DNA of 64,000 bases from Rufibacter sp. DG15C. GTDB lineage: Bacteria; Bacteroidota; Bacteroidia; Cytophagales; Hymenobacteraceae. The notes beneath the pieces were generated by a model. The model did not search any database, had not been told where the DNA came from, and saw only the letters and a list, made by a program, of their open reading frames with translations. This document shows positions 1 to 64,000 of the stretch, one piece after another; the first letter of the stretch is position 1; each line of letters opens with the position of its first letter. The translations under genes and the position numbers were made by a program. The stretch is from the NCBI RefSeq assembly GCF_001577755.1, contig NZ_CP010776.1, forward strand, positions 2,604,001 through 2,668,000, given 5' to 3'.

Positions 1-1402
1 TTGGAGCTCGCTCCTCTTGCGGAGCCGCTGTTCTGTTTTGGTCGCGGTCTGGGCGGTTTCTGCCCTCAGGACGGTTGCCGGTTCTTTCTGGTCTGGCAGG
101 TCTTCCCTCAGAAGATGTTCTTTCTGTTCTTCCTTGTCTTTCTGGCCTAGTAGTAGCAGTTCCTGCTTGGCCCGTAGGACGGTCACGGCGCACTTCTGGG
201 GTTGGGGCGGCATTGGCCAATACCTCAGTGGCATTGTTGTTTTCAGGGCCGCCTTTCTTTTTCTTTTTGCGCTTCTTCTTGTTCTTGCCGTATTGGTCGT
301 CCAGGCGGTCTAGGTTGCCTTCCAGGGCTTCTACAAAGTCCACCACTTCAGGCTGCTGTTGCTTCACCTCTTCGGCTAGGTTTTCTGGCATTTCGCCGGC
401 GGCGTTCATCTTCAACACCTCATGCACGCGGTCTACCGTCACCGGGAACCAGTTGCTGTCTCCGCGGTAGCCGAACCACATGATGCGTCTGAAGATGTCT
501 GTCTTTTGCAGGAAGGCGTCTCCGGCTTTGGTTTGCAATGGGCGGTTCACGTTAGGAATGTCTTTTAGGGCTTCCATGTACGTCTCCAACTCATAGTTTA
601 AGCAGCACTTGAGACGTCCGCACTGGCCCGACAGTTTACTAGGATTCAATGACAAGTTCTGGTAGCGCGCTGCGGTGGTGGACACACTTCTAAAATCAGT
701 GAGCCAGGTAGAGCAGCACAGTTCGCGTCCGCAGGAGCCAATACCACCTAAGCGGCCGGCCTCATGACGTAAGCTGATCTGGCGCATCTCCACGCGTATC
801 TTAAACTCCTCGGCCAGCTTTTTAATCAACTCCCTGAAGTCTACTCGGTCATCTGCTGAATAGAAGAAAGTGGCTTTGGTTTTGTCTGCCTGGTACTCTA
901 CGTCAGAGAGCTTCATCTTAAGCTTGAGCTCCTGGATGATGGCTCTTGCGCGGTACATGGTAGTAGATTCCTGCTCCCGGGCATGGTTGAATTTCTCCAT
1001 GTCCTTCTCAGTGGCCACGCGGTAGATACTGCGTATCTCCTCGTTGTTCTGCACCTTTTTCTTGTTCATCTGCAGGCGCACTAATTCGCCTTTCAAGGAC
1101 ACGTGGCCAATATGGTGGCCGTTGGGTACGTCTACTACCACGGCATCGCCGGTAATGAGGGGCAGGTGGTTGATGTTCCGGAAGAACTCTTTGCGTCCTC
1201 CCTTGAACCGTATCTCCACTATATCAAACTCTTTGAAAGACACGGGTATTTCCATGTCTGAGAGCCAGTCAAATACATTTAACCGGTTACAGCCTCCCGT
1301 GCTGCAACCGCCGTTGCTTTTACAGCCCGCTACTACCTCTGTGCCTTCTGCACTGGTCATTTTGGTGCCGCAACCGCCACTAGAACATGAACTACATCCC
1401 AC
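1..1402 (-). CDS. ricT: PSP1-domain protein, RicT/YaaT family (3' end cut by window)
   Basis: Seen: an open frame of 467 codons runs from a GTG at 1402 off the left edge. The only in-frame codon upstream before a TAA stop that can start it is this GTG, giving MGCSSCSSGGCGTK. The first 40 residues hold two Cys-rich patches (C3, C6, C11; C27, C33, C38). The PSP1 core carries C224, C229, C230 and C261, C266, C267 in GRELCC and CGRLKCC contexts. After about residue 370 the protein becomes Lys-rich and then an Arg/Pro/Glu low-complexity tail. Known: in Bacillus the family member YaaT/RicT joins an Fe-S-containing complex that affects RNA processing. Inferred: a cytoplasmic Fe-S or RNA-associated protein; its Bacteroidota role is not established. 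Confidence 0.85.
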   Translation of the reverse strand, partial: MGCSSCSSGGCGTKMTSAEGTEVVAGCKSNGGCSTGGCNRLNVFDWLSDMEIPVSFKEFDIVEIRFKGGRKEFFRNINHLPLITGDAVVVDVPNGHHIGHVSLKGELVRLQMNKKKVQNNEEIRSIYRVATEKDMEKFNHAREQESTTMYRARAIIQELKLKMKLSDVEYQADKTKATFFYSADDRVDFRELIKKLAEEFKIRVEMRQISLRHEAGRLGGIGSCGRELCCSTWLTDFRSVSTTAARYQNLSLNPSKLSGQCGRLKCCLNYELETYMEALKDIPNVNRPLQTKAGDAFLQKTDIFRRIMWFGYRGDSNWFPVTVDRVHEVLKMNAAGEMPENLAEEVKQQQPEVVDFVEALEGNLDRLDDQYGKNKKKRKKKKKGGPENNNATEVLANAAPTPEVRRDRPTGQAGTATTRPERQGRTERTSSEGRPARPERTGNRPEGRNRPDRDQNRTAAPQEERAP

Positions 1403-1718
1403 AGGTAAATTCCTTTATATAGATAATTCTTGTTTTCAAACTATTGGTCTCTGCTGCCTGCCAGGCAACGTCTCCCTCCCAAACTACATGATGATGTTCT
1501 GCTTGTCTATAAACTGGTTACAGCATCTGGCATCTGGGAAGGTAAGACAATCCGGGCCATAAACGGCCATTCCGAAGGCCCTAATTAACAAATATAATAA
1601 CTTAATCCGAATAGGTGGGCACTCTTTTGCTAGTTATCCACATACTGGTTTTGGCTTGTTTTGGAGGAATCAGGCTAAAAATGAGGGTGTTTTGGGAGAG
1701 AACTAGCTAGTTTTTTGA
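1403..1718. other. Intergenic region upstream of the RicT-like gene
   Basis: No convincing gene. It holds the 38-bp palindrome at 1646-1683. On the minus strand there is a TATATTTG at 1596-1589 that matches the Bacteroidota -7 element, but no TTTG lies at the right distance, so it is only a weak promoter candidate for the RicT-like gene. A short GGGCC/GGCCC inverted repeat lies near 1556-1585. Confidence 0.4.
1646..1683. repeat. 38-bp palindromic repeat, copy 1 (degenerate)
   Basis: Left arm TGGTTTTGGCTT, right arm AGGCTAAAAATG; the loop has lost the CCAG core (TTGGAGGAA). Lies 35 bp beyond the methyltransferase stop. Confidence 0.7.
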
Positions 1719-2345
1719 TTAGGCTTTCTTGAAAAACAGGGCTAAGATTCTAGGGGTGGTGCTTCTGTCATCACCGTCAAAATATTCTTGCATGCTTTCC
1801 AGGGCTAACCCATTTTGTTGGGCCGCCTGTATGAAGTCACAGACATGGTGGGTGAAGCAAGTGAGTTCTACACGGCCATTAGGCGTGTCAAATCTAGCCT
1901 TGGTACCAGCGTATTGTTTGAACGGGTGTAGTTCGCCCACATAGACATAGCCGTTGGAGGGCAACACTTGGGCTGCTTTTTGAAAGATGGGTTCTAGCTG
2001 TTCAATATGCTCCAGCACCAAGCTGAAGGTCACCAAATCATATAGGCCATTTGCAAATTGCCAAGCTTGGGTGATGTCTGCCTGCCGGAATTCAACGATA
2101 GGGGAGGTTACCTTTTGCTTGGCTTTGGCGAGCATGTTCTCAGAGAAATCTACGGCCGTGACCTGTTGTGCGCGCGTGGCTAACCAAGTAGTGTTCTTGC
2201 CCGTGCCGCAGCCAATTTCCAGGCACCTTTCAAAGTGAAGACTGTCCGCCATTTCCTGCAACGCCCGCTCTTCTAGATCTCTGGTTCTGTTTTTATTGGT
2301 GTCATACTGGGTAGACCAGAGGTTGTAGGCTTGTTGGATATCCAT
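1719..2345 (-). CDS. Class I SAM-dependent methyltransferase
   Basis: A 208-residue protein with the Rossmann methyltransferase signature. Motif I is LEIGCGTGKNT (residues 42-52), the acidic end of beta-2 is D66 in VDFSEN, motif II-like AD-ITQ is at 89-93, and SLVLEHI (108-114) fits motif III. The fold transfers methyl from S-adenosylmethionine. The C-terminal half (GELHPFKQYAGTKARF and an H-H-V-x-D stretch) resembles Methyltransf_11/25 small-molecule enzymes, but the substrate cannot be read from sequence. It stands alone on the minus strand, with no operon partner within 110 bp, and no signal peptide is present. Confidence 0.85.
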   Translation of the reverse strand: MDIQQAYNLWSTQYDTNKNRTRDLEERALQEMADSLHFERCLEIGCGTGKNTTWLATRAQQVTAVDFSENMLAKAKQKVTSPIVEFRQADITQAWQFANGLYDLVTFSLVLEHIEQLEPIFQKAAQVLPSNGYVYVGELHPFKQYAGTKARFDTPNGRVELTCFTHHVCDFIQAAQQNGLALESMQEYFDGDDRSTTPRILALFFKKA

Positions 2346-2455
2346 GGAAGAATATGGTGGCTAAGAAGGTCTTGGTTTGATCCTAACGTCTTGGCTAAAC
2401 GATGGGCAAGACCGTCGTCCGAGCCTTGCGTTTAGCTGTTGTTGTGGGCCGTTTT

Positions 2456-2896
2456 TTAATTTTCCATTATCATTGTATTGATAACCTTCCATTTTCCATT
2501 ATCCCTCTGAAATCTGAAGTTAATCAATAGCCCTTCTATTGGGTATTCTATTTGAAGCCTAAGATTCTTGCCACCATAAGTCCAATCACCAATGCTCAAA
2601 TAATTTTTAATATTCTCTTTTTCTATAGTTTCTTCGTTTACTATTCTAATCTGCTGTCCGAATTTTTTAAATCCTTCAAAACTGTCTGCCGTTATAAGGC
2701 CAAATTCTTGCAAGGTCAAGATTGTTCTTGTCGTATCAGCCCTTCTGTGTAAATATTGTTGCAGTTCTGGCAAATCAACAGCAAGGCGTATTATTTCTTT
2801 TATTTCATTGATAGGCATTGCCTCACGCTTTTGCGCTATAGCACTCCAAGGCAGAATTAAAAGTCCAAGGGATAATATAATTGATTTAATTTTCAT
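2456..2896 (-). CDS. Small secreted protein of unknown function
   Basis: Start taken at the ATG at 2896 rather than five codons upstream, because it begins a clean signal peptide: MKIKS, a hydrophobic run of about 12 residues, and an AIAQ cleavage site typical of Bacteroidota. The mature part is about 125 residues, mixed charge, with no Cys and no recognised motif. It ends in a beta-rich stretch (LLINFRFQRDNGKWKVINTM) that looks like the last strands of a small alpha+beta domain. I do not recognise the family. Base composition is more AT-rich than the neighbours, so recent acquisition is possible. Confidence 0.65.
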   Translation of the reverse strand: MKIKSIILSLGLLILPWSAIAQKREAMPINEIKEIIRLAVDLPELQQYLHRRADTTRTILTLQEFGLITADSFEGFKKFGQQIRIVNEETIEKENIKNYLSIGDWTYGGKNLRLQIEYPIEGLLINFRFQRDNGKWKVINTMIMEN

Positions 2897-3048
2897 TTTA
2901 TAAATGCCCACAACTACTGTATAAACGTGAACATACGCTTATCTGCCCTATAGGAGAAGACAAGCATACGGTTTACTACCATTATTGACAAATAATCGTA
3001 ACTGGACTGGCTAATGCACTTTATGATAATACATTGAAATAGAGTCTA

Positions 3049-3086
3049 TGTTTTTAGCCTCATTTCCAGAAAACAAGTCAAAAACG
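3049..3086. repeat. 38-bp palindromic repeat, copy 2
   Basis: Left arm variant TTTTTAGCCT, loop CATTTCCAGAAAAC. Sits 1 bp beyond the response-regulator stop codon. Confidence 0.85.
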
Positions 3087-3087
3087 A

Positions 3088-3870
3088 TTACTTGCCCAGC
3101 CATTCCTTGAACGCATGGGCGCGCTCGCTGCTAATAATGATTTCCTTGTCGGTGGTGGGGCGCACGTAGACTTTGAGGCGGCCTTTCATGTAAGGATGGA
3201 TCTCATCTATGGCGTGAATATGCGAAATGAACTGGCGGTTGAGGCGGTTGAAATATTCGGGGTTGAGGATTTCCTGGAGCGTGTCCAGGGTGAAGTCCGT
3301 TATGAAGCGCTGGCCGGCGTTAGTGACCAGAAAGACAATCTTGTCCTCGGCGTAGAAATAGGCAATCTCTTCAATGGATACGGAGCGTATCTTCTGGCCG
3401 CTCTTTACCAAGAAACGGTTTTTGTAGACAGGCGTGGCTTCGGCTTTGCCGCGGTTGAGCATAGCCATGACGGTTTCCATGTCCAGGACCGGGGCCGCCG
3501 GTTGCTCCATCTGGCGGCGAAGGGACTTGAACTTGTCCATCGCTGCGCCTAGGTCCTCATTGCTAATGGGCTTGAGCAGGTAGTCAATACTGTTGACCTT
3601 GAACGCCTTGACGGCATACTCATCATAGGCCGTGGTGAAGATGATGGGGCACTTCACTTCTACCTTCTGGAAAATCTCAAAGCTGTTCCCATCAGAGAGG
3701 TGAATGTCCAGGAACGCCAAGTCTGGGGCCGGGTTGGTCTCAAACCATTTCACGGCGTTTCTAATAGAGTCAATGGTGCCCACAATCTGGATGGTTGGGT
3801 CATAGCGCAAGAGTTGCGCCTCCAGTTTTTCTACGGCCAGGTACTCGTCTTCAATGATGAGAATGTTCAT
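3088..3870 (-). CDS. LytTR-family response regulator
   Basis: 260 residues. Receiver domain at about 1-120 with the acidic pair E7/D8, phospho-acceptor D55 in LAFLDIHLSDG, a conserved T in FTTAYDEYAV and K in DYLLKPI. A LytTR DNA-binding domain follows at about 150-255 (VKSGQKIRSVSIEEIAYFYAED and FNRLNRQFISHI). Known: such regulators bind DNA through LytTR after phosphorylation by LytS-type kinases. Its start codon overlaps the kinase stop by one base (TAATG), so the two are translationally coupled and form one two-component system. Target genes are not evident here. Confidence 0.93.
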   Translation of the reverse strand: MNILIIEDEYLAVEKLEAQLLRYDPTIQIVGTIDSIRNAVKWFETNPAPDLAFLDIHLSDGNSFEIFQKVEVKCPIIFTTAYDEYAVKAFKVNSIDYLLKPISNEDLGAAMDKFKSLRRQMEQPAAPVLDMETVMAMLNRGKAEATPVYKNRFLVKSGQKIRSVSIEEIAYFYAEDKIVFLVTNAGQRFITDFTLDTLQEILNPEYFNRLNRQFISHIHAIDEIHPYMKGRLKVYVRPTTDKEIIISSERAHAFKEWLGK

Positions 3871-4931
3871 TACGCAGCGTTGGTTAGAAGCGGTAATTTG
3901 GCAATAAAATTGGCATCTGTCACCTCCACGTCCACTTTTTTATCTGTAATGAATTTGTAGCGGTTGATGATGTTTTTAAGACCAACGCCGGTAGACTCCT
4001 CGCGGCTTTCGCGCAACTGCAGGTTGTTTTTGATGATGATGTAATCGCCTTCCACAAACACGTCAATGAACAGCGGCTCATCCCGGCTTACAATGTTGTG
4101 CTTAATGGCGTTCTCCATAAGGAGTTGCATGGTCAAAGGCGCCACCATGTGGTTAAGCAACTCATCTGGTACTTGTATGTTCACACGCAGATTCTCCCGG
4201 AACCTGATCTTGAGCAGGAACAGGTACGAGTAGATGAAGTCCAACTCCACGTGCAGCTGCACCAGCTCCTTGTCCTTGTTTTCCAGCACGTAGCGGTACA
4301 CCTTGGAGAGCTGCTCCACAAACTTGGCGGCCAGGTCCTGGTCTTTGTAGATAAGCGAGGAAAGGGCGTTCAGGCTATTGAACAGAAAGTGCGGATTCAC
4401 CTGCTGCTTCAAAGACTCAAACTGCACCTTGATGGTCTCTTTCTTTAATTTTTCTGACTGCACCAGGTACCGGTGCCACTGGTTATAGAAATAAATACCA
4501 GACCGGATGAAGTGAACAAACAGCAAAATGATGGACCCGAACACAAAAGCCGCTTTGATGTCACGGGAGGCCATGGCGTCTGAGAAACTGTAGGACACAT
4601 GGCCCAAGATTAGGCGGGGTACCACCTCAAACAAGATCATCACCAACAGGATGTAGGCCTGAACGGCCACCCATTCATAGACAAAGCGGCGCAGGCCGTA
4701 CTCGCGCCAGTCATATTTCTTGCTCAGGCGTTTGGCAATGCGTCTGGTCCCTTCCAAGCTCACGTTCACCATCACAGAGGTGTACATCAACCTAAAGATG
4801 TCTGTAGGCACAAAGTCCTTTAAACCGGTTCTATGGATGAAAAAGAAGGTCCAGAAGAGAACGAAGGCAATGCCGGTGTTGGCAGCGTAACGAAGCAGTT
4901 TCTTGTGCTTCAGGTAAAAGGGCTTCTTCAT
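3870..4931 (-). CDS. LytS-like membrane sensor histidine kinase
   Basis: 353 residues. About four hydrophobic segments lie in the first 150 residues (roughly 16-33, 45-57, 89-107, 126-148). Then comes a short coiled region and the His_kinase domain with phospho-acceptor H181 in QVNPHFLFNSLNAL, and an HATPase N-box MENAIKHNI. The C-terminal G-box is GVGLKNIINR. Known: this family (LytS/YehU type) autophosphorylates on that His and passes phosphate to a LytTR regulator. The sensing part is only a membrane bundle without a PAS or extracellular domain, so the signal is probably felt in or at the membrane. Paired with the regulator just downstream. Confidence 0.92.
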   Translation of the reverse strand: MKKPFYLKHKKLLRYAANTGIAFVLFWTFFFIHRTGLKDFVPTDIFRLMYTSVMVNVSLEGTRRIAKRLSKKYDWREYGLRRFVYEWVAVQAYILLVMILFEVVPRLILGHVSYSFSDAMASRDIKAAFVFGSIILLFVHFIRSGIYFYNQWHRYLVQSEKLKKETIKVQFESLKQQVNPHFLFNSLNALSSLIYKDQDLAAKFVEQLSKVYRYVLENKDKELVQLHVELDFIYSYLFLLKIRFRENLRVNIQVPDELLNHMVAPLTMQLLMENAIKHNIVSRDEPLFIDVFVEGDYIIIKNNLQLRESREESTGVGLKNIINRYKFITDKKVDVEVTDANFIAKLPLLTNAA

Positions 4932-4986
4932 ACGGGGCGGCTGGTGCTCAGCCTCTCAATAGCTAATTCAGGAAGAAAATAAGGGT

Positions 4987-5024
4987 CATTTTTGGTCTGC
5001 TTTACAGGAAATAGGCCAAAAACA
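4987..5024. repeat. 38-bp palindromic repeat, copy 3
   Basis: Left arm CATTTTTGGTCT, loop GCTTTACAGGAAAT, right arm AGGCCAAAAACA. 17 bp beyond the stop of the outer-membrane protein gene. Confidence 0.8.
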
Positions 5025-5041
5025 ATTATTAAAATTAAAGG

Positions 5042-5677
5042 TCAGAAACGACCAAACTTGGCGGTAAGCGTGAGGGCAGCGGTACTTAGGTCTTTGTCAG
5101 AGGTCTTGGGGAGGGAGACGCCGTGGGTAAACCGATAGCTAAAGGTCAATCCCAAGCGCATGAAACGCGCCAGGTTGAGTTCTGCCTGTACGCCGGGCTC
5201 AACGACCATGAAGGCGTCTGTGTCATACACCTCATAGCTGTAGTTGCCGGTGTTCTGGTTGTCTGAAAAGTTATCTGTATAGGCGGCTCCACCTAGACCT
5301 ACCATCAATGGGAACGTGAGGTGGAACAATTTATCTGGTTCTGGAATGTACTCCAATAGCGCTCCGCCATAACCCACTTGTAGAAACGCATTGTTGGTCT
5401 CTTCAATCTCACCTATGTTGGTTTGGGTGGTGAGACCATAGCCCGCCAGCCCTATGGCCACTTTGTGGTTCATGAGCCAGGCCGCTCTGCCCCCCACCAT
5501 GAACCCCGACTTGTCATGAAAGCGCGTCAGCTGCAAGGAGGGCGCCAGGTAAAACCCATGGTTCACCTCGCCCTGAAAAAGCACCTCGGGCTCTTTGGCC
5601 GTGGGCACCTCTGTCTGCGCCCAAGCAGTAGCCATACAGGCCAATAACAATAAAAACGAGAAAGCCGTTTTCAGCAT
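5042..5677 (-). CDS. Small outer-membrane beta-barrel protein
   Basis: 211 residues with a signal peptide (MLKTAFSFLLLLACMATAWAQ). The mature part consists of alternating amphipathic strands, for example LAPSLQLTRF, GYGGALLEYI and MRLGLTFSYRF, and ends in ALTLTAKFGRF. The terminal Phe is the usual beta-signal for BAM-dependent insertion. The length suits an 8-10-strand barrel. No transport motif is visible and the role is unknown. It lies upstream of the kinase gene in the same direction, separated by a repeat copy, so it may or may not share a transcript with the two-component system. Confidence 0.75.
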   Translation of the reverse strand: MLKTAFSFLLLLACMATAWAQTEVPTAKEPEVLFQGEVNHGFYLAPSLQLTRFHDKSGFMVGGRAAWLMNHKVAIGLAGYGLTTQTNIGEIEETNNAFLQVGYGGALLEYIPEPDKLFHLTFPLMVGLGGAAYTDNFSDNQNTGNYSYEVYDTDAFMVVEPGVQAELNLARFMRLGLTFSYRFTHGVSLPKTSDKDLSTAALTLTAKFGRF

Positions 5678-5845
5678 AGGATTACGCGGGAGTCCTTCTT
5701 TTTTTGGACCGCCTCTAAAATTAAGGTACGCAAGTAACTGCTTTAGTTGTTGCTAGACAAGCATTTCCTGACCAGAGCGGCATAAGTCACGCCCAAGTGG
5801 CTATCTTGCCCCTTGAAACGTATTTTGGCTCTCATTCCATCTACT

Positions 5846-6172
5846 ATGAACACCGCCTGGATTTACCTGGTACTAGCAGGACTTTGTGAAATTGGCTGGG
5901 CCTATGGCCTCAAGTACAGCGAAGGCTTTTCCAAACTCTGGCCCAGCGTCATTACCGTTATTGTCATGATACTGAGTTTTGTCTTGCTGGCCCAGGCCAT
6001 GAAGACCTTGCCACTGGGAACCGCCTATGCCTCCTGGACCGGTATTGGGGCTGTAGGTACTGCCATTTTAGGAATAGTCTTATTGGGTGAACCCAGAGAC
6101 GCCGTCCGCTTGATCTGCATCGGGTTGATTATTGCTGGGGTGCTGGGGTTGAAGTTTTTAGCGAAGGAGTAA
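5846..6172 (+). CDS. gdx: Guanidinium exporter Gdx (SugE-type SMR protein)
   Basis: 108 residues from the ATG at 5846. An earlier ATG at 5813 would add 11 residues not seen in the family. Four transmembrane helices. The SugE/Gdx hallmarks are present: [18 protein letters not shown] near the N-terminus with the essential proton/substrate-coupling Glu15 and Trp18, [20 protein letters not shown] in the middle, and GIVLLGE before helix 4. Known: Gdx works as a dual-topology dimer in the inner membrane exchanging guanidinium for protons, unlike the polyaromatic-drug exporter EmrE. No guanidine riboswitch could be made out in the short leader. Confidence 0.9.
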
Positions 6173-6188
6173 GGTAGCAGTCACCCTT

Positions 6189-6226
6189 CGTTTTTGGCCT
6201 GTTTTCTGAAAATCAGCCCGAAAACG
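6189..6226. repeat. 38-bp palindromic repeat, copy 4
   Basis: Between two convergent genes, ending 2 bp short of the propeller-gene stop. Loop GTTTTCTGAAAATC is itself nearly symmetric; right arm AGCCCGAAAACG. Confidence 0.85.
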
Positions 6227-6228
6227 CC

Positions 6229-7086
6229 TTAGCGCCAGCGGTAGGCTGTGAGCTGGGTAGGCGTAAGCAAGTACAAGAACCTGTCTCCGGCCAAGGCCTG
6301 TGTGTAAGGAACGGTGGATTCTGGCAAAGTGACTGAGCGCTCCTTCAGTGTATACAGGTGTTGGAACTGTAACTTGTTGTCTGCCAGGTAATACAGCTCA
6401 TCGCCTAGCAAGCCAATATAAGACAGGTTGGTGATGGGCAAGCGCTGCTGGTAGTTGCCCATGTTGTCAAAGACATAGATACCCGACAAGCGGTCTACCA
6501 TATACAGTTTGCCCTGGTACTCGCGCAAGTACCGGATGTCATGCTGCCGCCGGTCAAGGGTGAGTTCCAGCGCAGTTTCATGGGTGATGCGAGTCAGGCG
6601 GGTGTCAATCTTGAGAAGTCTGAAGGTGCTTTCGTCAAATAGCCATAAACGGTCATCGGCGGCCAAGGTAGCGGCCCTGACGGTACCATCTGTATAATCC
6701 CGCAAATCTGCCAAACCCAACGGCGTAAGGAAGCGGTCAAGTAACTGGATGCGTTGGCGGTCATCATAAAAGGCTATAATCTTAGCCATGCTCCAGGCCT
6801 CTACGCTGGCCAAATGACCCTGCACCGTTGGGGAGAACCTGTTAATGACTTTGCCTAAAGTGTCTAGCTGCAGAATGTTCTGCTTGGCATCTGCCAGATA
6901 TGCTCTATCAAACCGATCTAAGGACAATAGGGAATGGGAGGGAGTTGACAGGGTGAACGCTACTTTTAAAGGCGTGCCTGACTGCGCGTGTCCTGACAAA
7001 GCCAGACACAGCCATAGCAACATAACCAACAAAAGTTTAGGCGTCTGCTTTCTCAAAATACAATAGGTTGAGTTGCTCTCCATCAT
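6229..7086 (-). CDS. Secreted beta-propeller-like protein, function unknown
   Basis: 285 residues from the farthest start. A hydrophobic signal (LLLVMLLWLCLALSGHAQ) is followed by about six repeats of the form short strand-turn with Asp/Leu, for example LDRFDRAYLADAKQNILQLD, IYVFDNMGNYQQRL and LYYLADNKLQFQHL. This is the pattern of a NHL/TolB-type six-bladed propeller. No catalytic residues are recognised. The start is uncertain: the first ATG overlaps lpxH by 50 bp, while an internal ATG at 7023 avoids the overlap but leaves the signal peptide without its basic N-region. It is the last gene of a minus-strand run LUD-lpxH-this. Confidence 0.65.
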   Translation of the reverse strand: MMESNSTYCILRKQTPKLLLVMLLWLCLALSGHAQSGTPLKVAFTLSTPSHSLLSLDRFDRAYLADAKQNILQLDTLGKVINRFSPTVQGHLASVEAWSMAKIIAFYDDRQRIQLLDRFLTPLGLADLRDYTDGTVRAATLAADDRLWLFDESTFRLLKIDTRLTRITHETALELTLDRRQHDIRYLREYQGKLYMVDRLSGIYVFDNMGNYQQRLPITNLSYIGLLGDELYYLADNKLQFQHLYTLKERSVTLPESTVPYTQALAGDRFLYLLTPTQLTAYRWR

Positions 7087-7819
7087 ACACGGCGTAGGAG
7101 CAAAAATTGACCCACTCTCCCAAGTTCAAATAACGGCTTTGCTCACCAATAGGTAAGTCTAAAGGCAAATGCCGGTGACCGAATACATAGAAATCATGGT
7201 GTTGGCGCTGCTCTACCTTGTTGCAGTAATGTACCAGCCATTCATCATCGCCTAAGAACACCTCGTCATGCACCGTGTTCTGTAAGCGGCTTTTACGGGA
7301 CCAGTAATTAGCCAAGCCAATGCCCATGTTGGGATGGATGCGCGCAAACAACCATTGGCTTACCCGGTTGGCGAAAATGCGCTTGAGTACTTTGTAAGTA
7401 TGGTCTTTGGGGCCTAAGCCATCACCATGGCCAATGAAAAAGGTGTGTTTGCCAATCTGCGTGGAGACGGGTTTTCTGATGATGGGAATGTTGAGCTCTT
7501 TGGGGAAGTAGTCAAACATCCACATGTCATGGTTGCCCGTGAACAGGTAAATGGGAATGCCGCTGTCAGCTATTTCAGCTAATTTTCCTTGCAGCCTGAT
7601 GAATCCTCTGGGAATGGCGTGGCGGTACTCAAACCAAAAATCAAAGATGTCGCCTAGTAAGTAAATAGCATGGGCATCTTCTTTGACCTGATCCAGCCAG
7701 CGCACAATCTTCTTCTCCCGAGCCAAGCTTTTCTCCGGGGTGGGCACTCCCAAGTGAAAGTCAGACGCGAAGTAGATCTTCTTGCCGGGCGGGAGGTGCT
7801 CAATCGGTGTAATCATCAA
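7037..7819 (-). CDS. lpxH: UDP-2,3-diacylglucosamine diphosphatase LpxH
   Basis: 260-residue calcineurin-type metallophosphoesterase. All metal motifs are seen: SDFHLG (19-24), GDIFDFWFE (56-64), GNHDMWM (95-101), GHGDGLGPKD and GHRHLPLDL. The LpxH-specific FWFEYR stretch and the insertion YKVLKRIFANRVSQWLF, which forms the lipid-binding cap, are also present. Known: it removes UMP from UDP-2,3-diacylglucosamine to give lipid X at the inner membrane, an early lipid A step. It overlaps the LUD gene by 20 bp upstream, so translation is probably coupled. Bacteroidota carry several LpxH-like paralogs, so exact substrate is inferred. Confidence 0.85.
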   Translation of the reverse strand: MMITPIEHLPPGKKIYFASDFHLGVPTPEKSLAREKKIVRWLDQVKEDAHAIYLLGDIFDFWFEYRHAIPRGFIRLQGKLAEIADSGIPIYLFTGNHDMWMFDYFPKELNIPIIRKPVSTQIGKHTFFIGHGDGLGPKDHTYKVLKRIFANRVSQWLFARIHPNMGIGLANYWSRKSRLQNTVHDEVFLGDDEWLVHYCNKVEQRQHHDFYVFGHRHLPLDLPIGEQSRYLNLGEWVNFCSYAVYDGEQLNLLYFEKADA

Positions 7820-8450
7820 TCAGGAAAAGGATTAATTCTTTGGGGCCGTGGGCGCCCATTACTAGGGTTTTTTCAATGTCGGCGGTGCGGCTGGGACCAC
7901 TCACCAGGGAGATCATGGAAGGAATGCGCTTGCCATATTTCTCTTCCATCAGCAACAACGCGTCTTTGATTTCGGGTACCAGTTGCGAGAGCTTGGCTAC
8001 CACTAAATGCATCTCGGGGTAGACAGACAGTCTGCGCCCGCTGCCTGTAGCTGAAGATACCAAAATGCTTCCTGTTCTAGTGATCAACGCCTCGCAGGTG
8101 GTTAAGGCCGCTTGGGCTTTGCCAATGAAGTCATCCTCGGTGCCATTGAAATTGATCCCGCCAGCGTGCAAGATTTTCTTGAGCCCAGATTCCCAGACAT
8201 AGAGGTTGTCCAGGCCGCGTTCCTGCTTAAACGTGAAGAGTTGGTCAAAGAAGTCTTCCTCGCTTTCGCAGTACACAAAGGTGCCCGCGTTCCGGATGAA
8301 GGTCTCTGCAAATTGCACAGAAAGTTCTTCCAGTAAGGGGCCGTGTACAGACGTGGTGAAGTCTGGCGTAGGAGGCAGAAAAGGCGCTGACATAGCCAGC
8401 GCCTCTCTTACCTTGCGGAGCACAATCTCTTTGGATTTCGCTTCGTACAT
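7800..8450 (-). CDS. LUD-domain protein (LutC/YkgG-like)
   Basis: 216 residues covering a single LUD domain. Visible hallmarks are ETFIRNAGTFVYCES at the start of the fold, the EALITRTGSILVSSATGSGR stretch, and the C-terminal ISLVSGPSRTADIEKTLVMGAHGPKEL, which is the family signature (SGPS-TADIE-x6-GxHGP). Known: LutC works with LutA/LutB Fe-S proteins in lactate oxidation. No LutA or LutB gene is in this window, and Bacteroidota often carry this gene just after ftsH, so a lactate role here is uncertain. Confidence 0.85.
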   Translation of the reverse strand: MYEAKSKEIVLRKVREALAMSAPFLPPTPDFTTSVHGPLLEELSVQFAETFIRNAGTFVYCESEEDFFDQLFTFKQERGLDNLYVWESGLKKILHAGGINFNGTEDDFIGKAQAALTTCEALITRTGSILVSSATGSGRRLSVYPEMHLVVAKLSQLVPEIKDALLLMEEKYGKRIPSMISLVSGPSRTADIEKTLVMGAHGPKELILFLIDDYTD

Positions 8451-8490
8451 GAGAAAATTCTAAAATGTAGCCGTTTGGGCCAGAGTAATA

Positions 8491-10602
8491 CTAAGAATTT
8501 AACGTAGGTCCTGTGCCCATTCCAGCGCTTGGTCTATCCTCAGGCTCCACGGTGGTTGGCGTCTCTTCCTGACCGTTTTGCGCATCTGAAGGAATAATCA
8601 CATGCGTATCTGCCTCCACCTCACTTTGGGTTTTGCTACGGTCTGTACCCGCCGTGTGGGCTTGGTACGTAGTCAAGCCTTCAAACGGACGCTTTCCTAC
8701 CAAACGCTCCAAGTCATTCTGGAAGATGATTTCCTTCTCCAACAGTTCTTGGGCTACCAATTCTAATTCTGGACGTTTCTCGGTCAATAACTGAATGGTA
8801 CGGTTGTAGGCATCACTCACCAACAGACGTACTTCAGAGTCAATGGTCTCTGCAGTGGCTTCTGAGTAAGGCTTAGTGAACGCGTTGTCTGGCTGCTTAG
8901 AGTCATAGAAAGACAGGTTGCCAATGCGGTCATTCATGCCGTACATGGTCACAATGCTGTACGCCATCTTGGTGATGCGCTCTAAGTCGCTCAGCGCACC
9001 CGTAGAGATTTTCCCGAAGACAATCTGCTCAGCGGCACGACCACCTAAGGCCATGCACATCTCGTCTATTAACTGCTCAGTGTTATAGAGGAACTGTTCT
9101 TTTGGCAGGTACTGCGCATAACCCAAAGCGGCAACACCGCGTGGTACAATGCTCACTTTCACCAAAGGATCGCAGTGCTCCAGGAACCAGCCTGCAATGG
9201 CATGACCCGCTTCATGGTAGGCTACAATTTTCTTCTCTTCTGGAGAGATGATTTTGTTTTTCTTCTCTAAACCACCAATTACGCGGTCAATAGCATCATT
9301 GAAATCTTGCATCTCAATGGCTTTCTTGTTGCGTCTGGCAGCGATCAGAGCGGCCTCATTACAAACGTTGGCAATCTCAGCACCGGCAAAACCTGGCGTC
9401 TGGGCGGCCAATTTCTTGGCATCCACATCTTCGGCTAAAGTCAACGGGCCTAAATGCACGTTGAAAATCTGCGTACGACCGTTCACGTCTGGCTTGTCAA
9501 TGCTTATCTGGCGGTCAAAACGACCTGGACGCAACAAGGCAGAATCCAGAATGTCAGGACGGTTGGTAGCCGCCAGGATGATTACCCCAGAATCGGTGGC
9601 AAAACCATCCATCTCCACTAGCAGGGAGTTCAAAGTGTTCTCACGCTCGTCATTGCCGCCGGGCATTTGACCGCGGCTACGGCTACGGCCAATGGCGTCA
9701 ATCTCATCAATAAAGATGATACACGGGGCTTTGGCTTTGGCCTGCTTAAACAAGTCACGCACACGGGCCGCGCCCACGCCCACAAACATCTCCACGAAGT
9801 CTGAACCAGACAAAGAGAAGAAAGGAACGTCTGCCTCACCGGCTACGGCTTTGGCTAATAAGGTTTTACCAGTGCCCGGAGGGCCTACCAGCAAAGCGCC
9901 TTTCGGGATTTTACCGCCTAGAATGGTGAACTTGGTAGGGTTCTTCAAGAACTCTACAATCTCTTCAATCTCTTCTTTGGCTTCCTCTAGACCGGCCACG
10001 TCCTTGAACGTGATTTTTACCTTGTTCTCGGCGTCAAACAGCGCGGCGCGTGATTTACCAATGTTAAAGATTTGGCCACCGGCTCCGCCACCCGCCATGC
10101 GGCGCATCAAGAACCAGAAGCCTACCATTAACAGGATAAAGAACGGCCAGCCCATCAGTATTTCCATCAGGCCTGCGCGCTTCTCCGTCTCCAACGGAAT
10201 GCGCTGCTCTCTTGGCGTGGCCGCCTGCATTTTGTCAAAATCCTCTTTGAAACTTTCAGCGGAGATGATGTCAAAATGGTAGTGAGGACCGGTTTTGGTA
10301 GCAAAGGTGCCGCGGTTCTCTAGTTGGCCTTTGTATTTGTCATTGTTGAGCGCCTCTTCCTTGAGCGTTACCTCAACACTGTTGTTGTTCACTACCGCCA
10401 CCCGCTTTACGTCTTGGGCCATGAGCATGTCCTCAAAGGCATACTGCTTGATCTCAACGGTAGAGTTTTGGTTGTTGTAATAGGTAAGACCAAAGATAAA
10501 CAACACCAACGCCGCTAGCACCCACATTTGCATGGTAGGCTTGGGAGGAGTGTTGGGGATTATCTTGCGCCTTTTATTCTTATTCTCTGGTTTTTCAGTC
10601 AT
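8491..10602 (-). CDS. ftsH: ATP-dependent zinc metalloprotease FtsH
   Basis: 703 residues. A first membrane helix at about 25-43, a periplasmic domain to about 148, and a second helix at about 150-167. The AAA module has Walker A GPPGTGKT (240-247), Walker B IIFIDEID (295-302) and the second region of homology ending RPGRFDR (358-364). The M41 zinc site is HEAGH (463-467). A charged, Gln/Thr-rich tail of about 60 residues follows. Known: a membrane-anchored hexamer that degrades misassembled membrane proteins and regulators. The order birA | rsfS-ftsH-LUD is common in Bacteroidota. 49 bp separate it from rsfS, so they are probably cotranscribed. Confidence 0.97.
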
Positions 10603-10651
10603 GGATTGTTTTCGTCAATAAACAAGTAAACTTCAGGCAGAGGGGATATGT

Positions 10652-11050
10652 TTAGACCACCGCCTTACTGGTGCCTTCTTCAGAGGCTACGTGCGTGATT
10701 TCAGCATCACCCCAGAGTTCTTCAAGGGCGTAGAAATCACGTTTTTCTTTCAGGAATACGTGCGCCACAACATCTACGTAGTCCAGTACCACCCACTCAC
10801 GGTTGGTACGGCCTTCGCTCTGCCAAGGATACTCTTTGGTAAGTTTAAATACTTCGTCTTCAATAGAGGTGGCAATGGCGTCCAATTGCGTATCTGAACT
10901 GGCAGAAGCAATAATGAAGTAGTCTGCCACGGCATTCTTAAGGGATTTCAGGTTTAAAACCACTATATCGGCTGCCTTTCTTTCTTGCATTCCTTTTACT
11001 ACCAGCTCTGCCAATATGTCGGATTTATCCTTAATCGTGTTTTGTTTCAT
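10652..11050 (-). CDS. rsfS: Ribosomal silencing factor RsfS
   Basis: 132 residues from the ATG at 11050 (MKQNTIKDKSDILAELVV). The frame stays open to 11425, but that extension runs antisense through birA and has no homology to the family. Family core seen: KAADIVVLNLKSL, ADYFIIASASSDTQLDAIATSI and the conserved WQSEG-x-REWVVLDYVDVVAHVF followed by YALEELWGDAE. Known: RsfS binds uL14 on the 50S subunit and blocks subunit joining when nutrients are scarce. It lies upstream of ftsH on the same strand and faces birA across 34 bp, so both promoters must lie in or around that gap. Confidence 0.95.
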   Translation of the reverse strand: MKQNTIKDKSDILAELVVKGMQERKAADIVVLNLKSLKNAVADYFIIASASSDTQLDAIATSIEDEVFKLTKEYPWQSEGRTNREWVVLDYVDVVAHVFLKEKRDFYALEELWGDAEITHVASEEGTSKAVV

Positions 11051-11084
11051 CTGGGAAATATAAATTTGATCTTCAATAATACGA

Positions 11085-11849
11085 ATGTCTTTGCAAAATC
11101 TTTCGCTGAATACCCTGTTTGTAGGGCAACTACTGCTGTTTTTGCCTGAATGCGCCTCTACCAATACCGTGGCACAGGAGCTAATTAACAAAAATGGCGC
11201 CACAGACGGTTGTGTCATCATTGCGGGCGCCCAAACCGGCGGGCGCGGCCAACGTGGCAATACCTGGGACGTGGAACCTGACAAAAACATCACCTTGTCC
11301 TTGGTGCTCAAGCCCACCTTCCTGGAGGCAAACCAACAATTCAGTCTCAATATTGCCGTTTCTTTGGCGGCTTTGGACCTGCTTAAATCCCATCTGCCCG
11401 AAGGCGCCAGGATCAAGTGGCCCAATGATCTTTACTACCAAGACTTAAAGGTAGGGGGTATCTTGATAGAAAACGCCATAAGTGGCAGATTCTTGCAACA
11501 CACCGTCATTGGCATTGGCATAAACATCAACCAAGTCACCTTTCAACATGAGCGCGCCGCTTCGTTTGCTCTGCTGGCCGGCAAGGAATTCTCACTGTCC
11601 GGCATGGTCACCAAACTATTAGAGAACCTGGAACGACGGTACCTGGCTTTGCGCGCCGGTGCCCATGACCAACAAAAACAGGAGTACCTACAACAGCTGT
11701 ACCGTTACCAGGAATGGCATCCTTTTGAAATTGAGGGCCAGCGGGTGATGGGTCAGATAGCCGGGGTAGACGCGGTAGGAAGGCTGGCCGTCATTGTAGA
11801 ACAGAAATTGCAGTTCTTCCAGTTCCAAGAGATCAAGTACGTTTTCTGA
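11085..11849 (+). CDS. birA: Biotin--[acetyl-CoA-carboxylase] ligase
   Basis: 254 residues, catalytic and C-terminal domains only; there is no N-terminal helix-turn-helix, so this is a class I ligase that should not act as a biotin repressor. Motifs: ECASTNTVAQEL (22-33), the biotinyl-AMP loop TGGRGQRGNTW (51-61), IKWPNDLYY and KVGGILIE. The C-terminal SH3-like domain is at about 205-250. Function: it activates biotin with ATP and attaches it to the carboxyl-carrier lysine of acetyl-CoA carboxylase. The ATG TCT TTG start itself resembles a -7 element, so the true start could lie a few codons further in. Confidence 0.93.
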   Translation: MSLQNLSLNTLFVGQLLLFLPECASTNTVAQELINKNGATDGCVIIAGAQTGGRGQRGNTWDVEPDKNITLSLVLKPTFLEANQQFSLNIAVSLAALDLLKSHLPEGARIKWPNDLYYQDLKVGGILIENAISGRFLQHTVIGIGININQVTFQHERAASFALLAGKEFSLSGMVTKLLENLERRYLALRAGAHDQQKQEYLQQLYRYQEWHPFEIEGQRVMGQIAGVDAVGRLAVIVEQKLQFFQFQEIKYVF

Positions 11850-11853
11850 GCCC

Positions 11854-11891
11854 CGTTTTTGGCCTGATTTCTGGAAAACAGGCCAAAAACA
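11854..11891. repeat. 38-bp palindromic repeat, copy 5 (reverse orientation)
   Basis: Loop GATTTCTGGAAAAC, the reverse complement of the usual loop. Perfect 12-bp arms except the last base. Starts 4 bp after the birA stop codon. Confidence 0.9.
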
Positions 11892-11961
11892 ACCACTTGA
11901 GCGGCAAGGGGTTAGGTTCAAGTTAAGGAGGTGTTAAATATGTGTTTTTTGCCGTCTTTCA

Positions 11962-11992
11962 TTTGCTTTTAACAATATAGGCGGTATATTTG
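11962..11992 (+). promoter_or_regulatory. Bacteroidota-type promoter for the T9SS cargo gene
   Basis: TTTG at 11962-11965, a 19-bp spacer, and TATATTTG at 11985-11992. This is a full match to the -33/-7 pattern TTTG-N19-TAnnTTTG known for the Bacteroidota primary sigma factor. It leaves a leader of about 35-40 nt before the ATG at 12036. Confidence 0.7.
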
Positions 11993-12035
11993 ACCTGTTC
12001 AGGAAGGTATCCAAAGAATAGGAAGCATATATGGT

Positions 12036-12641
12036 ATGAAGATTTTTACGCGCGTTCTTTTAGGGTTTTTAGCTTTCTGTCTGGTTTTTGGAAGCCAGGC
12101 CGCGGCTATTGGCGTGGTGCCGGTGGGTACCAGATCCACAGAGGCCTCAAAGTCAGATTCAGTGCAGATGGTATGGCGCAGTGGCACCAGCTTGACCGTG
12201 ATGGATTTTGGTATTTCTACGGCTCTCAACTTGCCATCTTATAACCCGAACGCGAAGAAATATTCTCCCTTCTTGCACGTAACCACTAACAAGAAAAACA
12301 AGTCTTTTGCGGTAAAGCCTAGCATACGCAACGCTTCTGCATATAAGTCTGGCGTAGCCCGCACGGTGAGCGCCGCCTTGAAAGAGCACAAGGTGATTCC
12401 TTCTTTAAGCGCATATCCTAACCCGTCTACCGGGGTCATCAACTTCTCTTTAAACCCAGTAGGCGATGACAACTACAAAGTGCGCATCTCTAACACCATT
12501 GGCAAAGTGATCAGAACCTATGAGGTAGGGCAGTCTGCCTTGCCGCCGGTAGATTTGTCTGAGTTGCCTGCTGGTATTTATTTCTACAGCCTGTTGGTGA
12601 ATGACAAGATGGTGGAGACCAAGCGCCTGATCTTACAATAG
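12036..12641 (+). CDS. Secreted protein with type IX sorting domain
   Basis: 201 residues. Signal peptide at 1-24 (VLLGFLAFCLVFGSQAAA). The middle (about 25-120) is a Ser/Lys/Asn-rich stretch with no recognised domain. The C-terminal 80 residues are a type A T9SS sorting domain: LSAYPNPSTGVINFSL, YKVRISNTIGKVIRTYEV, LPPVDLSELPAGIYFYSLLVND and the closing KRLILQ. Known: this domain directs export through the Por system, after which it is usually cleaved and the cargo anchored to surface A-LPS or released. With almost no globular cargo, this may be a small surface or matrix protein. It has its own promoter and terminator, so it is monocistronic. Confidence 0.85.
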   Translation: MKIFTRVLLGFLAFCLVFGSQAAAIGVVPVGTRSTEASKSDSVQMVWRSGTSLTVMDFGISTALNLPSYNPNAKKYSPFLHVTTNKKNKSFAVKPSIRNASAYKSGVARTVSAALKEHKVIPSLSAYPNPSTGVINFSLNPVGDDNYKVRISNTIGKVIRTYEVGQSALPPVDLSELPAGIYFYSLLVNDKMVETKRLILQ

Positions 12642-12666
12642 TCCTTTCCAAAAGCACCTATATGAG

Positions 12667-12696
12667 AAGAGCCAGCAATTGCTGGCTCTTTTTTTT
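12667..12696 (+). terminator. Intrinsic terminator after the T9SS cargo gene
   Basis: Stem AAGAGCCAGCA / TGCTGGCTCTT with almost no loop, followed by T8. Confidence 0.9.
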
Positions 12697-12767
12697 AATA
12701 AATGGCCTGGCCGCGCGCTAGGCTTTCAGAAAATTGCTAATTTCGAGGGTTCAATCAATAACACATC

Positions 12768-15728
12768 ATGCTTCAATACAAACGGATTAACAATCTGGTG
12801 GGGTGGCTCGTTTTCGCGGTGGCAACCATTACGTACATACTCACGCTGGAGCCCACAGCCAGTTTCTGGGATGCCGGCGAATTCATTGCCTGCTCTTACA
12901 AGTTATTGGTTCCCCATCCGCCGGGAGCGCCCTTCTATCTATTACTGGGACGCATCTTCTCCTTGTTTGCCTTTGGTGACGTCACGCAGGTGGCCTGGTG
13001 GGTGAACATGCTGTCGGCGCTGTCTAGCTCGTTTACGGTGCTGTTCCTGTTCTGGACTATTACCATTCTGGCGCGCAAATTATTGGTGCAGGACCGTACA
13101 GTTGAACCGACTATGGGCCAAACCATTGCCATCATGGGCAGCGCGGCCGTTGGCGCTTTGGCGTTCACGTTCTCAGATTCTTTCTGGTTTTCTGCCGTAG
13201 AGGCCGAAGTATATGCCTTATCCGCGTTCTTTACCGCGTTTGTGGTGTGGGCCATGCTCCGCTGGGAGATCAGCGCCGACAAACCAACCGCCGACAAATG
13301 GTTGATCTTGATTGCCTACATGGTGGGTCTTTCCATTGGCGTCCATTTGTTGAACTTGGTGGCCTTGCCAGCCTTGGCGTTCATCTTCTTCTTTAGATTA
13401 AAGAAATATTCTACCAAAGGCGCCATTCTTACCCTGGTGGTAAGCGCGGTGGTATTAGGGATTATCCTGGTAGGCGTTATCCCGGGCTTGCCGTCTATTG
13501 CTGGTAAGTTTGAGGTGATATTTGTGAACAGCCTCGGGTTGCCGTTTGGCAGTGGCGTGATCTTCTTTGTAGCCTTGTTCATTGCCTTGCTGGTTTGGGC
13601 TATTAAATACTCCACTAAGAAAGGCAATCGCCTTCTGCACACGGCACTTGTTTGCTTTGTTTACATCCTGATCGGTTATTCCTCTTATTTAATCATTCCT
13701 ATCCGGTCAGGTTATGACCCGACGATTGATGAGAATGACCCTGAGAACATTGTCAGCTTTGTTTCTTATCTGAAGCGTGAGCAATACGGCGACCGTCCTT
13801 TGTTAATTGGACCGCAGTTCAACGCAGAGCCGGTAGACCAGGAAATTGGCGCTGACCAGTACATCAAAGGACCAGAGAACTACATTAAGGTAGACCCTAA
13901 AGTAGAGCCGGTGTACAACAGCGCAGACAAGGTGCTCTTGCCACGTCTATACAGCAACGCACCAGGTCACTTGCAGCAATACCAGAAATGGACCGATGTG
14001 CAGCAGGGCCAGAAGCCTAGCTTTGGCGCCAACATGGAGTTCTTGTTCAAGTACCAGATGGGGCATATGTTCTGGCGGTACTTCGGGTGGAATTTTGTGG
14101 GCCGCGAAGGTGACATTCAAAACTCTGGGGTCTTGTGGCCATGGGAGAGTGACAACGGCCTGCCAGAGCGTATTTCTGAGAGCAAGGCCCGTAATAACTT
14201 CTTAATGTTGCCATTGGCTTTGGGTATTCTTGGCCTCATCTTCCAGATTAGACGCAAAGAGCGCGATGCCTTCATCATTGGCTTGCTCTTCATCTTTACC
14301 GGTATTGCCATTGTGGTGTACCTCAACCAGCCGCCAATTGAACCACGTGAGCGTGACTATACTTTCTCGGGGGCATTTTATGCCTTTAGCATCTGGATTG
14401 GATTGGGCGTGTTGGCCATTGCTGACTTCCTGAGAAAACTAATGAAAGCCGATGTGGCTGCCGGTGCTGTGGCTTCTCTTATTGGCTTAGCCATACCAGG
14501 CGTGATGGCCGCCCAAGGTTGGGACGACCATGACCGTTCAGACAGATACCATTCCCTGGACTCGGCTAAAAACCTGTTGAGCTCCGTAGCGCCTAACGCC
14601 ATCCTGTTCACCAATGGTGACAATGACACGTTCCCGCTGTGGTACGCCCAAGAAGTGGAAGGCTTCAGGACCGATGTGCGTGTGGCTGTATTGAGCTACA
14701 TGAACACTGACTGGTACCTGGATCAAATGAAACGTCAGGCCTACCAGTCTGAGCCCTTCCCGATGAGCTTAGAAAATGCTAACTACCGTCAAGGCATCAA
14801 TGACTACCTGCCGTACATGGAGCGTCCAGAAGTAGCCGCTGGTATTGACCTGAAGCAGTACATTGAACTGGTGAAAGCCAACCATGAGGCCCTGCAGATT
14901 GGTGATCGCTCGGGCAAGACGTATTTGTCTTTCCCAACCAAGAACTTCTTCTTGAACGTGGACAAGCAAGCCGTGATTGCCAACAACGCCGTTGACAAAG
15001 AGCATCAGGATTCTATTGTGAGCCGCATGGCTTGGACCATCAACCAAGGCGGGCTGGAGAAAAAACACCTGGCCATTCTAGACTTGATTGCCAACAACAA
15101 CTGGAAGCGCCCTGTCTACTTCTCTACCACGGCAGACAACTCAGACTTTGTTGGCTTGGACAACTACCTGCAGCTAGAAGGCTTGGCTTACCGCGTAGTG
15201 CCGGTTAAGAGTCCAAACAAAGAGAACATGGGCTACATTGCCAAGGACATCATGTATGATAACATGATGAACAAGTTCTCTTGGCGCAACATGGACCGCG
15301 AGGATATTTTCTACGATGAGAATTACCTGCGTTTCCCGGCCAACGCCCGTGACAAATACTACCAGTTGGCAGTAGAGTACATGAAAGATGATGACATGGC
15401 CACGGCCAAAAAAGTCTTGATGCACTCCCTTGCCCAATTGCCAGACAAGTCCATCCCGTATGACTACTACATGCCACCATACGTGGTTCCATTGTACCAA
15501 CTAGGCGAACAGAAGAAGGCGCAGGAGATTGTGGACGTAATGTACAAACGGGCTGACCAAGCCTTGGCCTATTACTTTAACCAAGAGGCGCTCTTTGACT
15601 CTGAGATTAGAATCAACTTGTTCATCTTGCAGCAATTGATGCAGGTATGCAAGCAGATTGGTATGAATGAAAAAGCTGCCCAGGTTGAGCAAACCTTTAT
15701 GCGCTACTACAGCCAAATGGGTAACTAA
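12768..15728 (+). CDS. DUF2723 membrane protein, O-mannosyltransferase-like
   Basis: 986 residues. The N-terminal half is polytopic, about 10-12 helices. It opens with the family hallmark EPTASFWDAGEFIACSYKL followed by PHPPGAPFYLLLGR, where D and E after the first helix occupy the position of the GT-C catalytic acid. Later loops carry EPRERDYTFSGAFYAF and TNGDNDTFPLWYAQEVEGFR. The C-terminal 250 residues are soluble, with TPR-like helices (ATAKKVLMHSLAQLPDK, AQEIVDVMYKRADQALAYY). Known: DUF2723 proteins resemble protein O-mannosyltransferases; several Bacteroidota glycosylate proteins at D-S/T motifs. Inferred: a lipid-sugar-dependent glycosyltransferase acting on the periplasmic face. Confidence 0.85.
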   Translation: MLQYKRINNLVGWLVFAVATITYILTLEPTASFWDAGEFIACSYKLLVPHPPGAPFYLLLGRIFSLFAFGDVTQVAWWVNMLSALSSSFTVLFLFWTITILARKLLVQDRTVEPTMGQTIAIMGSAAVGALAFTFSDSFWFSAVEAEVYALSAFFTAFVVWAMLRWEISADKPTADKWLILIAYMVGLSIGVHLLNLVALPALAFIFFFRLKKYSTKGAILTLVVSAVVLGIILVGVIPGLPSIAGKFEVIFVNSLGLPFGSGVIFFVALFIALLVWAIKYSTKKGNRLLHTALVCFVYILIGYSSYLIIPIRSGYDPTIDENDPENIVSFVSYLKREQYGDRPLLIGPQFNAEPVDQEIGADQYIKGPENYIKVDPKVEPVYNSADKVLLPRLYSNAPGHLQQYQKWTDVQQGQKPSFGANMEFLFKYQMGHMFWRYFGWNFVGREGDIQNSGVLWPWESDNGLPERISESKARNNFLMLPLALGILGLIFQIRRKERDAFIIGLLFIFTGIAIVVYLNQPPIEPRERDYTFSGAFYAFSIWIGLGVLAIADFLRKLMKADVAAGAVASLIGLAIPGVMAAQGWDDHDRSDRYHSLDSAKNLLSSVAPNAILFTNGDNDTFPLWYAQEVEGFRTDVRVAVLSYMNTDWYLDQMKRQAYQSEPFPMSLENANYRQGINDYLPYMERPEVAAGIDLKQYIELVKANHEALQIGDRSGKTYLSFPTKNFFLNVDKQAVIANNAVDKEHQDSIVSRMAWTINQGGLEKKHLAILDLIANNNWKRPVYFSTTADNSDFVGLDNYLQLEGLAYRVVPVKSPNKENMGYIAKDIMYDNMMNKFSWRNMDREDIFYDENYLRFPANARDKYYQLAVEYMKDDDMATAKKVLMHSLAQLPDKSIPYDYYMPPYVVPLYQLGEQKKAQEIVDVMYKRADQALAYYFNQEALFDSEIRINLFILQQLMQVCKQIGMNEKAAQVEQTFMRYYSQMGN

Positions 15729-15749
15729 ATTAAACTTTATAGTAATTAA

Positions 15750-15786
15750 AAGAGGCTAGCCGGAAACGGTTGGCCTCTTTGTTTTT
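15750..15786 (+). terminator. Intrinsic terminator after the DUF2723 gene
   Basis: Stem AAGAGGC(T)AGCC / GGTTGGCCTCTT around GGAAAC, followed by TGTTTTT. Confidence 0.8.
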
Positions 15787-15793
15787 GGAGTGG

Positions 15794-15831
15794 CGTTTTT
15801 GCCATGTTTTCTGGAAATGAGGCCAAAAATG
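15794..15831. repeat. 38-bp palindromic repeat, copy 6 (reverse orientation)
   Basis: Left arm CGTTTTTGCCAT (mutated), loop GTTTTCTGGAAATG, right arm AGGCCAAAAATG. Eight bases after the DUF2723 terminator. Confidence 0.85.
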
Positions 15832-15904
15832 ACCAGTTAAAATCGTCCTTTTGTCCATGGAAACAGGAACAGGCACTTCGTTTTACAATGCCCATACAAG
15901 CGTC

Positions 15905-15938
15905 TTTGCCGAAGTTTGAAGAAATCCCTCTACCTTTG
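15905..15938 (+). promoter_or_regulatory. Candidate promoter for rlmB
   Basis: TTTG at 15905-15908, 22-bp spacer, TACCTTTG at 15931-15938, which matches TAnnTTTG. Leader of about 45 nt to the ATG at 15988. Confidence 0.55.
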
Positions 15939-15987
15939 CCTTAAGTTGGCGCGCCCTTATTTAGGCCTGCCGTAAGAAAATAGATGC

Positions 15988-16800
15988 ATGGAGAACAGAA
16001 ATTACAGAGATAAAGACGGCGGCGGACGCCCAAATTACCATAGACAACCCAAGGTAGACAAGATGGAGATGGTGTTTGGCCTTCGTCCCATTTTAGAAGC
16101 GCTCAACGCCGGCAAAACTTTAGAGAAGATCTACCTGCAGAAAGGCGTCAATCATAGCATTAGCCAAGAGATTAGTGAGCTGGCCAGAGCTGCGGGTGTT
16201 CCTATTTCTATTGTTCCTATTGAGAAACTGGACCAGCTGACGCGCAAGAATCACCAAGGAGCCGTGGCGTTCCTGTCATCAGTGACGTACTTGCCACTAG
16301 ACGAGATTGTGGCCTCTATCTTTGAAAAAGGCAAAGACCCTTTGCTGTTAGTGCTGGACAGAATCACGGATGTGCGCAACTTTGGCGCCATTGCCCGTAA
16401 CGCCGAGTGTATGGGCGTGGACGCGATTGTGATCCCAAGCCGCGGCGCTGCTCAGATTAACGCAGACGCTTTGAAGACCTCTGCCGGCGCCTTGAACCTG
16501 ATTGCCGTTTGTAGAGAGAATAACCTAAAAGACACGCTTCATTTCTTGAAGGAGTCTGGCATACGCGTAGTGGCCTGTACTGAGAAAGCCGAAGAAGAAT
16601 TAACCGATGCCTCTGTAGACTTGACAGGGCCTCTTGCCATTATGATGGGAAGCGAAGAGGATGGTATCTCTCCAGAGTATTTGAAGCGCGCCGATGTACG
16701 CGTGAAAATTCCGATGACCGGACAGATTCAATCCTTGAACGTGTCCGTGGCCAGCGGTATTGTCTTGTATGAAACCCTTAGACAACGCAGCAAAGCATAA
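15988..16800 (+). CDS. rlmB: 23S rRNA (guanosine-2'-O)-methyltransferase RlmB, SpoU family
   Basis: 270 residues. A basic, Gly/Arg/Asn-rich leader of about 28 residues precedes the substrate-binding L30e-like domain (VFGLRPILEAL to LPLDEIVASI). The SPOUT knot domain follows with motif 1 LDRITDVRNFGAIARNAECMG, motif 2 AIMMGSEEDGISPEYL and motif 3 IPMTGQIQSLNVSVASGIVLYE, all intact. Known: RlmB 2'-O-methylates G2251 of 23S rRNA (E. coli numbering) in the peptidyl-transferase P loop. The tRNA enzyme TrmH is a relative, so the rRNA target is inferred from length and the N-terminal domain. Own promoter and strong terminator. Confidence 0.92.
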   Translation: MENRNYRDKDGGGRPNYHRQPKVDKMEMVFGLRPILEALNAGKTLEKIYLQKGVNHSISQEISELARAAGVPISIVPIEKLDQLTRKNHQGAVAFLSSVTYLPLDEIVASIFEKGKDPLLLVLDRITDVRNFGAIARNAECMGVDAIVIPSRGAAQINADALKTSAGALNLIAVCRENNLKDTLHFLKESGIRVVACTEKAEEELTDASVDLTGPLAIMMGSEEDGISPEYLKRADVRVKIPMTGQIQSLNVSVASGIVLYETLRQRSKA

Positions 16801-16815
16801 GCTTGTAAGAATTAT

Positions 16816-16864
16816 AAAAACGGCACGGCCCGACATTGTTGAAATGTCGGGCCGTGCCGTTTTT
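16816..16864. terminator. Bidirectional terminator between rlmB and manC
   Basis: A near-perfect 22-bp stem AAAAACGGCACGGCCCGACA / TGTCGGGCCGTGCCGTTTTT. A-tract and T-tract on both sides serve the two convergent genes. Its final CGTTTTT is also the left arm of the next repeat copy. Confidence 0.93.
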
Positions 16865-16895
16865 GACCTGTTTTCCAGGATATGGCCTAAAAATG
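16858..16895. repeat. 38-bp palindromic repeat, copy 7 (fused to terminator)
   Basis: Left arm CGTTTTTGACCT overlaps the terminator T-tract by 7 bp. Right end is 2 bp from the manC stop. Confidence 0.85.
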
Positions 16896-16897
16896 GC

Positions 16898-17974
16898 TTA
16901 GATGTATTGGTTGCCTTTCTGAGACTTAGCGTCAGAGACAAAATCCTTCACTTTCTGCTCATCTTCGCGGCGGCAAATCATGAGCACGTTGTCATGCTCT
17001 GCAATGATGTAGTCCGTCAAACCCTGCACTACCACCAATTGGTCTTTAGGCGTTTTGATGATACAGTTGTTCACGTCATAAAGCAGAATGTTGCCATCCA
17101 CAACGTTGCCCTCAGAAGTTTTTTCTGTGACGCTGTACAATGAGTTCCATGTACCCAGATCCGACCAGCCAAAATCGCCCTCAATTACAAAGACGTTGTC
17201 CGCCTTCTCCATGATGCCATAGTCAATAGAAATGTTGCGGGAATGGGAGTAGGCTCTTTCAATAAAAGCTTCTTCCCTGTCTGTGTTCAACACTGCTTTG
17301 CCTTCTTCAAACGTGTCTGCTAATTCACTTAGATGTAGTTCAAAAGCATGCACAATGGCTTTTACACTCCATATAAAAATACCCGAGTTCCAAACAAACT
17401 CACCGCTGTCAAGAAACATTTGGGCAATCTCCAAGGACGGTTTTTCTGTGAAGGTCTTCACCTTCTTCAGGTCGTCTTTCTGGCTACCTAGGAACTGAAT
17501 ATAGCCATAGCCGGTGTCAGGGCGGGTAGGCTTTATGCCTAGAGTGACCAAAATTTCTTGGCTAGCAGTGGCCTCTAAGGCTTGGTTTATGCATTTCTTG
17601 AATGGCTCCTCCCGCAGAATGACGTGGTCTGCCGGACTTACCACAATATTGGCGTTCGGGTTTTTGGCTAGTATTTTATAAGAGGCAAAGGCAATGCAGG
17701 GAGCGGTATTACGGCCAATGGGCTCCAGTAGTAGCTGGTCTTCGCCTAAATTGGGTAGATGCTCTTTTACCAAGGCTTCATACTCTCTGTTGGTGACCAC
17801 ATAAATATGCTCAGGGGGGCATATGCCTTCAAACCGCTTCACGGTTGACTGCAACAGGCTTTCCCCAATGCCCAGTACATCATGGAACTGCTTAGGGTGG
17901 TTGATGCGGCTAAACGGCCAAAACCGGCTGCCAATGCCGCCGGCCATGATCACCACGTAGGTATTCGCGTTCAT
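16898..17974 (-). CDS. manC: Mannose-1-phosphate guanylyltransferase
   Basis: 358 residues, nucleotidyltransferase domain only; the fused phosphomannose-isomerase cupin of longer ManC proteins is absent. Signature loop VIMAGGIGSRFWPFSR (9-24) binds GTP. LLEPIGRNTAPCIAFA, the metal-site VVSPADHVI and FTEKPSLE are also seen. Function: mannose-1-phosphate plus GTP gives GDP-mannose, used for surface polysaccharides and protein glycosylation. It starts 2 bp after the isomerase gene stop, so both lie in one operon of cytoplasmic sugar precursor enzymes. The DUF2723 protein nearby could be a consumer of mannosyl donors, but that link is inference. Confidence 0.93.
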   Translation of the reverse strand: MNANTYVVIMAGGIGSRFWPFSRINHPKQFHDVLGIGESLLQSTVKRFEGICPPEHIYVVTNREYEALVKEHLPNLGEDQLLLEPIGRNTAPCIAFASYKILAKNPNANIVVSPADHVILREEPFKKCINQALEATASQEILVTLGIKPTRPDTGYGYIQFLGSQKDDLKKVKTFTEKPSLEIAQMFLDSGEFVWNSGIFIWSVKAIVHAFELHLSELADTFEEGKAVLNTDREEAFIERAYSHSRNISIDYGIMEKADNVFVIEGDFGWSDLGTWNSLYSVTEKTSEGNVVDGNILLYDVNNCIIKTPKDQLVVVQGLTDYIIAEHDNVLMICRREDEQKVKDFVSDAKSQKGNQYI

Positions 17975-17976
17975 GT

Positions 17977-18945
17977 CTAAATTAATCCTTCTTTCAGCAA
18001 ATCGTGCAGATGCACAAACCCCACAAAGGTACCAGATTTAGTGACAATGAGCTGCGTAATGTTTTTTTGTTGCATAATGACCAGCGCTTCGGCGGCGTAG
18101 GCGTCTACGTCAATGGTGAGCGGGGAAGGCGTCATGATGTCCGTGGCATGAATGCCTTTTAAGTCGTCATGGTTGGAAAGCATGCGGCGTAAATCACCAT
18201 CCGTAATAATGCCCACCAAAGCTTCTTGGCTGTCAACCACCGCGGTGGCGCCCAAACGTTTGGAAGAAATCTCAATGATGATTTCCTTGAGCGCCGCGTC
18301 TGCTGAAACTTTAGGAGCCGCGTTCAGCAAATACAAATCTTCAACTTTCAAGTATAAACGTTTGCCCAAAGAGCCGCCCGGATGCAAAGCCCCGAAGTCC
18401 TCGCTGGTAAAGTTTCTAGCCTCTAACAAACAAACCGCCAAAGCATCTGCCAACGCCAAATGCGCGGTGGTGCTAGTGGTGGGCGCCAGGTTATTAGGAC
18501 AGGCTTCTTTCTCAATGGTGGCATTGAGGACAAAATCTGCCTGTTGCGCCAGGTAAGAATCTGTGTTGGACACCAGGGCCGCCAATTGCGCTCCTTTGCG
18601 CTTAAGCAGGGGAACCAGCACCTTTATCTCGGGCGTGTTGCCGCTTTTGGAGAGGCAGATGACAAAGTCCTCAGATTGTATCATACCAAGGTCGCCGTGA
18701 ATGGCGTCTGCCGCGTGCATGAACAAGGCGGGCGTGCCGGTAGAGTTGAAGGTGGCCACAATTTTGGTGGCAATGTTGGCGCTTTTCCCTATTCCAGTCA
18801 CCACTACTCGGCCTTTAATGGCCAAAATAGCCTGCACACAGGCTTCAAACTCATCATTAATGTAGTCTGCCAATTTCAACACCGCCGCCGCTTCTTCCTG
18901 CAGGACATTTTTTGCGATGTTTTTGATATTTTTCGTGATATTCAA
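17977..18945 (-). CDS. kpsF: Arabinose-5-phosphate isomerase, KpsF/GutQ/KdsD family
   Basis: 322 residues: an SIS domain at about 30-175 (GRVVVTGIGKSANIATKIVA, the conserved STGTPALFMHAADAIHGDLGM, and FVICLSKSGNTPEI) followed by two CBS motifs at about 200-322 (LVGIITDGDLRRML, FVGFVHLHDLL). Known: the enzyme converts ribulose-5-phosphate to arabinose-5-phosphate, the first step to Kdo for lipopolysaccharide. The full-length SIS-CBS-CBS layout is retained. It is the first gene of the manC operon and faces recQ across about 70 bp. Confidence 0.92.
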   Translation of the reverse strand: MNITKNIKNIAKNVLQEEAAAVLKLADYINDEFEACVQAILAIKGRVVVTGIGKSANIATKIVATFNSTGTPALFMHAADAIHGDLGMIQSEDFVICLSKSGNTPEIKVLVPLLKRKGAQLAALVSNTDSYLAQQADFVLNATIEKEACPNNLAPTTSTTAHLALADALAVCLLEARNFTSEDFGALHPGGSLGKRLYLKVEDLYLLNAAPKVSADAALKEIIIEISSKRLGATAVVDSQEALVGIITDGDLRRMLSNHDDLKGIHATDIMTPSPLTIDVDAYAAEALVIMQQKNITQLIVTKSGTFVGFVHLHDLLKEGLI

Positions 18946-19016
18946 GTTAAATTTGTATTAGACAAGACAACAAAAGACAGTTTACCAGAACCTTGTTTAT
19001 AACACAGGAATCTCAC

Positions 19017-21197
19017 ATGTTAGTGAAACAAGACAATTTTTTAAAAAACAAATTAAAGGAAGTTTTCGGCTATAGTCAATTTAGGGGCAACCAAGAAGCG
19101 ATTATCCAAAACATCATGGAAGGCAAGAACACGTTTGTGATCATGCCTACCGGCGCGGGCAAGTCGCTTTGCTACCAGTTGCCAGCGCTGGCCATGGAGG
19201 GAACGGCCATTGTCATTTCCCCTTTAATTGCCCTGATGAAGAATCAGGTGGACCAGCTGAACGCCTTTGGCGTGAACGCGCAGTTCCTGAACTCCACGCT
19301 TTCCAAAGCAGAAATAAACCGCGTAAAACGGGAGACCATTAGCGGCGAAGTTAAATTGCTGTACGTGGCCCCAGAGTCTTTGACCAAAGAAGACACCCTG
19401 GATTTCTTAAAGCAAGCCAAGATTACGTTTGTAGCCATTGACGAGGCGCACTGTATTTCTGAGTGGGGTCATGACTTCAGGCCAGAGTATCGCAAAATCA
19501 GAGGCATTATTGACAGCATAGGCAACCTGCCTATTATTGCCCTTACCGCCACGGCCACACCAAAGGTGCAACTGGACATACAGCGCAACCTGCAGATGGA
19601 CGACGCATCTGTGTTCAAATCCTCTTTCAATAGAACCAACCTGTATTATGAGGTGCGCCCTAAGCACCAAACCAAAAAACAGGTCATCAAATACATCAAG
19701 AAGAACAAAGGCAAAAGCGGCATCATTTACTGCTTGAGCCGCAAGAAGGTAGAAGAGATAGCCGAGCTCTTGCGCGTGAACGATGTGAAAGCCTTGCCGT
19801 ACCACGCCGGTTTGGACGCACCCATCAGGATGGCCAATCAAGATGCTTTCTTGAATGAAGACGCCGACGTGATTGTGGCCACCATTGCCTTCGGCATGGG
19901 CATTGACAAGCCAGACGTGCGCTTTGTGATTCATTATGATACGCCTAAGTCCATTGAGGGCTATTACCAGGAGACAGGCCGTGCAGGACGGGACGGACTG
20001 GAGGGCAACTGCCTCATGTTCTACAGCTACGATGACATTGTCAAGTTGGAGAAGTTCAGCAAGGACAAACCGGTCACCGAGCGCGACAACTCCAAACTAC
20101 TGTTGCAGGAGATGGCCTCTTACGCAGACTCAGCGGTGTGTAGAAGAAGACAGCTATTGCATTACTTTGGGGAGATGTACAACAAGGACTGTGGCTTCTG
20201 CGACAACTGCGTGCACCCCAAAGAGAAGTTTGAGGCTGAGAAGGAATTGATTCTGGCCATTAAAACGGTGCAGCAGACCAATGAGCGCTTCCCGATGGAT
20301 CACCTGGTGAACGTGCTCACGGGCATGAAAGACCAGTACGTGGAAAGCTACAGCCATGACCAGCTAGAAGTCTATGGCGCTGGCAAGGAGCACGACGCCG
20401 CTTACTGGAGCTCGGTGTTGCGCCAGGCTTTGCTGTTTGACTACCTGGAGAAGGACATTGAGAACTTCGGGACGGTGAAGATTTCTGACAAGGGAAGAGA
20501 GTACCTGCAGAAGCCACACCCTATCAAGTTTGCTAAGGACCATAACTTTGAAGAAGAGGTACAGCAGGAAGAAGAGAAGGTAGAGACGCAGGCCGCGGCC
20601 GGGCATGACACCGTTCTGTTTGACATGCTGAAGTCTTTGCGGAAGAAGCTGGCCAAGGAGATGAACTTGCCACCATACGTGCTCTTCCAGGACCCGTCCA
20701 TCAAGGAGATGGCTACCACGTACCCTACCAACAAAGAGGACCTGTCACATATTGCAGGCGTGGGGATGGGCAAGGCCCAGAAGTTCGGGAAGCCGTTCCT
20801 GGAGCTCATCACCAAATACGTAGAGGAGAACGAGATTGAAACCGCCGCCGATGTGGTGGTGAAAACCACGGTAAACAAGTCTAAGCTCAAAATCTACGTG
20901 ATTCAGCAGATAGACAAAAAAATGGACCTGGAGGAGATTGCCTCTTCTAAGTCCATTACCATGGCTGAGTTGATTGAAGAGATTGAGCATATCTGCTACT
21001 CGGGCACCAAACTCAACCTGGATTACTACATCAATGGGGTATTGGACCATGAGCGCCAGCAGGAAGTGATGGATTACTTTATGAACGCCACCACTGACAA
21101 CATGGCCGAGGCGATGAAAGAACTAGGCACTGATGATTACACCGAGGATGACTTGCGTTTGATGCGCATCAAGTTCTTGTCTAAATACGCCAACTAA
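19017..21197 (+). CDS. recQ: ATP-dependent DNA helicase RecQ
   Basis: 726 residues from the ATG at 19017, which has AGGA 10 bp upstream. An upstream TTG at 18993 would add 8 unlikely residues. Superfamily 2 motifs: Q-motif/FRGNQEAI, Walker A MPTGAGKSLCYQLP (about 43-56), DEAH (142-145), ALTATAT, and motif VI QETGRAGRDG. The zinc-binding domain has the CRRRQLLHYFGE and CGFCDNC cysteines. RQC, then an HRDC domain (LFDMLKSLRKKLAKE, about 550-625). A C-terminal helical extension of about 90 residues is typical of Bacteroidota RecQ. Function: 3'-5' unwinding in recombination and fork repair. Confidence 0.95.
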   Translation: MLVKQDNFLKNKLKEVFGYSQFRGNQEAIIQNIMEGKNTFVIMPTGAGKSLCYQLPALAMEGTAIVISPLIALMKNQVDQLNAFGVNAQFLNSTLSKAEINRVKRETISGEVKLLYVAPESLTKEDTLDFLKQAKITFVAIDEAHCISEWGHDFRPEYRKIRGIIDSIGNLPIIALTATATPKVQLDIQRNLQMDDASVFKSSFNRTNLYYEVRPKHQTKKQVIKYIKKNKGKSGIIYCLSRKKVEEIAELLRVNDVKALPYHAGLDAPIRMANQDAFLNEDADVIVATIAFGMGIDKPDVRFVIHYDTPKSIEGYYQETGRAGRDGLEGNCLMFYSYDDIVKLEKFSKDKPVTERDNSKLLLQEMASYADSAVCRRRQLLHYFGEMYNKDCGFCDNCVHPKEKFEAEKELILAIKTVQQTNERFPMDHLVNVLTGMKDQYVESYSHDQLEVYGAGKEHDAAYWSSVLRQALLFDYLEKDIENFGTVKISDKGREYLQKPHPIKFAKDHNFEEEVQQEEEKVETQAAAGHDTVLFDMLKSLRKKLAKEMNLPPYVLFQDPSIKEMATTYPTNKEDLSHIAGVGMGKAQKFGKPFLELITKYVEENEIETAADVVVKTTVNKSKLKIYVIQQIDKKMDLEEIASSKSITMAELIEEIEHICYSGTKLNLDYYINGVLDHERQQEVMDYFMNATTDNMAEAMKELGTDDYTEDDLRLMRIKFLSKYAN

Positions 21198-21221
21198 AAT
21201 TGGCAGAGCGTTAGAAAAAAG

Positions 21222-21251
21222 AAAAAGCAGGTGGCAACACCTGCTTTTTTT
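21222..21251 (+). terminator. Intrinsic terminator after recQ
   Basis: Stem AAAAAGCAGGTG / CACCTGCTTTTT, loop GCAA, then more T. Confidence 0.92.
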
Positions 21252-21271
21252 GTTTCCTTTGTAGAGCACTT

Positions 21272-21309
21272 CGTTTTTGGGCTGTTTTCCAAGAAGTAGG
21301 CCAAAAACG
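21272..21309. repeat. 38-bp palindromic repeat, copy 8
   Basis: Left arm CGTTTTTGGGCT, loop GTTTTCCAAGAAGT, right arm AGGCCAAAAACG. 21 bp past the recQ terminator. Confidence 0.88.
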
Positions 21310-21369
21310 GACAAGGCTTCATTTTGAATCATACCTGCGCGGCCACGCCCGGGTGCAAACCAAAAGAAT

Positions 21370-22674
21370 ATGAATGTCCTCATCATCGGCTCTGGCGGCC
21401 GCGAGCACGCCCTCGCCTGGAAATTGCAGCAAAGCCCTTACTGTGACAAAATCTACGTAGCGCCCGGGAACGCCGGCACGGCTCAGATTGCCACCAACGT
21501 AGACATCTCCACCATGGATTTTGAGGAACTGGCCAAATTCGCTACGGACTTTAACATCATGATGGTAGTAGTGGGCCCCGAGGATCCTTTAGTGGCGGGC
21601 ATCTCTGACTATTTCGCGGAGCGGGAATACCTCCAGAACATTCTGGTAGTAGGCCCTTGCAAGGCGGGTGCGCAGCTAGAGGGCAGCAAGGACTTCTCCA
21701 AGCAGTTCCTTCTCAAATACAATATCCCCACAGCGCAATACCAGACCTTCACGGCTGACACTCTTGACCAAGGCTTAATGTACCTGCAACAGCAGTCATT
21801 TCCTATTGTCTTAAAAGCAGATGGATTGGCTGCCGGAAAAGGAGTGGTCATTGCCAAGGATTTTGAGGAAGCCAGTTTCACGCTCAAAGGCATGCTTTTG
21901 CACAGCAAATTTGGCAGCGCGGGCAACAAGGTGGTGATTGAGGAGTTCCTGCAGGGCATTGAAATGTCGGCGTTCATACTAACGGATGGCAAAGAATATG
22001 TCATGCTGCCAGAGGCCAAGGATTACAAACGCATTGGCGAGGAAGACACTGGCCTGAACACCGGCGGCATGGGCGCTGTCTCCCCGGTACCGTTTGCCAA
22101 CGAGGCCTTTATGGCCAAGGTGCGCGAACGCGTCATTGAGCCTACGTTAAGGGGCTTACAAGAAGAGAACATCCCATACTCAGGGTTCTTGTTCATTGGG
22201 TTGATGAGCGTGAATGGAGAGCCTTACGTGATTGAATACAATGTGCGTCTGGGGGACCCCGAGACCGAAGCCATTTTGCCCCGCATCCAGTCAGATTTGT
22301 TTGAGCTGTTCAAAGCCCTGCATGACCATGAGTTGGGACAGTTCAACCTGCAGATAGACCCGCGGTCGGCCACTACCATCTTCCTGGTTTCAGGCGGTTA
22401 TCCTGAGGACTACGAGAAGGGTAAAGAAATCCATGGTCTGGAGAAAGAGGTGCCACAGGACGTGTATTGCTTTCATGGCGGCACCAAGAAGAACGGACAA
22501 GGTCAGGTAGTGACGGACGGCGGACGCGTCATGGCCATCACCGCCTTGGGCAACAACATGGAAGAAGCGCTCAAAAAAGCCAACCTGACAGCCACGCACA
22601 TCAAATGGCCGGGCCGCTATTTCAGGCAAGACATAGGTTTTGACCTGCGCAAATATGTAGCCGAGCGATTATAG
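21370..22674 (+). CDS. purD: Phosphoribosylamine--glycine ligase
   Basis: 434 residues. N-domain opens with MNVLIIGSGGREHALAWKL, followed by APGNAGTA and VVGPEDPLVAGI, all family signatures. The ATP-grasp domain holds VLKADGLAAGKGVVIA and GLNTGGMGAVSP. The metal-binding end is FNVRLGDPETE-like (EYNVRLGDPETEAILPR). Function: second step of purine synthesis, making glycinamide ribonucleotide with ATP. No other pur gene is adjacent. The last codons and stop (CGA TTA TAG) lie inside a degenerate copy of the 38-bp repeat. Confidence 0.96.
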   Translation: MNVLIIGSGGREHALAWKLQQSPYCDKIYVAPGNAGTAQIATNVDISTMDFEELAKFATDFNIMMVVVGPEDPLVAGISDYFAEREYLQNILVVGPCKAGAQLEGSKDFSKQFLLKYNIPTAQYQTFTADTLDQGLMYLQQQSFPIVLKADGLAAGKGVVIAKDFEEASFTLKGMLLHSKFGSAGNKVVIEEFLQGIEMSAFILTDGKEYVMLPEAKDYKRIGEEDTGLNTGGMGAVSPVPFANEAFMAKVRERVIEPTLRGLQEENIPYSGFLFIGLMSVNGEPYVIEYNVRLGDPETEAILPRIQSDLFELFKALHDHELGQFNLQIDPRSATTIFLVSGGYPEDYEKGKEIHGLEKEVPQDVYCFHGGTKKNGQGQVVTDGGRVMAITALGNNMEEALKKANLTATHIKWPGRYFRQDIGFDLRKYVAERL

Positions 22675-22703
22675 CCTGTTTTCTGGGAATTGAAGCAAAA
22701 TGA
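22666..22703. repeat. 38-bp palindromic repeat, copy 9 (overlaps purD stop)
   Basis: Left arm CGATTATAGCCT is degenerate but aligns over the full 38 bp; loop GTTTTCTGGGAATT; right arm GAAGCAAAATGA. The TAG stop of purD is formed by the arm. Confidence 0.6.
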
Positions 22704-22737
22704 CGAGGGTCAGCCAAACGGTTGGCCCTCGTCATTT
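22697..22737 (+). terminator. Intrinsic terminator after purD
   Basis: Stem AAATGACGAGGGTCAGCC / GGTTGGCCCTCGTCATTT with loop AAAC. Its 5' A-tract is the right arm of repeat copy 9. Confidence 0.9.
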
Positions 22738-22810
22738 ATACAAGGGGCAACGTGGCGGTAATTTTGTCGTTGGGTAAGAGAGTTCTTTTACCGTCAATAC
22801 CGCACCTGCC

Positions 22811-24094
22811 ATGATCATTTCCACAGAATATACCTCCGCTGAAGAAGCCGTCAAACTCATAAAATCTGGGGACCGCGTGTTTGTGCATGGGGCCGCCATG
22901 ACGCCGCTTAGGCTGGTGAACGCAGTGTCTGCCCGTTCTTCAGAGCTGCGGGAGGTAGAGTTCATCCACATTCATACCGAAGGCCCAGCGCCCTATACAA
23001 ATCCAGAAAACGCCGGCAGTTTCAAGACCAACGCGTGCTTTGTGGGCGGTAATATTCGGCAGGCCATCAATGAAGGCCACGCAGATTACATTCCCATCTT
23101 CCTGAGTGAGATTTCCTTTTTATTTAGGAGAAAGATTCTGCCTTTGGATGTGGCCTTGGTGCAGGTGTCGCCGCCAGATGCGCACGGCTATTGCAGTTTG
23201 GGAGCGTCTGTAGACATAGCCTTGTCAGCGGTAGAGACGGCCAAGATCATCATTGCTGAGGTGAATCCACGGGTGCCTAGGTCCCACGGCGATGGCGTGG
23301 TACACATGAAGCAGTTCCATGCCAAGGTGTGGGTAGACGAGCCCTTGCCTGAGCATTTGGGCAAGCACACGGGCAGTGTAGAGCTGCAGATAGGTAGAAT
23401 GGTAGCCGAGCTGGTAGAAGACGGTGCCACGTTGCAAATGGGCATAGGCGGCATTCCGGACGCAGTGCTTGCGCAGCTGATGAACCACAAGAACTTGGGC
23501 ATCCACACGGAGATGTTCTCTGACGGCATCATTCCCTTGGTGGAGAAAGGCATCATCACCGGGTCCAAAAAACGCATTCTTCCCCACAAGATCGTCTCCT
23601 GTTTTGTGAACGGTTCTCAGAAGGTCTTCGATTTTCTGGATGACAACCCGGGCGTGGTCTTGAAGGAGGCCGTCTATACCAACGACACTTCCATTATTCG
23701 GCAGAACCCCAAGGTGACGGCCATCAACAGCGCCATTGAGGTGGATTTGACCGGCCAGGTCTGCGCTGATACCATTGGCACCTATCAGTTCTCAGGAGTA
23801 GGCGGCCAGATGGATTTTATGCGCGGCGCGGCCCTCTCTGATGCCGGAAAGCCCATCATTGCCTTGCCCTCCATTACCAACAAAGGCGAGTCCAAGATTG
23901 TGAACATGCTCAAACCCGGGGCCAGCGTCACTACTACCAGAGCCCATGTGCGCTACATCGTGACAGAATACGGCATCGCGGATTTATACGGAAAGAACCT
24001 GCGCCAGCGCGCCAAGGCCCTTATCCAAATTGCCCATCCCAACCACCGCGAAGAACTGGAACGGCTGGCCTTTGATCGGTTTAAGACGCTGTAG
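22811..24094 (+). CDS. Acetyl-CoA hydrolase/CoA-transferase family protein
   Basis: 427 residues with the two-lobed CoA-transferase fold. N-lobe: VFVHGAAMTPLRLVNAVSAR and FVGGNIRQAINEGHADYIPIFLSE. Middle: GATLQMGIGGIPDAVLAQL and LGIHTEMFSDG, where the Glu before MFSDG is in the position that forms the glutamyl-CoA thioester in class I enzymes. C-lobe: GVGGQMDFMRGAALS and the Tyr-Gly end VTEYGIADLYGKNLRQRA. Known relatives are succinyl-CoA:acetate and 4-hydroxybutyrate CoA-transferases. Likely job: moving CoA between acetate and another short acyl chain. TAATTTTG at 22759-22766 is a possible -7 element. Confidence 0.88.
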   Translation: MIISTEYTSAEEAVKLIKSGDRVFVHGAAMTPLRLVNAVSARSSELREVEFIHIHTEGPAPYTNPENAGSFKTNACFVGGNIRQAINEGHADYIPIFLSEISFLFRRKILPLDVALVQVSPPDAHGYCSLGASVDIALSAVETAKIIIAEVNPRVPRSHGDGVVHMKQFHAKVWVDEPLPEHLGKHTGSVELQIGRMVAELVEDGATLQMGIGGIPDAVLAQLMNHKNLGIHTEMFSDGIIPLVEKGIITGSKKRILPHKIVSCFVNGSQKVFDFLDDNPGVVLKEAVYTNDTSIIRQNPKVTAINSAIEVDLTGQVCADTIGTYQFSGVGGQMDFMRGAALSDAGKPIIALPSITNKGESKIVNMLKPGASVTTTRAHVRYIVTEYGIADLYGKNLRQRAKALIQIAHPNHREELERLAFDRFKTL

Positions 24095-24203
24095 GGTAGT
24101 TGTTGTTGGTTATTTGTTTATTCGAACTAGAAAATACGGATTCTTTCAAAAGTGAGCGGTGGTACTCCGCAGTGCCTAGTCTCTACAGAATCCGCGCATT
24201 CAG

Positions 24204-24230
24204 TCCCCCTTTGAAGGGGGTAGGGGGATG
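24204..24230. repeat. CCCCCTT-TG-AAGGGGG hairpin repeat
   Basis: CCCCCTTTGAAGGGGG forms a short hairpin and is followed by TAGGGGGATG. This motif type occurs as an interspersed repeat in many bacterial genomes (recall, not checked). Only one copy in this window. Confidence 0.55.
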
Positions 24231-24264
24231 ATTATGCATACAGATGGTTTATTTCCAATACAAA

Positions 24265-24300
24265 CCCCCTCATCCTAACCTTCTCCCTCAGGGAGAAGGG
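24265..24300. repeat. CCTTCTCCC-TCA-GGGAGAAGG hairpin repeat
   Basis: Prefix CCCCCTCATCCTAA followed by a perfect hairpin with stem CCTTCTCCC/GGGAGAAGG and loop TCA. A widespread interspersed bacterial repeat type; one copy here. Confidence 0.6.
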
Positions 24301-24312
24301 ACTGTGCTGATG

Positions 24313-24350
24313 CGTTTTTAGCCTGATTTCCAGAAAATAGGCCAAAACAG
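24313..24350. repeat. 38-bp palindromic repeat, copy 10
   Basis: Left arm CGTTTTTAGCCT, loop GATTTCCAGAAAAT, right arm AGGCCAAAACAG. Its right end runs into the following terminator stem. Confidence 0.88.
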
Positions 24351-24386
24351 AAAAGCCTGACGCAATCAAGTGTCAGGCTTTTCTGT
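24347..24386. terminator. Bidirectional terminator, CoA-transferase / bacilliredoxin
   Basis: Stem ACAGAAAAGCCTGAC / GTCAGGCTTTTCTGT, 10-nt loop, between convergent genes. Confidence 0.85.
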
Positions 24387-24405
24387 GAGGTTGCAAATAA
24401 GATGA

Positions 24406-24834
24406 TTACTTAGCGCAGTAGTCTTCAAAGGCGCCTTGCAGGCTGTCCACGATTCTGGTCAGGTCGTTGCCTTCAATGTGATGGCGCTCGATCATGTGCA
24501 CCAGCTCGCCGTCCTTAAACAAAGCGATGGAAGGAGAGGAGGGAGGATAGGGTAGCATGAACTCGCGGGCTTTAGCCACGGCGTCACCTTCCATGCCGGC
24601 AAATACAGTCACCAATTTGCTAGGCTTGTTTTCACTGGAGGCTACGGCCATTTTCAGGGCCGGACGGGCTTTAGAAGCGGCACAACCACACACAGAGTTG
24701 ATGGCTACCAACACGGTGCCTTCTTTCTGGTTCAAGACAGATTCTACTTCTTCTGGGGTCATCAATTGCTCAAAGCCAACAGAGGTAAGGTCTTCCCGGA
24801 TTGGGGCCACCATATATTCAGGATACATTCCCAT
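24406..24834 (-). CDS. Bacilliredoxin, BrxA/BrxB (YphP/YqiW) family
   Basis: 142 residues, a single thioredoxin-fold domain with the family's CXC active site, Cys-Gly-Cys, in AINSVCGCAASKARPALKMA. YPPSSPSIALFKDGELVHMIERHHIEG is the conserved C-terminal half. Known: bacilliredoxins remove bacillithiol from mixed disulfides after oxidative stress. Many Bacteroidota make bacillithiol, so a de-bacillithiolation role in the cytoplasm is likely, but no bsh gene is in the window. Single-gene transcript, convergent with the CoA-transferase. Confidence 0.93.
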   Translation of the reverse strand: MGMYPEYMVAPIREDLTSVGFEQLMTPEEVESVLNQKEGTVLVAINSVCGCAASKARPALKMAVASSENKPSKLVTVFAGMEGDAVAKAREFMLPYPPSSPSIALFKDGELVHMIERHHIEGNDLTRIVDSLQGAFEDYCAK

Positions 24835-25045
24835 GGTTCTTTTATAAAATTTAGGTGCGTGAATTCTTATTTTGTTGTAAATTTACAGAATCAAGCCTAG
24901 AACACCACACCTAGTCCTTTGGTTTCCAGTATACCGCAGGAAAGCTAAACCTGTAAAGAAGGATAGATTGGTGGACGCTAGGGCCATGCAGGCTGTATTT
25001 GGCCGGTAAGGCTAGGAAGAATATTAAATTTTAATCCCTTCCTTC

Positions 25046-25076
25046 TTGGAATTAATCTGGCAGTCTTGTAGTTTTG
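25046..25076 (+). promoter_or_regulatory. Promoter of rpsT
   Basis: TTG at 25046-25048, 20-bp spacer, TAGTTTTG at 25069-25076. Leader of about 50 nt to the ATG at 25131. The remaining sequence between the bacilliredoxin gene and this promoter shows nothing else. Confidence 0.65.
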
Positions 25077-25130
25077 CAAACTCATTTAGAACCAGAAGTC
25101 AAAAGCATTTATTTATATTCACTGTAAACC

Positions 25131-25388
25131 ATGGCTAACCACAAGTCAGCAATAAAGAGAATCAGATCTAACAACGCGAAACGCTTGCTTAACCGTTATC
25201 AAGCAAAAACTACTCGTACGTTTGTAAAGCGTTTGAAAAACACCACCGACCAGGCTGAAGCCCAAGAGCTTTTCAAAACTGTGTCTGGTATGCTAGACCG
25301 TTTGGCCAAGAAGAACGTGATTCACAAAAACAAAGCGGCTAACAACAAATCTAAGTTGGCCAAGTTTGTAAATAAATTAGCAGCCTAA
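25131..25388 (+). CDS. rpsT: 30S ribosomal protein S20
   Basis: 85 residues, strongly basic, opening with MANHKSAIKRIRSNNAKRL and ending GMLDRLAKKNVIHKNKAANNKSKLAKFVNKL. Both ends are family signatures and the length is normal. It binds the 5' domain of 16S rRNA early in 30S assembly. Single gene with its own promoter and terminator; S20 is often autoregulated but no leader structure was recognised. Confidence 0.97.
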   Translation: MANHKSAIKRIRSNNAKRLLNRYQAKTTRTFVKRLKNTTDQAEAQELFKTVSGMLDRLAKKNVIHKNKAANNKSKLAKFVNKLAA

Positions 25389-25419
25389 GTTTAAGGACCC
25401 GTTCCTTTACTTACGTTGA

Positions 25420-25452
25420 ACAAAAAGCCTTGCCCCATGCAAGGCTTTTTGT
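25420..25452 (+). terminator. Intrinsic terminator after rpsT
   Basis: Stem ACAAAAAGCCTTG / CAAGGCTTTTTGT, loop CCCCATG. Confidence 0.93.
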
Positions 25453-25466
25453 GTTGTAGAGACTTT

Positions 25467-25504
25467 CGTTTTTGACCTGGTTTCCAGAAAACAAGCTAAA
25501 AACG
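25467..25504. repeat. 38-bp palindromic repeat, copy 11
   Basis: Left arm CGTTTTTGACCT, loop GGTTTCCAGAAAAC, right arm AAGCTAAAAACG. Between the terminators of the convergent rpsT and pyk genes. Confidence 0.88.
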
Positions 25505-25524
25505 AAAATCCAGAATAGCTTGTA

Positions 25525-25566
25525 ACAAAAAGGCCCGCCTCCATTTGGAAGCGGGCCTTCTTGTTG
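25525..25566 (-). terminator. Intrinsic terminator after pyk
   Basis: Stem AACAAAAAGGCCCGCCTCC / GGAAGCGGGCCTTCTTGTT; the T-rich side faces the end of the minus-strand pyk transcript. Confidence 0.9.
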
Positions 25567-25608
25567 TATTAAAAGTCTAGCTCCTTAAATTCTAGTCTCT
25601 AGCGTCTT

Positions 25609-27039
25609 TTAGTGGACAATGCTCAATTTGATCATATTGGCGCGTTTCTTCTCCATCACGGGCATTGAGCCAATGTTGATGAAGATGTCACCAGTTTCTA
25701 AGTGTTGCTCGCGCACCAAGATCTCTTTCACGTCAGCAATGGTTTCATCAGTAGACACAAAGCGGTCATAGTAGAAGCCTCTAATGCCCCACACCAGATT
25801 CAAGGTGTTCAACAGCGTGCGGTTGTCTGTGAAAATGAAGATGTTGGCTTTAGGGCGGTGCTTGGCCAGTTGGAAGGCAGTGTAGCCCGACTTGGTCATC
25901 CCAATCAGGGCGCGTCCGTTGGTGTCACGGGCCAGGCCCACGGCGTTAGCTACCAGGGTGTCACTATAGAACGTGTCTGAGTTAGGGTTGTAGACAAAGT
26001 TGCGGTGAAACACCTCAGCCTGGTTTTCTACCGACTGGATGGTGCGGTTCATGCTCCGGATGGTCTCAATCGGGTACATACCCGCGGCGGTCTCAGCGCT
26101 CAGCATCAGGGCATCAGCTCCGTCCATTACGGCGTTGGCAATGTCATTGGTCTCGGCGCGGGTAGGGCGGGGGCTGGTGATCATGCTCTCCATCATCTGG
26201 GTGGCAATGATCACAGGCTTACCAATGGCGGTACACTTCTCCACGATCATCTTCTGGAGCATGGGCACCTCTTCCATGCCAATCTCTACGCCAAGGTCGC
26301 CGCGTGCCACCATCACCGCGTCAGTGGCCTCTATGATGGAGTCAATGTTGCGGATGGCTTCTGGCTTCTCAATCTTGGCAATCACGCGGGCATCTTTGCC
26401 GCGCTCGGCTATGATGCGCTTAATCTCATGGATGTCTTCTACCTTTCTCACAAAAGAAAGCGCAATCCATTCCACGTTGTTGTCCAACCCAAAATGCAGG
26501 TCCTGGATGTCTTTCTCCGTCAAGGAAGGAGCGGTCACCAAAGTGTCTGGCAGGTTGATGCCTTTTCTTGGCTTCACGGTGCCGCCGTACACCACTTCGG
26601 CTTCTACTTCTTTGTCGCCGTCAGTACTAATCACCGTCAGTTCCAGCTTGCCGTCATCAATCAAGATGGCGTCACCAGGGCGTACGTCTTGCGCCAGGCG
26701 CATGTAGCTGGTAGAAAGCCTAGAGGCGGTACCCATGGATTTGTCACAGACAATCTTGATGATCTGGCCGGGCGCAATCTCTACGGCGCCGTTCTCTACG
26801 TCATTGATCCTGATCTTAGGACCCTGTAAGTCTTGCAGCAGGCAGATGTTGGTGCCCATCTCCACGTTCAGTTCTCTAACTGCCGTAATCACCTTGGCAT
26901 GCTCCTCATGAGAGCCATGCGAAAAGTTTAAGCGAAATACATCCACGCCTTCTTCCACCAGGGCTTTCAAACGTTCAGATGTGTTGCTGGCAGGGCCAAC
27001 CGTTGCGATAATCTTGGTCTTGTTAAAATAGATAGCCAT
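25609..27039 (-). CDS. pyk: Pyruvate kinase
   Basis: 476 residues. Motifs: KIIATVGPASNT at the N-terminus, FRLNFSHGSHEEH, LLQDLQGPKIRI, the active-site VIAKIEKPEAIRNIDSIIEATDAVMVARGDLGVEI, and IIATQMMESM. The C-terminal domain (about 350-476) is complete, with TKSGYTAFQLAKHRPKANIFIFT. There is no extra PEP-utiliser domain. Function: last glycolytic step, PEP plus ADP to pyruvate plus ATP. It is 3 bp from the IPExxxVDY gene, which is upstream on the same strand. This pairing is conserved in Bacteroidota. Confidence 0.97.
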   Translation of the reverse strand: MAIYFNKTKIIATVGPASNTSERLKALVEEGVDVFRLNFSHGSHEEHAKVITAVRELNVEMGTNICLLQDLQGPKIRINDVENGAVEIAPGQIIKIVCDKSMGTASRLSTSYMRLAQDVRPGDAILIDDGKLELTVISTDGDKEVEAEVVYGGTVKPRKGINLPDTLVTAPSLTEKDIQDLHFGLDNNVEWIALSFVRKVEDIHEIKRIIAERGKDARVIAKIEKPEAIRNIDSIIEATDAVMVARGDLGVEIGMEEVPMLQKMIVEKCTAIGKPVIIATQMMESMITSPRPTRAETNDIANAVMDGADALMLSAETAAGMYPIETIRSMNRTIQSVENQAEVFHRNFVYNPNSDTFYSDTLVANAVGLARDTNGRALIGMTKSGYTAFQLAKHRPKANIFIFTDNRTLLNTLNLVWGIRGFYYDRFVSTDETIADVKEILVREQHLETGDIFINIGSMPVMEKKRANMIKLSIVH

Positions 27040-27042
27040 GGG

Positions 27043-27468
27043 CTAAAATAAAAGGTTTTCTCTGTGACGTAAACTATTGGGGTCAAAAGACCGCACGTAT
27101 TGTACTAACGGTACTGCGTGTAATTTGTGCAATAACTGCTCTTGAAATGAATCCAGGCTGCCTGTTACTTGAATTAGGTAGTCATATTCCTTAATGTCTG
27201 GCACCAGAAAAGGAGCGGGAAGGGTACTCATGGCCACAGAACGGTTCCTGAATAACCGAAGAGAGCCGTGCTCTGCGCTGTGCAGGTAGTTAGAGATGAC
27301 CAGCCGGCCCTTGTTCAAGAAATCAATGCAAAGGTCTGCCTGCTTGATAAGGCGCAATCTAAAAGATTTGTTTAAAGCCCAAGCCAGGGTGTGCTCTTTG
27401 CTAGACGATACAACCCCGTATAAGTCAAAGTCGTAATCGTAGTCCACATCTAACTTTAAAGACTTCAT
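27043..27468 (-). CDS. IPExxxVDY family protein
   Basis: 141 residues from the ATG at 27468 (MKSLKLDVDYDYDFDLYGVV). A longer frame from 27531 adds 21 residues absent from the family. Recognised by the opening LDVDYDYDFDLYGVVSS, the LAWALNKSFRLRLIKQADL helix and the late PDIKEYDYLIQVTGSLD, which is the region that gives the family its name. The name motif is degenerate here (PDIKEYDY). No biochemical function is known; it is confined to Bacteroidota and sits beside pyk and acpP. Probably cotranscribed with pyk. Confidence 0.85.
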   Translation of the reverse strand: MKSLKLDVDYDYDFDLYGVVSSSKEHTLAWALNKSFRLRLIKQADLCIDFLNKGRLVISNYLHSAEHGSLRLFRNRSVAMSTLPAPFLVPDIKEYDYLIQVTGSLDSFQEQLLHKLHAVPLVQYVRSFDPNSLRHRENLLF

Positions 27469-27578
27469 TGCAGGTAAATGGGTTTGTGATTTGTTGGATG
27501 GGCAATTTAAAGAACCGATCTGGAAACGCAAGAATAGATTTTATAAAAAACCGGAATAAAACTATTGAACACAATTTG

Positions 27579-27610
27579 TTTGACATTGTGTTTGCAAATC
27601 CATTTCTTTG
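27579..27610 (+). promoter_or_regulatory. Candidate promoter of acpP-fabF-rnc
   Basis: TTTG at 27579-27582, 20-bp spacer, TTTCTTTG at 27603-27610, which is one base off TAnnTTTG. Leader of about 25 nt. Confidence 0.45.
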
Positions 27611-27639
27611 CAACTGTGTTTTAAAAAACTTCTAAAAAA

Positions 27640-27876
27640 ATGTCAGAAATCGCAGAAAAAGTAAAGGCTATCATCATTGACAAATTAGGCGTTGAAGAAT
27701 CTGAGGTAACGCCAGAAGCTAGCTTTACAAACGACCTGGGTGCCGACTCTCTTGATACCGTAGAATTGATCATGGAATTCGAGAAAGAATTCAATGTTTC
27801 TATTCCAGACGATCAGGCTGAGAACATTGCAACGGTAGGCCAAGCGATCAGCTACCTGGAAGAGCACGCGAAGTAA
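27640..27876 (+). CDS. acpP: Acyl carrier protein
   Basis: 78 residues, very acidic. The phosphopantetheine attachment site is S37 in [20 protein letters not shown]. The rest ([20 protein letters not shown] and [20 protein letters not shown]) is standard. It carries growing acyl chains in type II fatty-acid synthesis and also feeds lipid A acyltransferases. First gene of acpP-fabF-rnc, 71 bp ahead of fabF. Confidence 0.98.
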
Positions 27877-27947
27877 TCTTCCCCTATTCTTTATTACATC
27901 GATCCAATTTTTACAATCATACAGGTTCTATCCTCTATTAGCAGCTT

Positions 27948-29201
27948 ATGGAGCTTAAGAGAGTTGTAGTTACAGGCCTTGGTGCGCTTACCCCCGTGGG
28001 GAATTCCGTTTCAGAGTATTGGGACGGCCTAATCAACGGAGTAAGTGGCGCAGCGCCCATCACCCGCTTTGACGCCTCTAAGTTTAAGACTCGGTTTGCG
28101 TGCGAAGTTAAGGGATATGATCCTGAGCAATATTTTGACCGTAAAGAGGCCCGCAAAATGGACCTCTTTACGCAATTTGCTATGGTTGTGGCCGATCAGG
28201 CCGTGAAGGACTCAGGCATTGATTCTGAAGCACTGGACAAAGACCGCATTGGTGTTATCTGGGGCTCTGGGATTGGTGGTCTACGTACTTTCCAAGAAGA
28301 GTGTGTGAACTTCGCCAATGGTGACGGTACGCCACGCTTCAACCCGTTCTTCATCCCTAAGATGATTGCTGACATCAGCGCCGGGTCCATTTCTATCAAA
28401 TACGGCTTCCGGGGACCTAACTTTGTGACGGTGTCTGCCTGTGCCTCTGCGTCTAACGCTATTATTGACTCTTTCAACTACATTAGGTTGGGGATGATAG
28501 ACGTAGTGGTGACTGGTGGTTCTGAGGCAGCGGTGACAGAGGCAGGCGTTGGAGGCTTTAATGCTTTGAAAGCCCTTTCAGAGCGCAATGACTCTCCAGA
28601 GTCAGCATCTCGTCCGTTTGACAAAGACCGTGACGGTTTTGTGTTGGGCGAAGGCGCGGGTGCCATCATCCTGGAAGAGTACGAGCATGCCAAGGCGCGC
28701 GGTGCTAAAATCTACGCCGAGATCATTGGCGGAGGCATGTCAGCAGATGCGTACCACATTACCGCTCCGCACCCAGAAGGTTTGGGCGCGCGCAACGTAA
28801 TGAAGAACGCCTTGAAAGACGCTGGCATCAAGCCAGAGGAAGTAGACTACATCAACGTGCACGGCACTTCTACTCCGCTGGGAGATGTAAGTGAGGCCAT
28901 GGCCATTGAGTACGTGTTCGGGGAGCATGCTTATAACCTCAACATTAGCTCTACCAAGTCCATGACGGGTCACTTGCTGGGTGCGGCCGGTGCTATTGAA
29001 GCCATCGCATGTATTCTGGCTATCCAAAACGGCGCAGTTCCTCCTACCATCAACCACTCAACGGATGATGAGCAATTTAACTCCAAGCTTAACTTTACCT
29101 TTAACAAGGCACAGGAGCGCGAGGTGAATATTGCACTGAGCAACACGTTCGGGTTTGGGGGGCACAACACGTCTGTGATATTCCGCAAATTTGTTGACTA
29201 G
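27948..29201 (+). CDS. fabF: 3-oxoacyl-[acyl-carrier-protein] synthase II
   Basis: 417 residues. The catalytic triad of condensing enzymes is visible: C165 in TVSACASASNAI, the first His in VHGTSTPLGD (about 305) and the second in KSMTGHLLGAAGAIE (about 342). RRVVVTGLGALTPVGN at the N-terminus and NTFGFGGHN near the end complete the FabF signature. It elongates acyl-ACP with malonyl-ACP. Its stop TAG shares the G with the GTG start of rnc, so the two are coupled. Confidence 0.97.
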   Translation: MELKRVVVTGLGALTPVGNSVSEYWDGLINGVSGAAPITRFDASKFKTRFACEVKGYDPEQYFDRKEARKMDLFTQFAMVVADQAVKDSGIDSEALDKDRIGVIWGSGIGGLRTFQEECVNFANGDGTPRFNPFFIPKMIADISAGSISIKYGFRGPNFVTVSACASASNAIIDSFNYIRLGMIDVVVTGGSEAAVTEAGVGGFNALKALSERNDSPESASRPFDKDRDGFVLGEGAGAIILEEYEHAKARGAKIYAEIIGGGMSADAYHITAPHPEGLGARNVMKNALKDAGIKPEEVDYINVHGTSTPLGDVSEAMAIEYVFGEHAYNLNISSTKSMTGHLLGAAGAIEAIACILAIQNGAVPPTINHSTDDEQFNSKLNFTFNKAQEREVNIALSNTFGFGGHNTSVIFRKFVD

Positions 29202-29953
29202 TGTCTCCGATTAGACCGGTTCTCCGCGCTTTTCACAAATTCTTCTACAAAGACAAAGCCTTTGTCAACGCCATCACGCAGATTACGGGCATGGCGCCAG
29301 ACAACTTGCACCTGTACCAATTAGCGTTTACGCACACGTCCTTCGTGCGCCTGAACCTGAAAGGAAACCAGGAGACCAATGAGCGCCTTGAGTTTTTAGG
29401 GGATGCCATTTTAGGCGCGGTAGTAGCCGAGTACCTGTTCAAAAAATACCCTTACAAAGACGAAGGCTTCCTAACCGAGATCCGGTCCCGCATGGTGAAC
29501 CGTGAGTCTTTGAACAGTCTAGCCATGAAAGTGGGCTTGTCTACGCTCATCAAGGTAGATACCACCACGGGTGTGTCGCGGCATAAGTTCATCAATGGCA
29601 ATGCCCTAGAGGCATTGGTAGGCGCCGTATACCTGGACAAAGGCTACAAGCAGACTAAGACGTTCATCCTGGACCGGCTCATGAAGCCACACTTTGACCT
29701 GCACCAACTCACCACCACCACTAGCAACTTTAAGAGCAAACTCATTGAGTGGGCGCAAGGTCAGAACCGGAGCATTCGGTTTGAGATCATTGGGCAGAAG
29801 CAGTCTGGCAGCAACACAGAGTTCACCGCCGCTGTGGTAGTGGATGATGAGGCCATTGGCACTGGCAGCGGATTATCTAAGAAGAAAGCAGAGCAGGCCG
29901 CCGCCGAGAAAAGCATGGAAGCCCTCAAAGCCAGCGGCGCCATCATCGGTTAG
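29201..29953 (+). CDS. rnc: Ribonuclease III
   Basis: 250 residues with a GTG start that overlaps the fabF stop by one base. Catalytic domain has the RNase III signature ERLEFLGDAILGAVVAEYLF, with the metal-binding Glu and Asp, and the second acidic pair in NALEALVGAVYLDKGY. The double-stranded RNA binding domain is at about 175-245 and ends GSGLSKKKAEQAAAEKSMEAL. It cleaves dsRNA in rRNA processing and mRNA decay. The acpP-fabF-rnc order is common in bacteria. Confidence 0.96.
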   Translation: MSPIRPVLRAFHKFFYKDKAFVNAITQITGMAPDNLHLYQLAFTHTSFVRLNLKGNQETNERLEFLGDAILGAVVAEYLFKKYPYKDEGFLTEIRSRMVNRESLNSLAMKVGLSTLIKVDTTTGVSRHKFINGNALEALVGAVYLDKGYKQTKTFILDRLMKPHFDLHQLTTTTSNFKSKLIEWAQGQNRSIRFEIIGQKQSGSNTEFTAAVVVDDEAIGTGSGLSKKKAEQAAAEKSMEALKASGAIIG

Positions 29954-29959
29954 CTCTTT

Positions 29960-29997
29960 CGTTTTTAGCCTGTTTTCCAGAAACCAGACTGAAAACG
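29960..29997. repeat. 38-bp palindromic repeat, copy 12
   Basis: Left arm CGTTTTTAGCCT, loop GTTTTCCAGAAACC, right arm AGACTGAAAACG. Starts 7 bp after the rnc stop; no separate terminator hairpin is visible here. Confidence 0.88.
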
Positions 29998-30144
29998 GCA
30001 TCTCCATCTTATATCCTCTCTTTCTTTTTAGTGCTGAATAAGCAATAGTCATACTTCTTTCTAGCTGTTTTTAGGCTTCTGGTACCCGGTATTTTTTAAC
30101 TTGCGGGCCATTCTTGCGTTACAAACTGCAAAAGAATTGAGTCT

Positions 30145-32004
30145 ATGAAACTTGCCGGCGCCGCCCTCAACCAAACGCCCCTTGACTGGGAGAATAACCT
30201 TAGCAACATCAAGAAGGCCATTGAACAGGCCAATGAACAGCAGGTAGACATCCTCTGCCTGCCCGAGATGACCATTCCCGGCTATGGCTGCGAGGATTTA
30301 TTCTTGAGTGAGTGGGTGGCCGAAGAATGCTTTCAACACCTTCTCCAAATCAAGGAATGGTGCCAAGGCGTTATTGTCTGCGTAGGGCTTCCTGTGCGGG
30401 TGAACGGGATTTTGTACAACACGGCCTGCGTCATCAATGACAGAAAGATTGTGGGCTTTACCGCCAAGCAGTTCCTGGCCAATGACGGCGTGCACTATGA
30501 GCCGCGCTGGTTTAGTTCATGGCCAGCCAATACGGTGCAAGACTTTGAGATGCTGGGCCAGACCTACCAGATAGGCGACATTATTTATGAGCACCAAGGC
30601 GTGAAATTCGCGTTTGAGATTTGTGAGGACGCCTGGCGCAATGAGAACCGACCCGCCTATAGACACAAGCCCAAAGGCGTACAGCTCATCATTAACCCCA
30701 GCGCCAGCCACTTTGCCATGAGCAAGACAGACGTACGCTACCACTTGGTGGTAGACGCGTCCAAGCAGTTTGAATGCACCTACCTGTATGTGAACCTGCT
30801 GGGCAACGAGGCGGGCAAAATGATTTATGACGGTGAGATTCTCATAGCCCAGAACGGAAACGTGGTTCTCAGAAACCAATTGCTCTCCTTTAAAGACGTG
30901 GACTTTGAATGCGCCGAGGTATCGTTTGATAATCCGCTGCCCTTGGTGGACGTGACACCGTTGCCGCCGGTAGATGAGAACATAGAATTTATTTCGGCGA
31001 TTACGGTGGCCTTATTGGATTACCTGCGCAAGAGCAAAAGCAAAGGCTTTGTGTTGTCCTTAAGCGGCGGGGCAGACTCCTCGCTCTGCGCCGTGGCCGT
31101 GGCTGAGATGGTGACTAGAGCCCTCGCAGAGATTGGCCTGGAAGAGTTCGTGCGTAAAACCCAATGCCTGACCACAGAAGAGCTACAGCAGTTCAAGCAA
31201 TTGTCTGGCATAGCCCTCAGAAATGCGCTGGTGGGCAAACTGCTTATCACCGCTTACCAAGGCACCGAAAACTCTTCTGATGATACTTTCCGTTCCGCGG
31301 AAGAATTGGCCAAATCCATTGGCGCGGTGTTCTACAACTGGACCATTGATCAAGAGGTAATCGGGTACCGCGGTAAGATTGAGAAAGCCATTGGCAGACC
31401 ATTGACCTGGGAGCAGGATGATTTGACGTTGCAGAATATTCAGGCGAGGGTGCGCGCGCCCGGCATCTGGATGCTGGCTAACCTCTCTAATTCGCTGTTG
31501 CTGGCTACGTCTAACCGCTCAGAGGCCTCAGTGGGCTACGCGACCATGGACGGGGACACGGCGGGCAGTATCTCCCCAATTGCGGGCGTGGACAAGTCCT
31601 TTGTGCGGCAGTGGCTCATCTGGGCACAGTTGAACCTGGGCTATGAAGGCTTGCAGTACGTGAACAACCTGCAGCCTACGGCAGAATTGCGGCCGTTAGA
31701 ACGTGCCCAAACCGATGAAAAGGACCTCATGCCATATCCGTTGCTGAACCAAATTGAGCGCCTAGCCTTTTATGACAGACTATCGCCGCAGCAGGTGTTT
31801 GAGAAGCTGAAAGGCACTTACCCAGATGACCAGCTTAAGCAATATGTGCAGCGCTTCTATTCGCTTTGGAGCCGCAACCAATGGAAGCGGGAGCGCTACG
31901 CCCCGTCCTTCCACCTGGATGACTACAACGTGGATCCACGCAGCTGGCTACGCTTCCCTATCTTAAGCGGCGGCTTCAGGGAGGAATTGAGCGAATTGAA
32001 GTAA
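30145..32004 (+). CDS. nadE: Glutamine-dependent NAD+ synthetase
   Basis: 619 residues, two domains. N-terminal nitrilase-type glutaminase: catalytic E41 in LCLPEMTIPGYGCEDLF, a conserved Lys in GFTAKQFLAND, and the nucleophile Cys in FAFEICEDAW. The C-terminal synthetase has the PP-loop LSLSGGADSSLCAVAVAEM (about 305-323) and later SNRSEASVGYATMDGDTAGSISPIAGVDK. Function: converts nicotinate adenine dinucleotide to NAD+ using ammonia from glutamine passed through an internal tunnel. Both domains are intact. It stands alone on the plus strand. Confidence 0.95.
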   Translation: MKLAGAALNQTPLDWENNLSNIKKAIEQANEQQVDILCLPEMTIPGYGCEDLFLSEWVAEECFQHLLQIKEWCQGVIVCVGLPVRVNGILYNTACVINDRKIVGFTAKQFLANDGVHYEPRWFSSWPANTVQDFEMLGQTYQIGDIIYEHQGVKFAFEICEDAWRNENRPAYRHKPKGVQLIINPSASHFAMSKTDVRYHLVVDASKQFECTYLYVNLLGNEAGKMIYDGEILIAQNGNVVLRNQLLSFKDVDFECAEVSFDNPLPLVDVTPLPPVDENIEFISAITVALLDYLRKSKSKGFVLSLSGGADSSLCAVAVAEMVTRALAEIGLEEFVRKTQCLTTEELQQFKQLSGIALRNALVGKLLITAYQGTENSSDDTFRSAEELAKSIGAVFYNWTIDQEVIGYRGKIEKAIGRPLTWEQDDLTLQNIQARVRAPGIWMLANLSNSLLLATSNRSEASVGYATMDGDTAGSISPIAGVDKSFVRQWLIWAQLNLGYEGLQYVNNLQPTAELRPLERAQTDEKDLMPYPLLNQIERLAFYDRLSPQQVFEKLKGTYPDDQLKQYVQRFYSLWSRNQWKRERYAPSFHLDDYNVDPRSWLRFPILSGGFREELSELK

Positions 32005-32065
32005 GGTGCTAACTGTTTAATATGCTGATTAGACGATAGGAAGATTTTGAAATAGTTGGCGTTTC

Positions 32066-32103
32066 CGTTTTTGGCTTCTTTTCTCAGAAATAGGCCGAAA
32101 ACG
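32066..32103. repeat. 38-bp palindromic repeat, copy 13
   Basis: Left arm CGTTTTTGGCTT, loop CTTTTCTCAGAAAT, right arm AGGCCGAAAACG. 30 bp before the ATG of the HD gene and 62 bp past nadE. Confidence 0.85.
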
Positions 32104-32132
32104 GATTTCGCTTTTAACCTAAATAAGGAATT

Positions 32133-32789
32133 ATGGAGCCGTTGGAATGTCCTTCTTTCTTGACCAAGTTGGAGCGCAGGGCCTGGGAGTTTGCGGTAGA
32201 AGCACATGGCGAGCAACGACGCAAGTTCACCAATGAGCCTTACGTCAAGCACCTGGAGCGCGTGGCCCAAACCGTCAAAGAATATGACGGCACCACCAGT
32301 ATGGTCATGGCCGCGTTGCTGCATGACGTGCTGGAAGACACGCCCGTCAAGCCACCAGAGTTGCAAGCCTTTCTGGAGGAAGTCTGCCAGGGCACCGAGG
32401 CGAACGCCCATAATATTTTACTATGGGTAGAAGAACTCACCGACGAGTTCATCAAGTCTGCCTACCCGGGTCATAACCGGCGGCGACGCAAAGAAATGGA
32501 AGTGCAGCGTTTGAGCAGCATTTCCCTTCCGGCGCAAGCCATCAAACTAGCCGACATCATTGACAACACCAGAGACATCGCTAGGAATGACCGCAACTTT
32601 GCCAAGGTGTATATCCCGGAGATTCTGGCGCTGGTAGAAGTCTTGAAGAACGCCCAGCCGTTCAGACTATTTCTGTTGGCCTGTTATGAGGTGCAGAAGG
32701 CGCTGTACAGCATCAAGAAAAAGAAGGTGACAGAACCTATAGAGCAGCCCCTGCCAGAAACCGAAGACCAGTTTCCGCAAACGGAATAG
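32133..32789 (+). CDS. HD-domain phosphohydrolase, SpoT/MESH1-like
   Basis: 218 residues. Metal-binding HD pattern is complete: EAHGEQRRKFTNEPYVKHLERVA gives the first His residues, MAALLHDVLEDT gives the HD pair, and AIKLADIIDNTRDIARND gives the distal Asp. This is the arrangement of (p)ppGpp hydrolase domains (HD_4). There is no synthetase, TGS or ACT domain. Known: stand-alone relatives (MESH1/SAH type) hydrolyse (p)ppGpp or NADPH. Inferred: a small nucleotide phosphohydrolase, perhaps an alarmone hydrolase. The C-terminal 20 residues are acidic/Pro-Gln rich. Confidence 0.8.
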   Translation: MEPLECPSFLTKLERRAWEFAVEAHGEQRRKFTNEPYVKHLERVAQTVKEYDGTTSMVMAALLHDVLEDTPVKPPELQAFLEEVCQGTEANAHNILLWVEELTDEFIKSAYPGHNRRRRKEMEVQRLSSISLPAQAIKLADIIDNTRDIARNDRNFAKVYIPEILALVEVLKNAQPFRLFLLACYEVQKALYSIKKKKVTEPIEQPLPETEDQFPQTE

Positions 32790-32794
32790 GAATG

Positions 32795-32832
32795 TGTTTT
32801 TGGCCTGCTTTCCAAGAAATAGCCTAAAAACT
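32795..32832. repeat. 38-bp palindromic repeat, copy 14 (fused to terminator)
   Basis: Left arm TGTTTTTGGCCT, loop GCTTTCCAAGAAAT, right arm AGCCTAAAAACT. Five bases after the HD gene stop; its AAAAACT is the start of the terminator stem. Confidence 0.87.
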
Positions 32833-32872
32833 GAAGCCCGTCCTTGCAGCAAGGACGGGCTTCAGTTTTTTT
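32826..32872. terminator. Bidirectional terminator, HD gene / outer-membrane gene
   Basis: Perfect stem AAAAACTGAAGCCCGTCCTT / AAGGACGGGCTTCAGTTTTT with loop GCAGC, between convergent genes. Confidence 0.95.
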
Positions 32873-32885
32873 AATTGGCAGAGGC

Positions 32886-35423
32886 TTAGTTGGTTTCCCC
32901 GCCGCCTTTGGCATCATCGTTTTTAATGGATTTCTTGCGGCGCGGCTGTGCGTTCATGTCCATCTTCCCGAAGCGGTAGGAGAAGCTCACGCGCACGTTG
33001 CGGTTGTAGTTCTGGTTGACCGTGTTCTGGATGAAGTTATCATTAGACAGGTCTGAGGTGAACTGGATGGACTTGGAGAATGGATTATCCACGCCCACGC
33101 TAATGCTTCCTTTCTTGTCCCAGAGATCCTTCTTCACGCTTACGCTGGAGTAGTAGAAGCCAGAGAACTTACCTTGGATGCTGGGTCTAGGCGAGCTGTA
33201 AGACCCAAACGCCTGCAGCGCCAAACCCTTCCCGAAATCATAGCCCGTGTTCACGTTGAAGCTGTACTGCCAGGCCGCATTACTTTGAATGACGCTCTTC
33301 AGGTCAATGTAGTTTAGATTGATGCTTCCGCCAATGTTCCATGCCGGCACGGGCTTGGTGTTGCCAGAGAAGCTCAGTCCGTAGGTGGCGTTCTTGCCAA
33401 TGTTGTAAAAGGTGGTGTATGAGTTGCCTACTTTCTGCAGCCATTCTACATCTGGGTTCACGTCCTCTTCGCCTACAATATTGCGCACGTTTTCAATAGC
33501 GTTGTTGGTCTGGCGCCAGTATAAAGATACGTTCACCGAGCTGGTCTTGAAGTAATTGCTGTAGCCCACCTCATATGAGTGCGTCAGCTCTGGCGAAAGC
33601 TCCGGATTACCAAAGGAATAGTTGATGTTATCTTGCGTGTTTACGTACGGGTTCAGGTACCAAATCTGCGGACGCTGAATACGCTGGGTGTAGCCCACAC
33701 GCACCGTCTGCGACTTGAACGTGCGCGACACCATTACATTCGGGATCAGGTTGCTGTAGTTGTCTTTAAACGAAGGCTGAGCCGGGGCAATGTAGTTGGC
33801 CTGCAAGTCTGTGTACTCATAGCGCACCCCAGATTTGATGTTATAGTTTTTCAAAGCTTTAAAACTGTAAGAAGCATAGGTGGCATATACATCCTGGTCA
33901 TAGCCAAAGGAGTTCTCCCGCTCTTTGGTCTGTTCCGTGTCCACGTCAATGTCACGGTAAATTGCGTCGCTTTCGGCGTGACGAAGGATGGCTTTGGTGC
34001 CCACCTCTAGCAAGGTCTTGTTCTGAAACGGATGCGTATAGTCTGCCTGGTAGGTCATCTCGCGGTTGAAACCCTCATTGGTGTTGCGCACCAGGTTGTC
34101 TAAGAAGTCATTCTGGTTGATGGCGTTGTCCTGGTTAGAGAAGGTGTTCATGCCGCCATTAGTCCACTGACCCAAAACCGCCAGTTCTTGCTGAGGCTTG
34201 AAGATGTGCGTGTAGCCCAAGTTCAAGTCCAGGGAGTTGTGGCGGTTTTTGTTCTCAGAAGTAGTCTCCAGGTAACGGTCTGGCGTGGTAGTGTTGTCTC
34301 TAAAGTCTGTAACACTGGACTGGAAACCGCTGCTGTTGAACCGGCCTCGGTAGAAGTTCACGCCCGCATTAATGGAGTTGCTGGAGTCAAGATCGGCGTC
34401 AAAGCCAAACTGGCCAAACAAGCCACCGCCCTGGCGCTTAGAGGTACCCTGTTGCAACAAGGTACTGGAGAAAGTTTCAGCCTTAGGAGCGTCAATTACA
34501 TATCTGGTCAGCTCATTGTCGCTCTTGTTGTTGTATTGTTGGTGCGTGCCCAGGTTGGCATTGAACCCAAATTTACCCCTACGGATGTTTAAGTTGCCAT
34601 TGCCGTTGGCGTTTCTGTTACCGGCAGAGGCGTTCACGCTTCCGTTCACGCCATACATGGTATTCTTTTTAGTGATGATGTTGATGATACCCGCAGACCC
34701 TTCGGCGTCATACTTGGCCGAGGGGCTGGTGATCACCTCCACGGTCTTGATCATGTCTGAGGGAATCTGACGCAGCGCATCTGCCACGCTGTTGGCCATG
34801 ATGCTGGAGGGTTTGTTGTTGATGAGTACGCGCACATTAGAAGAACCGCGCAATTGCACGTTGCCGTCTAAATCTACCGTCAAAGAAGGCACTTTCTTGA
34901 GTACATCTGAAGCCGTGCCGCCAATGTTGGTGATGTCCTGTTCAGCATTGTAGACCATGCGGTCCACCTTGTCTTCTACCAGCGGCTTTTCGCCTACCAC
35001 GGTCACCTCGCGCAGTTTATTCTGCACTGGCTTAAGCACAATGTTGCCCAACTCAACCTCAGCATCTTTCTCAGACACCGTAAAAGCAGAGCGGGTATAC
35101 GTGTTGTAGCCAATAAAACTCACCTGCAAGGTATAAGTACCAAAGGCCACCCGGTTCAAGGTAAAGCGGCCCCGGTCATCCGTCACGGTGCCGTCAACGG
35201 GTTTGCCGGTGGCGGCGCTCACCAAAGAGATGGTGGCAAACTCTACGGCTTTTTTGGTGGTAGAGTCCGTGACCGCGCCAGAGACTTTACCCCCTGCGCG
35301 CTGCACGCTTCCGCCGCCAGTGGCCGAAGTGGTGGAAGGAAGGGGAATAGCCGTTGGGCTTTGCGCCCAGAGACTAGAAAGTAAGAATAATTGCAAAGAG
35401 GCAAGCAGTACAAGGTGACGCAT
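32886..35423 (-). CDS. TonB-dependent-receptor-like outer-membrane barrel, paralog A
   Basis: 845 residues from the ATG at 35423, which starts a signal peptide (LLASLQLFLLSSLWAQ); the open frame upstream is not signal-like. Order: CarboxypepD_reg-like domain at about 45-125 (VSGAVTDSTTKKAVEFATISL), a plug-like domain (VEDKVDRMVYNAEQDITNIG, VTVVGEKP), then a large barrel of the outer_membrane beta-barrel family. No clear TonB box is seen. After the last strand (VRVSFSYRFGKMD) a basic tail RRKKSIKNDDAKGGG follows. Closely related in layout and tail to the protein at 36716-39304. Substrate unknown. Confidence 0.88.
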   Translation of the reverse strand: MRHLVLLASLQLFLLSSLWAQSPTAIPLPSTTSATGGGSVQRAGGKVSGAVTDSTTKKAVEFATISLVSAATGKPVDGTVTDDRGRFTLNRVAFGTYTLQVSFIGYNTYTRSAFTVSEKDAEVELGNIVLKPVQNKLREVTVVGEKPLVEDKVDRMVYNAEQDITNIGGTASDVLKKVPSLTVDLDGNVQLRGSSNVRVLINNKPSSIMANSVADALRQIPSDMIKTVEVITSPSAKYDAEGSAGIINIITKKNTMYGVNGSVNASAGNRNANGNGNLNIRRGKFGFNANLGTHQQYNNKSDNELTRYVIDAPKAETFSSTLLQQGTSKRQGGGLFGQFGFDADLDSSNSINAGVNFYRGRFNSSGFQSSVTDFRDNTTTPDRYLETTSENKNRHNSLDLNLGYTHIFKPQQELAVLGQWTNGGMNTFSNQDNAINQNDFLDNLVRNTNEGFNREMTYQADYTHPFQNKTLLEVGTKAILRHAESDAIYRDIDVDTEQTKERENSFGYDQDVYATYASYSFKALKNYNIKSGVRYEYTDLQANYIAPAQPSFKDNYSNLIPNVMVSRTFKSQTVRVGYTQRIQRPQIWYLNPYVNTQDNINYSFGNPELSPELTHSYEVGYSNYFKTSSVNVSLYWRQTNNAIENVRNIVGEEDVNPDVEWLQKVGNSYTTFYNIGKNATYGLSFSGNTKPVPAWNIGGSINLNYIDLKSVIQSNAAWQYSFNVNTGYDFGKGLALQAFGSYSSPRPSIQGKFSGFYYSSVSVKKDLWDKKGSISVGVDNPFSKSIQFTSDLSNDNFIQNTVNQNYNRNVRVSFSYRFGKMDMNAQPRRKKSIKNDDAKGGGETN

Positions 35424-35510
35424 AAAAACGGTTAAAGTGATACTGGGATTGAATAAGGTATAGGCAGATTGAATAAACCCATTGGCAAGCATGAGGGTAG
35501 GGAGCAGAAG

Positions 35511-35548
35511 CGTTTTTGGGCTATTTCTCAGGAATCAGGCTAAAAACA
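35511..35548. repeat. 38-bp palindromic repeat, copy 15
   Basis: Left arm CGTTTTTGGGCT, loop ATTTCTCAGGAATC, right arm AGGCTAAAAACA. 26 bp past the stop of the CarboxypepD_reg gene. Confidence 0.85.
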
Positions 35549-35574
35549 GATAGACAACAAAAAGAGGGTTAGGT

Positions 35575-36474
35575 TTAATGGGCGCGCTGAACTTCTACAT
35601 TAAGCCCCATGCCAACTTTAGTTATTCTGGCCCATTTGTCTTGGCTGGCGCGCTTATGGAAACTGGTTTGGAAACCGGGCATGCTGGCCGCCAGGGTCAA
35701 GCCGCCTGTTTGCTGTTTAGGCTGGCAGTCTATCCATTCCAATGAAATGACAAAGTCTTGGTTTAAGTATAGGTTATAAGGCTCTAAATCTGCCTGGATC
35801 CAACCTCTTTGCTTGTTTTTAACGGTGATGATAATGTCTTGGGGGGTTAGGGATTGCGTGGGCTGGCCGGCTTGCACCGCATACAGGTTTACCCTAAACT
35901 TTACCTCGTCAAACTGGTTGGTGGTGAGGCAGAAATTGAGTTTGCTCAAGAAGGTGGCCTTATTTTCTGTACCAATGTAAAGCCCCACCTCTTTGCCCAG
36001 GTTCTGGGTTAAAGGCAGCGTGGAATTCACAAACGCGTGGTGGAACAAAGTAAAAGGACCCGCATTGCCGCCCAATTCTTTCGTCTTCCAGTTTTTAGCC
36101 TTCACCTGTACCTCGGCTAGCTCAACCGGCTGGGCTTTTAGAGTGATTTTGAGCGAGGTGCCCCCAGAAAGCAATTCTTGTATTTTCAACTCTTGCGCCT
36201 CAAAGCCAATGGCCGAAACGCGCAACGTCTTGTCTTTCTGGTTACTGGGAATGGTTAGCGTAAAAGTGCCCTTGTCACTAGAGATGGTGCCGATAGCCTC
36301 ATTCAGGACGCCCACGCTGGCGTACGCAATTGGTTTCTGGGTGTCTGCATCTAAGATGGTCCCTGAGAGGGTGACGGTAGAAGCCTGCTGCGTGAAAACT
36401 GACAGTGGGCTGACCGTTGTGGTCCAGGACGCAGGGAATAAGCAAATAAATAAGAGCGAAAGGAAAGAGGGCAT
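35575..36474 (-). CDS. Secreted CarboxypepD_reg-like domain protein
   Basis: 299 residues. Hydrophobic signal at about 3-20. A CarboxypepD_reg (DUF4480-type) domain spans about 33-115: VTLSGTILDADTQKPIAYASVGVLNEAIGTIS, FTLTIPSNQKDKTLRVSAIGFEAQEL. The rest (about 130-295) is a beta-rich domain with KTKELGGNAGPFTLFHHAFVN and two long strands ending in TKVGMGLNVEVQ. This matches Bacteroidota surface or periplasmic carboxypeptidase-like proteins of unknown role. It lies between two paralogous outer-membrane barrels on the same strand, each of which starts with the same type of domain, so a shared envelope function is possible. Confidence 0.78.
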   Translation of the reverse strand: MPSFLSLLFICLFPASWTTTVSPLSVFTQQASTVTLSGTILDADTQKPIAYASVGVLNEAIGTISSDKGTFTLTIPSNQKDKTLRVSAIGFEAQELKIQELLSGGTSLKITLKAQPVELAEVQVKAKNWKTKELGGNAGPFTLFHHAFVNSTLPLTQNLGKEVGLYIGTENKATFLSKLNFCLTTNQFDEVKFRVNLYAVQAGQPTQSLTPQDIIITVKNKQRGWIQADLEPYNLYLNQDFVISLEWIDCQPKQQTGGLTLAASMPGFQTSFHKRASQDKWARITKVGMGLNVEVQRAH

Positions 36475-36589
36475 GTAAAGATAGACTAGTAAGAAAAGAT
36501 TAGCGCAGACGTCTCAAAAGAAGCTTTGAAGAGGAACGGGGCCTGTATATCAATATTGTATATAGTATATATTTATATTTTTAGCCAAA

Positions 36590-36618
36590 GCAACCCAGTG
36601 CCAAAACACTGGGTTGGC
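36590..36618. terminator. Hairpin downstream of the OMP gene cluster
   Basis: Stem AACCCAGTG / CACTGGGTT, loop CCAAAA. The plus side is followed by a weak T-run (ATCATTTTT). A 45-bp AT-only-like tract (36548-36582) precedes it. Confidence 0.55.
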
Positions 36619-36623
36619 ATTAT

Positions 36624-36660
36624 CATTTTTAGCCTGATTTCCAGAATGAGGCCAAAAACA
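36624..36660. repeat. 38-bp palindromic repeat, copy 16 (37 bp)
   Basis: Left arm CATTTTTAGCCT, loop GATTTCCAGAATG (one base short), right arm AGGCCAAAAACA. Lies between two hairpins and shares its A-tract with the second. Confidence 0.87.
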
Positions 36661-36697
36661 AAGAACGCCGACAGGTATCTGCCGGCGTTCTTTTTAT
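36656..36697 (-). terminator. Terminator of the paralog B barrel gene
   Basis: Stem AAAGAACGCCG / CGGCGTTCTTT; on the minus strand the stem runs into TGTTTTT, which is the right arm of repeat copy 16. Confidence 0.88.
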
Positions 36698-36715
36698 GAA
36701 AGGATGATGGTTGGC

Positions 36716-39304
36716 TTATTGCACTCCGCCACCGTCACCTTGTTTTGCGTCATCATTGCGGATGGATTTCTTGCGCTTAGGTGGGCCTTGCTGCTGCAGT
36801 TTACCGAAGCGGTACTCAAACGTCAGCCTGAAACCGCGGTTGTACTGGGTGGCAATGGTTCTGGTGCTGAACGGCAAACCAGACGTGTTGCTATTGCCTT
36901 CCTGCACGTTCTCAAACTCCAAGGCTCTCCTGAACGGGTTGTCCATGCCTAAGCTCAATGCGCCTTTCTTGGCGAACAACTCTTTTCTGATAGACAAGTT
37001 GTGATAAGAGAAAGCCGACATCTGACCTTGCAGCGCGATTCTTGGCGCATTGAAACCACCAGAGAACTGCGCGCTGATGCCTTTACCAAAGTCATATCCA
37101 GAGCTCACGTTGATGTTGTACATGAAACCATCATTAGAAGCAAAAGGAGCGTTTAGTTGTACATAGTACAAGTTCACGTTACCATTGATGTTCCAGGCTG
37201 GGATGGGTTTGGTTGAGCCAGAGAAGCTCATGCCCATGGTTTTGTTCCGGGCAATGTTCTTGAACGTCAGGAACGTGGTGTCATTGATTACATCCGTCAC
37301 AGACTCAATAGCGTTGTCCGTTACCCGCATATAGGCAGCCACGTTCAAAGAAGTGGTCTTAAAGAAGGTGCTGTAGTTCAACTCATAAGAATCTGTCAAC
37401 TCAGCATCCAATTCTGGGTTACCAAACACTACCAAGTTAGGACCTTGCTGCTGGCGGTACGGGTTCAAGAAGAACAACTGCGGACGCTGGATACGCTGGG
37501 TGAACGAGGCGCGAACTTTCATTGTAGGTTTCAAGTCATAGGCCACCGTCACGTTCGGGATGAAGTTGTCATAGTCTGCCTTGAAGTCAGGCTGCTTTTC
37601 ATTTACAAAGTCGGCGGCTACGTTGGTCAACTCATAGCGGCCGCCAAATTTCACCTGCGTCTTTTTGTTGATGTTGAAGCCATAGGAAAGATACGCGGCC
37701 TGCACGTCCTGGTCATATGAGAAGTCTCCGTTAGAGCTTACGCCGCCGTAGAAAGACTTGCTGCTCACATCACGCATGATGTTTTTGGCACCAATCTCCA
37801 ATAAAGTGTTCTTAGGCATTGGGTGCGCGTAATCCGCCTGCAAGGTGAATTCTTTATTCTCGCCTTCGTTGTTGTTGTTGGTAACAGAGATGGTGTTGCC
37901 CTCTAAGTCATAGCGCGTCTGGAAAACCTCGTTGTCCTGGTCTGTCTTACTAAACAAGGTCAGGAATGTGAACTCCTGCTGCGGTTTCTTGAACAAGTGG
38001 GTGTAGTCCATGTTCAAGTCCATGCTCAGGCGGTTGTTCTTGTTTTTCATGGTGAGGTCATACTCGTTCACCAACACATCAGACCCGAAGTCCTGAGAAC
38101 CAGCCGCCACTTGGTTAGCCGAGAAAGCCGTAGCGTGTTGCTTGGCGCGCATGTTAAAGTTACCGGTGTTCACTCTAATGCCCGCAGAAACGCTGTTCTT
38201 TTCATCAATCTCATATTCTAGACCCAATTGCCCAAACCCAAACTGACCGTTGGCGCGGTTGGTGCCCAACTGCTGAATGAGGCTCTTGGTGTTGTATTGC
38301 GTCTCAATCTCCGTTGTAGAAGGGTTGTCTCCTTCGTTTTGCGGCGTGTTTGCCCGGTCCTTGATGGTGGACTGGTTCATCTGGTTCATGTTCATCTCAC
38401 CTTTGCCGTAGAACACGTTGGTGCCTGCGTTCAGGTTCACGCCCAATTTACCAGACTTCACACTTACGTTGGCGTTGCCATTGCTGGCGCGGGTGCCCAC
38501 GGTGAGGGTGGTAGAACCAGTAATGCCTTGTAAACTGTTTTTCTTAGTCACAATGTTGATGATACCGGCCGTGCCTTCGGCGTCATATTTAGCCGATGGG
38601 CTGGTAATCACCTCTACGTTCTTAATCACGTCTGCCGGAATCTGCTTCAAGGCATCTGCCACGTTGCCCGCCATCATGGTAGACGGCTTGCCATTGATCA
38701 ATACGCGCACGTTGCCGCTGCCGCGCATCTGAATGTTGCCATCCTGGTCCAAGGCAATGGAAGGGACTTTGCGCATCACGTCGGCGGCGGTGCCGCCCGT
38801 GTTGGTGATGTCTCTTTCGGCGTTGTAGACCATGCGGTCCACTTTGTCCTCAATGAGCGGTTTCTCGCCGGTTACGGTCACTTCCTTCAATCTGGTTTGA
38901 GACGGGCTCAACTCAATCTTGCTGAAGTTATGGTCGCGGTCATTGTCTGAGATGGTGACCTGCGCCAGTTCTTTGGTGTCATAGCCTATGAAGCTTATGG
39001 TAAGCTTGTAAGTACCGTTCGCTACCTTGTTCAGAGTGAAACGGCCTTTCTCATCGGTCACGGTGCCGTCTACTGTTTTACCAGTGGCAGTGTTAACCAA
39101 GGCGATGGTGGCAAACTCAACCGGCTTGCTGCTGGAAGAATCTGACACGGTTCCCGTGATTTTACCAGCGCCTTGCGGCGTGGCAACCGCTGGAGCCGCC
39201 CCAGAGGGAGCGCCAGCCGGACGGGCAGAAGGAGTAGGGGCCTGGGCCCAAATTGGAGCGGTGGTGGCGCAGCTTAACAGGGTTAAGAGCAGAAATTTTT
39301 TCAT
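36716..39304 (-). CDS. TonB-dependent-receptor-like outer-membrane barrel, paralog B
   Basis: 862 residues from the ATG at 39304 (MKKFLLLTLLSCATTAPIWAQ signal). Same order as paralog A: a Pro/Ala-rich linker, CarboxypepD_reg-like domain (ITGTVSDSSSSKPVEFATIAL), plug with VTVTGEKPLIEDKVDRMVYNA, then a long barrel. It ends FRLTFEYRFGKL followed by the basic tail KRKKSIRNDDAKQGDGGG. The two proteins are clearly paralogs: the same plug phrases and RVRASFTQRIQRPQLFFLNPY-type barrel segments recur. No SusD partner is adjacent, so this is not a classical Sus pair. Cargo and TonB dependence are unproven. Confidence 0.88.
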   Translation of the reverse strand: MKKFLLLTLLSCATTAPIWAQAPTPSARPAGAPSGAAPAVATPQGAGKITGTVSDSSSSKPVEFATIALVNTATGKTVDGTVTDEKGRFTLNKVANGTYKLTISFIGYDTKELAQVTISDNDRDHNFSKIELSPSQTRLKEVTVTGEKPLIEDKVDRMVYNAERDITNTGGTAADVMRKVPSIALDQDGNIQMRGSGNVRVLINGKPSTMMAGNVADALKQIPADVIKNVEVITSPSAKYDAEGTAGIINIVTKKNSLQGITGSTTLTVGTRASNGNANVSVKSGKLGVNLNAGTNVFYGKGEMNMNQMNQSTIKDRANTPQNEGDNPSTTEIETQYNTKSLIQQLGTNRANGQFGFGQLGLEYEIDEKNSVSAGIRVNTGNFNMRAKQHATAFSANQVAAGSQDFGSDVLVNEYDLTMKNKNNRLSMDLNMDYTHLFKKPQQEFTFLTLFSKTDQDNEVFQTRYDLEGNTISVTNNNNEGENKEFTLQADYAHPMPKNTLLEIGAKNIMRDVSSKSFYGGVSSNGDFSYDQDVQAAYLSYGFNINKKTQVKFGGRYELTNVAADFVNEKQPDFKADYDNFIPNVTVAYDLKPTMKVRASFTQRIQRPQLFFLNPYRQQQGPNLVVFGNPELDAELTDSYELNYSTFFKTTSLNVAAYMRVTDNAIESVTDVINDTTFLTFKNIARNKTMGMSFSGSTKPIPAWNINGNVNLYYVQLNAPFASNDGFMYNINVSSGYDFGKGISAQFSGGFNAPRIALQGQMSAFSYHNLSIRKELFAKKGALSLGMDNPFRRALEFENVQEGNSNTSGLPFSTRTIATQYNRGFRLTFEYRFGKLQQQGPPKRKKSIRNDDAKQGDGGGVQ

Positions 39305-39616
39305 AGAAGAAGTGAAAACGATAATTTTTATTTCAAGCGGGCAAGGGGCAGAATTGCGCTGTTCCACCACCTATACTTGCTTTGGTTGAAGCATTAGTAG
39401 GCAAGGCCATAGGATTATTACAGCGGCTGGCAGAGAAAAACAGATTTTAACAAAACCTTAACCTTTGGCTTGGAAAGGCAGATTCTGAAAGATGGGTTTA
39501 AATTGTTTAAAGCGGTTTTTGACCTGTTTTCCAGAAATGAGGGCAAAAACAAAAGCCTCACACAAATGGAGCGGTAAGGCTACACTTGCATGAGGCTTCC
39601 TGTAATTTGAGGATGG
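39305..39616. other. Intergenic region upstream of paralog B
   Basis: No gene. It must hold the minus-strand promoter of the barrel gene, but no good TTTG/TAnnTTTG pair was found. It contains repeat copy 17 and, beside the ferredoxin stop, a hairpin with arms AAGCCTCA (39555-39562) and TGAGGCTT (39591-39598) that probably ends the ferredoxin transcript. Confidence 0.45.
39514..39551. repeat. 38-bp palindromic repeat, copy 17
   Basis: Left arm GGTTTTTGACCT, loop GTTTTCCAGAAATG, right arm AGGGCAAAAACA. Next to the hairpin that follows the ferredoxin gene. Confidence 0.87.
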
Positions 39617-39940
39617 TTAATGGTCGGCCATGAGCCTGATGACAGTACCGTCCAGGTCTGGGGTTATCTTAATCTGGCAAGAAAGACGGCTGCCTTCCCG
39701 CAGGTTGGGCAGGTTCTCCAGCATGTAAAGTTCGTCGTCCGAAGCCTCGGGTAGTTCCGGGGCCTGTACCAGTTCCACGTGGCAGGTAGCGCACAGGGCC
39801 ATGCCGCCACAGGTGGCCAGGATGTCAAACTCGTTGGCTTTTAGCACTTCCATCAGGCTTAGGCCCATGTCAGTGGGGGCGGGAACGGCAATGCGCTCCC
39901 CGGCTTCATTCTCTACGTAAAGGGTTATCTCGTCTTGCAT
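39617..39940 (-). CDS. 2Fe-2S ferredoxin, adrenodoxin-like
   Basis: 107 residues. Four cluster ligands in the vertebrate/Isc pattern: C44, C50, C53 (CGGMALCATC) and C88 (LSCQIKI). The Asp/Glu-rich loop PEASDDELYMLENLPN is where partners dock in adrenodoxins. Function: one-electron carrier in the cytoplasm. The gene begins 4 bp after the ferredoxin reductase stop on the same strand, so the two form an NADPH-to-ferredoxin pair. The downstream user of the electrons is not in the window. Confidence 0.93.
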   Translation of the reverse strand: MQDEITLYVENEAGERIAVPAPTDMGLSLMEVLKANEFDILATCGGMALCATCHVELVQAPELPEASDDELYMLENLPNLREGSRLSCQIKITPDLDGTVIRLMADH

Positions 39941-39944
39941 GGCA

Positions 39945-40958
39945 TTACATGGTTGGCACCCCGTTCACGGTAGTGTATTTCAATACAAACTTCTTGTCTG
40001 GGTACACAATGGAGTAGGCACTCTGCGCCATCAAGGCCGCCTCATGGAAACCGCACAGGATCAATTTCAGCTTGCCCGGGTAGGTGTTGATGTCGCCAAT
40101 GGCGTATACGCCCGGGATGTTGGTGCTGTAGTCCACGGTGTTCACCACAATGGCCGACTTCTCCAGTTCCAGTCCCCAATTCTCCAGCGGCCCCAACTTA
40201 GGCACCAACCCGAAGAGCGGGATGAAGTAATCTGCTTCTACTTGGTAGCCTTCGGCGCCGTCTGGTGAGATGGTCACTGATTCTAATTGGCCGTTGCCGT
40301 GCACCTGGGTCACGTTAGACTTCAAGAGCAGTTTCATGTGGCCTTCCTCGGCTAAACTAGACACCTTGGCAGCTGATTCTGGCGCCCCTCTGAAGGTGGT
40401 GCCGCGGTGTACCAAGGTCAGTTCTTTGGCTACGTCTGCCAGGTAAATGGCCCAGTCCAGAGCAGAGTCTCCGCCGCCGGCCAATACAATGCGCTTGTCT
40501 CTGAAGAACTCAGGGTCTTTGACCATATAGGCCACACCTTTGCCGCCTTCAAAGTTCTCCAGGTTCTCAATAGCCGGTTTGCGCGGCTCAAAAGAACCCA
40601 GGCCGCCGGCAATCACCACTACTTTGCAGGTGATTTCGGTTTTGTCTGTAGTGATTAACTTGAAAGAGCCGTCCTCCAGTTTTTCAATCTCCTCCACACG
40701 CTCACCCAGGGTAAAGGTGGGGTGGAAGGGCTCAATCTGCTGCATCAGGTTCTGCACCAAGTCGCCGGCTAAGACCATCGGGTAGCCGGGAATATCATAA
40801 ATGGGCTTCTTCGGGTAGATTTCTGAGAGCTGCCCGCCCACTTGCGGAAGGGCGTCTACCACGTGGCACTTCATTTTAAGAAGACCGGCTTCAAACACTG
40901 CAAACAAGCCCACCGGGCCCGCCCCGATGATACAGATATCAGTACTTATAGTTGACAT
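39945..40958 (-). CDS. Ferredoxin--NADP reductase, thioredoxin-reductase-like
   Basis: 337 residues. FAD motif ICIIGAGPVGLFAVFEAGLL (9-28), NADPH motif RIVLAGGGDSALDWAIYL, and a C-terminal FAD contact PGVYAIGDINTYPGKLKLILCGFHEAALMA. There is no CxxC redox pair between the motifs, which separates it from thioredoxin reductase and fits the YumC-type FNR of Bacillus. It passes electrons from NADPH to the ferredoxin encoded just downstream. Both acid and basic domains are complete. Confidence 0.92.
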   Translation of the reverse strand: MSTISTDICIIGAGPVGLFAVFEAGLLKMKCHVVDALPQVGGQLSEIYPKKPIYDIPGYPMVLAGDLVQNLMQQIEPFHPTFTLGERVEEIEKLEDGSFKLITTDKTEITCKVVVIAGGLGSFEPRKPAIENLENFEGGKGVAYMVKDPEFFRDKRIVLAGGGDSALDWAIYLADVAKELTLVHRGTTFRGAPESAAKVSSLAEEGHMKLLLKSNVTQVHGNGQLESVTISPDGAEGYQVEADYFIPLFGLVPKLGPLENWGLELEKSAIVVNTVDYSTNIPGVYAIGDINTYPGKLKLILCGFHEAALMAQSAYSIVYPDKKFVLKYTTVNGVPTM

Positions 40959-41160
40959 TGAAATTAGTTAATATAGGGTAAAGGCAAGAACTTGGGGCTC
41001 CTAACCGTTTCTGAGTATGCAACCAACAGCCCCTTACAAGGTTTTGCGGTTTGCGCCTGCAAAGTAACATCAAAAAAGGCGAAAGTGTTCTGCCAGATTC
41101 TGCCTTGGTGGTTGCCTCTCTTATATTAAATTGTAATTTTAGCGCTTTAACCTATCTACC

Positions 41161-41988
41161 ATGCTGGATTTTATCACCTGGGACGTGTCCCCAGACCTTT
41201 TCTCACTTGGGCCTTTGACGGTGCGCTGGTACGGCCTGCTGTTTGCCATGGCCTTTGTCTTGACGCAACCCATTGAGAAGTACATCTACAAAACAGACGG
41301 CCGCAAAGAAGAGGATGTGGACGTACTCACTTTATATATGGTCATTGGTACCGTGATTGGCGCGCGCCTGGGCCACTGCCTGTTCTATGACCCGGTGTAC
41401 TACTTGTCTAACCCGCTGGAGATTTTCAAAATCTGGGAAGGCGGTCTGGCCAGCCACGGCGGTACCATAGGCATTTTGACGGCGCTGTACCTGTTCAGCC
41501 GGAAGTACAAGTTTGACTACCTGTGGGTCTTGGACCGTATTGTGATTGTGGTGGCCGTGGGCGGTGCCTGTATTCGTCTGGGCAACCTCATGAACTCAGA
41601 AATCATCGGCAAACCGACCGACTTGCCATGGGCCTTTAAGTTTGTGCGCAACAATGAGCTCTTCAATGGTGTGCCAGCCTACGTTGACCCACGCCATCCA
41701 ACGCAGTTGTATGAAAGCCTTTTCTGCGTGTTCCTGTTTATTTTGCTTTACACCATGTGGAAGAAAGGCGCCGGCAAAGTGCGCGGACTGCTGTTCGGGC
41801 TGTTTGTGACGTTGTTGTTCACCTTCCGTTTCCTGGTTGAGTTCCTGAAGGAAAACCAGGAAGCCTTTGAAGATGAGCTGACCTTGAACATGGGCCAGTG
41901 GCTGAGCATCCCGTTGATTCTGATTGGCATTGTGGTGCTTATCTACGCCCTGCGCCAACCCAGACCACCGCAACAAATGGTTAGCTAG
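41161..41988 (+). CDS. lgt: Prolipoprotein diacylglyceryl transferase
   Basis: 275 residues, about seven membrane helices. Family signatures: VRWYGLLFAMAFVL near the start, GTVIGARLGHCLFYDP, the catalytic-loop GGLASHGGTIGI with its essential His, and GACIRLGNLMNSEIIG (Arg-Gly-Asn). PRHPTQLYES is also present. Function: moves diacylglycerol from phosphatidylglycerol to the lipobox Cys of prolipoproteins at the inner membrane; clients here could include the MsrB lipoprotein. Stand-alone gene with a strong terminator. Confidence 0.97.
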   Translation: MLDFITWDVSPDLFSLGPLTVRWYGLLFAMAFVLTQPIEKYIYKTDGRKEEDVDVLTLYMVIGTVIGARLGHCLFYDPVYYLSNPLEIFKIWEGGLASHGGTIGILTALYLFSRKYKFDYLWVLDRIVIVVAVGGACIRLGNLMNSEIIGKPTDLPWAFKFVRNNELFNGVPAYVDPRHPTQLYESLFCVFLFILLYTMWKKGAGKVRGLLFGLFVTLLFTFRFLVEFLKENQEAFEDELTLNMGQWLSIPLILIGIVVLIYALRQPRPPQQMVS

Positions 41989-41989
41989 C

Positions 41990-42027
41990 CGTTTTTGGCG
42001 TGATTTCCAGAAAATAGCCTAAAAACA
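41990..42027. repeat. 38-bp palindromic repeat, copy 18 (fused to terminator)
   Basis: Left arm CGTTTTTGGCGT, loop GATTTCCAGAAAAT, right arm AGCCTAAAAACA. One base after the lgt stop. Confidence 0.88.
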
Positions 42028-42070
42028 GTTCGGCCTCCGGAAGTAGACTTTCCGGAGGCCGAACTGTTTT
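42021..42070. terminator. Bidirectional terminator after lgt
   Basis: Stem AAAACAGTTCGGCCTCCGGA / TCCGGAGGCCGAACTGTTTT. The A-tract belongs to repeat copy 18. Confidence 0.95.
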
Positions 42071-42085
42071 ATGTTGGTTGGGTTT

Positions 42086-42925
42086 CTACAGCGCGTATTG
42101 GAAAAGGTCGCCTTCCTCGTTGCTCATGACCAGCGTCTTGTTGTCTTTGAACAGGATGGCCTCAGACTTGCCGGTTTTGGGCAACAGCATGACTTGGGGC
42201 TTCTGGCTGAAGAACTGGTTAGAGCCTTTCCTGATAGGGTAGACGTACAATTTTCCGTAGGTCAGAACCGCCATCTTGGTGCCATCGGGGCTTACATCCG
42301 CTGAGGTGACCTCACCCGGAATTTGGGCTTTGCTGACCAGTTTGGCGGTGTGGGTGCCGGGCTGGTCTGAAAGTTCATATAGTTTGGACGTACGTTGCTG
42401 GCCGCGGTCCTTGGAGAGTAGGTAGAGTTTGTTGTTGTGCCAGAAGAAGCCTTCGCAGTCAAAGTTGCGCAACTCTTTTTCTACTTTGCCAGTGGGCTGG
42501 TCTTGGTACCTGAATTTGATGACCTGTGCCTTAAAGCCCTGTTTGGGAGAGACTTTGTAGATTCTTAGGTCCTGGCGCTCGTTTTTGTTGTTGCCCACAT
42601 CGCCAATGTACAGGTAGCCTTTGTTGTCCTGGGCCAGGTCTTCCCAGTCATTGTTGATGGTGCCCTGGATCTGGGTCTGGCTGAGTAGTTTGCCTTGTTC
42701 GTTTATTTTGTAGAGGATGGGCAGGTTGCCGGCGTCATTGTGCGTCCAGTACTGTCCCGGCGTACCGGCCGTCTCCAAACCAGAGCTTTCCACAATCACC
42801 TCGGGCAGTTTGGCCAGCAACTCAAGGCTGCCTAGAGCGGTGGTAAACGGGGTATAACTGCTAAGAGCGGAGGTGAGAGGCAAGGCGACGCAAGCCAATA
42901 AAAGCAACTGAGGGAATCGTTTCAT
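42086..42925 (-). CDS. Secreted propeller-like protein, function unknown
   Basis: 279 residues. Signal peptide (LLLLACVALPLTSA). The mature part shows repeated propeller blades: GQYWTHNDAGNLPILYKIN, EDLAQDNKGYLYIGDVGNNKN, NFDCEGFFWHNNKLYLLSKD, VTSADVSPDGTKMAVLTYGKLYVY and SEAILFKDNKTLVMSNEEGDLF. The WTHNDAGN and IGDVGNN phrases are typical of a Bacteroidota hypothetical family of the SdiA-regulated/NHL kind. No enzyme residues recognised. Stand-alone, convergent with lgt. Confidence 0.72.
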   Translation of the reverse strand: MKRFPQLLLLACVALPLTSALSSYTPFTTALGSLELLAKLPEVIVESSGLETAGTPGQYWTHNDAGNLPILYKINEQGKLLSQTQIQGTINNDWEDLAQDNKGYLYIGDVGNNKNERQDLRIYKVSPKQGFKAQVIKFRYQDQPTGKVEKELRNFDCEGFFWHNNKLYLLSKDRGQQRTSKLYELSDQPGTHTAKLVSKAQIPGEVTSADVSPDGTKMAVLTYGKLYVYPIRKGSNQFFSQKPQVMLLPKTGKSEAILFKDNKTLVMSNEEGDLFQYAL

Positions 42926-43095
42926 TGGTCAAATAAAGGTTAAGAAGTACGCTAAAAACCTGAAAGCAGGAATTATTGTAAACGAAGCCCACTCCTAGAA
43001 GTTAACAGAAATTTAACCTTAAGAAGGTGCTACGGCTGGCTGGAGAGGTTCTGAGCAGAATCCAGATAAAAAGGTTGACTAGATATAAACCACCT

Positions 43096-43133
43096 CGTTT
43101 TTGGCCTGTTTTCCAGAAATCAGGCCAAAAACG
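43096..43133. repeat. 38-bp palindromic repeat, copy 19 (perfect, extended stem)
   Basis: Arms exactly CGTTTTTGGCCT(G) and (C)AGGCCAAAAACG, loop TTTTCCAGAAAT. The pairing extends outwards through ACCACCT/AGGTGGT to 43089-43140, a 20-bp perfect stem. 12 bp from the stop of the next gene. Confidence 0.95.
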
Positions 43134-43151
43134 AGGTGGTCACGCCGGCAA

Positions 43152-44603
43152 TCAGCTTAGCGGTTTAGCCTTGAGCTTAAAGATGTCTTTGAGGGCGCGG
43201 TCTGCCGCATGGTAGCCGCACATGCCGTGCACGCCGCCGCCCGGAGGGGTGGAAGAGGAGCAGAGGTAAATGCCTTTGGCCGAGGTCCTGTACGGCGAGG
43301 CCCTTAATGCCGGACGCGTGAACAACTGCCCCAAATCAATGATGCCCCCATTGATGTCGCCGCCAATGTAGTTGGGGTTGTAGGCCTCCATCTGGTGGGT
43401 GTTCATAGTGTGACGGGCCAGAACCAAGTCCTTGAACCCCGGCGCGAACCGCTCCATCTGGTTCTCTATAGCCTGCGTCATGTCTTGGGTGGAGCCGTTG
43501 GGCACGTGGCAATAGGCCCAGGCGGTGTGCTTCCCTTCTGGCGCTCTGCTGGGGTCGAAGACGCTTTGCTGCGCCATTAAGACAAACGGTTTTTCGGGGT
43601 GCTGGCCCTGGGCCGTGAGTTTTTCTGCTTGCGCGATTTCCTCTAAAGTATTCCCCAGATGCACCGTGCCGGCCTGTCTACATTCTGGCGCGGTGAAGGG
43701 AACGGGTCCGTCCAAGGCCCAGTCAATTTTGAAGACGCCCATGCCGTAGCGGTAACGTTTCAGCTGCCATTGGTAGACAGAGGAGAAGGGTTGACCTGCT
43801 ATCTCCAGTAATTGTTTGGGCGTGACGTCCAGCAAGACCGCGTGCGAGGAGGGCAGTTGCTGCAACGACCTGACATGCACGTTGGTCTCAATCTTTCCGC
43901 CTAATGAGGTGAAATAAGCCGCCAAGGCATTGGCGATGCTCTGCGAACCGCCCTTGGGCAAGGGCCAACCATGCAAATGCGCCTGCGCCAGTAGGACCAA
44001 TCCAATAGCTGAGGTAGCCATATTGCTCAACGGCTGAATAGAGTGTGCTGCCATACCCGCCCACAGGCCTCTCGCTTTCTTAGTGGTAAAGACCAAATCG
44101 GCTAGAGTAGTGGCCGGCGCCATGGCTTTTATTCCGAATTTCGCCATGGCCACAGGGTCCTTCGGGAATTGCAGCGGGCCCAAGACGGTAGGCGCCAAAC
44201 TGGGCCAGTCCTTTACCAGAGCGGTCATCAATTGCTCATACGCCTTTTTGTCCTTACCCAGGTGCAGCGCGGTTTCAGGTAAGGAATGCATAAGCGCCGC
44301 CGCCGTACCACCGTCAAAGGGGTGGGCGGCTGCCACTGGCGGGTAAATGTACTCCAGTCCATGCTGGGCCAGCGGCAAGGTCTTGAAATAAGGAGACTCG
44401 GCCAGGGGATGGATAGCCGAGCAGACGTCATGGTGAAAGCCGGGAAGCGTTAGTTCTTTGGTGCGCAATCCGCCGCCAATGGTGTCCTTGGACTCCAGGA
44501 GCAGCACCGACAATCCCTGTTCCTGTAGGGCAATGGCCGCGGCCAAGCCGTTCGGCCCGGAGCCTACCACTACTGCATCAAAGTCCCGTTTTTCTAACGC
44601 CAT
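43152..44603 (-). CDS. FAD-dependent oxidoreductase, PYROXD2/phytoene-desaturase-like
   Basis: 483 residues. Dinucleotide-binding motif DAVVVGSGPNGLAAAIALQE (9-28), followed by LLLESKDTIGGGLRTKE. The C-terminal FAD motif is IYLCSSSTPPGGGVHGMCGYHAA (about 450-472), as in CrtI-like enzymes. LPLPKGGSQSIANALAAYF is the usual mid-protein signature. Known relatives desaturate carotenoids or are uncharacterised (PYROXD2). No crtB, crtE or other carotenoid gene is beside it, so a carotenoid role cannot be claimed. Single-gene unit. Confidence 0.85.
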   Translation of the reverse strand: MALEKRDFDAVVVGSGPNGLAAAIALQEQGLSVLLLESKDTIGGGLRTKELTLPGFHHDVCSAIHPLAESPYFKTLPLAQHGLEYIYPPVAAAHPFDGGTAAALMHSLPETALHLGKDKKAYEQLMTALVKDWPSLAPTVLGPLQFPKDPVAMAKFGIKAMAPATTLADLVFTTKKARGLWAGMAAHSIQPLSNMATSAIGLVLLAQAHLHGWPLPKGGSQSIANALAAYFTSLGGKIETNVHVRSLQQLPSSHAVLLDVTPKQLLEIAGQPFSSVYQWQLKRYRYGMGVFKIDWALDGPVPFTAPECRQAGTVHLGNTLEEIAQAEKLTAQGQHPEKPFVLMAQQSVFDPSRAPEGKHTAWAYCHVPNGSTQDMTQAIENQMERFAPGFKDLVLARHTMNTHQMEAYNPNYIGGDINGGIIDLGQLFTRPALRASPYRTSAKGIYLCSSSTPPGGGVHGMCGYHAADRALKDIFKLKAKPLS

Positions 44604-44700
44604 TCAATGTGCCTTTCAGTTTCATGAAAATACGGGGACAAGGTAGAAAGGAAACAATGAATTTTAGTAATGCATACCGCCTTTGCTACCTGATGAAAAC

Positions 44701-44740
44701 AGAACCGCCTCATGCCGGGGTGGGACAGGAGGCGGTTCTT
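44701..44740 (-). terminator. Terminator of msrB
   Basis: Stem AGAACCGCCTC / GAGGCGGTTCT around an unpaired 17-nt loop; on the minus strand it is followed by GTTTTC. Confidence 0.75.
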
Positions 44741-44762
44741 GACTGTTTGAATACTAAGTGCC

Positions 44763-45335
44763 TTAATTATTTACTTGCAAACCATTATTGGGCACAAAGT
44801 CCAGGGAGATGGAATTCATGCAGTAGCGCTTGTAGGTTGGGGGTGGGCCATCGTCAAACAAATGCCCTAAATGACCGTCACAGCGCCCGCACAACACCTC
44901 AATGCGGTCCATACCATAGGATTTGTCTTCTTTGTAAACAACCGCGTTCTTTCTAAAAGTCTCAAAAAAGCTAGGCCAGCCGCAGTCTGTGGCAAACTTG
45001 GCGTCAGAGGCGAAGAGCTTGTTTCCGCAGGCGGCGCAATAGTACGTGCCTTTGCCTGTGAAGTCCCAAAGCTTGCCAGTAAACGCGCGCTCGGTGCCTT
45101 TCTGGCGGGCCACGGCGTACACTTCGGGCGTTAACACGTTCTTCCATTCAGCATCAGACAGTTTCAATTTGGTGGTGTCTGTGCGAGAGTAGTAGGGGTT
45201 CTTGGTCTGCTCTGAGGTAATGGGCTGCGTAGGAACGGTAGCTGTGGCCTGTGGCTTGGTACCTTGGTCAGAGGCGCTTTGGCAACTGAGCAAAGGAATC
45301 AAGCCTAAAAAGTAGATGAAAAAGAGTCGTTTCAT
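44763..45335 (-). CDS. msrB: Methionine-R-sulfoxide reductase MsrB, lipoprotein form
   Basis: 190 residues from the ATG at 45335, which opens a lipoprotein signal with lipobox LLSC (C18). A longer frame from 45419 is not signal-like. The SelR/MsrB domain is at about 60-185: zinc ligands CAAC and CGRC, GWPSFFE, DGHLGHLFDDGPPPTYKRYCMNSISLDF with catalytic Cys in RYCMNS. Function: reduces the R-epimer of methionine sulfoxide. The lipobox places it in the periplasm, anchored to a membrane, as an envelope repair enzyme. No MsrA domain is fused. Electron donor unknown. Confidence 0.92.
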   Translation of the reverse strand: MKRLFFIYFLGLIPLLSCQSASDQGTKPQATATVPTQPITSEQTKNPYYSRTDTTKLKLSDAEWKNVLTPEVYAVARQKGTERAFTGKLWDFTGKGTYYCAACGNKLFASDAKFATDCGWPSFFETFRKNAVVYKEDKSYGMDRIEVLCGRCDGHLGHLFDDGPPPTYKRYCMNSISLDFVPNNGLQVNN

Positions 45336-45423
45336 GGATGCGTCTGTTAAAGGCAGAAACCTGCCTTCTATACTAACGAAATGCAAGGCCCCATTAGTTT
45401 TCCAGCGGGCTATTTGCACTAGG

Positions 45424-45461
45424 CGTTTTTGGCCTATTTTCTAGGAAATAAGCCTAAAATG
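45424..45461. repeat. 38-bp palindromic repeat, copy 20
   Basis: Left arm CGTTTTTGGCCT, loop ATTTTCTAGGAAAT, right arm AAGCCTAAAATG. 14 bp beyond the deaminase stop. Confidence 0.83.
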
Positions 45462-45475
45462 ACGATACTATTTAG

Positions 45476-45913
45476 TTACACGCCTATGTCCTCGTTCCAG
45501 AGCGAAGGTTTCTCTTGGATAAACTGCTGCATAAGTTGGTAACACTCCTGGCTATCAACCACGGTGACGTCCACGCCTCGGCTTTTGAGCAGTTCCTCTT
45601 CGCCCATGAAGGTCTTGTTCTCTCCCACCACCACTCTGGGAATGCCATATAGCAAAATGGTACCTGAACACATGGGGCAGGGTGAAAGGGTGGTGTAGAT
45701 GGTGCATTCCTTGTACACAGAGGCCGGTTGCCGTCCCGCGTTCTCCAGCGCATCCATTTCGCCGTGCAAAATGGGGCTGCCGTTCTGCACCCGCTTGTTG
45801 TGCCCCCGGCCAATGATTTTTCCGTTGTGCACCAAGACAGACCCGATGGGAATGCCGCCCTCGTTGTAGCCTTTCTGCGCTTCTTCAAATGCTGCTTGTA
45901 AGAATTGGTCCAT
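45476..45913 (-). CDS. Cytosine deaminase-like nucleobase deaminase (yeast Fcy1 type)
   Basis: 145 residues, one CDA fold. Zinc site H50-A-E (ILHGEMDALENAG, catalytic E52), C79 and C82 (SPCPMCSGTILLYGI). The stretch GIPRVVVGENKTFMGEEELLKSRGVDVTVVD and the end KPSLWNEDIGV resemble yeast cytosine deaminase more than guanine deaminase or TadA. Known: Fcy1 deaminates cytosine to uracil for pyrimidine salvage. Inferred: same reaction here; other nucleobases are possible. Cytoplasmic, single gene. Confidence 0.8.
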   Translation of the reverse strand: MDQFLQAAFEEAQKGYNEGGIPIGSVLVHNGKIIGRGHNKRVQNGSPILHGEMDALENAGRQPASVYKECTIYTTLSPCPMCSGTILLYGIPRVVVGENKTFMGEEELLKSRGVDVTVVDSQECYQLMQQFIQEKPSLWNEDIGV

Positions 45914-45971
45914 GGTAATTTAGTTTCGAAATGGAAATGCTTTATATGAGGTGAATTATTGAAGGACCTGC

Positions 45972-46370
45972 TTAATATTCTGACATTAGTGCCTTGACAA
46001 ATTTGTCCAGCTCCTTTGACCGGTAAAAATTAAGGCAGTTTAATAGAACAAATGACTTGCCTTCATGGTCAGAGATAACGCTTGGTGTGATTCTGTTGGA
46101 GGCCTCCTGGGCAAGGCTATCTAACTTAAGGTAGAGAACATATAAGTCACTGATGTCTATTAAAACCCCTCTGGTAATATCTTCTTCCTGAATTTTTGAA
46201 GCTGTTTCCTTTGAATAGGTTTTGCGCAGGCACATGCACAAAGCATAGTCTTTCCTAAGCTGTTGCTGGTCCTTTCTCATAGTAGAACGACTTCTTGGCA
46301 TGTCTGATGGTTTACAAAAAATTGAAATACATATTATTGAGAGAGCGAAGATCTGATTAATAAACCTCAT
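45972..46370 (-). CDS. Small secreted protein, possible Tai4-type amidase immunity protein
   Basis: 132 residues. A hydrophobic N-terminus (IFALSIICISIFC) may be a lipoprotein or Sec signal. The mature part has LRKDYALCMCLRKTY near the start and LLNCLNFYRSKELDKFVKALM at the end. This arrangement of a first short Cys helix, a middle helix and a final C-x-x-x-Y-x-S-x-x-L recalls the Tai4 family, periplasmic inhibitors of T6SS amidases. That match is from memory of the family pattern and is tentative. No amidase effector or T6SS gene is near. AT-rich compared with its neighbours, so recent transfer is plausible. Confidence 0.5.
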   Translation of the reverse strand: MRFINQIFALSIICISIFCKPSDMPRSRSTMRKDQQQLRKDYALCMCLRKTYSKETASKIQEEDITRGVLIDISDLYVLYLKLDSLAQEASNRITPSVISDHEGKSFVLLNCLNFYRSKELDKFVKALMSEY

Positions 46371-46398
46371 GTTGATTCGAGATAAACAGGTTTAAGCA

Positions 46399-46629
46399 TT
46401 AAGGCACCGGGTCATAACCGTGCCCGCCCCAAGGATGGCATCGACCAATTCGTTTCAAGGCCATCCAGCCGCCTTTGAAAGGACCGTACTTGACAATGGC
46501 TTGGTGGGCGAAGGCCGAGCAGGTGGGCGTGAAGCGGCAACTGCCCGGCGTGAGCGGCGAAATGGTGTAGCGGTACAGCCAGACCAAACCCAGAAACAAC
46601 TGCTTAAAAACCCAATTCAGCCACTGCAT
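46399..46629 (-). CDS. yidD: Membrane protein insertion efficiency factor YidD
   Basis: 76 residues. Almost the whole protein is the YidD signature: [35 protein letters not shown] followed by [24 protein letters not shown], with the three conserved Cys. Known: a small peripheral membrane protein that helps YidC-dependent insertion. It is not beside rnpA/yidC as in proteobacteria; an isolated location is common in Bacteroidota. Confidence 0.96.
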
Positions 46630-46728
46630 ACGCGTACTCCTTTTCTTTCATAACGACCATCGGCCTGCATAAAGTGAGGCGTTCAGGTACTTCTTCTGCT
46701 AGTATCGGCAAAAAAATGCACAAATGTG

Positions 46729-46736
46729 TATCTTTG
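46729..46736 (+). promoter_or_regulatory. -7 element of the S46 peptidase promoter
   Basis: TATCTTTG matches TAnnTTTG, 23 bp before the ATG at 46760. No TTTG lies at the expected -33 position. Confidence 0.45.
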
Positions 46737-46759
46737 GCCTGTACTAACTAACAAACGTT

Positions 46760-49066
46760 ATGCTTAAAAAGATATATGCATTTGTGTTAGCCATCAGTTT
46801 GGGCGCTTCTTTCTCTGCCAAGGCAGATGAAGGGATGTGGCTCCCGCTCTTGGTAAAACGCCTCAACATGGTAGACATGCAGAAGCAAGGCCTGCAGCTT
46901 ACCGCCGAGGAGATTTACAACGTCAACAACGCCAGCTTGAAGGATGCCATCGTGCAGTTCGGGGGCTTTTGTACCGGTGAGTTCATCTCTAAGGAGGGCT
47001 TACTCTTGACCAACCACCACTGCGGGTATGATGCCATTGCGTCTAACTCAACCCCAGAGAACAACTTGTTGCGTGATGGCTTCTGGGCCAAGACTCGTCA
47101 GGAGGAAAGAAAGAACGAAGGTCTGTTTGTAGACATCTTGGTGCGCATGGAAGACGTGTCGGGTCAGGTGTTGCAGGGAATCACGGCCCAGACGTCTGAG
47201 CAGGAGCGTGCCAAATTAGTGGCTGAGCGCACCAAGTCTCTGGCAGATGCCGCCAAGAACAACGGTCAGTACGTGGCCTACGTGCGCGACTTCTACAATG
47301 GCAACGAGTTCTATTTGTTTGTCTATGAGCGTTTCTCAGACGTACGTCTGGTAGGCACGCCGCCAGAAAGCGTTGGTAAGTTTGGTGGTGACACAGACAA
47401 CTGGATGTGGCCACGTCATACCGGCGACTTCTCCATGTTTAGAGTGTACATGAGCCCAGACGGCAAGCCGGCTACCTACTCAGACAAGAACGTGCCTTAT
47501 AAGCCAAAGCACCACTTGCCTATCTCTATGAGCGGCGTGAAAGAAGGTGACTTCTCTATGGTGTTCGGGTTCCCGGGCCGTACCACGCGTTTCATGGCCG
47601 GTTCTGGCTTGAGCATGGCGGTAGATCAGTCTAACCCAGCGCGTATCAAATTGCGCGAGCGCCGTTTGGCCATCATGAAAGAAGCCATGGACGCCTCGCA
47701 GGCCAACCGTCTGAAACTGGCCTCTAACTACGCCAGTATCAGCAACTACTACAAATACTACATTGGGCAGAACGAGGGCATCAAGCGTATGAAAACGCTT
47801 AACAAGAAAGCCACCGAAGAGAAAGCCTTCCAAACTTGGGCTGATGCCGATGCCACCCGCAAAGGCCTTTACGGAAGCGCCCTTTCTGACATCAACGCCT
47901 CTTACGCTGGTCAGCGCGAATACAACTTGTCAGCCATCTACCGTTCTGAAGCCGCTTTGGCGCCTCAGTTGATGATGCATGCTTACCAGTACACCCCAGT
48001 TTACAATATGCTGAAAGAAGGCAAAGCCGACAAAGCCCAGCGTGACCAGTTGATGGCCGGCGTGAAGGAGATGAACGAGGAGTTCTACAAGAGCTACCTG
48101 GCGTCTACAGACCAGCGCATGTTTGCTGAGCTGATGCAGATGTACTACAATGACGTGCCAAAAGCACAGCACGGTGACATCTTTAAAGACCTGACGTCTA
48201 CTTACAAAGGTGACTTCAAGAAATGGGCGGCAGACATCTACAGCAAGTCTATCTTAGGCACTGAGGCCAAAGCCAACGCGTTCCTGGCCAACCCCACCTT
48301 GAAAGCTCTGGAGAATGACCCAGCGTTCAAAGTAGTGCGTGCCGTTCAGCAGAACTACACTGCCAACATCTTGCCTAAGCTAACCGAGTACAACGCGTCG
48401 CTGGCCAAAGCCAACCGCTTGTACGTAGCCGGTTTGCGTGAGATGAACCCGAATAAAGTGTACTATCCAGATGCTAACTCTACGCTTCGTTTAAGCTACG
48501 GTACCGTGAAAGGCTATGAGCCGCGTGATGGTGTGGAGTACAAGTACTACACTACGCTAGACGGATTGGCTGCCAAAGAAGACCCAACCAATGAGGAGTT
48601 CATTGTGCCTGCCAAGTTGATGGAACTGGCTGCCAAGAAAGACTATGGCAAGTACGCAGACAACGGCGAGATGCGCGTAGCCTTCATCACCAACAATGAC
48701 ATTACGGGTGGTAACTCAGGTTCGCCGGTAATCAATGGTAGAGGTGAGTTGATTGGTTTGGCCTTTGACGGTAACTGGGAAGCCATGACCGGTGACTTAG
48801 TATTTGACCCTGAGTACAAGCGTTGCATCAACGTAGACATCAAATACGTGCTCTTCGTGATGGACAAACTGGGCAACGCTGGTCACCTGATCAATGAGAT
48901 GACCTTGGTCAATAACGGTAACCCCAACACCCAGTTCAACCCATCTTTGAACGACATGAAGATGGACGGCAAGATGGAAGTAGAGACACCTACTGAGGAA
49001 ATCAAAATCAAAAAGAAAGGCAAAGAGACCAAAATCAAGCGCGAAACCAAGAAGCAGAAGAACTAA
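46760..49066 (+). CDS. S46 dipeptidyl-peptidase, DPP7-like
   Basis: 768 residues. Signal peptide at 1-22. Catalytic triad pattern of S46: H87 in LLLTNHHCGYDAI, an Asp in the GGDTDNWMWPRHTGDFS region, and S653 in ITGGNSGSPVINGRG. The specificity segment reads LAFDGNWEAMTGD, with Gly where DPP11 has the Arg that selects Asp/Glu at P1, so it resembles DPP7, which prefers hydrophobic P1 residues. The C-terminal 35 residues are Lys-rich. Function: periplasmic removal of N-terminal dipeptides from oligopeptides, supporting peptide use as food. No T9SS sorting domain. Single gene with strong terminator. Confidence 0.93.
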   Translation: MLKKIYAFVLAISLGASFSAKADEGMWLPLLVKRLNMVDMQKQGLQLTAEEIYNVNNASLKDAIVQFGGFCTGEFISKEGLLLTNHHCGYDAIASNSTPENNLLRDGFWAKTRQEERKNEGLFVDILVRMEDVSGQVLQGITAQTSEQERAKLVAERTKSLADAAKNNGQYVAYVRDFYNGNEFYLFVYERFSDVRLVGTPPESVGKFGGDTDNWMWPRHTGDFSMFRVYMSPDGKPATYSDKNVPYKPKHHLPISMSGVKEGDFSMVFGFPGRTTRFMAGSGLSMAVDQSNPARIKLRERRLAIMKEAMDASQANRLKLASNYASISNYYKYYIGQNEGIKRMKTLNKKATEEKAFQTWADADATRKGLYGSALSDINASYAGQREYNLSAIYRSEAALAPQLMMHAYQYTPVYNMLKEGKADKAQRDQLMAGVKEMNEEFYKSYLASTDQRMFAELMQMYYNDVPKAQHGDIFKDLTSTYKGDFKKWAADIYSKSILGTEAKANAFLANPTLKALENDPAFKVVRAVQQNYTANILPKLTEYNASLAKANRLYVAGLREMNPNKVYYPDANSTLRLSYGTVKGYEPRDGVEYKYYTTLDGLAAKEDPTNEEFIVPAKLMELAAKKDYGKYADNGEMRVAFITNNDITGGNSGSPVINGRGELIGLAFDGNWEAMTGDLVFDPEYKRCINVDIKYVLFVMDKLGNAGHLINEMTLVNNGNPNTQFNPSLNDMKMDGKMEVETPTEEIKIKKKGKETKIKRETKKQKN

Positions 49067-49067
49067 T

Positions 49068-49105
49068 CGTTTTTGGCTTAGTTTCCAGAAAATACCCTAA
49101 AAACG
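49068..49105. repeat. 38-bp palindromic repeat, copy 21 (fused to terminator)
   Basis: Left arm CGTTTTTGGCTT, loop AGTTTCCAGAAAAT, right arm ACCCTAAAAACG. One base after the peptidase stop; AAAAACG opens the terminator stem. Confidence 0.87.
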
Positions 49106-49134
49106 CCCGGTGCATCTGCATCGGGCGTTTTTGT
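49099..49134. terminator. Bidirectional terminator after the S46 peptidase
   Basis: Stem AAAAACGCCCG / CGGGCGTTTTT, with GATGCA-type inner pairing; its 5' A-tract is the repeat's right arm. Confidence 0.92.
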
Positions 49135-49163
49135 TTTTAATAGAGTAAAGCTTATCGTTTCAA

Positions 49164-49364
49164 CTATTTACAATGGACATAGCATAATACCCTTTCGCAC
49201 TTTCCCCACTGCTTGTTTTTACACTGCTTGCCAGTAGACTTAGCCGTAGCGGTGCACCTGGCATTATAAAAGGTGGCAGCCGTTGGCCCAGCGCTTGCAG
49301 AAGCAAAGGAAAGCATAAAGCCAACGCTGGCGGTAAAGGAGAGAGAAGTAAAGAATTTCTTCAT
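49164..49364 (-). CDS. Tiny secreted Cys-rich protein
   Basis: 66 residues from the ATG at 49364; the longer frame has an unlikely N-terminus. Signal peptide at about 1-25 (FTSLSFTASVGFMLSFASASA). The mature 40 residues carry C37, C48, C56, C61, H64 and C65 in an order (C-x10-C-x7-C-x4-C-x2-H) that recalls the small C-x-A-x-T-K-x-G-x-x-C-K zinc-knuckle domain found in phage and mobile proteins (DUF5763-like, from memory). Here it is exported, so disulfides are more likely than zinc. Function unknown. Confidence 0.6.
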   Translation of the reverse strand: MKKFFTSLSFTASVGFMLSFASASAGPTAATFYNARCTATAKSTGKQCKNKQWGKCERVLCYVHCK

Positions 49365-49464
49365 GATGATGCATATGGATGCTTTTATAAATATAGTAAA
49401 AGTATATATAGCTGATAGTACCAATTTTAACTGATGTACGTAGGAGGAAAATCGGCTAACCCCT

Positions 49465-50301
49465 GTGCCTATGTCACATCCTCTACGGTTTATCCTTGCT
49501 TTCTATTTTCTTCTCTTTAGCGAGTTTGCACAGGCTCAGCTTTACAACGCACCCACCGGTGCCAGAAGCATGGCCTTAGGCGGAGCGTCTGTGACGCTGT
49601 CAGATGTTTGGGCGCTTTCCAATAACCCGGCCGGCATCGCTGGGGTAGAACATCCTTCTTTGGGAGCCTTCGCGCACAACAGGTTCACTATTCAAGAGCT
49701 GACAACGGTAGGATTGCTTGCCGTGTATCCTTCTGGCAAGTGGGGAACCGTTGGACTGGACGTGCAACGCTACGGTGGCGAGTTATACAATGAACAACGT
49801 CTGGGCATTGGCGTGGCACACCAGTTAGGACAAGTACGGTTAGGCCTGAAGGCAGACGTGTTGCAAGTGCGCGTAAAAGAGTGGGGAAGCCGGAAAACCG
49901 TGGCCCTTAGCGTAGGCGGACAGTCAGAGGTCATTCCCGGCCTCACGTTTGGCGCCCACATCTACAACCTAAACCAAGCCAAATTAGCCGAGTTCGAGGA
50001 TGAACGAGTGCCCACCGTCATGAAGATTGGCTTGAGTTACCAAGCCGCTACCAAAGTCCTGCTGGTGGCTGAAATTGAGAAAGAGTTGGAAGCTGATGCC
50101 GCCGTGAAAGCTGGTGTTGAGTACCAAGTTATCCCAGCCTTGGCCCTGCGCACGGGTTTCAACTCCGGTACCCGTTCGGCCACCGGCGGCATAGAAGTAA
50201 AATTCAAGCAGTTTCAAATAGGATATGGTTTAGGCGCGCAAAGTAGGTTGGGCGTGAGCAATGCCTTGTCGTTGGTGTACCAATGGGGCAAGCAGCCATG
50301 A
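49465..50301 (+). CDS. PorV/PorQ-family outer-membrane protein
   Basis: 278 residues. Signal peptide at about 5-25 (FILAFYFLLFSEFAQAQ). The mature start has the PorV/PorQ hallmark GARSMALGGASVTLSDVWALSNNPAGIAGVEHPSLG. A barrel of about 14 strands follows, ending ALSLVYQWGKQP. Known: family members include PorV, the T9SS shuttle, and several T9SS-independent barrels; this short version lacks the size of true PorV. Its TGA stop overlaps the ATG of the next gene (ATGA), so the two are translationally coupled and probably act together. Confidence 0.82.
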   Translation: MPMSHPLRFILAFYFLLFSEFAQAQLYNAPTGARSMALGGASVTLSDVWALSNNPAGIAGVEHPSLGAFAHNRFTIQELTTVGLLAVYPSGKWGTVGLDVQRYGGELYNEQRLGIGVAHQLGQVRLGLKADVLQVRVKEWGSRKTVALSVGGQSEVIPGLTFGAHIYNLNQAKLAEFEDERVPTVMKIGLSYQAATKVLLVAEIEKELEADAAVKAGVEYQVIPALALRTGFNSGTRSATGGIEVKFKQFQIGYGLGAQSRLGVSNALSLVYQWGKQP

Positions 50302-52391
50302 AGCGTTTTTGGCTTGTTTTCCTGATTATAGCCTTAAAACGGCTTCCAGTGTGGGCACAAGAAATCCCCAGGCAGGCGGTAGATGTGGAGTTGTTGGTCC
50401 AAGAACTGTTCGCCCAGCAGAATGATGAAAACACTGTAACTTATGAGGATTTATATGAGACCCTACTCCAATATTACCGGCAGCCTTTAGACCTAAACCG
50501 CGCCAGCCGGGAAGAGCTGCGCGGACTGTGGCTCTTGTCAGAAAGTCAGATATCCAGTTTACTCCAACACATAGCAGAGAACGGCAGGCTGTTGAGCTTA
50601 TATGAATTGCAGGCCATTCCGGGGTTTGACCTACTCACTATTAGAAGATTATTGCCATTTGTAACGGTTCAAGGCCAAGGGCATACAGGGCAGAGGACAT
50701 GGCGGGAAAGAATTAAACAGGCCGATAATCATTCTCTGCTGCTGCGCTATGATAGAACCTTACAGGAACAAAGAGGCTATACTGCTCCCGAAGGCCGTTC
50801 CACTACCCGTTACTTGGGTTCACCAGATAAATACTTGCTTAGGTACAGACTCAGTCAAGCAAAAGACTTCAGTTTTGGCCTCACCGCCGAGAAAGATGCC
50901 GGGGAGCAGTTTTCCTGGAGCCCTAGCCAACGCCTGTATGGGTTTGATTTCTACTCCTTCCACGCGCAGTTGTATGACAGAGGCCAGTTCAAAACCATAG
51001 CGGTCGGCGATTATCAATTGCAGTTTGGGCAGGGTCTGTTGCTTTCGAGTGGTTTGGGGGTAGGGAAGGGCTCAGAAACCATTACCACCGTGAGACGCAG
51101 TCAGGTGGGCATTCGGCCGCATACCTCGGCCATGGAAACTAATTTCTTCAGAGGAATGGCTGCCACCCACCGTTGGCGAAGACTGGAAAGCACCCTCTTT
51201 TACTCTAATAGAAAAGTGGACGCCTCTGTGTCTGAAACAGCGCAGAACGAAGAGGAGTTAATCGAAGAAATTGGCAGACTGGGCAGTATCCAGACCTCGG
51301 GCCTGTACCGCACGCCCACTGAGTTTACCAACCGCAACAGAGCCAGGGAGCAGGTGATGGGCGGCGATGTCACCTATAGAAATCTCGCGCAAACCTTAAG
51401 CATTGGTTTGACCGCCCTGACTACCCGCTACAACCTGTCCTTGCAGAAGAGGCCGGAGCCCTACAACTTGTTTACTTTTAGCGGAAGGCAGAACAGCGGG
51501 GTAGGCCTGCACTACAGCTACCTTTGGCAGAATTTCAACTTCTTCGGAGAAACAGCTAGGTCAGAAAATGGCGGATTAGGCACAGTAAATGGGATATTGG
51601 CCAGCTTGTCTGAACGCGTGGAGATGGCCTTCGTGTACCGCCATTATGCCAGGGATTTCCAGAGTCTCTATGGCAATGCCTTCGGCGAAAGCACGCGCAA
51701 CCAGAACGAGGACGGCTTTTACTCCGGCCTTAAACTGAAGTTGAGCAACCGTTGGCAGCTCACCGCCTTTTATGACCGGTTCCGGTTTCCTTGGCTACGC
51801 TACAGGGTAGAAGCGCCCTCAGATGGTGACGAGTATTTGCTGCGACTGCAGTTTGTGCCCTCCAAAACCACCCTGCTCTATGCCCAGTTTCAACAGGAAC
51901 GCAAAGCCCGCAACGAAACTGCGGAAGGAAATGCTTTGGCCCAGGTCACTGAAACGCAATCGCAGCGGCTGTTGCTCTTGCTGGATGTGAGCCCCTTGCC
52001 TTCGCTCAGGCTGAGGTCACGGGTACAGATGAGTCAGTTTCAGCAATCTGGAGAAAAGCAAAAAGGCTATCTGATGGCGCAAGACGTGACCTGGGACCGG
52101 AATAGTACTCGGCTAAGCGCCCGCTATTCCCTCTTTGACACAGACGGCTACGACGCCCGGCAATATGCCCCCGAGCAGGATGTGCTCTATGCCTTTTCTA
52201 TTCCAGTATTCACGGGCACCGGCACACACGTCTACCTATTGGCCCAGCACCAACTCAACCAGCACCTGGATGTCTGGGCCAAACTCAGCCTCACCCAATA
52301 TAGGAACCAATATACGGTGAGCTCAGGCTTGGAGGAGATTCAAGGACCCAGAAGAACCGATGTTAGGGTGCAGGTGCGGTATCGTTTTTAG
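50298..52391 (+). CDS. Outer-membrane protein with N-terminal helix-hairpin-helix domain
   Basis: 697 residues from the ATG at 50298, chosen because it overlaps the upstream stop as ATGA; an ATG five codons earlier is less likely. Signal peptide at 1-21 ending VWAQ, most of it encoded by a 38-bp repeat copy. A ComEA-like helix-hairpin-helix region is at about 55-125 (QPLDLNRASREELRGLWLL, LLSLYELQAIPGFDLLTIRRLLPFV). The rest is a large barrel (KDFSFGLTAEKDAG, YQLQFGQGLLLSSGLGVGKG) ending VRVQVRYRF with the C-terminal Phe beta-signal. Known: such HHH-barrel proteins occur across Bacteroidota with no proven role. DNA or peptidoglycan binding by the HHH part is conjecture. Confidence 0.85.
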   Translation: MKRFWLVFLIIALKRLPVWAQEIPRQAVDVELLVQELFAQQNDENTVTYEDLYETLLQYYRQPLDLNRASREELRGLWLLSESQISSLLQHIAENGRLLSLYELQAIPGFDLLTIRRLLPFVTVQGQGHTGQRTWRERIKQADNHSLLLRYDRTLQEQRGYTAPEGRSTTRYLGSPDKYLLRYRLSQAKDFSFGLTAEKDAGEQFSWSPSQRLYGFDFYSFHAQLYDRGQFKTIAVGDYQLQFGQGLLLSSGLGVGKGSETITTVRRSQVGIRPHTSAMETNFFRGMAATHRWRRLESTLFYSNRKVDASVSETAQNEEELIEEIGRLGSIQTSGLYRTPTEFTNRNRAREQVMGGDVTYRNLAQTLSIGLTALTTRYNLSLQKRPEPYNLFTFSGRQNSGVGLHYSYLWQNFNFFGETARSENGGLGTVNGILASLSERVEMAFVYRHYARDFQSLYGNAFGESTRNQNEDGFYSGLKLKLSNRWQLTAFYDRFRFPWLRYRVEAPSDGDEYLLRLQFVPSKTTLLYAQFQQERKARNETAEGNALAQVTETQSQRLLLLLDVSPLPSLRLRSRVQMSQFQQSGEKQKGYLMAQDVTWDRNSTRLSARYSLFDTDGYDARQYAPEQDVLYAFSIPVFTGTGTHVYLLAQHQLNQHLDVWAKLSLTQYRNQYTVSSGLEEIQGPRRTDVRVQVRYRF
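50304..50341. repeat. 38-bp palindromic repeat, copy 22 (inside coding sequence)
   Basis: Left arm CGTTTTTGGCTT, loop GTTTTCCTGATTAT, right arm AGCCTTAAAACG. Covers codons 3-15 of the helix-hairpin-helix protein and encodes the hydrophobic core of its signal peptide. Confidence 0.85.
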
Positions 52392-52420
52392 GCTGTTTTG
52401 GGGAAATGAGGCCAAAAACG
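52383..52420. repeat. 38-bp palindromic repeat, copy 23 (supplies stop codon)
   Basis: Left arm CGTTTTTAGGCT: its first nine bases are the final Arg, Phe and TAG codons of the upstream gene. Loop GTTTTGGGGAAATG, right arm AGGCCAAAAACG. Confidence 0.85.
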
Positions 52421-52428
52421 GAGGTAGA

Positions 52429-53982
52429 CTATTTTTCTACTCCACCTACCGGCGGCTCGGCGGTTATCTGTTGTTTAGGCAAAGGGTATGGGGGAATCTC
52501 ATAGACATAGAAAGAGTAGGGATTCATGTAATCACCCTTAAACGCTTTTAAAAACTTTACCGGCGTGGCGTGCCATTGATAGGGAATTTCAAACCTGGAG
52601 ATGAAGATGACTGGTGCCTTCTGCTGTTGCGCCATAGCGCTGGCCCAGTCAAATAAGACAAATTTGCGGGGAGCATGGCCTTCTAGGAGGTTGAGCCGGA
52701 AAAAAGTAGAGTGGTTTCCGTTGGGTAGATGCCAAAGTGGCTTGCCTAGATAGGCGGAAATAGTAGAAGCCGTGACATCATCCTCAATGGTAATGGTATA
52801 GGACGCAGGCAAGGATTGTAGAAATTCAGCCGCATCTTTTCCGGGGTAAAAAGGGTATTTACAATCCACATAAAGGGCTTTAGCGCCCCCAATGAATTGA
52901 GCCAGGGCAAAAAACAAAAATAGTTTGGGGATAAGTGAATCTACCCATTGCAGTAGTCTTTGCCCGCGAGATGGAGCAGAGGACGGTTCCTCTGGATAAA
53001 AGGTCTTGATCCAGAGGAACGCCAACGCATAGAAAAAGTAATGGGCATGATGCCGTATGGCTCCCTCAAACTTAAAGGAGAAAAATAAAAGTAGGAAGGA
53101 ATAAAGAAGCAGGAGGGGGAGCAACAGCCTCTTGTTTTTATAAAAGGCCAGCACCAGAAAAAGCAACAAGAGGAGTGATAGCGGAATCTCTGTTGAAGTT
53201 TTAAGAATAGAGGAGTTCCAGAAGGTGACATGTGATTGGGGTATCGTAAAGAATGACTGCCATATTCTGGTAGCAGACTGGAAGACGTAATACACCTTTT
53301 GAAAAGGGAAAAACTCTCTGTGCGGCTCTACCGGGCGCAACATGCTCCAGAAAGAATACAGGCAACCTAGCCCCCATAGGCCAATCCCTGCCAGTTGATG
53401 ACCCTTTGGCAACGGCATCCATTGAGGAGACTCTTTCCATAACTTAAAAGCCTCTGAAAACAGCAAGAGGCCTAAAACACCGGATATGAGAAACCCGAAG
53501 AGATTGGTTTGGGCATTGAGGACTAATAGGAAAATGTACCCATACCAATGCGTGAACCTCTTTGGGTAGAAGGTGCAAATCAAAAATAGAGTGACTAGTT
53601 CTATAGCATATAGTCGGCTAATAAGGCCGTATTCAAACAGCCCGTAATATCCAAAGCAAAAGAGTAGTTTAAACGCCCAAGAGAAGGGAGCTTTTCTTAG
53701 AAAGACAAATATAAAAGCCACAGCGCACGCCCACTGCGTTACCTTCAAGGCGTTTAAATTGTCTGTGAACCTAGTAACCACGAACAAGAGGCTGTACCAG
53801 AGGTTGGGATGGCCCTCAAACTTCTTGTTATATAGCAGGTCTGCATAAGTGTCACTGTACAAGGCCAGCAACCATGGCTCTGTCTCGTCAAACCACAACT
53901 CATGGTATTGCATGAAAAAGGCCAGCAGGCAGGCGTATAGGAGCGTGAAGACGCCCGCCAGTTTAGTATTCTTGCTAAGCAT
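52429..53982 (-). CDS. Polytopic GT-C-type membrane glycosyltransferase (putative)
   Basis: 517 residues from the ATG at 53982, 4 bp after the upstream stop; an earlier ATG at 54009 overlaps that gene. About 11 hydrophobic segments. After the first helix comes YHELWFDETEPWLLAL, an acidic loop in the place of the catalytic Asp of GT-C enzymes (ArnT/PMT type), then NKKFEGHPNLWYSLL. A soluble C-terminal domain of about 130 residues follows (TITIEDDVTASTISAYLGKP, FYVYEIPPYPLP). Inferred: transfers a sugar from a polyprenyl-phosphate donor on the periplasmic side. It forms a pair with the oxidoreductase just upstream. Confidence 0.72.
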   Translation of the reverse strand: MLSKNTKLAGVFTLLYACLLAFFMQYHELWFDETEPWLLALYSDTYADLLYNKKFEGHPNLWYSLLFVVTRFTDNLNALKVTQWACAVAFIFVFLRKAPFSWAFKLLFCFGYYGLFEYGLISRLYAIELVTLFLICTFYPKRFTHWYGYIFLLVLNAQTNLFGFLISGVLGLLLFSEAFKLWKESPQWMPLPKGHQLAGIGLWGLGCLYSFWSMLRPVEPHREFFPFQKVYYVFQSATRIWQSFFTIPQSHVTFWNSSILKTSTEIPLSLLLLLFLVLAFYKNKRLLLPLLLLYSFLLLFFSFKFEGAIRHHAHYFFYALAFLWIKTFYPEEPSSAPSRGQRLLQWVDSLIPKLFLFFALAQFIGGAKALYVDCKYPFYPGKDAAEFLQSLPASYTITIEDDVTASTISAYLGKPLWHLPNGNHSTFFRLNLLEGHAPRKFVLFDWASAMAQQQKAPVIFISRFEIPYQWHATPVKFLKAFKGDYMNPYSFYVYEIPPYPLPKQQITAEPPVGGVEK

Positions 53983-53986
53983 GCGG

Positions 53987-55567
53987 TTACTTCTCTGAAG
54001 AACCCTCATGGTACTCCTGCTCTGTGTTCACCTCCCAAAGGTTGAACTTGTCCGTGCGTCCGCTGGTAATGTTCTCCACGGCCAGCATGGCGGTAAGCAT
54101 GGAATGGTCCTGGTTGTTGTACTTGTGCATGCCGTTCCTCCCTACCAGAAACAGGTTTTCTATACCGTCTAAAAACGCCTGCACCTTTGGGAATTCTGTA
54201 TAGGAACCGAAATAAGCCGGATAAGCCTTCGGCATTTTAAAGACGGTGCTGTCTATGACCTGATCTGCGGAGATGATGCCCAACTTGTCTAGTTCGTCTA
54301 TGGCCAACTGTTTCAGCTCGGGTTCGCTCATGTGCCAAAGCGCGTCTTCGCCCTGGCAGAAATACTCCACCCCCAACCACACCGTGTCCGGGTCTCTTAC
54401 CAGGTAAGGACTCCAATTATTGAAGATCTGCAACCTGCCGGCCAGGACGTCTGGCTCTTGGATGTATATCCAGTTGTCATGGATGAGCGGGTCTTCTCCT
54501 TCCTGGATGGCCAGTTTGTGCAATAGGATACCCACCGTCAGGAAGTTCCGGTAGGGGAGGTGCTCGCTTATCTCGCGCACCTCCTGAGGGACGGCCTCGC
54601 CTAAAGCGGATACCAAGTCCCTAATAGGCATTGTGGAGATGACATACTCCGGGGAAAGAGTGTAATCCTGTTTGATCTCTGAATTATGAATGGTCACCGA
54701 GGTGATTCTATTGCCTGTCAGCTCCAAACCCACCACTTTCTGGTGCAGATGCACCTCGCCGCCTTTCTCTCTCACTTTGCGGGTTACCACCTCCCATAAA
54801 TGCCCAGGGCCCAGTTTGGGGTATAGGAACTGCTCAATAAGGGAGGTTTGAGTGTCCTTCTGGGTGAAATCCCCTTTGGGAGTGAAGAACTGCTGCCGCA
54901 GAAAGTGTTTGACCGCTTCGGTGATGGACAAGGCTTTGATGCGCTGGGCACCCCATTCAGCGCTTATCTGTTGGCAGGGCACGCCCCAGACCTTCTCAGT
55001 ATAGGACTTGAAAAAAGTCTTGTAGAGGTGCTTGCCAAACCTATTGATGAAGAAGTCCTCCAGGTTGCGCTCCTTCTTTAACGGGAAGACTACTTGTTTA
55101 AAATAACTGAATCCGGCCTTGGCCGACCAGACCCAGCCCAACTGTGAGAGAGTGGCAAGCGAAAAGGAAAGAGGGTAGTCAAAGAACTGCCTTCTAAAGA
55201 AGATGCGGGATTTGCGTTGGCGCAGCAACATTACATCTTGTGGCGCATCACCTGTTGTAGCGGTAACTACCGGAATTTCCCTGGATTTGCCCTGATACGC
55301 GAGAGATCCTATGGACTGTCCAGGCTCCAGATGCAGAGGCAAGATGGACAGCCACCAATCCATGACCCGGTCAGACTTAGAGAAAAAGCGGTGGCCTCCA
55401 ATGTCCATGCGGTTGCCTTTGTACTCAATGGTGGCAGAAATACCACCCACCCGCTCCGTTGCTTCCACCACCACCGGATGCACCGTGGTGTGCTCAAGGA
55501 ATTCAAACGCAGCCGTAAGCCCGGCAGGGCCAGCCCCAATAATCAAGGCTGTCGGTTTTGAGGACAT
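53987..55567 (-). CDS. NAD(P)/FAD-dependent oxidoreductase, amine-oxidase/UGM-like
   Basis: 526 residues from the ATG at 55567. FAD motif [19 protein letters not shown] at the N-terminus followed by [34 protein letters not shown], the usual signature of this group. [25 protein letters not shown] and the C-terminal [28 protein letters not shown] resemble UDP-galactopyranose-mutase and protoporphyrinogen-oxidase relatives found in polysaccharide loci. The exact sugar substrate is unknown. No signal peptide, so it acts in the cytoplasm. First gene of a two-gene minus-strand operon with the GT-C protein. Confidence 0.82.
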
Positions 55568-55770
55568 AGGGTCAGGGAAAGTCAACTCAAAGATAATCAG
55601 TTTGCGCGTAACCTCTAGTTTTTGAAGGGGTCCAAGGCGGGACGATGCTACCTCATTGGTACTACTGGCAGCGGAAAACGGAAGAATGTGGACTGCCTTG
55701 CCTCTACAGAAATTGTTTAATAACCTTAAAACATGAGGATAGGTTCTTCGCCGCTTGCTTGGCAGTCCTT

Positions 55771-55808
55771 CATTTTTGGCTTATTTCCTGGGAAACAGGC
55801 CAAAAACG
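55771..55808. repeat. 38-bp palindromic repeat, copy 24 (divergent intergenic)
   Basis: Left arm CATTTTTGGCTT, loop ATTTCCTGGGAAAC, right arm AGGCCAAAAACG. The only copy between divergent genes, 8 bp before the GTG used as start for the next gene. Confidence 0.87.
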
Positions 55809-55816
55809 AAATATAG

Positions 55817-56320
55817 GTGAAGCATTATCCATTGGCAGTGATTTTGTACCTTGCTTCCTGTGGGCTTGGTACTGATGTACAGCCAAGTCTAGTGCAATTG
55901 TTACAAATGAAGGACAGAGAAAGGAAACCATATCTTGTTGAATTCCCGGTAATAGGTGAGCCGAGTGTTGGTTTCATTTCTATTGCAGAGAAGGCCGGTG
56001 TGCTCCCTTTTGATTGTAAGCGCGTATTCTGGATCTATAATACACCAGAGAGCATCTTACGCGGCAGGCATGCGCACTATGCCACAGAACAGATCATCAT
56101 TGCCGTAACCGGCCGAATTCTGGTGACCACAGAGCTTGCCAGTGGTGAAATACAGGTGTTTGTGTTGGAGAGTCCTCAATCAGGCGTCTACGTACCACCT
56201 AATGTGTGGCATACCATGCAGTACTCATCCAACGCCATCCAACTGGTATTGGCGTCTACGGCATTTGAAGAGGCAGATTACATTAGGGACTATGCAATGT
56301 TTAAGCAGGTATGGAATTAG
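55817..56320 (+). CDS. TDP-sugar 3,4-ketoisomerase-like cupin (FdtA/QdtA/WxcM family)
   Basis: 167 residues from a GTG at 55817; the start is uncertain. Family alignment suggests the protein begins near a GTG at 55892 or ATG at 55907, because the core opens LVQLLQMKDRERKPYLVEFP. The cupin fold shows GVLPFDCKRVFWIYNTPE, RGRHAHYATEQIIIAVTG (metal or substrate His pair), and SGVYVPPNVWHTMQYSSNAIQLVLAS. Known: FdtA/QdtA isomerise dTDP-4-keto-6-deoxyglucose to 3-keto sugars, which an aminotransferase then aminates. The acetyltransferase follows with a 10-bp overlap, but no aminotransferase (FdtB/QdtB) is in the window. Confidence 0.82.
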   Translation: MKHYPLAVILYLASCGLGTDVQPSLVQLLQMKDRERKPYLVEFPVIGEPSVGFISIAEKAGVLPFDCKRVFWIYNTPESILRGRHAHYATEQIIIAVTGRILVTTELASGEIQVFVLESPQSGVYVPPNVWHTMQYSSNAIQLVLASTAFEEADYIRDYAMFKQVWN

Positions 56321-57246
56321 AGGCGTTGCTCCAGGCTAGAATAGGGGAACTAGGTTTTTACAGCCCGTATAGCTTTTTGCGGGAGTTCAGCCCGGTAGAG
56401 CAGTTTCAGTTTTTTGTGAAGCCTAGCATAAACAAACTCTTATCGTTACTAAATGATTCTGTCAAAACCATTCAAGTGGACGGGAATGAATTTGTCTTTC
56501 TGTTTGAGCGACTTTCCTGGGACAGCTCTTTTTTCAATAGAAACTGCTACAAGCTCTTCACGGTGTTGTACCAACCGTGTCCGCCTGCGGCACTCATACA
56601 GGCTGCCCACCAATTCAAAATTTTCCTTTCTCTGCATGGAAATACCTACTGTTTCATAGAACTGCCTTCCGAAGACGTTTTTCTGTTGCAATGCTTAACC
56701 GCGGCGGGCATCCAATTGGTAGAAACCCGACTTCATTATCACAGACAGGATCTGGTAAACTTTTCAAATGAGCGTTTCCCGGTTAGAGTTGCCACGGCTT
56801 CGGATGGAGAAGCTTTAGCGCAATTGGCGGCCCAGCAGAGAAATCCTTTTGATAGAACCCACGCAGACATCCACTTCACCACCAAGGAGGCAGATGCTTA
56901 CCTGGTCAGGTACGCCCAGGAGGCTCTAAATGGCTTTTGTGCGGGAGTTTTGGTGCCAAGAGGATCGGCACAGCCAGTGAATGCCTTTCTGGCGTATTCT
57001 ATTTTTCAGGAAACACTGCCAGCCAAGCCCATGAAGAGATTCCATGTTGCCTTGGCCGCAGTAAGCCCCTCTTATCAAGGTGGCTTGTATAAGCTGTTGA
57101 GTGAATTAGTTTATAAAGCAAAAGCCGAGGAAGCTTTGTGTGTTACCTATACCACCCAAACCACCAACCGGGCAGCCATCAGGACATGTGAGAAGCTGGA
57201 CTTTCGCTTTGGAAGAGCCACCCATATACTTTCTTTTAGTGCTTAA
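56311..57246 (+). CDS. GNAT-family acetyltransferase, amino-sugar type
   Basis: 311 residues, starting inside the end of the ketoisomerase gene. The N-terminal half has FLFERLSWDSSFFNRNCYKLF, close to the W-D-S-x-F-F phrase of WecD/FdtC-like sugar acetyltransferases. The C-terminal half is a GNAT domain (VRVATASDGEALAQLAAQ, VALAAVSPSYQGGLYKLLSELVYKAK, NRAAIRTCEKLDFRFGRAT), with the Q/R-x-x-G acetyl-CoA loop represented by SPSYQGGLYK. Inferred: N-acetylates a dideoxy amino sugar made with the upstream ketoisomerase. Substrate unproven. Confidence 0.78.
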   Translation: MELEALLQARIGELGFYSPYSFLREFSPVEQFQFFVKPSINKLLSLLNDSVKTIQVDGNEFVFLFERLSWDSSFFNRNCYKLFTVLYQPCPPAALIQAAHQFKIFLSLHGNTYCFIELPSEDVFLLQCLTAAGIQLVETRLHYHRQDLVNFSNERFPVRVATASDGEALAQLAAQQRNPFDRTHADIHFTTKEADAYLVRYAQEALNGFCAGVLVPRGSAQPVNAFLAYSIFQETLPAKPMKRFHVALAAVSPSYQGGLYKLLSELVYKAKAEEALCVTYTTQTTNRAAIRTCEKLDFRFGRATHILSFSA

Positions 57247-57285
57247 AGGCACCCTTTACTTTTTAAGAAGATTTAAACTATTGCA

Positions 57286-58212
57286 ATGCCATTAGTATCC
57301 GTAATCATCCCTTGCTATTTTAATGAGGATAACATTCCCAGTACTTTTCTGCGGTTATTAGAGAATGAAGACCTTTTTCCGGAAGACGTAGCCTTGGAGT
57401 ATGTTTTTGTAGATGACGGATCAAAAGACAACACGTTGCAGGTTTTGATGACGCTTAAGCAGCACTATCCTGAGAAAGTGAAGGTGGTCAAGCTCGCCAA
57501 AAACGTGGGTTCTTATAATGCCGTCATTGCGGGCATGGAGTATGCCGAAGGGGATTGTTCGGCCATCATATCCGCTGACCTGCAGGACCCGCCTGCCTTG
57601 ATGGTGAGGATGTACGGCTATTGGCAGAATGGCGTGAAGCTAATCATAGGGCATAGGGAGGTTAGGGAAGACCCCATGTTGCAGCGCTTCTTTTCCTGGG
57701 GGTTCCATAAGGTCATGCGTAAAATAGCCTTTGATAAACTGCCCGCTGGAGGGTTTGACTTTGTATTTTTTGATAGGAGAATACGGGAGGAGATTCTGAA
57801 AATAAAAGATCCTAACAGCAATGTCATGTACCTTATGGCGTGGCTGGGCTTTGATTATGTCACCATTCCCTATAAAAGAGAAAAGCGTGAAATAGGTACC
57901 TCCAAATGGACCTTCAGTAAAAAGCTGAAGCTGTTTCTAGACTCCGTATTGGCTTTTTCTTTTTACCCCATTAGGGCCATTTCTGTAACAGGTATGGTGT
58001 TAGGGTCCATTGCCTTTCTATATGGAGTTTTCGTCTTGTTTGCTAAAGCAACAGGGCAAGTAGCCGTAGAGGGATGGACGGCCTTGATGGTAGTTTTGTT
58101 GTTTGTCTCCTCTTTTCAGATGATTGCCTTGGGTGTGATTGGGGAATACGTTTGGCGAGCGCTGGATGCCTCCAGGAAAAGGCCGCTGTACATTGTAGAA
58201 AGCGTACACTAA
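57286..58212 (+). CDS. Family 2 glycosyltransferase, GtrB/DPM1-like
   Basis: 308 residues. GT-A domain with VSVIIPCYFNEDNI at the start, VFVDDGSKDNTLQVL, LAKNVGSYNAVIAGMEYAEGD and the catalytic ADLQDPPALM. Two C-terminal membrane helices at about 230-255 and 265-290. The KREKREIGTSKWTFSKKLKLFLDS stretch is typical of polyprenyl-phosphate glycosyltransferases such as GtrB and ArnC. Function (inferred): loads a sugar onto undecaprenyl phosphate on the cytoplasmic face, giving the donor used by GT-C proteins like the one at 52429-53982. 39 bp after the GNAT gene; likely one operon. Confidence 0.88.
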   Translation: MPLVSVIIPCYFNEDNIPSTFLRLLENEDLFPEDVALEYVFVDDGSKDNTLQVLMTLKQHYPEKVKVVKLAKNVGSYNAVIAGMEYAEGDCSAIISADLQDPPALMVRMYGYWQNGVKLIIGHREVREDPMLQRFFSWGFHKVMRKIAFDKLPAGGFDFVFFDRRIREEILKIKDPNSNVMYLMAWLGFDYVTIPYKREKREIGTSKWTFSKKLKLFLDSVLAFSFYPIRAISVTGMVLGSIAFLYGVFVLFAKATGQVAVEGWTALMVVLLFVSSFQMIALGVIGEYVWRALDASRKRPLYIVESVH

Positions 58213-58260
58213 ACCTTCCAGATATCCTTTGACTTTACAGTTGCCCTTAAGGTTTACTTG

Positions 58261-60060
58261 ATGTATCCAATTCTTCTAATAGGCGTTGTCCTTTCCATTT
58301 TTTTCTTTTTGCTGGGTTCTTTGTTCATAGACCGTCAGCTGAAAGGGTCTTCTGGGTTTTTACAGAATGTTATTAATCTTTGGGTTGGGATCCTTTTAGC
58401 TGTTTCAGTTTATGCAATCGTGAAAACTGCCATGATTACCATCATGGTTTTGCTGTTGCTGGTGATTGTTCTATTTAGGAAGAGATTCAGTCTGGAGAAA
58501 GCTCAAAACCCCATTGGGAAATTACGTTTTGGGGTAGTATTGGCAGGCGTTTATGTTCTGGTTTTCTTCGTCCAGGTCAACTTTCAACTGGACGTGTTTG
58601 ATCATCCCTTAAATTACCTGAAACATATTCATGCAGACGACGGGGAGCGCTACATCTACAGCCACATTGTTAGTCTACTGTATTATGAGGAGGTAGAAAC
58701 GGTAAGTGTAGAAGGGGTGCTCAAAGGTTTTACTGGTGTTTCACTTTACCATTTCGCGGAATTCTGGTTGGCAAGCCTCTTTAAGTCAATCTATAACGCC
58801 AAAAGTGACCTGATACTGTTTTATTTTGTATTCCCCTTATTGAAAACCCTGTGCGTGCTAACGGTCTACTCTATCTATGCCCACAGGCTGGATACCTATA
58901 AAAGAAAACTGCTTGGCGTTTTTATCGTCTTTGGTTTTGTGGTGCTGGGGTTGAAATGGATTTTCCCTCCGCATGCTGTCGCAGACCTGCGAGCCATCGT
59001 ATTACTGCCTTTTTTGATTCTGGTGGCTAAGTTGTTGTATGATAAAAAATATGATGCGGCTTGTGGGTTCTTGCTGATAGCCGGAATAGAGAATGTGTTA
59101 TTTCTGCCTGCGGCGGCCCTGTTTCTGCTTTTGTTTTTTGATAAGGTAGAAAAACGCACCTTTTATTTGTTTGGGGCCTATCTGGTAGCTTATCCCTTGT
59201 TCTTCTTCCTTTTCAAGGAAAAAGTGACGGATAAATATATGACCTTGAGCCTGCAAGAGACCTTTCAAACAATTATAAGTGACGCGCCGGCGAGAAGGGT
59301 GTACCGGATTTTCTTACTGGCATTATTGTCTTATCCTTTTAAGGTGCTGCTTTCCTTTATCCTTCTAAACAATTATTCCGCACTCATTAAAAAGGTCTGG
59401 TTGCGAGACCTAGGATACTGGCTATTGCTTTGTTTTGTAGTGTACCACGGGCTGTTTGGGATATTCCAAAGCCTTTCAGTAGACGCGTACCAGTTCAAGA
59501 GCGTGGGGCTAAACTTAGCTGGGGTGGCCTTCTTCTTTATTTTGGCTTATCTAATTGATAAGGGCAAGTTCCTGATTTGTTTAGTGATCATGCTCTTAGT
59601 CACTGACTATACCTATCCATTCTCAGAAGTTAAAACAAACAGAGCGTATGATCCTAATCTGGAGGATAAGTTAGCGAGAATAGGGGAAGGCAAAGTAATA
59701 AAGGGCCTTTTTGTAGACGAAAACGAAGTATTAGAAAGTCAATTTTTCTTATTCCTCTATCCAACGCATGTAACGGAATACGGCAGGGCCAATGACTACC
59801 GGATGTACCTCTTTACCTACGACGTTACAGGGTTAAGGAATTCATTGGATAAATTGGATACAGGACCACAAAAAATCGTCTCAAAGGTGATTCAACCTAT
59901 TTTCCCCATGGATAGGGGAATCTTGGAGAATATCAAGACCCACTCAATCTCACTGGTTTGGGTGAATAAAAATTCAAAGTACTTGAGTGAGTTTAAAGGC
60001 TACCAACCATTGCATGTGTTGGATAACTACTTTGTATATTCTATTCAAGTTGGAGATTAG
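58261..60060 (+). CDS. Large polytopic membrane protein of unknown function
   Basis: 599 residues from the ATG at 58261. About 12-13 hydrophobic segments fill the first 470 residues, and a soluble tail of about 130 residues follows (RIGEGKVIKGLFVDENEVLES, FLYPTHVTEYGRANDYRMYLF). An early periplasmic loop reads LKHIHADDGERYIYSHIVSLL, with an acidic pair that could be the active site of a GT-C-like enzyme. I do not recognise the family. A Wzy-type polymerase or lipid-linked-sugar transferase are options from context. AT-richer than the first half of the window. Confidence 0.6.
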   Translation: MYPILLIGVVLSIFFFLLGSLFIDRQLKGSSGFLQNVINLWVGILLAVSVYAIVKTAMITIMVLLLLVIVLFRKRFSLEKAQNPIGKLRFGVVLAGVYVLVFFVQVNFQLDVFDHPLNYLKHIHADDGERYIYSHIVSLLYYEEVETVSVEGVLKGFTGVSLYHFAEFWLASLFKSIYNAKSDLILFYFVFPLLKTLCVLTVYSIYAHRLDTYKRKLLGVFIVFGFVVLGLKWIFPPHAVADLRAIVLLPFLILVAKLLYDKKYDAACGFLLIAGIENVLFLPAAALFLLLFFDKVEKRTFYLFGAYLVAYPLFFFLFKEKVTDKYMTLSLQETFQTIISDAPARRVYRIFLLALLSYPFKVLLSFILLNNYSALIKKVWLRDLGYWLLLCFVVYHGLFGIFQSLSVDAYQFKSVGLNLAGVAFFFILAYLIDKGKFLICLVIMLLVTDYTYPFSEVKTNRAYDPNLEDKLARIGEGKVIKGLFVDENEVLESQFFLFLYPTHVTEYGRANDYRMYLFTYDVTGLRNSLDKLDTGPQKIVSKVIQPIFPMDRGILENIKTHSISLVWVNKNSKYLSEFKGYQPLHVLDNYFVYSIQVGD

Positions 60061-60096
60061 GTGGATCGCTAAGGGCTGGTTGAAGAGGATGTAGCC

Positions 60097-60134
60097 CTTT
60101 TTTGGCCTCATTTCCAGAAAACAAGCCAAAAGCG
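60097..60134. repeat. 38-bp palindromic repeat, copy 25
   Basis: Left arm CTTTTTTGGCCT, loop CATTTCCAGAAAAC, right arm AAGCCAAAAGCG. 36 bp after the stop of the membrane-protein gene. Confidence 0.85.
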
Positions 60135-60489
60135 GTTTGCTAAAACCAATAAATTGCTTTGTGGATAGATGAGGACCATAAGTGTTTCTGCCGCACTCAT
60201 TAAGATTGTTGATTGCTATGCTGTTTTACTTCATATTTAATAATAGGGCAGCCTATTAAAACTGTGGAGTCTTTGAGAGTTAAATAAGGGCATGAAGGAG
60301 TCTCAATGAAATATAGTAAAAATCTAATTAAACGATTAGAGCACTGTTGCTTCTTCAGAAACTCACGATAATTGTAATAGATTGAATTAAAGTGCATTCA
60401 GTTGGTGTTTACCAAGTTGCCACATGGAATAGCTTTAGCCCAGGAATGGTGATAAGACCGCTGGCCAAAACCATTTCAGTTATTAATCG

Positions 60490-60497
60490 TAACTTTG
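60490..60497 (+). promoter_or_regulatory. -7-like element immediately before asnB
   Basis: TAACTTTG matches TAnnTTTG but ends only 7 bp before the ATG and has no -33 partner; if active the mRNA would be almost leaderless. Confidence 0.35.
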
Positions 60498-60504
60498 CGG
60501 CAAT

Positions 60505-62412
60505 ATGTGCGGAATATCAGGAATCTATGCTTTTACCGAAGAGGGCCGCAAAGCCATCGGACGTTTACCCCAAACAACAGATGCCCTTCAGCAACGCGGA
60601 CCGGATTCTCAGGGTCATTTTACCCATGGGAATGTAGGTTTAGGGCACCGGAGACTCTCTATCATTGATGTGAGCGATGTTGCCTGTCAGCCCATGGTGG
60701 ATGAGGCGGAGCGCTACACCATTGTATTTAATGGTGAGATTTTCAACTTTCAGGAATTGCGTTCTCAGCTTGTCGCGCAAGGCTATACTTTCTTTTCTCA
60801 GTCAGATACAGAAGTTTTACTGAAACTGTATATCCAGCAAGGGCCCGAGTTTTTGAAGAAGTTGAACGGCTTCTTCGCCTTCGCTATTTATGATAAGGAA
60901 GAGGAGACGTTATTTGTAGCCCGTGACCGAATGGGGGTGAAGCCTCTGTTGATGTTTCAGGATGAGGACAAACTAGTGTTCGCCTCAGAAATGAAATCGA
61001 TTCTAGAGTTTGGAATTCCGCGTAAGCTGGACTATGTGTCTCTATATGAGTACCTTCAATTAAACTACATTCCGGCTCCAGCCTCCATCTTCAAAGGAGT
61101 GAAGAAGCTTATGCCTGGGCATTATCTACGGGTTGGCAAAAAAGGCAAAACCGAGATTAAGCGCTGGTACAAGATTCCGTACGACGAGAAAAAGGCCAAG
61201 AACAACCCGCTTTCTTATGAAGCCCAGCAGAAGAAACTGGTGGACCTTATGGATGGGGCGGTGCAGCGCCGTATGATTGCAGATGTGCCTTTGGGCGCCT
61301 TCTTAAGCGGTGGGATTGACTCCTCTGTCATTGTGGCTTTGGCCTCTCGCCATACCCAACAGCTAAATACCTTCTCTATTGGGTACAAAGATGAACCCTT
61401 CTTTGATGAAACGAAGTATGCAAAGTTGGTGGCGGACAAGTACAAGACCAACCATACCGTATTTTCCCTTACCAACAATGATTTATACGAGCACCTCTTC
61501 AGGGCGCTTGACTATATAGATGAACCCTTCGCCGATTCATCAGCCTTGGCGGTGAATATTCTAAGTCATCATACCCGTCAGAAAGTGACCGTGGCGTTGT
61601 CTGGAGATGGGGCAGATGAGCTCTTTGCTGGCTATAACAAGCACATGGCCGAATATAAGGTGCGCCAAGGCGGTTTTGTAGCTGAAACGGTAGCTGCCTT
61701 ATTACCGGTTTGGGAAATGATGCCTAAATCGCGTAACTCTTCGTTGGGTAACCGCATTCGTCAGTTCCAACGTTTCGCCGAGGGCATGAACCTGTCTGCC
61801 AAAGACCGCTACTGGCGCTGGGCCTCTTTTGCAACCGAAGATGATGCCAAATCCATGCTGAGCGGCAAGGTGAAGCGCGTTTTGTCAAAAGATGTGTATA
61901 AAAAACGACGCCAGAAGATTCTGAGCCATCTTTCTCAGAAAGGTGACATTAACGAGGTGTTGTTAACCGATATGAATCTGGTCTTGCCTAATGACATGTT
62001 AACCAAGGTGGATTTAATGTCTATGGCCAATAGTTTAGAGGTAAGGACCCCATTCCTGGATTATAAAGTTGTCAATTTTGCTTTCTCCTTGCCTCAGTCT
62101 TCTAAAATTGATGGCAGCATGAAGAAGAAAATTGTGCAGGACGCCTTCAGAGGCATGCTGCCACCCGAACTATACAAACGACCGAAGCACGGGTTTGAGG
62201 TGCCGCTGTTAAAGTGGTTCCAAAACGAACTGAAGCCTATGATCATGGATGACCTACTTTCAGATGCATTTATTGAAAGCCAGGGCATTTTTAACGTGAA
62301 AGAAATTCAAAGATTAAAGGCGCAACTGTTCTCCAGCAACCCTGGCGACATCCATGCCCGCATTTGGGCTTTGGTGGTCTTCCAGCACTGGTGGAAGAAG
62401 TGGATGATGTAA
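60505..62412 (+). CDS. asnB: Glutamine-hydrolysing asparagine synthase
   Basis: 635 residues. The protein starts MCGISGIYAF with the catalytic Cys2 of class II glutaminases, then RGPDSQGHF and GHRRLSIID. The synthetase domain has the PP-loop LGAFLSGGIDSSVIVALASR (about 265-284), LSGDGADELFAGYNKH, and MLTKVDLMSMANSLEVRTPFLD. Known: AsnB-type enzymes make asparagine, but copies in polysaccharide loci often amidate uronic acids or other sugar carboxylates. With ugd directly downstream making UDP-glucuronate, that alternative deserves weight. Confidence 0.9.
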   Translation: MCGISGIYAFTEEGRKAIGRLPQTTDALQQRGPDSQGHFTHGNVGLGHRRLSIIDVSDVACQPMVDEAERYTIVFNGEIFNFQELRSQLVAQGYTFFSQSDTEVLLKLYIQQGPEFLKKLNGFFAFAIYDKEEETLFVARDRMGVKPLLMFQDEDKLVFASEMKSILEFGIPRKLDYVSLYEYLQLNYIPAPASIFKGVKKLMPGHYLRVGKKGKTEIKRWYKIPYDEKKAKNNPLSYEAQQKKLVDLMDGAVQRRMIADVPLGAFLSGGIDSSVIVALASRHTQQLNTFSIGYKDEPFFDETKYAKLVADKYKTNHTVFSLTNNDLYEHLFRALDYIDEPFADSSALAVNILSHHTRQKVTVALSGDGADELFAGYNKHMAEYKVRQGGFVAETVAALLPVWEMMPKSRNSSLGNRIRQFQRFAEGMNLSAKDRYWRWASFATEDDAKSMLSGKVKRVLSKDVYKKRRQKILSHLSQKGDINEVLLTDMNLVLPNDMLTKVDLMSMANSLEVRTPFLDYKVVNFAFSLPQSSKIDGSMKKKIVQDAFRGMLPPELYKRPKHGFEVPLLKWFQNELKPMIMDDLLSDAFIESQGIFNVKEIQRLKAQLFSSNPGDIHARIWALVVFQHWWKKWMM

Positions 62413-62461
62413 AGACAATTGATTGTTTATAAAAATCCTTCTGTTTTAAAACAATAAACTT

Positions 62462-63814
62462 ATGAAAATAGCTGTAGTAGGAACTGGCTATGTTGGCTTG
62501 GTAACAGGTACTTGCTTTGCTGAGGTAGGTATTGAGGTAACGTGTATAGATGTCAATACAAAGAAGATAGAAGACCTGAAGAAAGGGATTCTGCCGATTT
62601 ATGAGCCGGGATTGGAAGAGATGGTATTGCGAAACGTTTCAAAAGGGCGTCTTACTTTTTCTACAAACTTAGCTACGGCCATACAAGGTTGTGATGCTGC
62701 ATTTATTGCAGTAGGAACCCCTCCCGGGGAGGACGGGAGCGCGGATTTAAAGTATGTGCTCGGCGTGGCCAGGGAAATTGGTCAACACATGACTGACTAT
62801 CTGGTGGTAATCACCAAGAGTACAGTACCTGTTGGTACAGCTAAAAAAGTAAAGCGGGCAGTAGCAGAGGAATTAGATAAGCGGCAATCTACAATAGAGT
62901 TTGACGTAGCTTCTAACCCCGAGTTCTTGAAAGAAGGGGCTGCCATTGAGGATTTCCTGAAGCCAGATCGTATTGTCATTGGCGTGGAGTCTGAGCAGGC
63001 GGAAGAGGTAATGCGCAAGCTTTACAAGCCGTTCCTTTTAAACGGCCATCCAATCATCTTTATGGATGTCCCATCCGCAGAAATGACCAAGTACGCGGCT
63101 AATTCCATGTTGGCTACCAAAATCAGTTTCATGAATGACATTGCCAACCTTTGTGAAATCATGGGCGCAGATGTGAACATGGTTCGCCGGGGAATTGGAA
63201 GTGATTCCAGGATTGGGAACAAGTTCATTTATCCGGGCATCGGGTATGGGGGCTCTTGCTTTCCTAAAGATGTAAAGGCCCTAATCAAAACTGCCGCAGA
63301 GAATGGGTATCAGATGCAGATCCTCCAAGCGGTGGAATCTGTAAATGAGAACCAAAAAGAGGTGCTGTTTAAGAAAGTGATGAAGCACTTTAACGGTGAC
63401 TTAGCAGGGAAAACGTTTGCGCTTTGGGGGCTTTCCTTTAAGCCTAAAACAGATGATATGCGAGAGGCCCCTTCTTTAGTCATTATTGAGAGGCTATTAG
63501 CGGAGGGTGCCAACGTGAGAGCCTATGACCCGGTGGCGATCAAGGAAGCCCAGCATATGATTGGGAAGAATGAGAGAGTAGAGTATACAAAGGATGAATA
63601 TGATGCTCTTATAGATGCCGATGCTTTGCTGGTGGTGACAGAGTGGCCAGAGTTCAGGTCCCCTAACTTCCAAGTGATTGGAAGGCTGCTGAAAAACAAG
63701 GTCATATTTGATGGCCGCAATATCTATGATGCAAAAGAGCTCCAAGAACTGAGCTTTGCCTATTATGGAATTGGAGTACAGGAAGTCTTGCCTGTTGTAG
63801 AAACTACTAATTGA
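62462..63814 (+). CDS. ugd: UDP-glucose 6-dehydrogenase
   Basis: 450 residues. NAD motif [21 protein letters not shown] (1-21), [78 protein letters not shown], and the catalytic Cys in [17 protein letters not shown]-terminal domain has [17 protein letters not shown]. Function: oxidises UDP-glucose to UDP-glucuronate with two NAD+. One base separates its stop from the ATG of the next gene, whose family decarboxylates or epimerises UDP-glucuronate. Confidence 0.96.
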
Positions 63815-63815
63815 T

Positions 63816-64000
63816 ATGTCAGGTAGAAAAAGTGTCTTAATAACCGGGGGTGCTGGTTTCTTAGGGTCTCATCTTTGTGACCGTTTTATAAAAGAAGGGT
63901 ATCATGTTATTGCTATGGATAACCTGATAACCGGAGACCTGAAGAATATTGAGCACCTCTTTAAATTAGAGCAGTTTGAATTCTACCATCATGATGTTTC
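63816..64000 (+). CDS. NAD-dependent epimerase/decarboxylase, UXS-like (5' part)
   Basis: 61 codons are visible before the window ends. The start reads [30 protein letters not shown] with the SDR nucleotide motif [10 protein letters not shown], then [16 protein letters not shown] and FEFYHHDVS. The DN-x-x-TG-x-x-x-N-I phrase is typical of UDP-glucuronate decarboxylase (UXS), which makes UDP-xylose. Placement directly after ugd supports this, since UDP-glucuronate is the substrate. Other extended SDR sugar epimerases cannot be excluded from 61 residues. Confidence 0.85.

Follow-up and report, generated by a model that had tools for sequence, protein, structure and literature searches.

A 64,000-nt stretch of the Rufibacter sp. 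DG15C chromosome (NZ_CP010776.1, positions 2,604,001 to 2,668,000; hereafter the window, with site coordinates counted from its first position) contains many copies of one 38-bp palindrome. When short palindromic repeats occur at the ends of genes, they are usually classed as REP-type parasites or as RNA hairpins. Here, we ask whether either class accounts for this family, or whether its copies are better understood as sites for a protein.

A 38-bp dyad is repeated along the sampled chromosome

Consensus and profile scans identified 24 full sites in the window and one decayed site (at 22666), in agreement with a preliminary description of this DNA that had counted 25 palindrome copies from 1646 to 60134. 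The sites are listed below without strand; window sites were aligned copy by copy to the nearest relative (G013), and fractions give the relatives that carry a site in the gap between the same gene pair.

1646-1683: first dyad site in the window; 40.9 bits; not aligned to the nearest relative
3049-3086: dyad site 1 bp past the stop of the minus-strand gene 3088-3870; 49.9 bits; counterpart in the nearest relative
4987-5024: dyad site; 44.2 bits; counterpart in the nearest relative; 3/3 relatives with the gene pair
6189-6226: dyad site; 54.4 bits; counterpart in the nearest relative
11854-11891: dyad site 4 bp past the stop of 11085-11849; 59.3 bits; 4/4 relatives
15794-15831: dyad site directly after a terminator-like hairpin (15749-15780); 47.0 bits; 7/7 relatives
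16858-16895: dyad site in a convergent gap, abutting a terminator-like hairpin (16817-16863); 39.2 bits; 3/3 relatives
21272-21309: dyad site after a recQ-like gene; 53.2 bits; 10/11 relatives, the gap of the eleventh being 22 bp
22666-22703: decayed dyad site, below the 14-bit cut and outside the 24; intact counterpart in the nearest relative; 10/11 relatives
24313-24350: dyad site in a convergent gap; 49.4 bits; 13/13 relatives
25467-25504: dyad site in a convergent gap by a pyruvate kinase gene; 53.3 bits; 10/14 relatives
29960-29997: dyad site 6 bp past the stop of 29201-29953; 49.1 bits; 12/13 relatives
32066-32103: dyad site after an NAD synthase gene; 49.4 bits; 12/12 relatives
32795-32832: dyad site 5 bp past a stop in a convergent gap, followed by a terminator-like hairpin (by eye); 41.3 bits; 9/10 relatives
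35511-35548: dyad site; 47.8 bits; 10/10 relatives
36624-36661: dyad site, one base shorter than its counterpart in the nearest relative; 17.2 bits; 7/7 relatives
39514-39551: dyad site; 43.1 bits; counterpart in the nearest relative
41990-42027: dyad site 1 bp past the stop of 41161-41988, followed by a terminator-like hairpin (by eye); 49.1 bits; 4/4 relatives
43096-43133: dyad site with the top score in the window; 62.5 bits; not aligned to the nearest relative, whose same gap has two sites
45424-45461: dyad site; 50.2 bits; 2/2 relatives
49068-49105: dyad site 1 bp past the stop of an S46 peptidase gene, followed by a terminator-like hairpin (by eye); 47.0 bits; 4/4 relatives
50304-50341: weaker dyad site; 36.4 bits; counterpart in the nearest relative; 0/4 relatives, whose called gaps are shorter than zero
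52383-52420: dyad site filling a 37-bp convergent gap and supplying a stop codon (CGT TTT TAG); 51.0 bits; 3/3 relatives
55771-55808: dyad site in a gap called divergent; 54.6 bits; not aligned to the nearest relative
60097-60134: last dyad site in the window; 48.3 bits; not aligned to the nearest relative

The excess extends beyond the window, contrary to the outcome that, according to that description, would have refuted the family. A 464-kb sample of the same genome, comprising the window and 20 stretches of 20 kb, holds 180 sites of at least 14 bits, compared with a mean of 0.2 over five Markov shuffles. Genome-wide, a strict pattern allowing up to two mismatches matches 898 times (reversed-pattern control, 1) and a dialect-neutral pattern 1,421 times (control, 0). 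Sampled 20-kb stretches carry 2-11 sites each, and all 21 sampled places are occupied, which rules out a set of sites limited to the origin or terminus region. One site-poor stretch (L020) was suspected of being a prophage, a suspicion rejected since it carries rpoC, an elongation factor G gene, and ribosomal-protein genes. The consensus contains 47.9 bits of information, whereas, by a hand estimate, about 11.5 bits would be needed for locating ~1,421 genomic sites; such an excess is not predicted by a simple binding-site model. The preliminary description knew of no named family with this consensus, and excerpts from a survey of REP elements likewise describe none (PMC3733652).

The element is two-fold symmetric and its arms are nearly independent

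The apparent loop of the palindrome, GTTTTCCAGAAAAT, had been read as conserved and asymmetric. This reading was mistaken: the loop is itself symmetric (GTTTTCyrGAAAAC), and the whole element forms a single 38-bp dyad, with a weak one-base extension at either end (position -1 is C or T in 88%, from a symmetrised flank table). The window copy at 36624 is one base shorter than its counterpart in G013. Nearly invariant across copies are the T-tracts, of which each half has two, about one helical turn apart, at distances of about 14.5 and 4 bp from the dyad; the 5' arm carries the T-tract and the 3' arm the A-tract.

Complementarity between the arms is close to chance (2,522 cells compared with about 2,533 expected; 19 pairs, 180 copies), and all 18 outer pairs are complementary in only 7/180 copies. 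G-U pairs show no excess over A-C (250 vs 284 in the same 180 copies). Because the arms are nearly independent and G-U does not exceed A-C, selection does not act on the element as a hairpin or as RNA. Sites from outside this genome show a small excess of complementarity when pooled (3,291 vs 3,246.9 expected, n = 285), as do two relatives taken singly: G006 (1,523 vs 1,488.5), mainly at pair 7 (z 3.0), and G008 (1,187 vs 1,130.0), mainly at pairs 7 (z 3.2) and 6 (z 2.7). The halves are without polarity (difference 0.89 +/- 0.85 bits, n = 102) and rarely occur singly. At 16 bits, 7 lone half-sites lie outside the sites (2 in shuffles), including the decayed site and one site cut by the end of a stretch; at 12 bits, there are 13 (1 in shuffles). 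Two-fold symmetry with independent half-sites thus characterizes the element in its own genome and nearly so in the relatives. An earlier suggestion that the repeat is an RNA or DNA signal kept by selection survives for a double-stranded DNA site and fails for an RNA or hairpin.

Sites are retained in place within a single genus

The dialect-neutral pattern occurs 769-2,256 times in each of the 16 genomes of the genus (Rufibacter group; controls 0-4), and in 14 of them the number exceeds one thousand. By contrast, all 43 genomes from outside the genus are at background, with 0-9 copies in 21 genomes from the family's other genera (controls 0-12) and 1-45 in 22 genomes of the order (controls 0-41). 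The scan of relatives that had been recommended extends the family across one genus. A de novo dyad search recovered the motif in 67/79 gene-end regions of seven Rufibacter/Sabulibacter loci (9 when shuffled); in Pontibacter, Hymenobacter, and Adhaeribacter, it returned motifs that were terminator-like or unclear.

Within the genus, a site lies at the same gene joint in 111/117 gap comparisons, and species differ in dialect, sharing the T-tracts and varying at other positions. Among the 13 of 24 copies that align to G013 without gaps, on which these change counts rest, 8/208 strong positions have changed, compared with 65/208 weak positions. The corresponding figures are 123/458 for flanking non-coding DNA and 6,041/16,562 for third codon positions. 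The T-tracts are under selection in place, while the other positions drift between species at the neutral rate.

Sites mark gene ends, about one per gap

Most sites are extragenic, in the gaps behind genes and 3' of them: 168/180 are intergenic, and the other 12 fall in called genes or at stretch ends. Convergent gaps of at least 100 bp in this genome contain zero, one, or two sites in 5, 31, and 3 cases, respectively (variance/mean 0.22), and none of the 73 co-directional gaps shorter than 40 bp has a site. The one-per-gap rule is less clear in relatives: in G006, 6/14 long convergent gaps carry two sites, in G008 10/23 convergent gaps of at least 100 bp are empty, and a few tight co-directional gaps are occupied (2/36 in G006, 2/39 in G008). 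Sites also hug stop codons. In convergent gaps, 19/39 have a stop no more than 10 bp away (8.1 expected), and in co-directional gaps, 29/92 lie within 15 bp (12.8 expected); the coding sequence of two sampled genes even runs 9 bp into the element, which supplies the stop codon. A site is present in 18/38 of the long gaps called divergent, although this is the least certain class, as genes were called with a hexamer-based caller whose starts are approximate. The genes rpoB and rpoC form one operon; a site separates them in 16/16 genomes of the genus. Both placements count against the binding-protein reading proposed below.

Alternative explanations for the repeat

Placement at gene ends, close to stops, and the occupation of one 37-bp convergent gap by a site alone would suit a roadblock or protein-dependent transcription terminator. 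In G006, intrinsic terminators are also rarer at convergent ends with a site (18/46) than at those without (10/16; sites not masked). In DG15C itself, however, they are as common with a site (46/69) as without (21/35), and likewise in G008 (17/27 and 12/25); intrinsic terminators are about as common in the sister genera Pontibacter (51/84) and Hymenobacter (50/76), again with sites not masked. Moreover, the halves lack polarity, the rpoB-rpoC gap keeps its site, and some sites lie in gaps called divergent. We consider a terminator of this kind rather unlikely.

Also unlikely is a mobile element of the REP or MITE kind that was dispersed by a Y1/RAYT or another transposase and is now in decay. 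REP/BIME elements, which include the GTAG and CGTC families, measure 20-40 bp and lie extragenically between convergent or co-directional genes, near stops, and E. coli REPs are reported to be bound by gyrase, IHF, and Pol I (PMC3733652, PMC1525189). The Rufibacter sites resemble them in being palindromic, extragenic, and close to stops at gene ends, and placement alone therefore cannot prove a function, because REPs are found there as well (PMC3733652). Y1 proteins occur in 15/16 genus genomes (1-6 each), the stop codons supplied by the element would be expected of an old insertion, and the information excess suggests copying in the past. The preliminary description had reported no flanking direct repeats, which is accurate for lengths of 3-9 bp, all at or near expectation among the 180 copies; repeats of 2 bp are slightly in excess (12 vs 7.5 expected, or 26 vs 17.0 with the element widened by one base). 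A MITE with target duplications was rejected on these counts, longer duplications being absent.

The proposal, in the preliminary description, of a REP-like element moved in trans by a RAYT-type enzyme likewise finds no support. No Y1 match was obtained in DG15C at E 0.001, even though this genome has one of the sharper consensus sequences, and the arms do not covary in this genome. In 20 stretches from relatives, holding 21 of the 45 Y1 matches listed, a hand count found a site on both sides in 8 (6.8 expected); the Y1/RAYT gene flanked by the same palindrome, suggested as a check, was thus not found in DG15C, and Y1 genes of the relatives show no clear enrichment of flanking sites. Unlike REP/BIME elements, the Rufibacter sites lack a one-sided unpaired tag of the GTAG or CGTC type and are symmetric to their tips, with nearly independent arms. 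They are also mostly single, without a clear RAYT association, and are kept by selection at the same joints genus-wide, where they change in place. CGTC repeats combine a CGTC tag, an 8-9 bp stem, a 4-5 nt loop, and a CCA-like tail (PMC3733652); the consensus does not show this combination.

It seems quite unlikely that the repeat is a signal for DNA uptake or self-recognition maintained through biased transformation. Known DNA uptake sequences (DUS) are short and are not long dyads, in contrast to the 38-bp Rufibacter site. Nearly all sites are intergenic, at about one per gap, and single halves are scarce; an uptake model gives no reason for the one-per-gap pattern or for the hugging of stop codons. 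Nevertheless, the number of copies, their species dialects, and their spread along the sampled chromosome recall the Neisseriaceae DUS, which reaches thousands of copies with species-specific variants (PMC3630211).

Finally, an RNA hairpin at mRNA 3' ends, serving as terminator or stabiliser, is very improbable and largely refuted: although the element is a palindrome at 3' ends and relatives show a small complementarity excess at pairs 6-7, it lacks the intrinsic-terminator form of a paired hairpin followed by a U-tract, its T-tract/A-tract order is the opposite of a terminator's, Rfam gave no match within the window, and the independence of the arms and the terminator counts both reject such a structure, even if the G006 counts point the opposite way.

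A putative binding protein at gene ends

Symmetric sites selected in place, with independent arms and fixed placement at gene ends, are the hallmarks of a protein-binding site with two-fold symmetry. We infer, with a probability of about 60%, that the repeats are binding sites of one DNA-binding protein of the Rufibacter group with an architectural or insulating role at gene ends. Such a protein would bind sequence-specifically, as a dimer or a pair of dimers, to a high-affinity, two-fold symmetric site of ~38-40 bp. Since the T-tracts of each half lie about one helical turn apart, it would probably contact a single face of the double helix at four points. The sites are old and stationary, held by purifying selection, their weaker positions having drifted into dialects, presumably alongside the protein. 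They mostly lie at the junction of two successive transcription units, where the bound protein may hold or bend the DNA between neighbouring units rather than terminate transcription.

More tentatively, the sites could form a boundary-element system, in which one dedicated protein would occupy roughly 800-2,250 fixed, high-information dyads in each genome. With about one such site following every transcription unit, the whole chromosome would be partitioned into insulated or anchored segments the size of a gene, and the protein would co-evolve with its sites into species dialects. We know of no bacterial system of such density and placement. What distinguishes these repeats is that double-stranded, symmetric sites selected in place number about a thousand or more per genome in 16 genomes of one genus and fall to background in 43 relatives. 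Should a dedicated protein prove to bind them, bacteria would have an equivalent of boundary or insulator proteins. The genus with sites and its sister genera without them would then offer a comparison for the effects of unit separation on supercoiling, chromosome folding, and expression, and the dialects provide very many parallel sites for following the co-evolution of a protein with its target.

Known chromosomal sites resemble the Rufibacter dyad in part. The matS/MatP and Noc sites are also palindromic and have a dedicated binding protein, which is putative in Rufibacter; they are about 13-16 bp long, regional, and present in tens of copies, unlike the ~1,400 or more 38-bp sites found along the whole sampled chromosome and tied to gene ends. 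ParB is present once per genus genome, so that a ParB/Noc paralog was rejected as the genus-specific binder. Long bent sites of the IHF/HU type are similar in length, at about 35 bp, and in the positions of their A/T tracts, which lie in the flanks and close to the dyad. Each genus genome, however, encodes one full-length HU/IHF member and no extra gene, as in the sister genera, and HU/IHF was rejected as a genus-specific binder on this ground. The aligned rows of the HU/IHF family, with those of several loci including that of DG15C left out, are near-identical inside and outside the genus.

A genus-wide family of dyad sites

A profile was trained on 464 kb of the 4,143,738-base Rufibacter sp. 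DG15C genome, made up of the window plus 20 other stretches of 20 kb each. In this sample it recovered 180 copies of the 38-bp site scoring at least 14 bits, 24 of them within the window; five Markov shuffles averaged 0.2. Scores are well separated, with 174 copies still passing 30 bits, and sites occur in all 21 sampled places (2-11 per 20-kb stretch, 24 in the 64-kb window). A 25th window copy, at 22666, is decayed. Extrapolation of the sampled 180 yields ~1,600 copies for the whole genome, where a strict pattern matches 898 and a dialect-neutral pattern 1,421. The repeat family that the preliminary description proposed from the window is thereby upheld, both in its excess over shuffled sequence and in its extension past the window.

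The closest named NAD synthases are those of Rufibacter and Sabulibacter (81-86%), which places the organism in the Rufibacter group. Using the dialect-neutral pattern, we found 769-2,256 copies in each of 16/16 genomes of the genus (controls 0-4), 0-9 matches in 21 genomes from other genera of the family (controls 0-12), and 1-45 in 22 genomes of the order (controls 0-41). A de novo dyad search in gene-end regions, at width 38 only, returned the motif in 67/79 regions from named Rufibacter and Sabulibacter loci (9 shuffled) and in 46/94 from the own genome (11 shuffled). The same search gave terminator-like hairpins rather than the motif in Pontibacter (30/208 regions versus 26 shuffled) and Hymenobacter (65/301 versus 25), and no clear motif in Adhaeribacter (12/42 versus 9).

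The weakly conserved positions are species-specific, reading for instance CGTTTTTGGCCTGTTTTC in the own genome, CGTTTTCGGGCTCATTTC in the relative G012 and CGTTTAGGGGCTGTTTTTC in R. immobilis. The closest parallel to these variants is the dialects of DNA uptake sequences (DUS), as outlined in one account (PMC3630211). Site information ranges from 23.5 bits (relative G008) to 50.3 (G012) in small samples of 13-37 sites; some lineages thus hold the motif more loosely. One 9.3-kb IMG/VR viral contig carries an exact strict match (L176, 6328-6361) and may be a misfiled host fragment.

The symmetry belongs to the DNA

The conserved asymmetric loop initially described is itself symmetric and part of a dyad spanning the whole element, so that the consensus is one half-sequence, YCGTTTTTrgcCTgtTTtCy, plus its own reverse complement. 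Conservation is very uneven: T4-T6, T12, T15 and T16 reach 96-100% and the remaining positions 43-91%, the strong tracts lying some 14.5 and 4 bp off the dyad. Across the 180 copies, the arms match no better than two randomly drawn half-sites (2,522 complementary cells versus about 2,533 expected, from a hand-summed table). G-U mismatches are not in excess (250 versus 284 A-C), and all 18 outer pairs are complementary in only 7/180 copies. The symmetry is thus that of the DNA and not of a hairpin.

In 13 other genome sets, 285 pooled sites gave 3,291 complementary cells versus 3,246.9 expected, with pair 7 at 113 versus 88.4. Larger samples from two relatives, which share some stretches with this pool, show a small excess: 1,523 versus 1,488.5 in G006 (114 sites) and 1,187 versus 1,130.0 in G008 (118 sites). 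It lies mainly at pair 7 (z 3.0 and 3.2, respectively), with further contributions from pair 6 in G008 (z 2.7) and pair 18 in G006 (z 2.2). Mixed site quality could account for this excess, or it may reflect genuine coupling of the arms.

Lone halves are scarce outside sites (7 versus 2 in shuffles at 16 bits, 13 versus 1 at 12 bits, 26 versus 13 at 10 bits). CA or TG occupies the middle step of 89/180 own-genome copies versus 53.5 expected, a preference not found in G006. The copy at 43096 sits inside an outer inverted repeat, accacct...aggtggt (43085-43145).

Sites lie between genes, mostly one per gap

With 408 genes called by a home-made gene caller in the own-genome sample, 168/180 sites are intergenic; the other 12 lie inside called genes or at the ends of stretches. 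Occupancy depends on gap type and length as follows.

Gaps with a site in the own-genome sample
Convergent, at least 100 bp: 34/39
Convergent, 40-99 bp: 8/13
Convergent, shorter: 1/4
Co-directional, <40 bp: 0/73
Co-directional, 40-99 bp: 12/54
Co-directional, 100-199 bp: 39/78
Co-directional, at least 200 bp: 48/70
Divergent, at least 200 bp: 18/38
Divergent, shorter: 1/18

A single site per gap seems enough in this genome, because the number per gap scatters below Poisson (variance/mean 0.22 for convergent, 0.39 and 0.51 for co-directional, and 0.62 for divergent gaps). Sites also hug stop codons, beginning 1-7 bp past the stop in 40 gene-site pairs. At 22674 and 52391, two genes draw their last codons and stop from the site itself (CGT TTT TAG, or a decayed form). 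Among relatives, 106/114 sites in G006 and 92/118 in G008 are intergenic; they occupy 22/24 and 13/23 convergent gaps of at least 100 bp and 2/36 and 2/39 tight co-directional gaps, respectively. Two-site gaps are commoner in both than in the own genome.

Sites are kept in place

The nearest relative, G013, has an NAD synthase 95% identical to that of the own genome. Nineteen of the 24 window copies align with G013 over all 38 columns, 6 of them with gaps, and 5 do not align fully. Among the 13 copies aligned without gaps, changes affected 8/208 strong positions (3-7, 12, 15, 16 and their mirror images) and 65/208 weak ones; the outer two pairs changed in 9/52 and the middle pair in 11/26. Flanking non-coding bases changed in 123/458, third codon positions in 6,041/16,562 and second in 665/16,572. 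Thus, weak positions drift at about the neutral rate, and strong positions change as slowly as second codon positions.

Comparison with 14 relatives, at identical gene pairs with gaps of at least 45 bp, revealed a site in the relative in 111/117 cases where the own genome has one and in 18/77 where it has none, 10 of these 18 being the joint that holds the decayed copy at 22666. In the 71 further comparisons with shorter gaps, which were left out, the relative has a site in 7. The sites are therefore kept in place. The gap at 8451-8490 is 36-40 bp long and holds a site in relatives, and is 39-40 bp long and siteless in the own genome and G013; the site was thus lost or gained without change in length.

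Relation to transcription termination

Intrinsic terminators were counted as a hairpin plus T-tract, with sites left unmasked. In the own genome they occur at 46/69 convergent ends with a site and 21/35 without, and at 31/92 and 28/104 co-directional ends, respectively. Convergent ends in G008 give 17/27 and 12/25, and those of sister genera 51/84 (Pontibacter), 50/76 (Hymenobacter) and 11/24 (Adhaeribacter). G006 is an exception, with terminators rarer at site-bearing ends (18/46 versus 10/16). Since terminators are mainly as common with a site as without, the sites in the main came on top of the usual termination machinery.

The site-poorest stretch, L020, has two sites and carries rpoC, an elongation factor G and ribosomal-protein genes, which generally form long operons. 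One of the two lies directly before rpoC, behind a gene that is presumably rpoB, and is kept in 16/16 genus genomes (117-119 bp upstream, 24.6-39.8 bits). Its position counts against a hard terminator and makes placement at transcription-unit ends no more than a tendency. In the rpoC regions of the genus (L217-L232), at about 40-120 bp upstream of rpoC, the site shares bases with an outer inverted repeat (GGAGATTTC...GAAATCTCC and variant forms), so one dyad arm may double as part of an RNA hairpin.

The half facing the upstream gene does not differ from the other (0.89 +/- 0.85 bits). We propose that a predicted genus-specific DNA-binding protein reads the sites and would most likely shape chromosome architecture or insulate genes from one another. 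No extra genus-specific member of either HU/IHF or ParB was found.

Relation to known repeat systems

Movement by a RAYT-type enzyme, as originally suggested, is not supported. The own genome has no Y1_Tnp match at E 0.001, and 15/16 genus genomes have at least one. In 20 stretches covering 21 of the 45 listed matches, a site lay within 600 bp on both sides in 8/20 (hand count) versus 6.8 expected after weighting by species; among ordinary genes similar in size, 32/95 were so flanked. One published survey describes GTAG repeats as often close to RAYTs and CGTC repeats as not, both carrying end tags, and REPs as likewise near gene ends (PMC3733652). REPs are also described as bound by gyrase, IHF and Pol I and as frequent between convergent genes (PMC1525189). 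By analogy, the dyad sites may do similar work, but they fail the REP tests of end tag, arm pairing and associated transposase.

Other repeats in the window

A different, G/C-rich repeat at about 24200-24310 (CCCCCTTTGAAGGGGGTAGGGGGATG and CCCCCTCATCCTAACCTTCTCCCTCAGGGAGAAGG, strings found 2-3 times in the 464 kb sampled) is closer in look to the usual REP than the dyad sites are; a similar repeat occurs in G012 at another joint. Two further genes share repeat blocks that lie about 3.8-3.9 kb apart and are 70-85% alike:

32886-35492, minus strand, ORF of 868 aa
36716-39370, minus strand, ORF of 884 aa

Given these shared blocks, the two ORFs look like a tandem duplicate.
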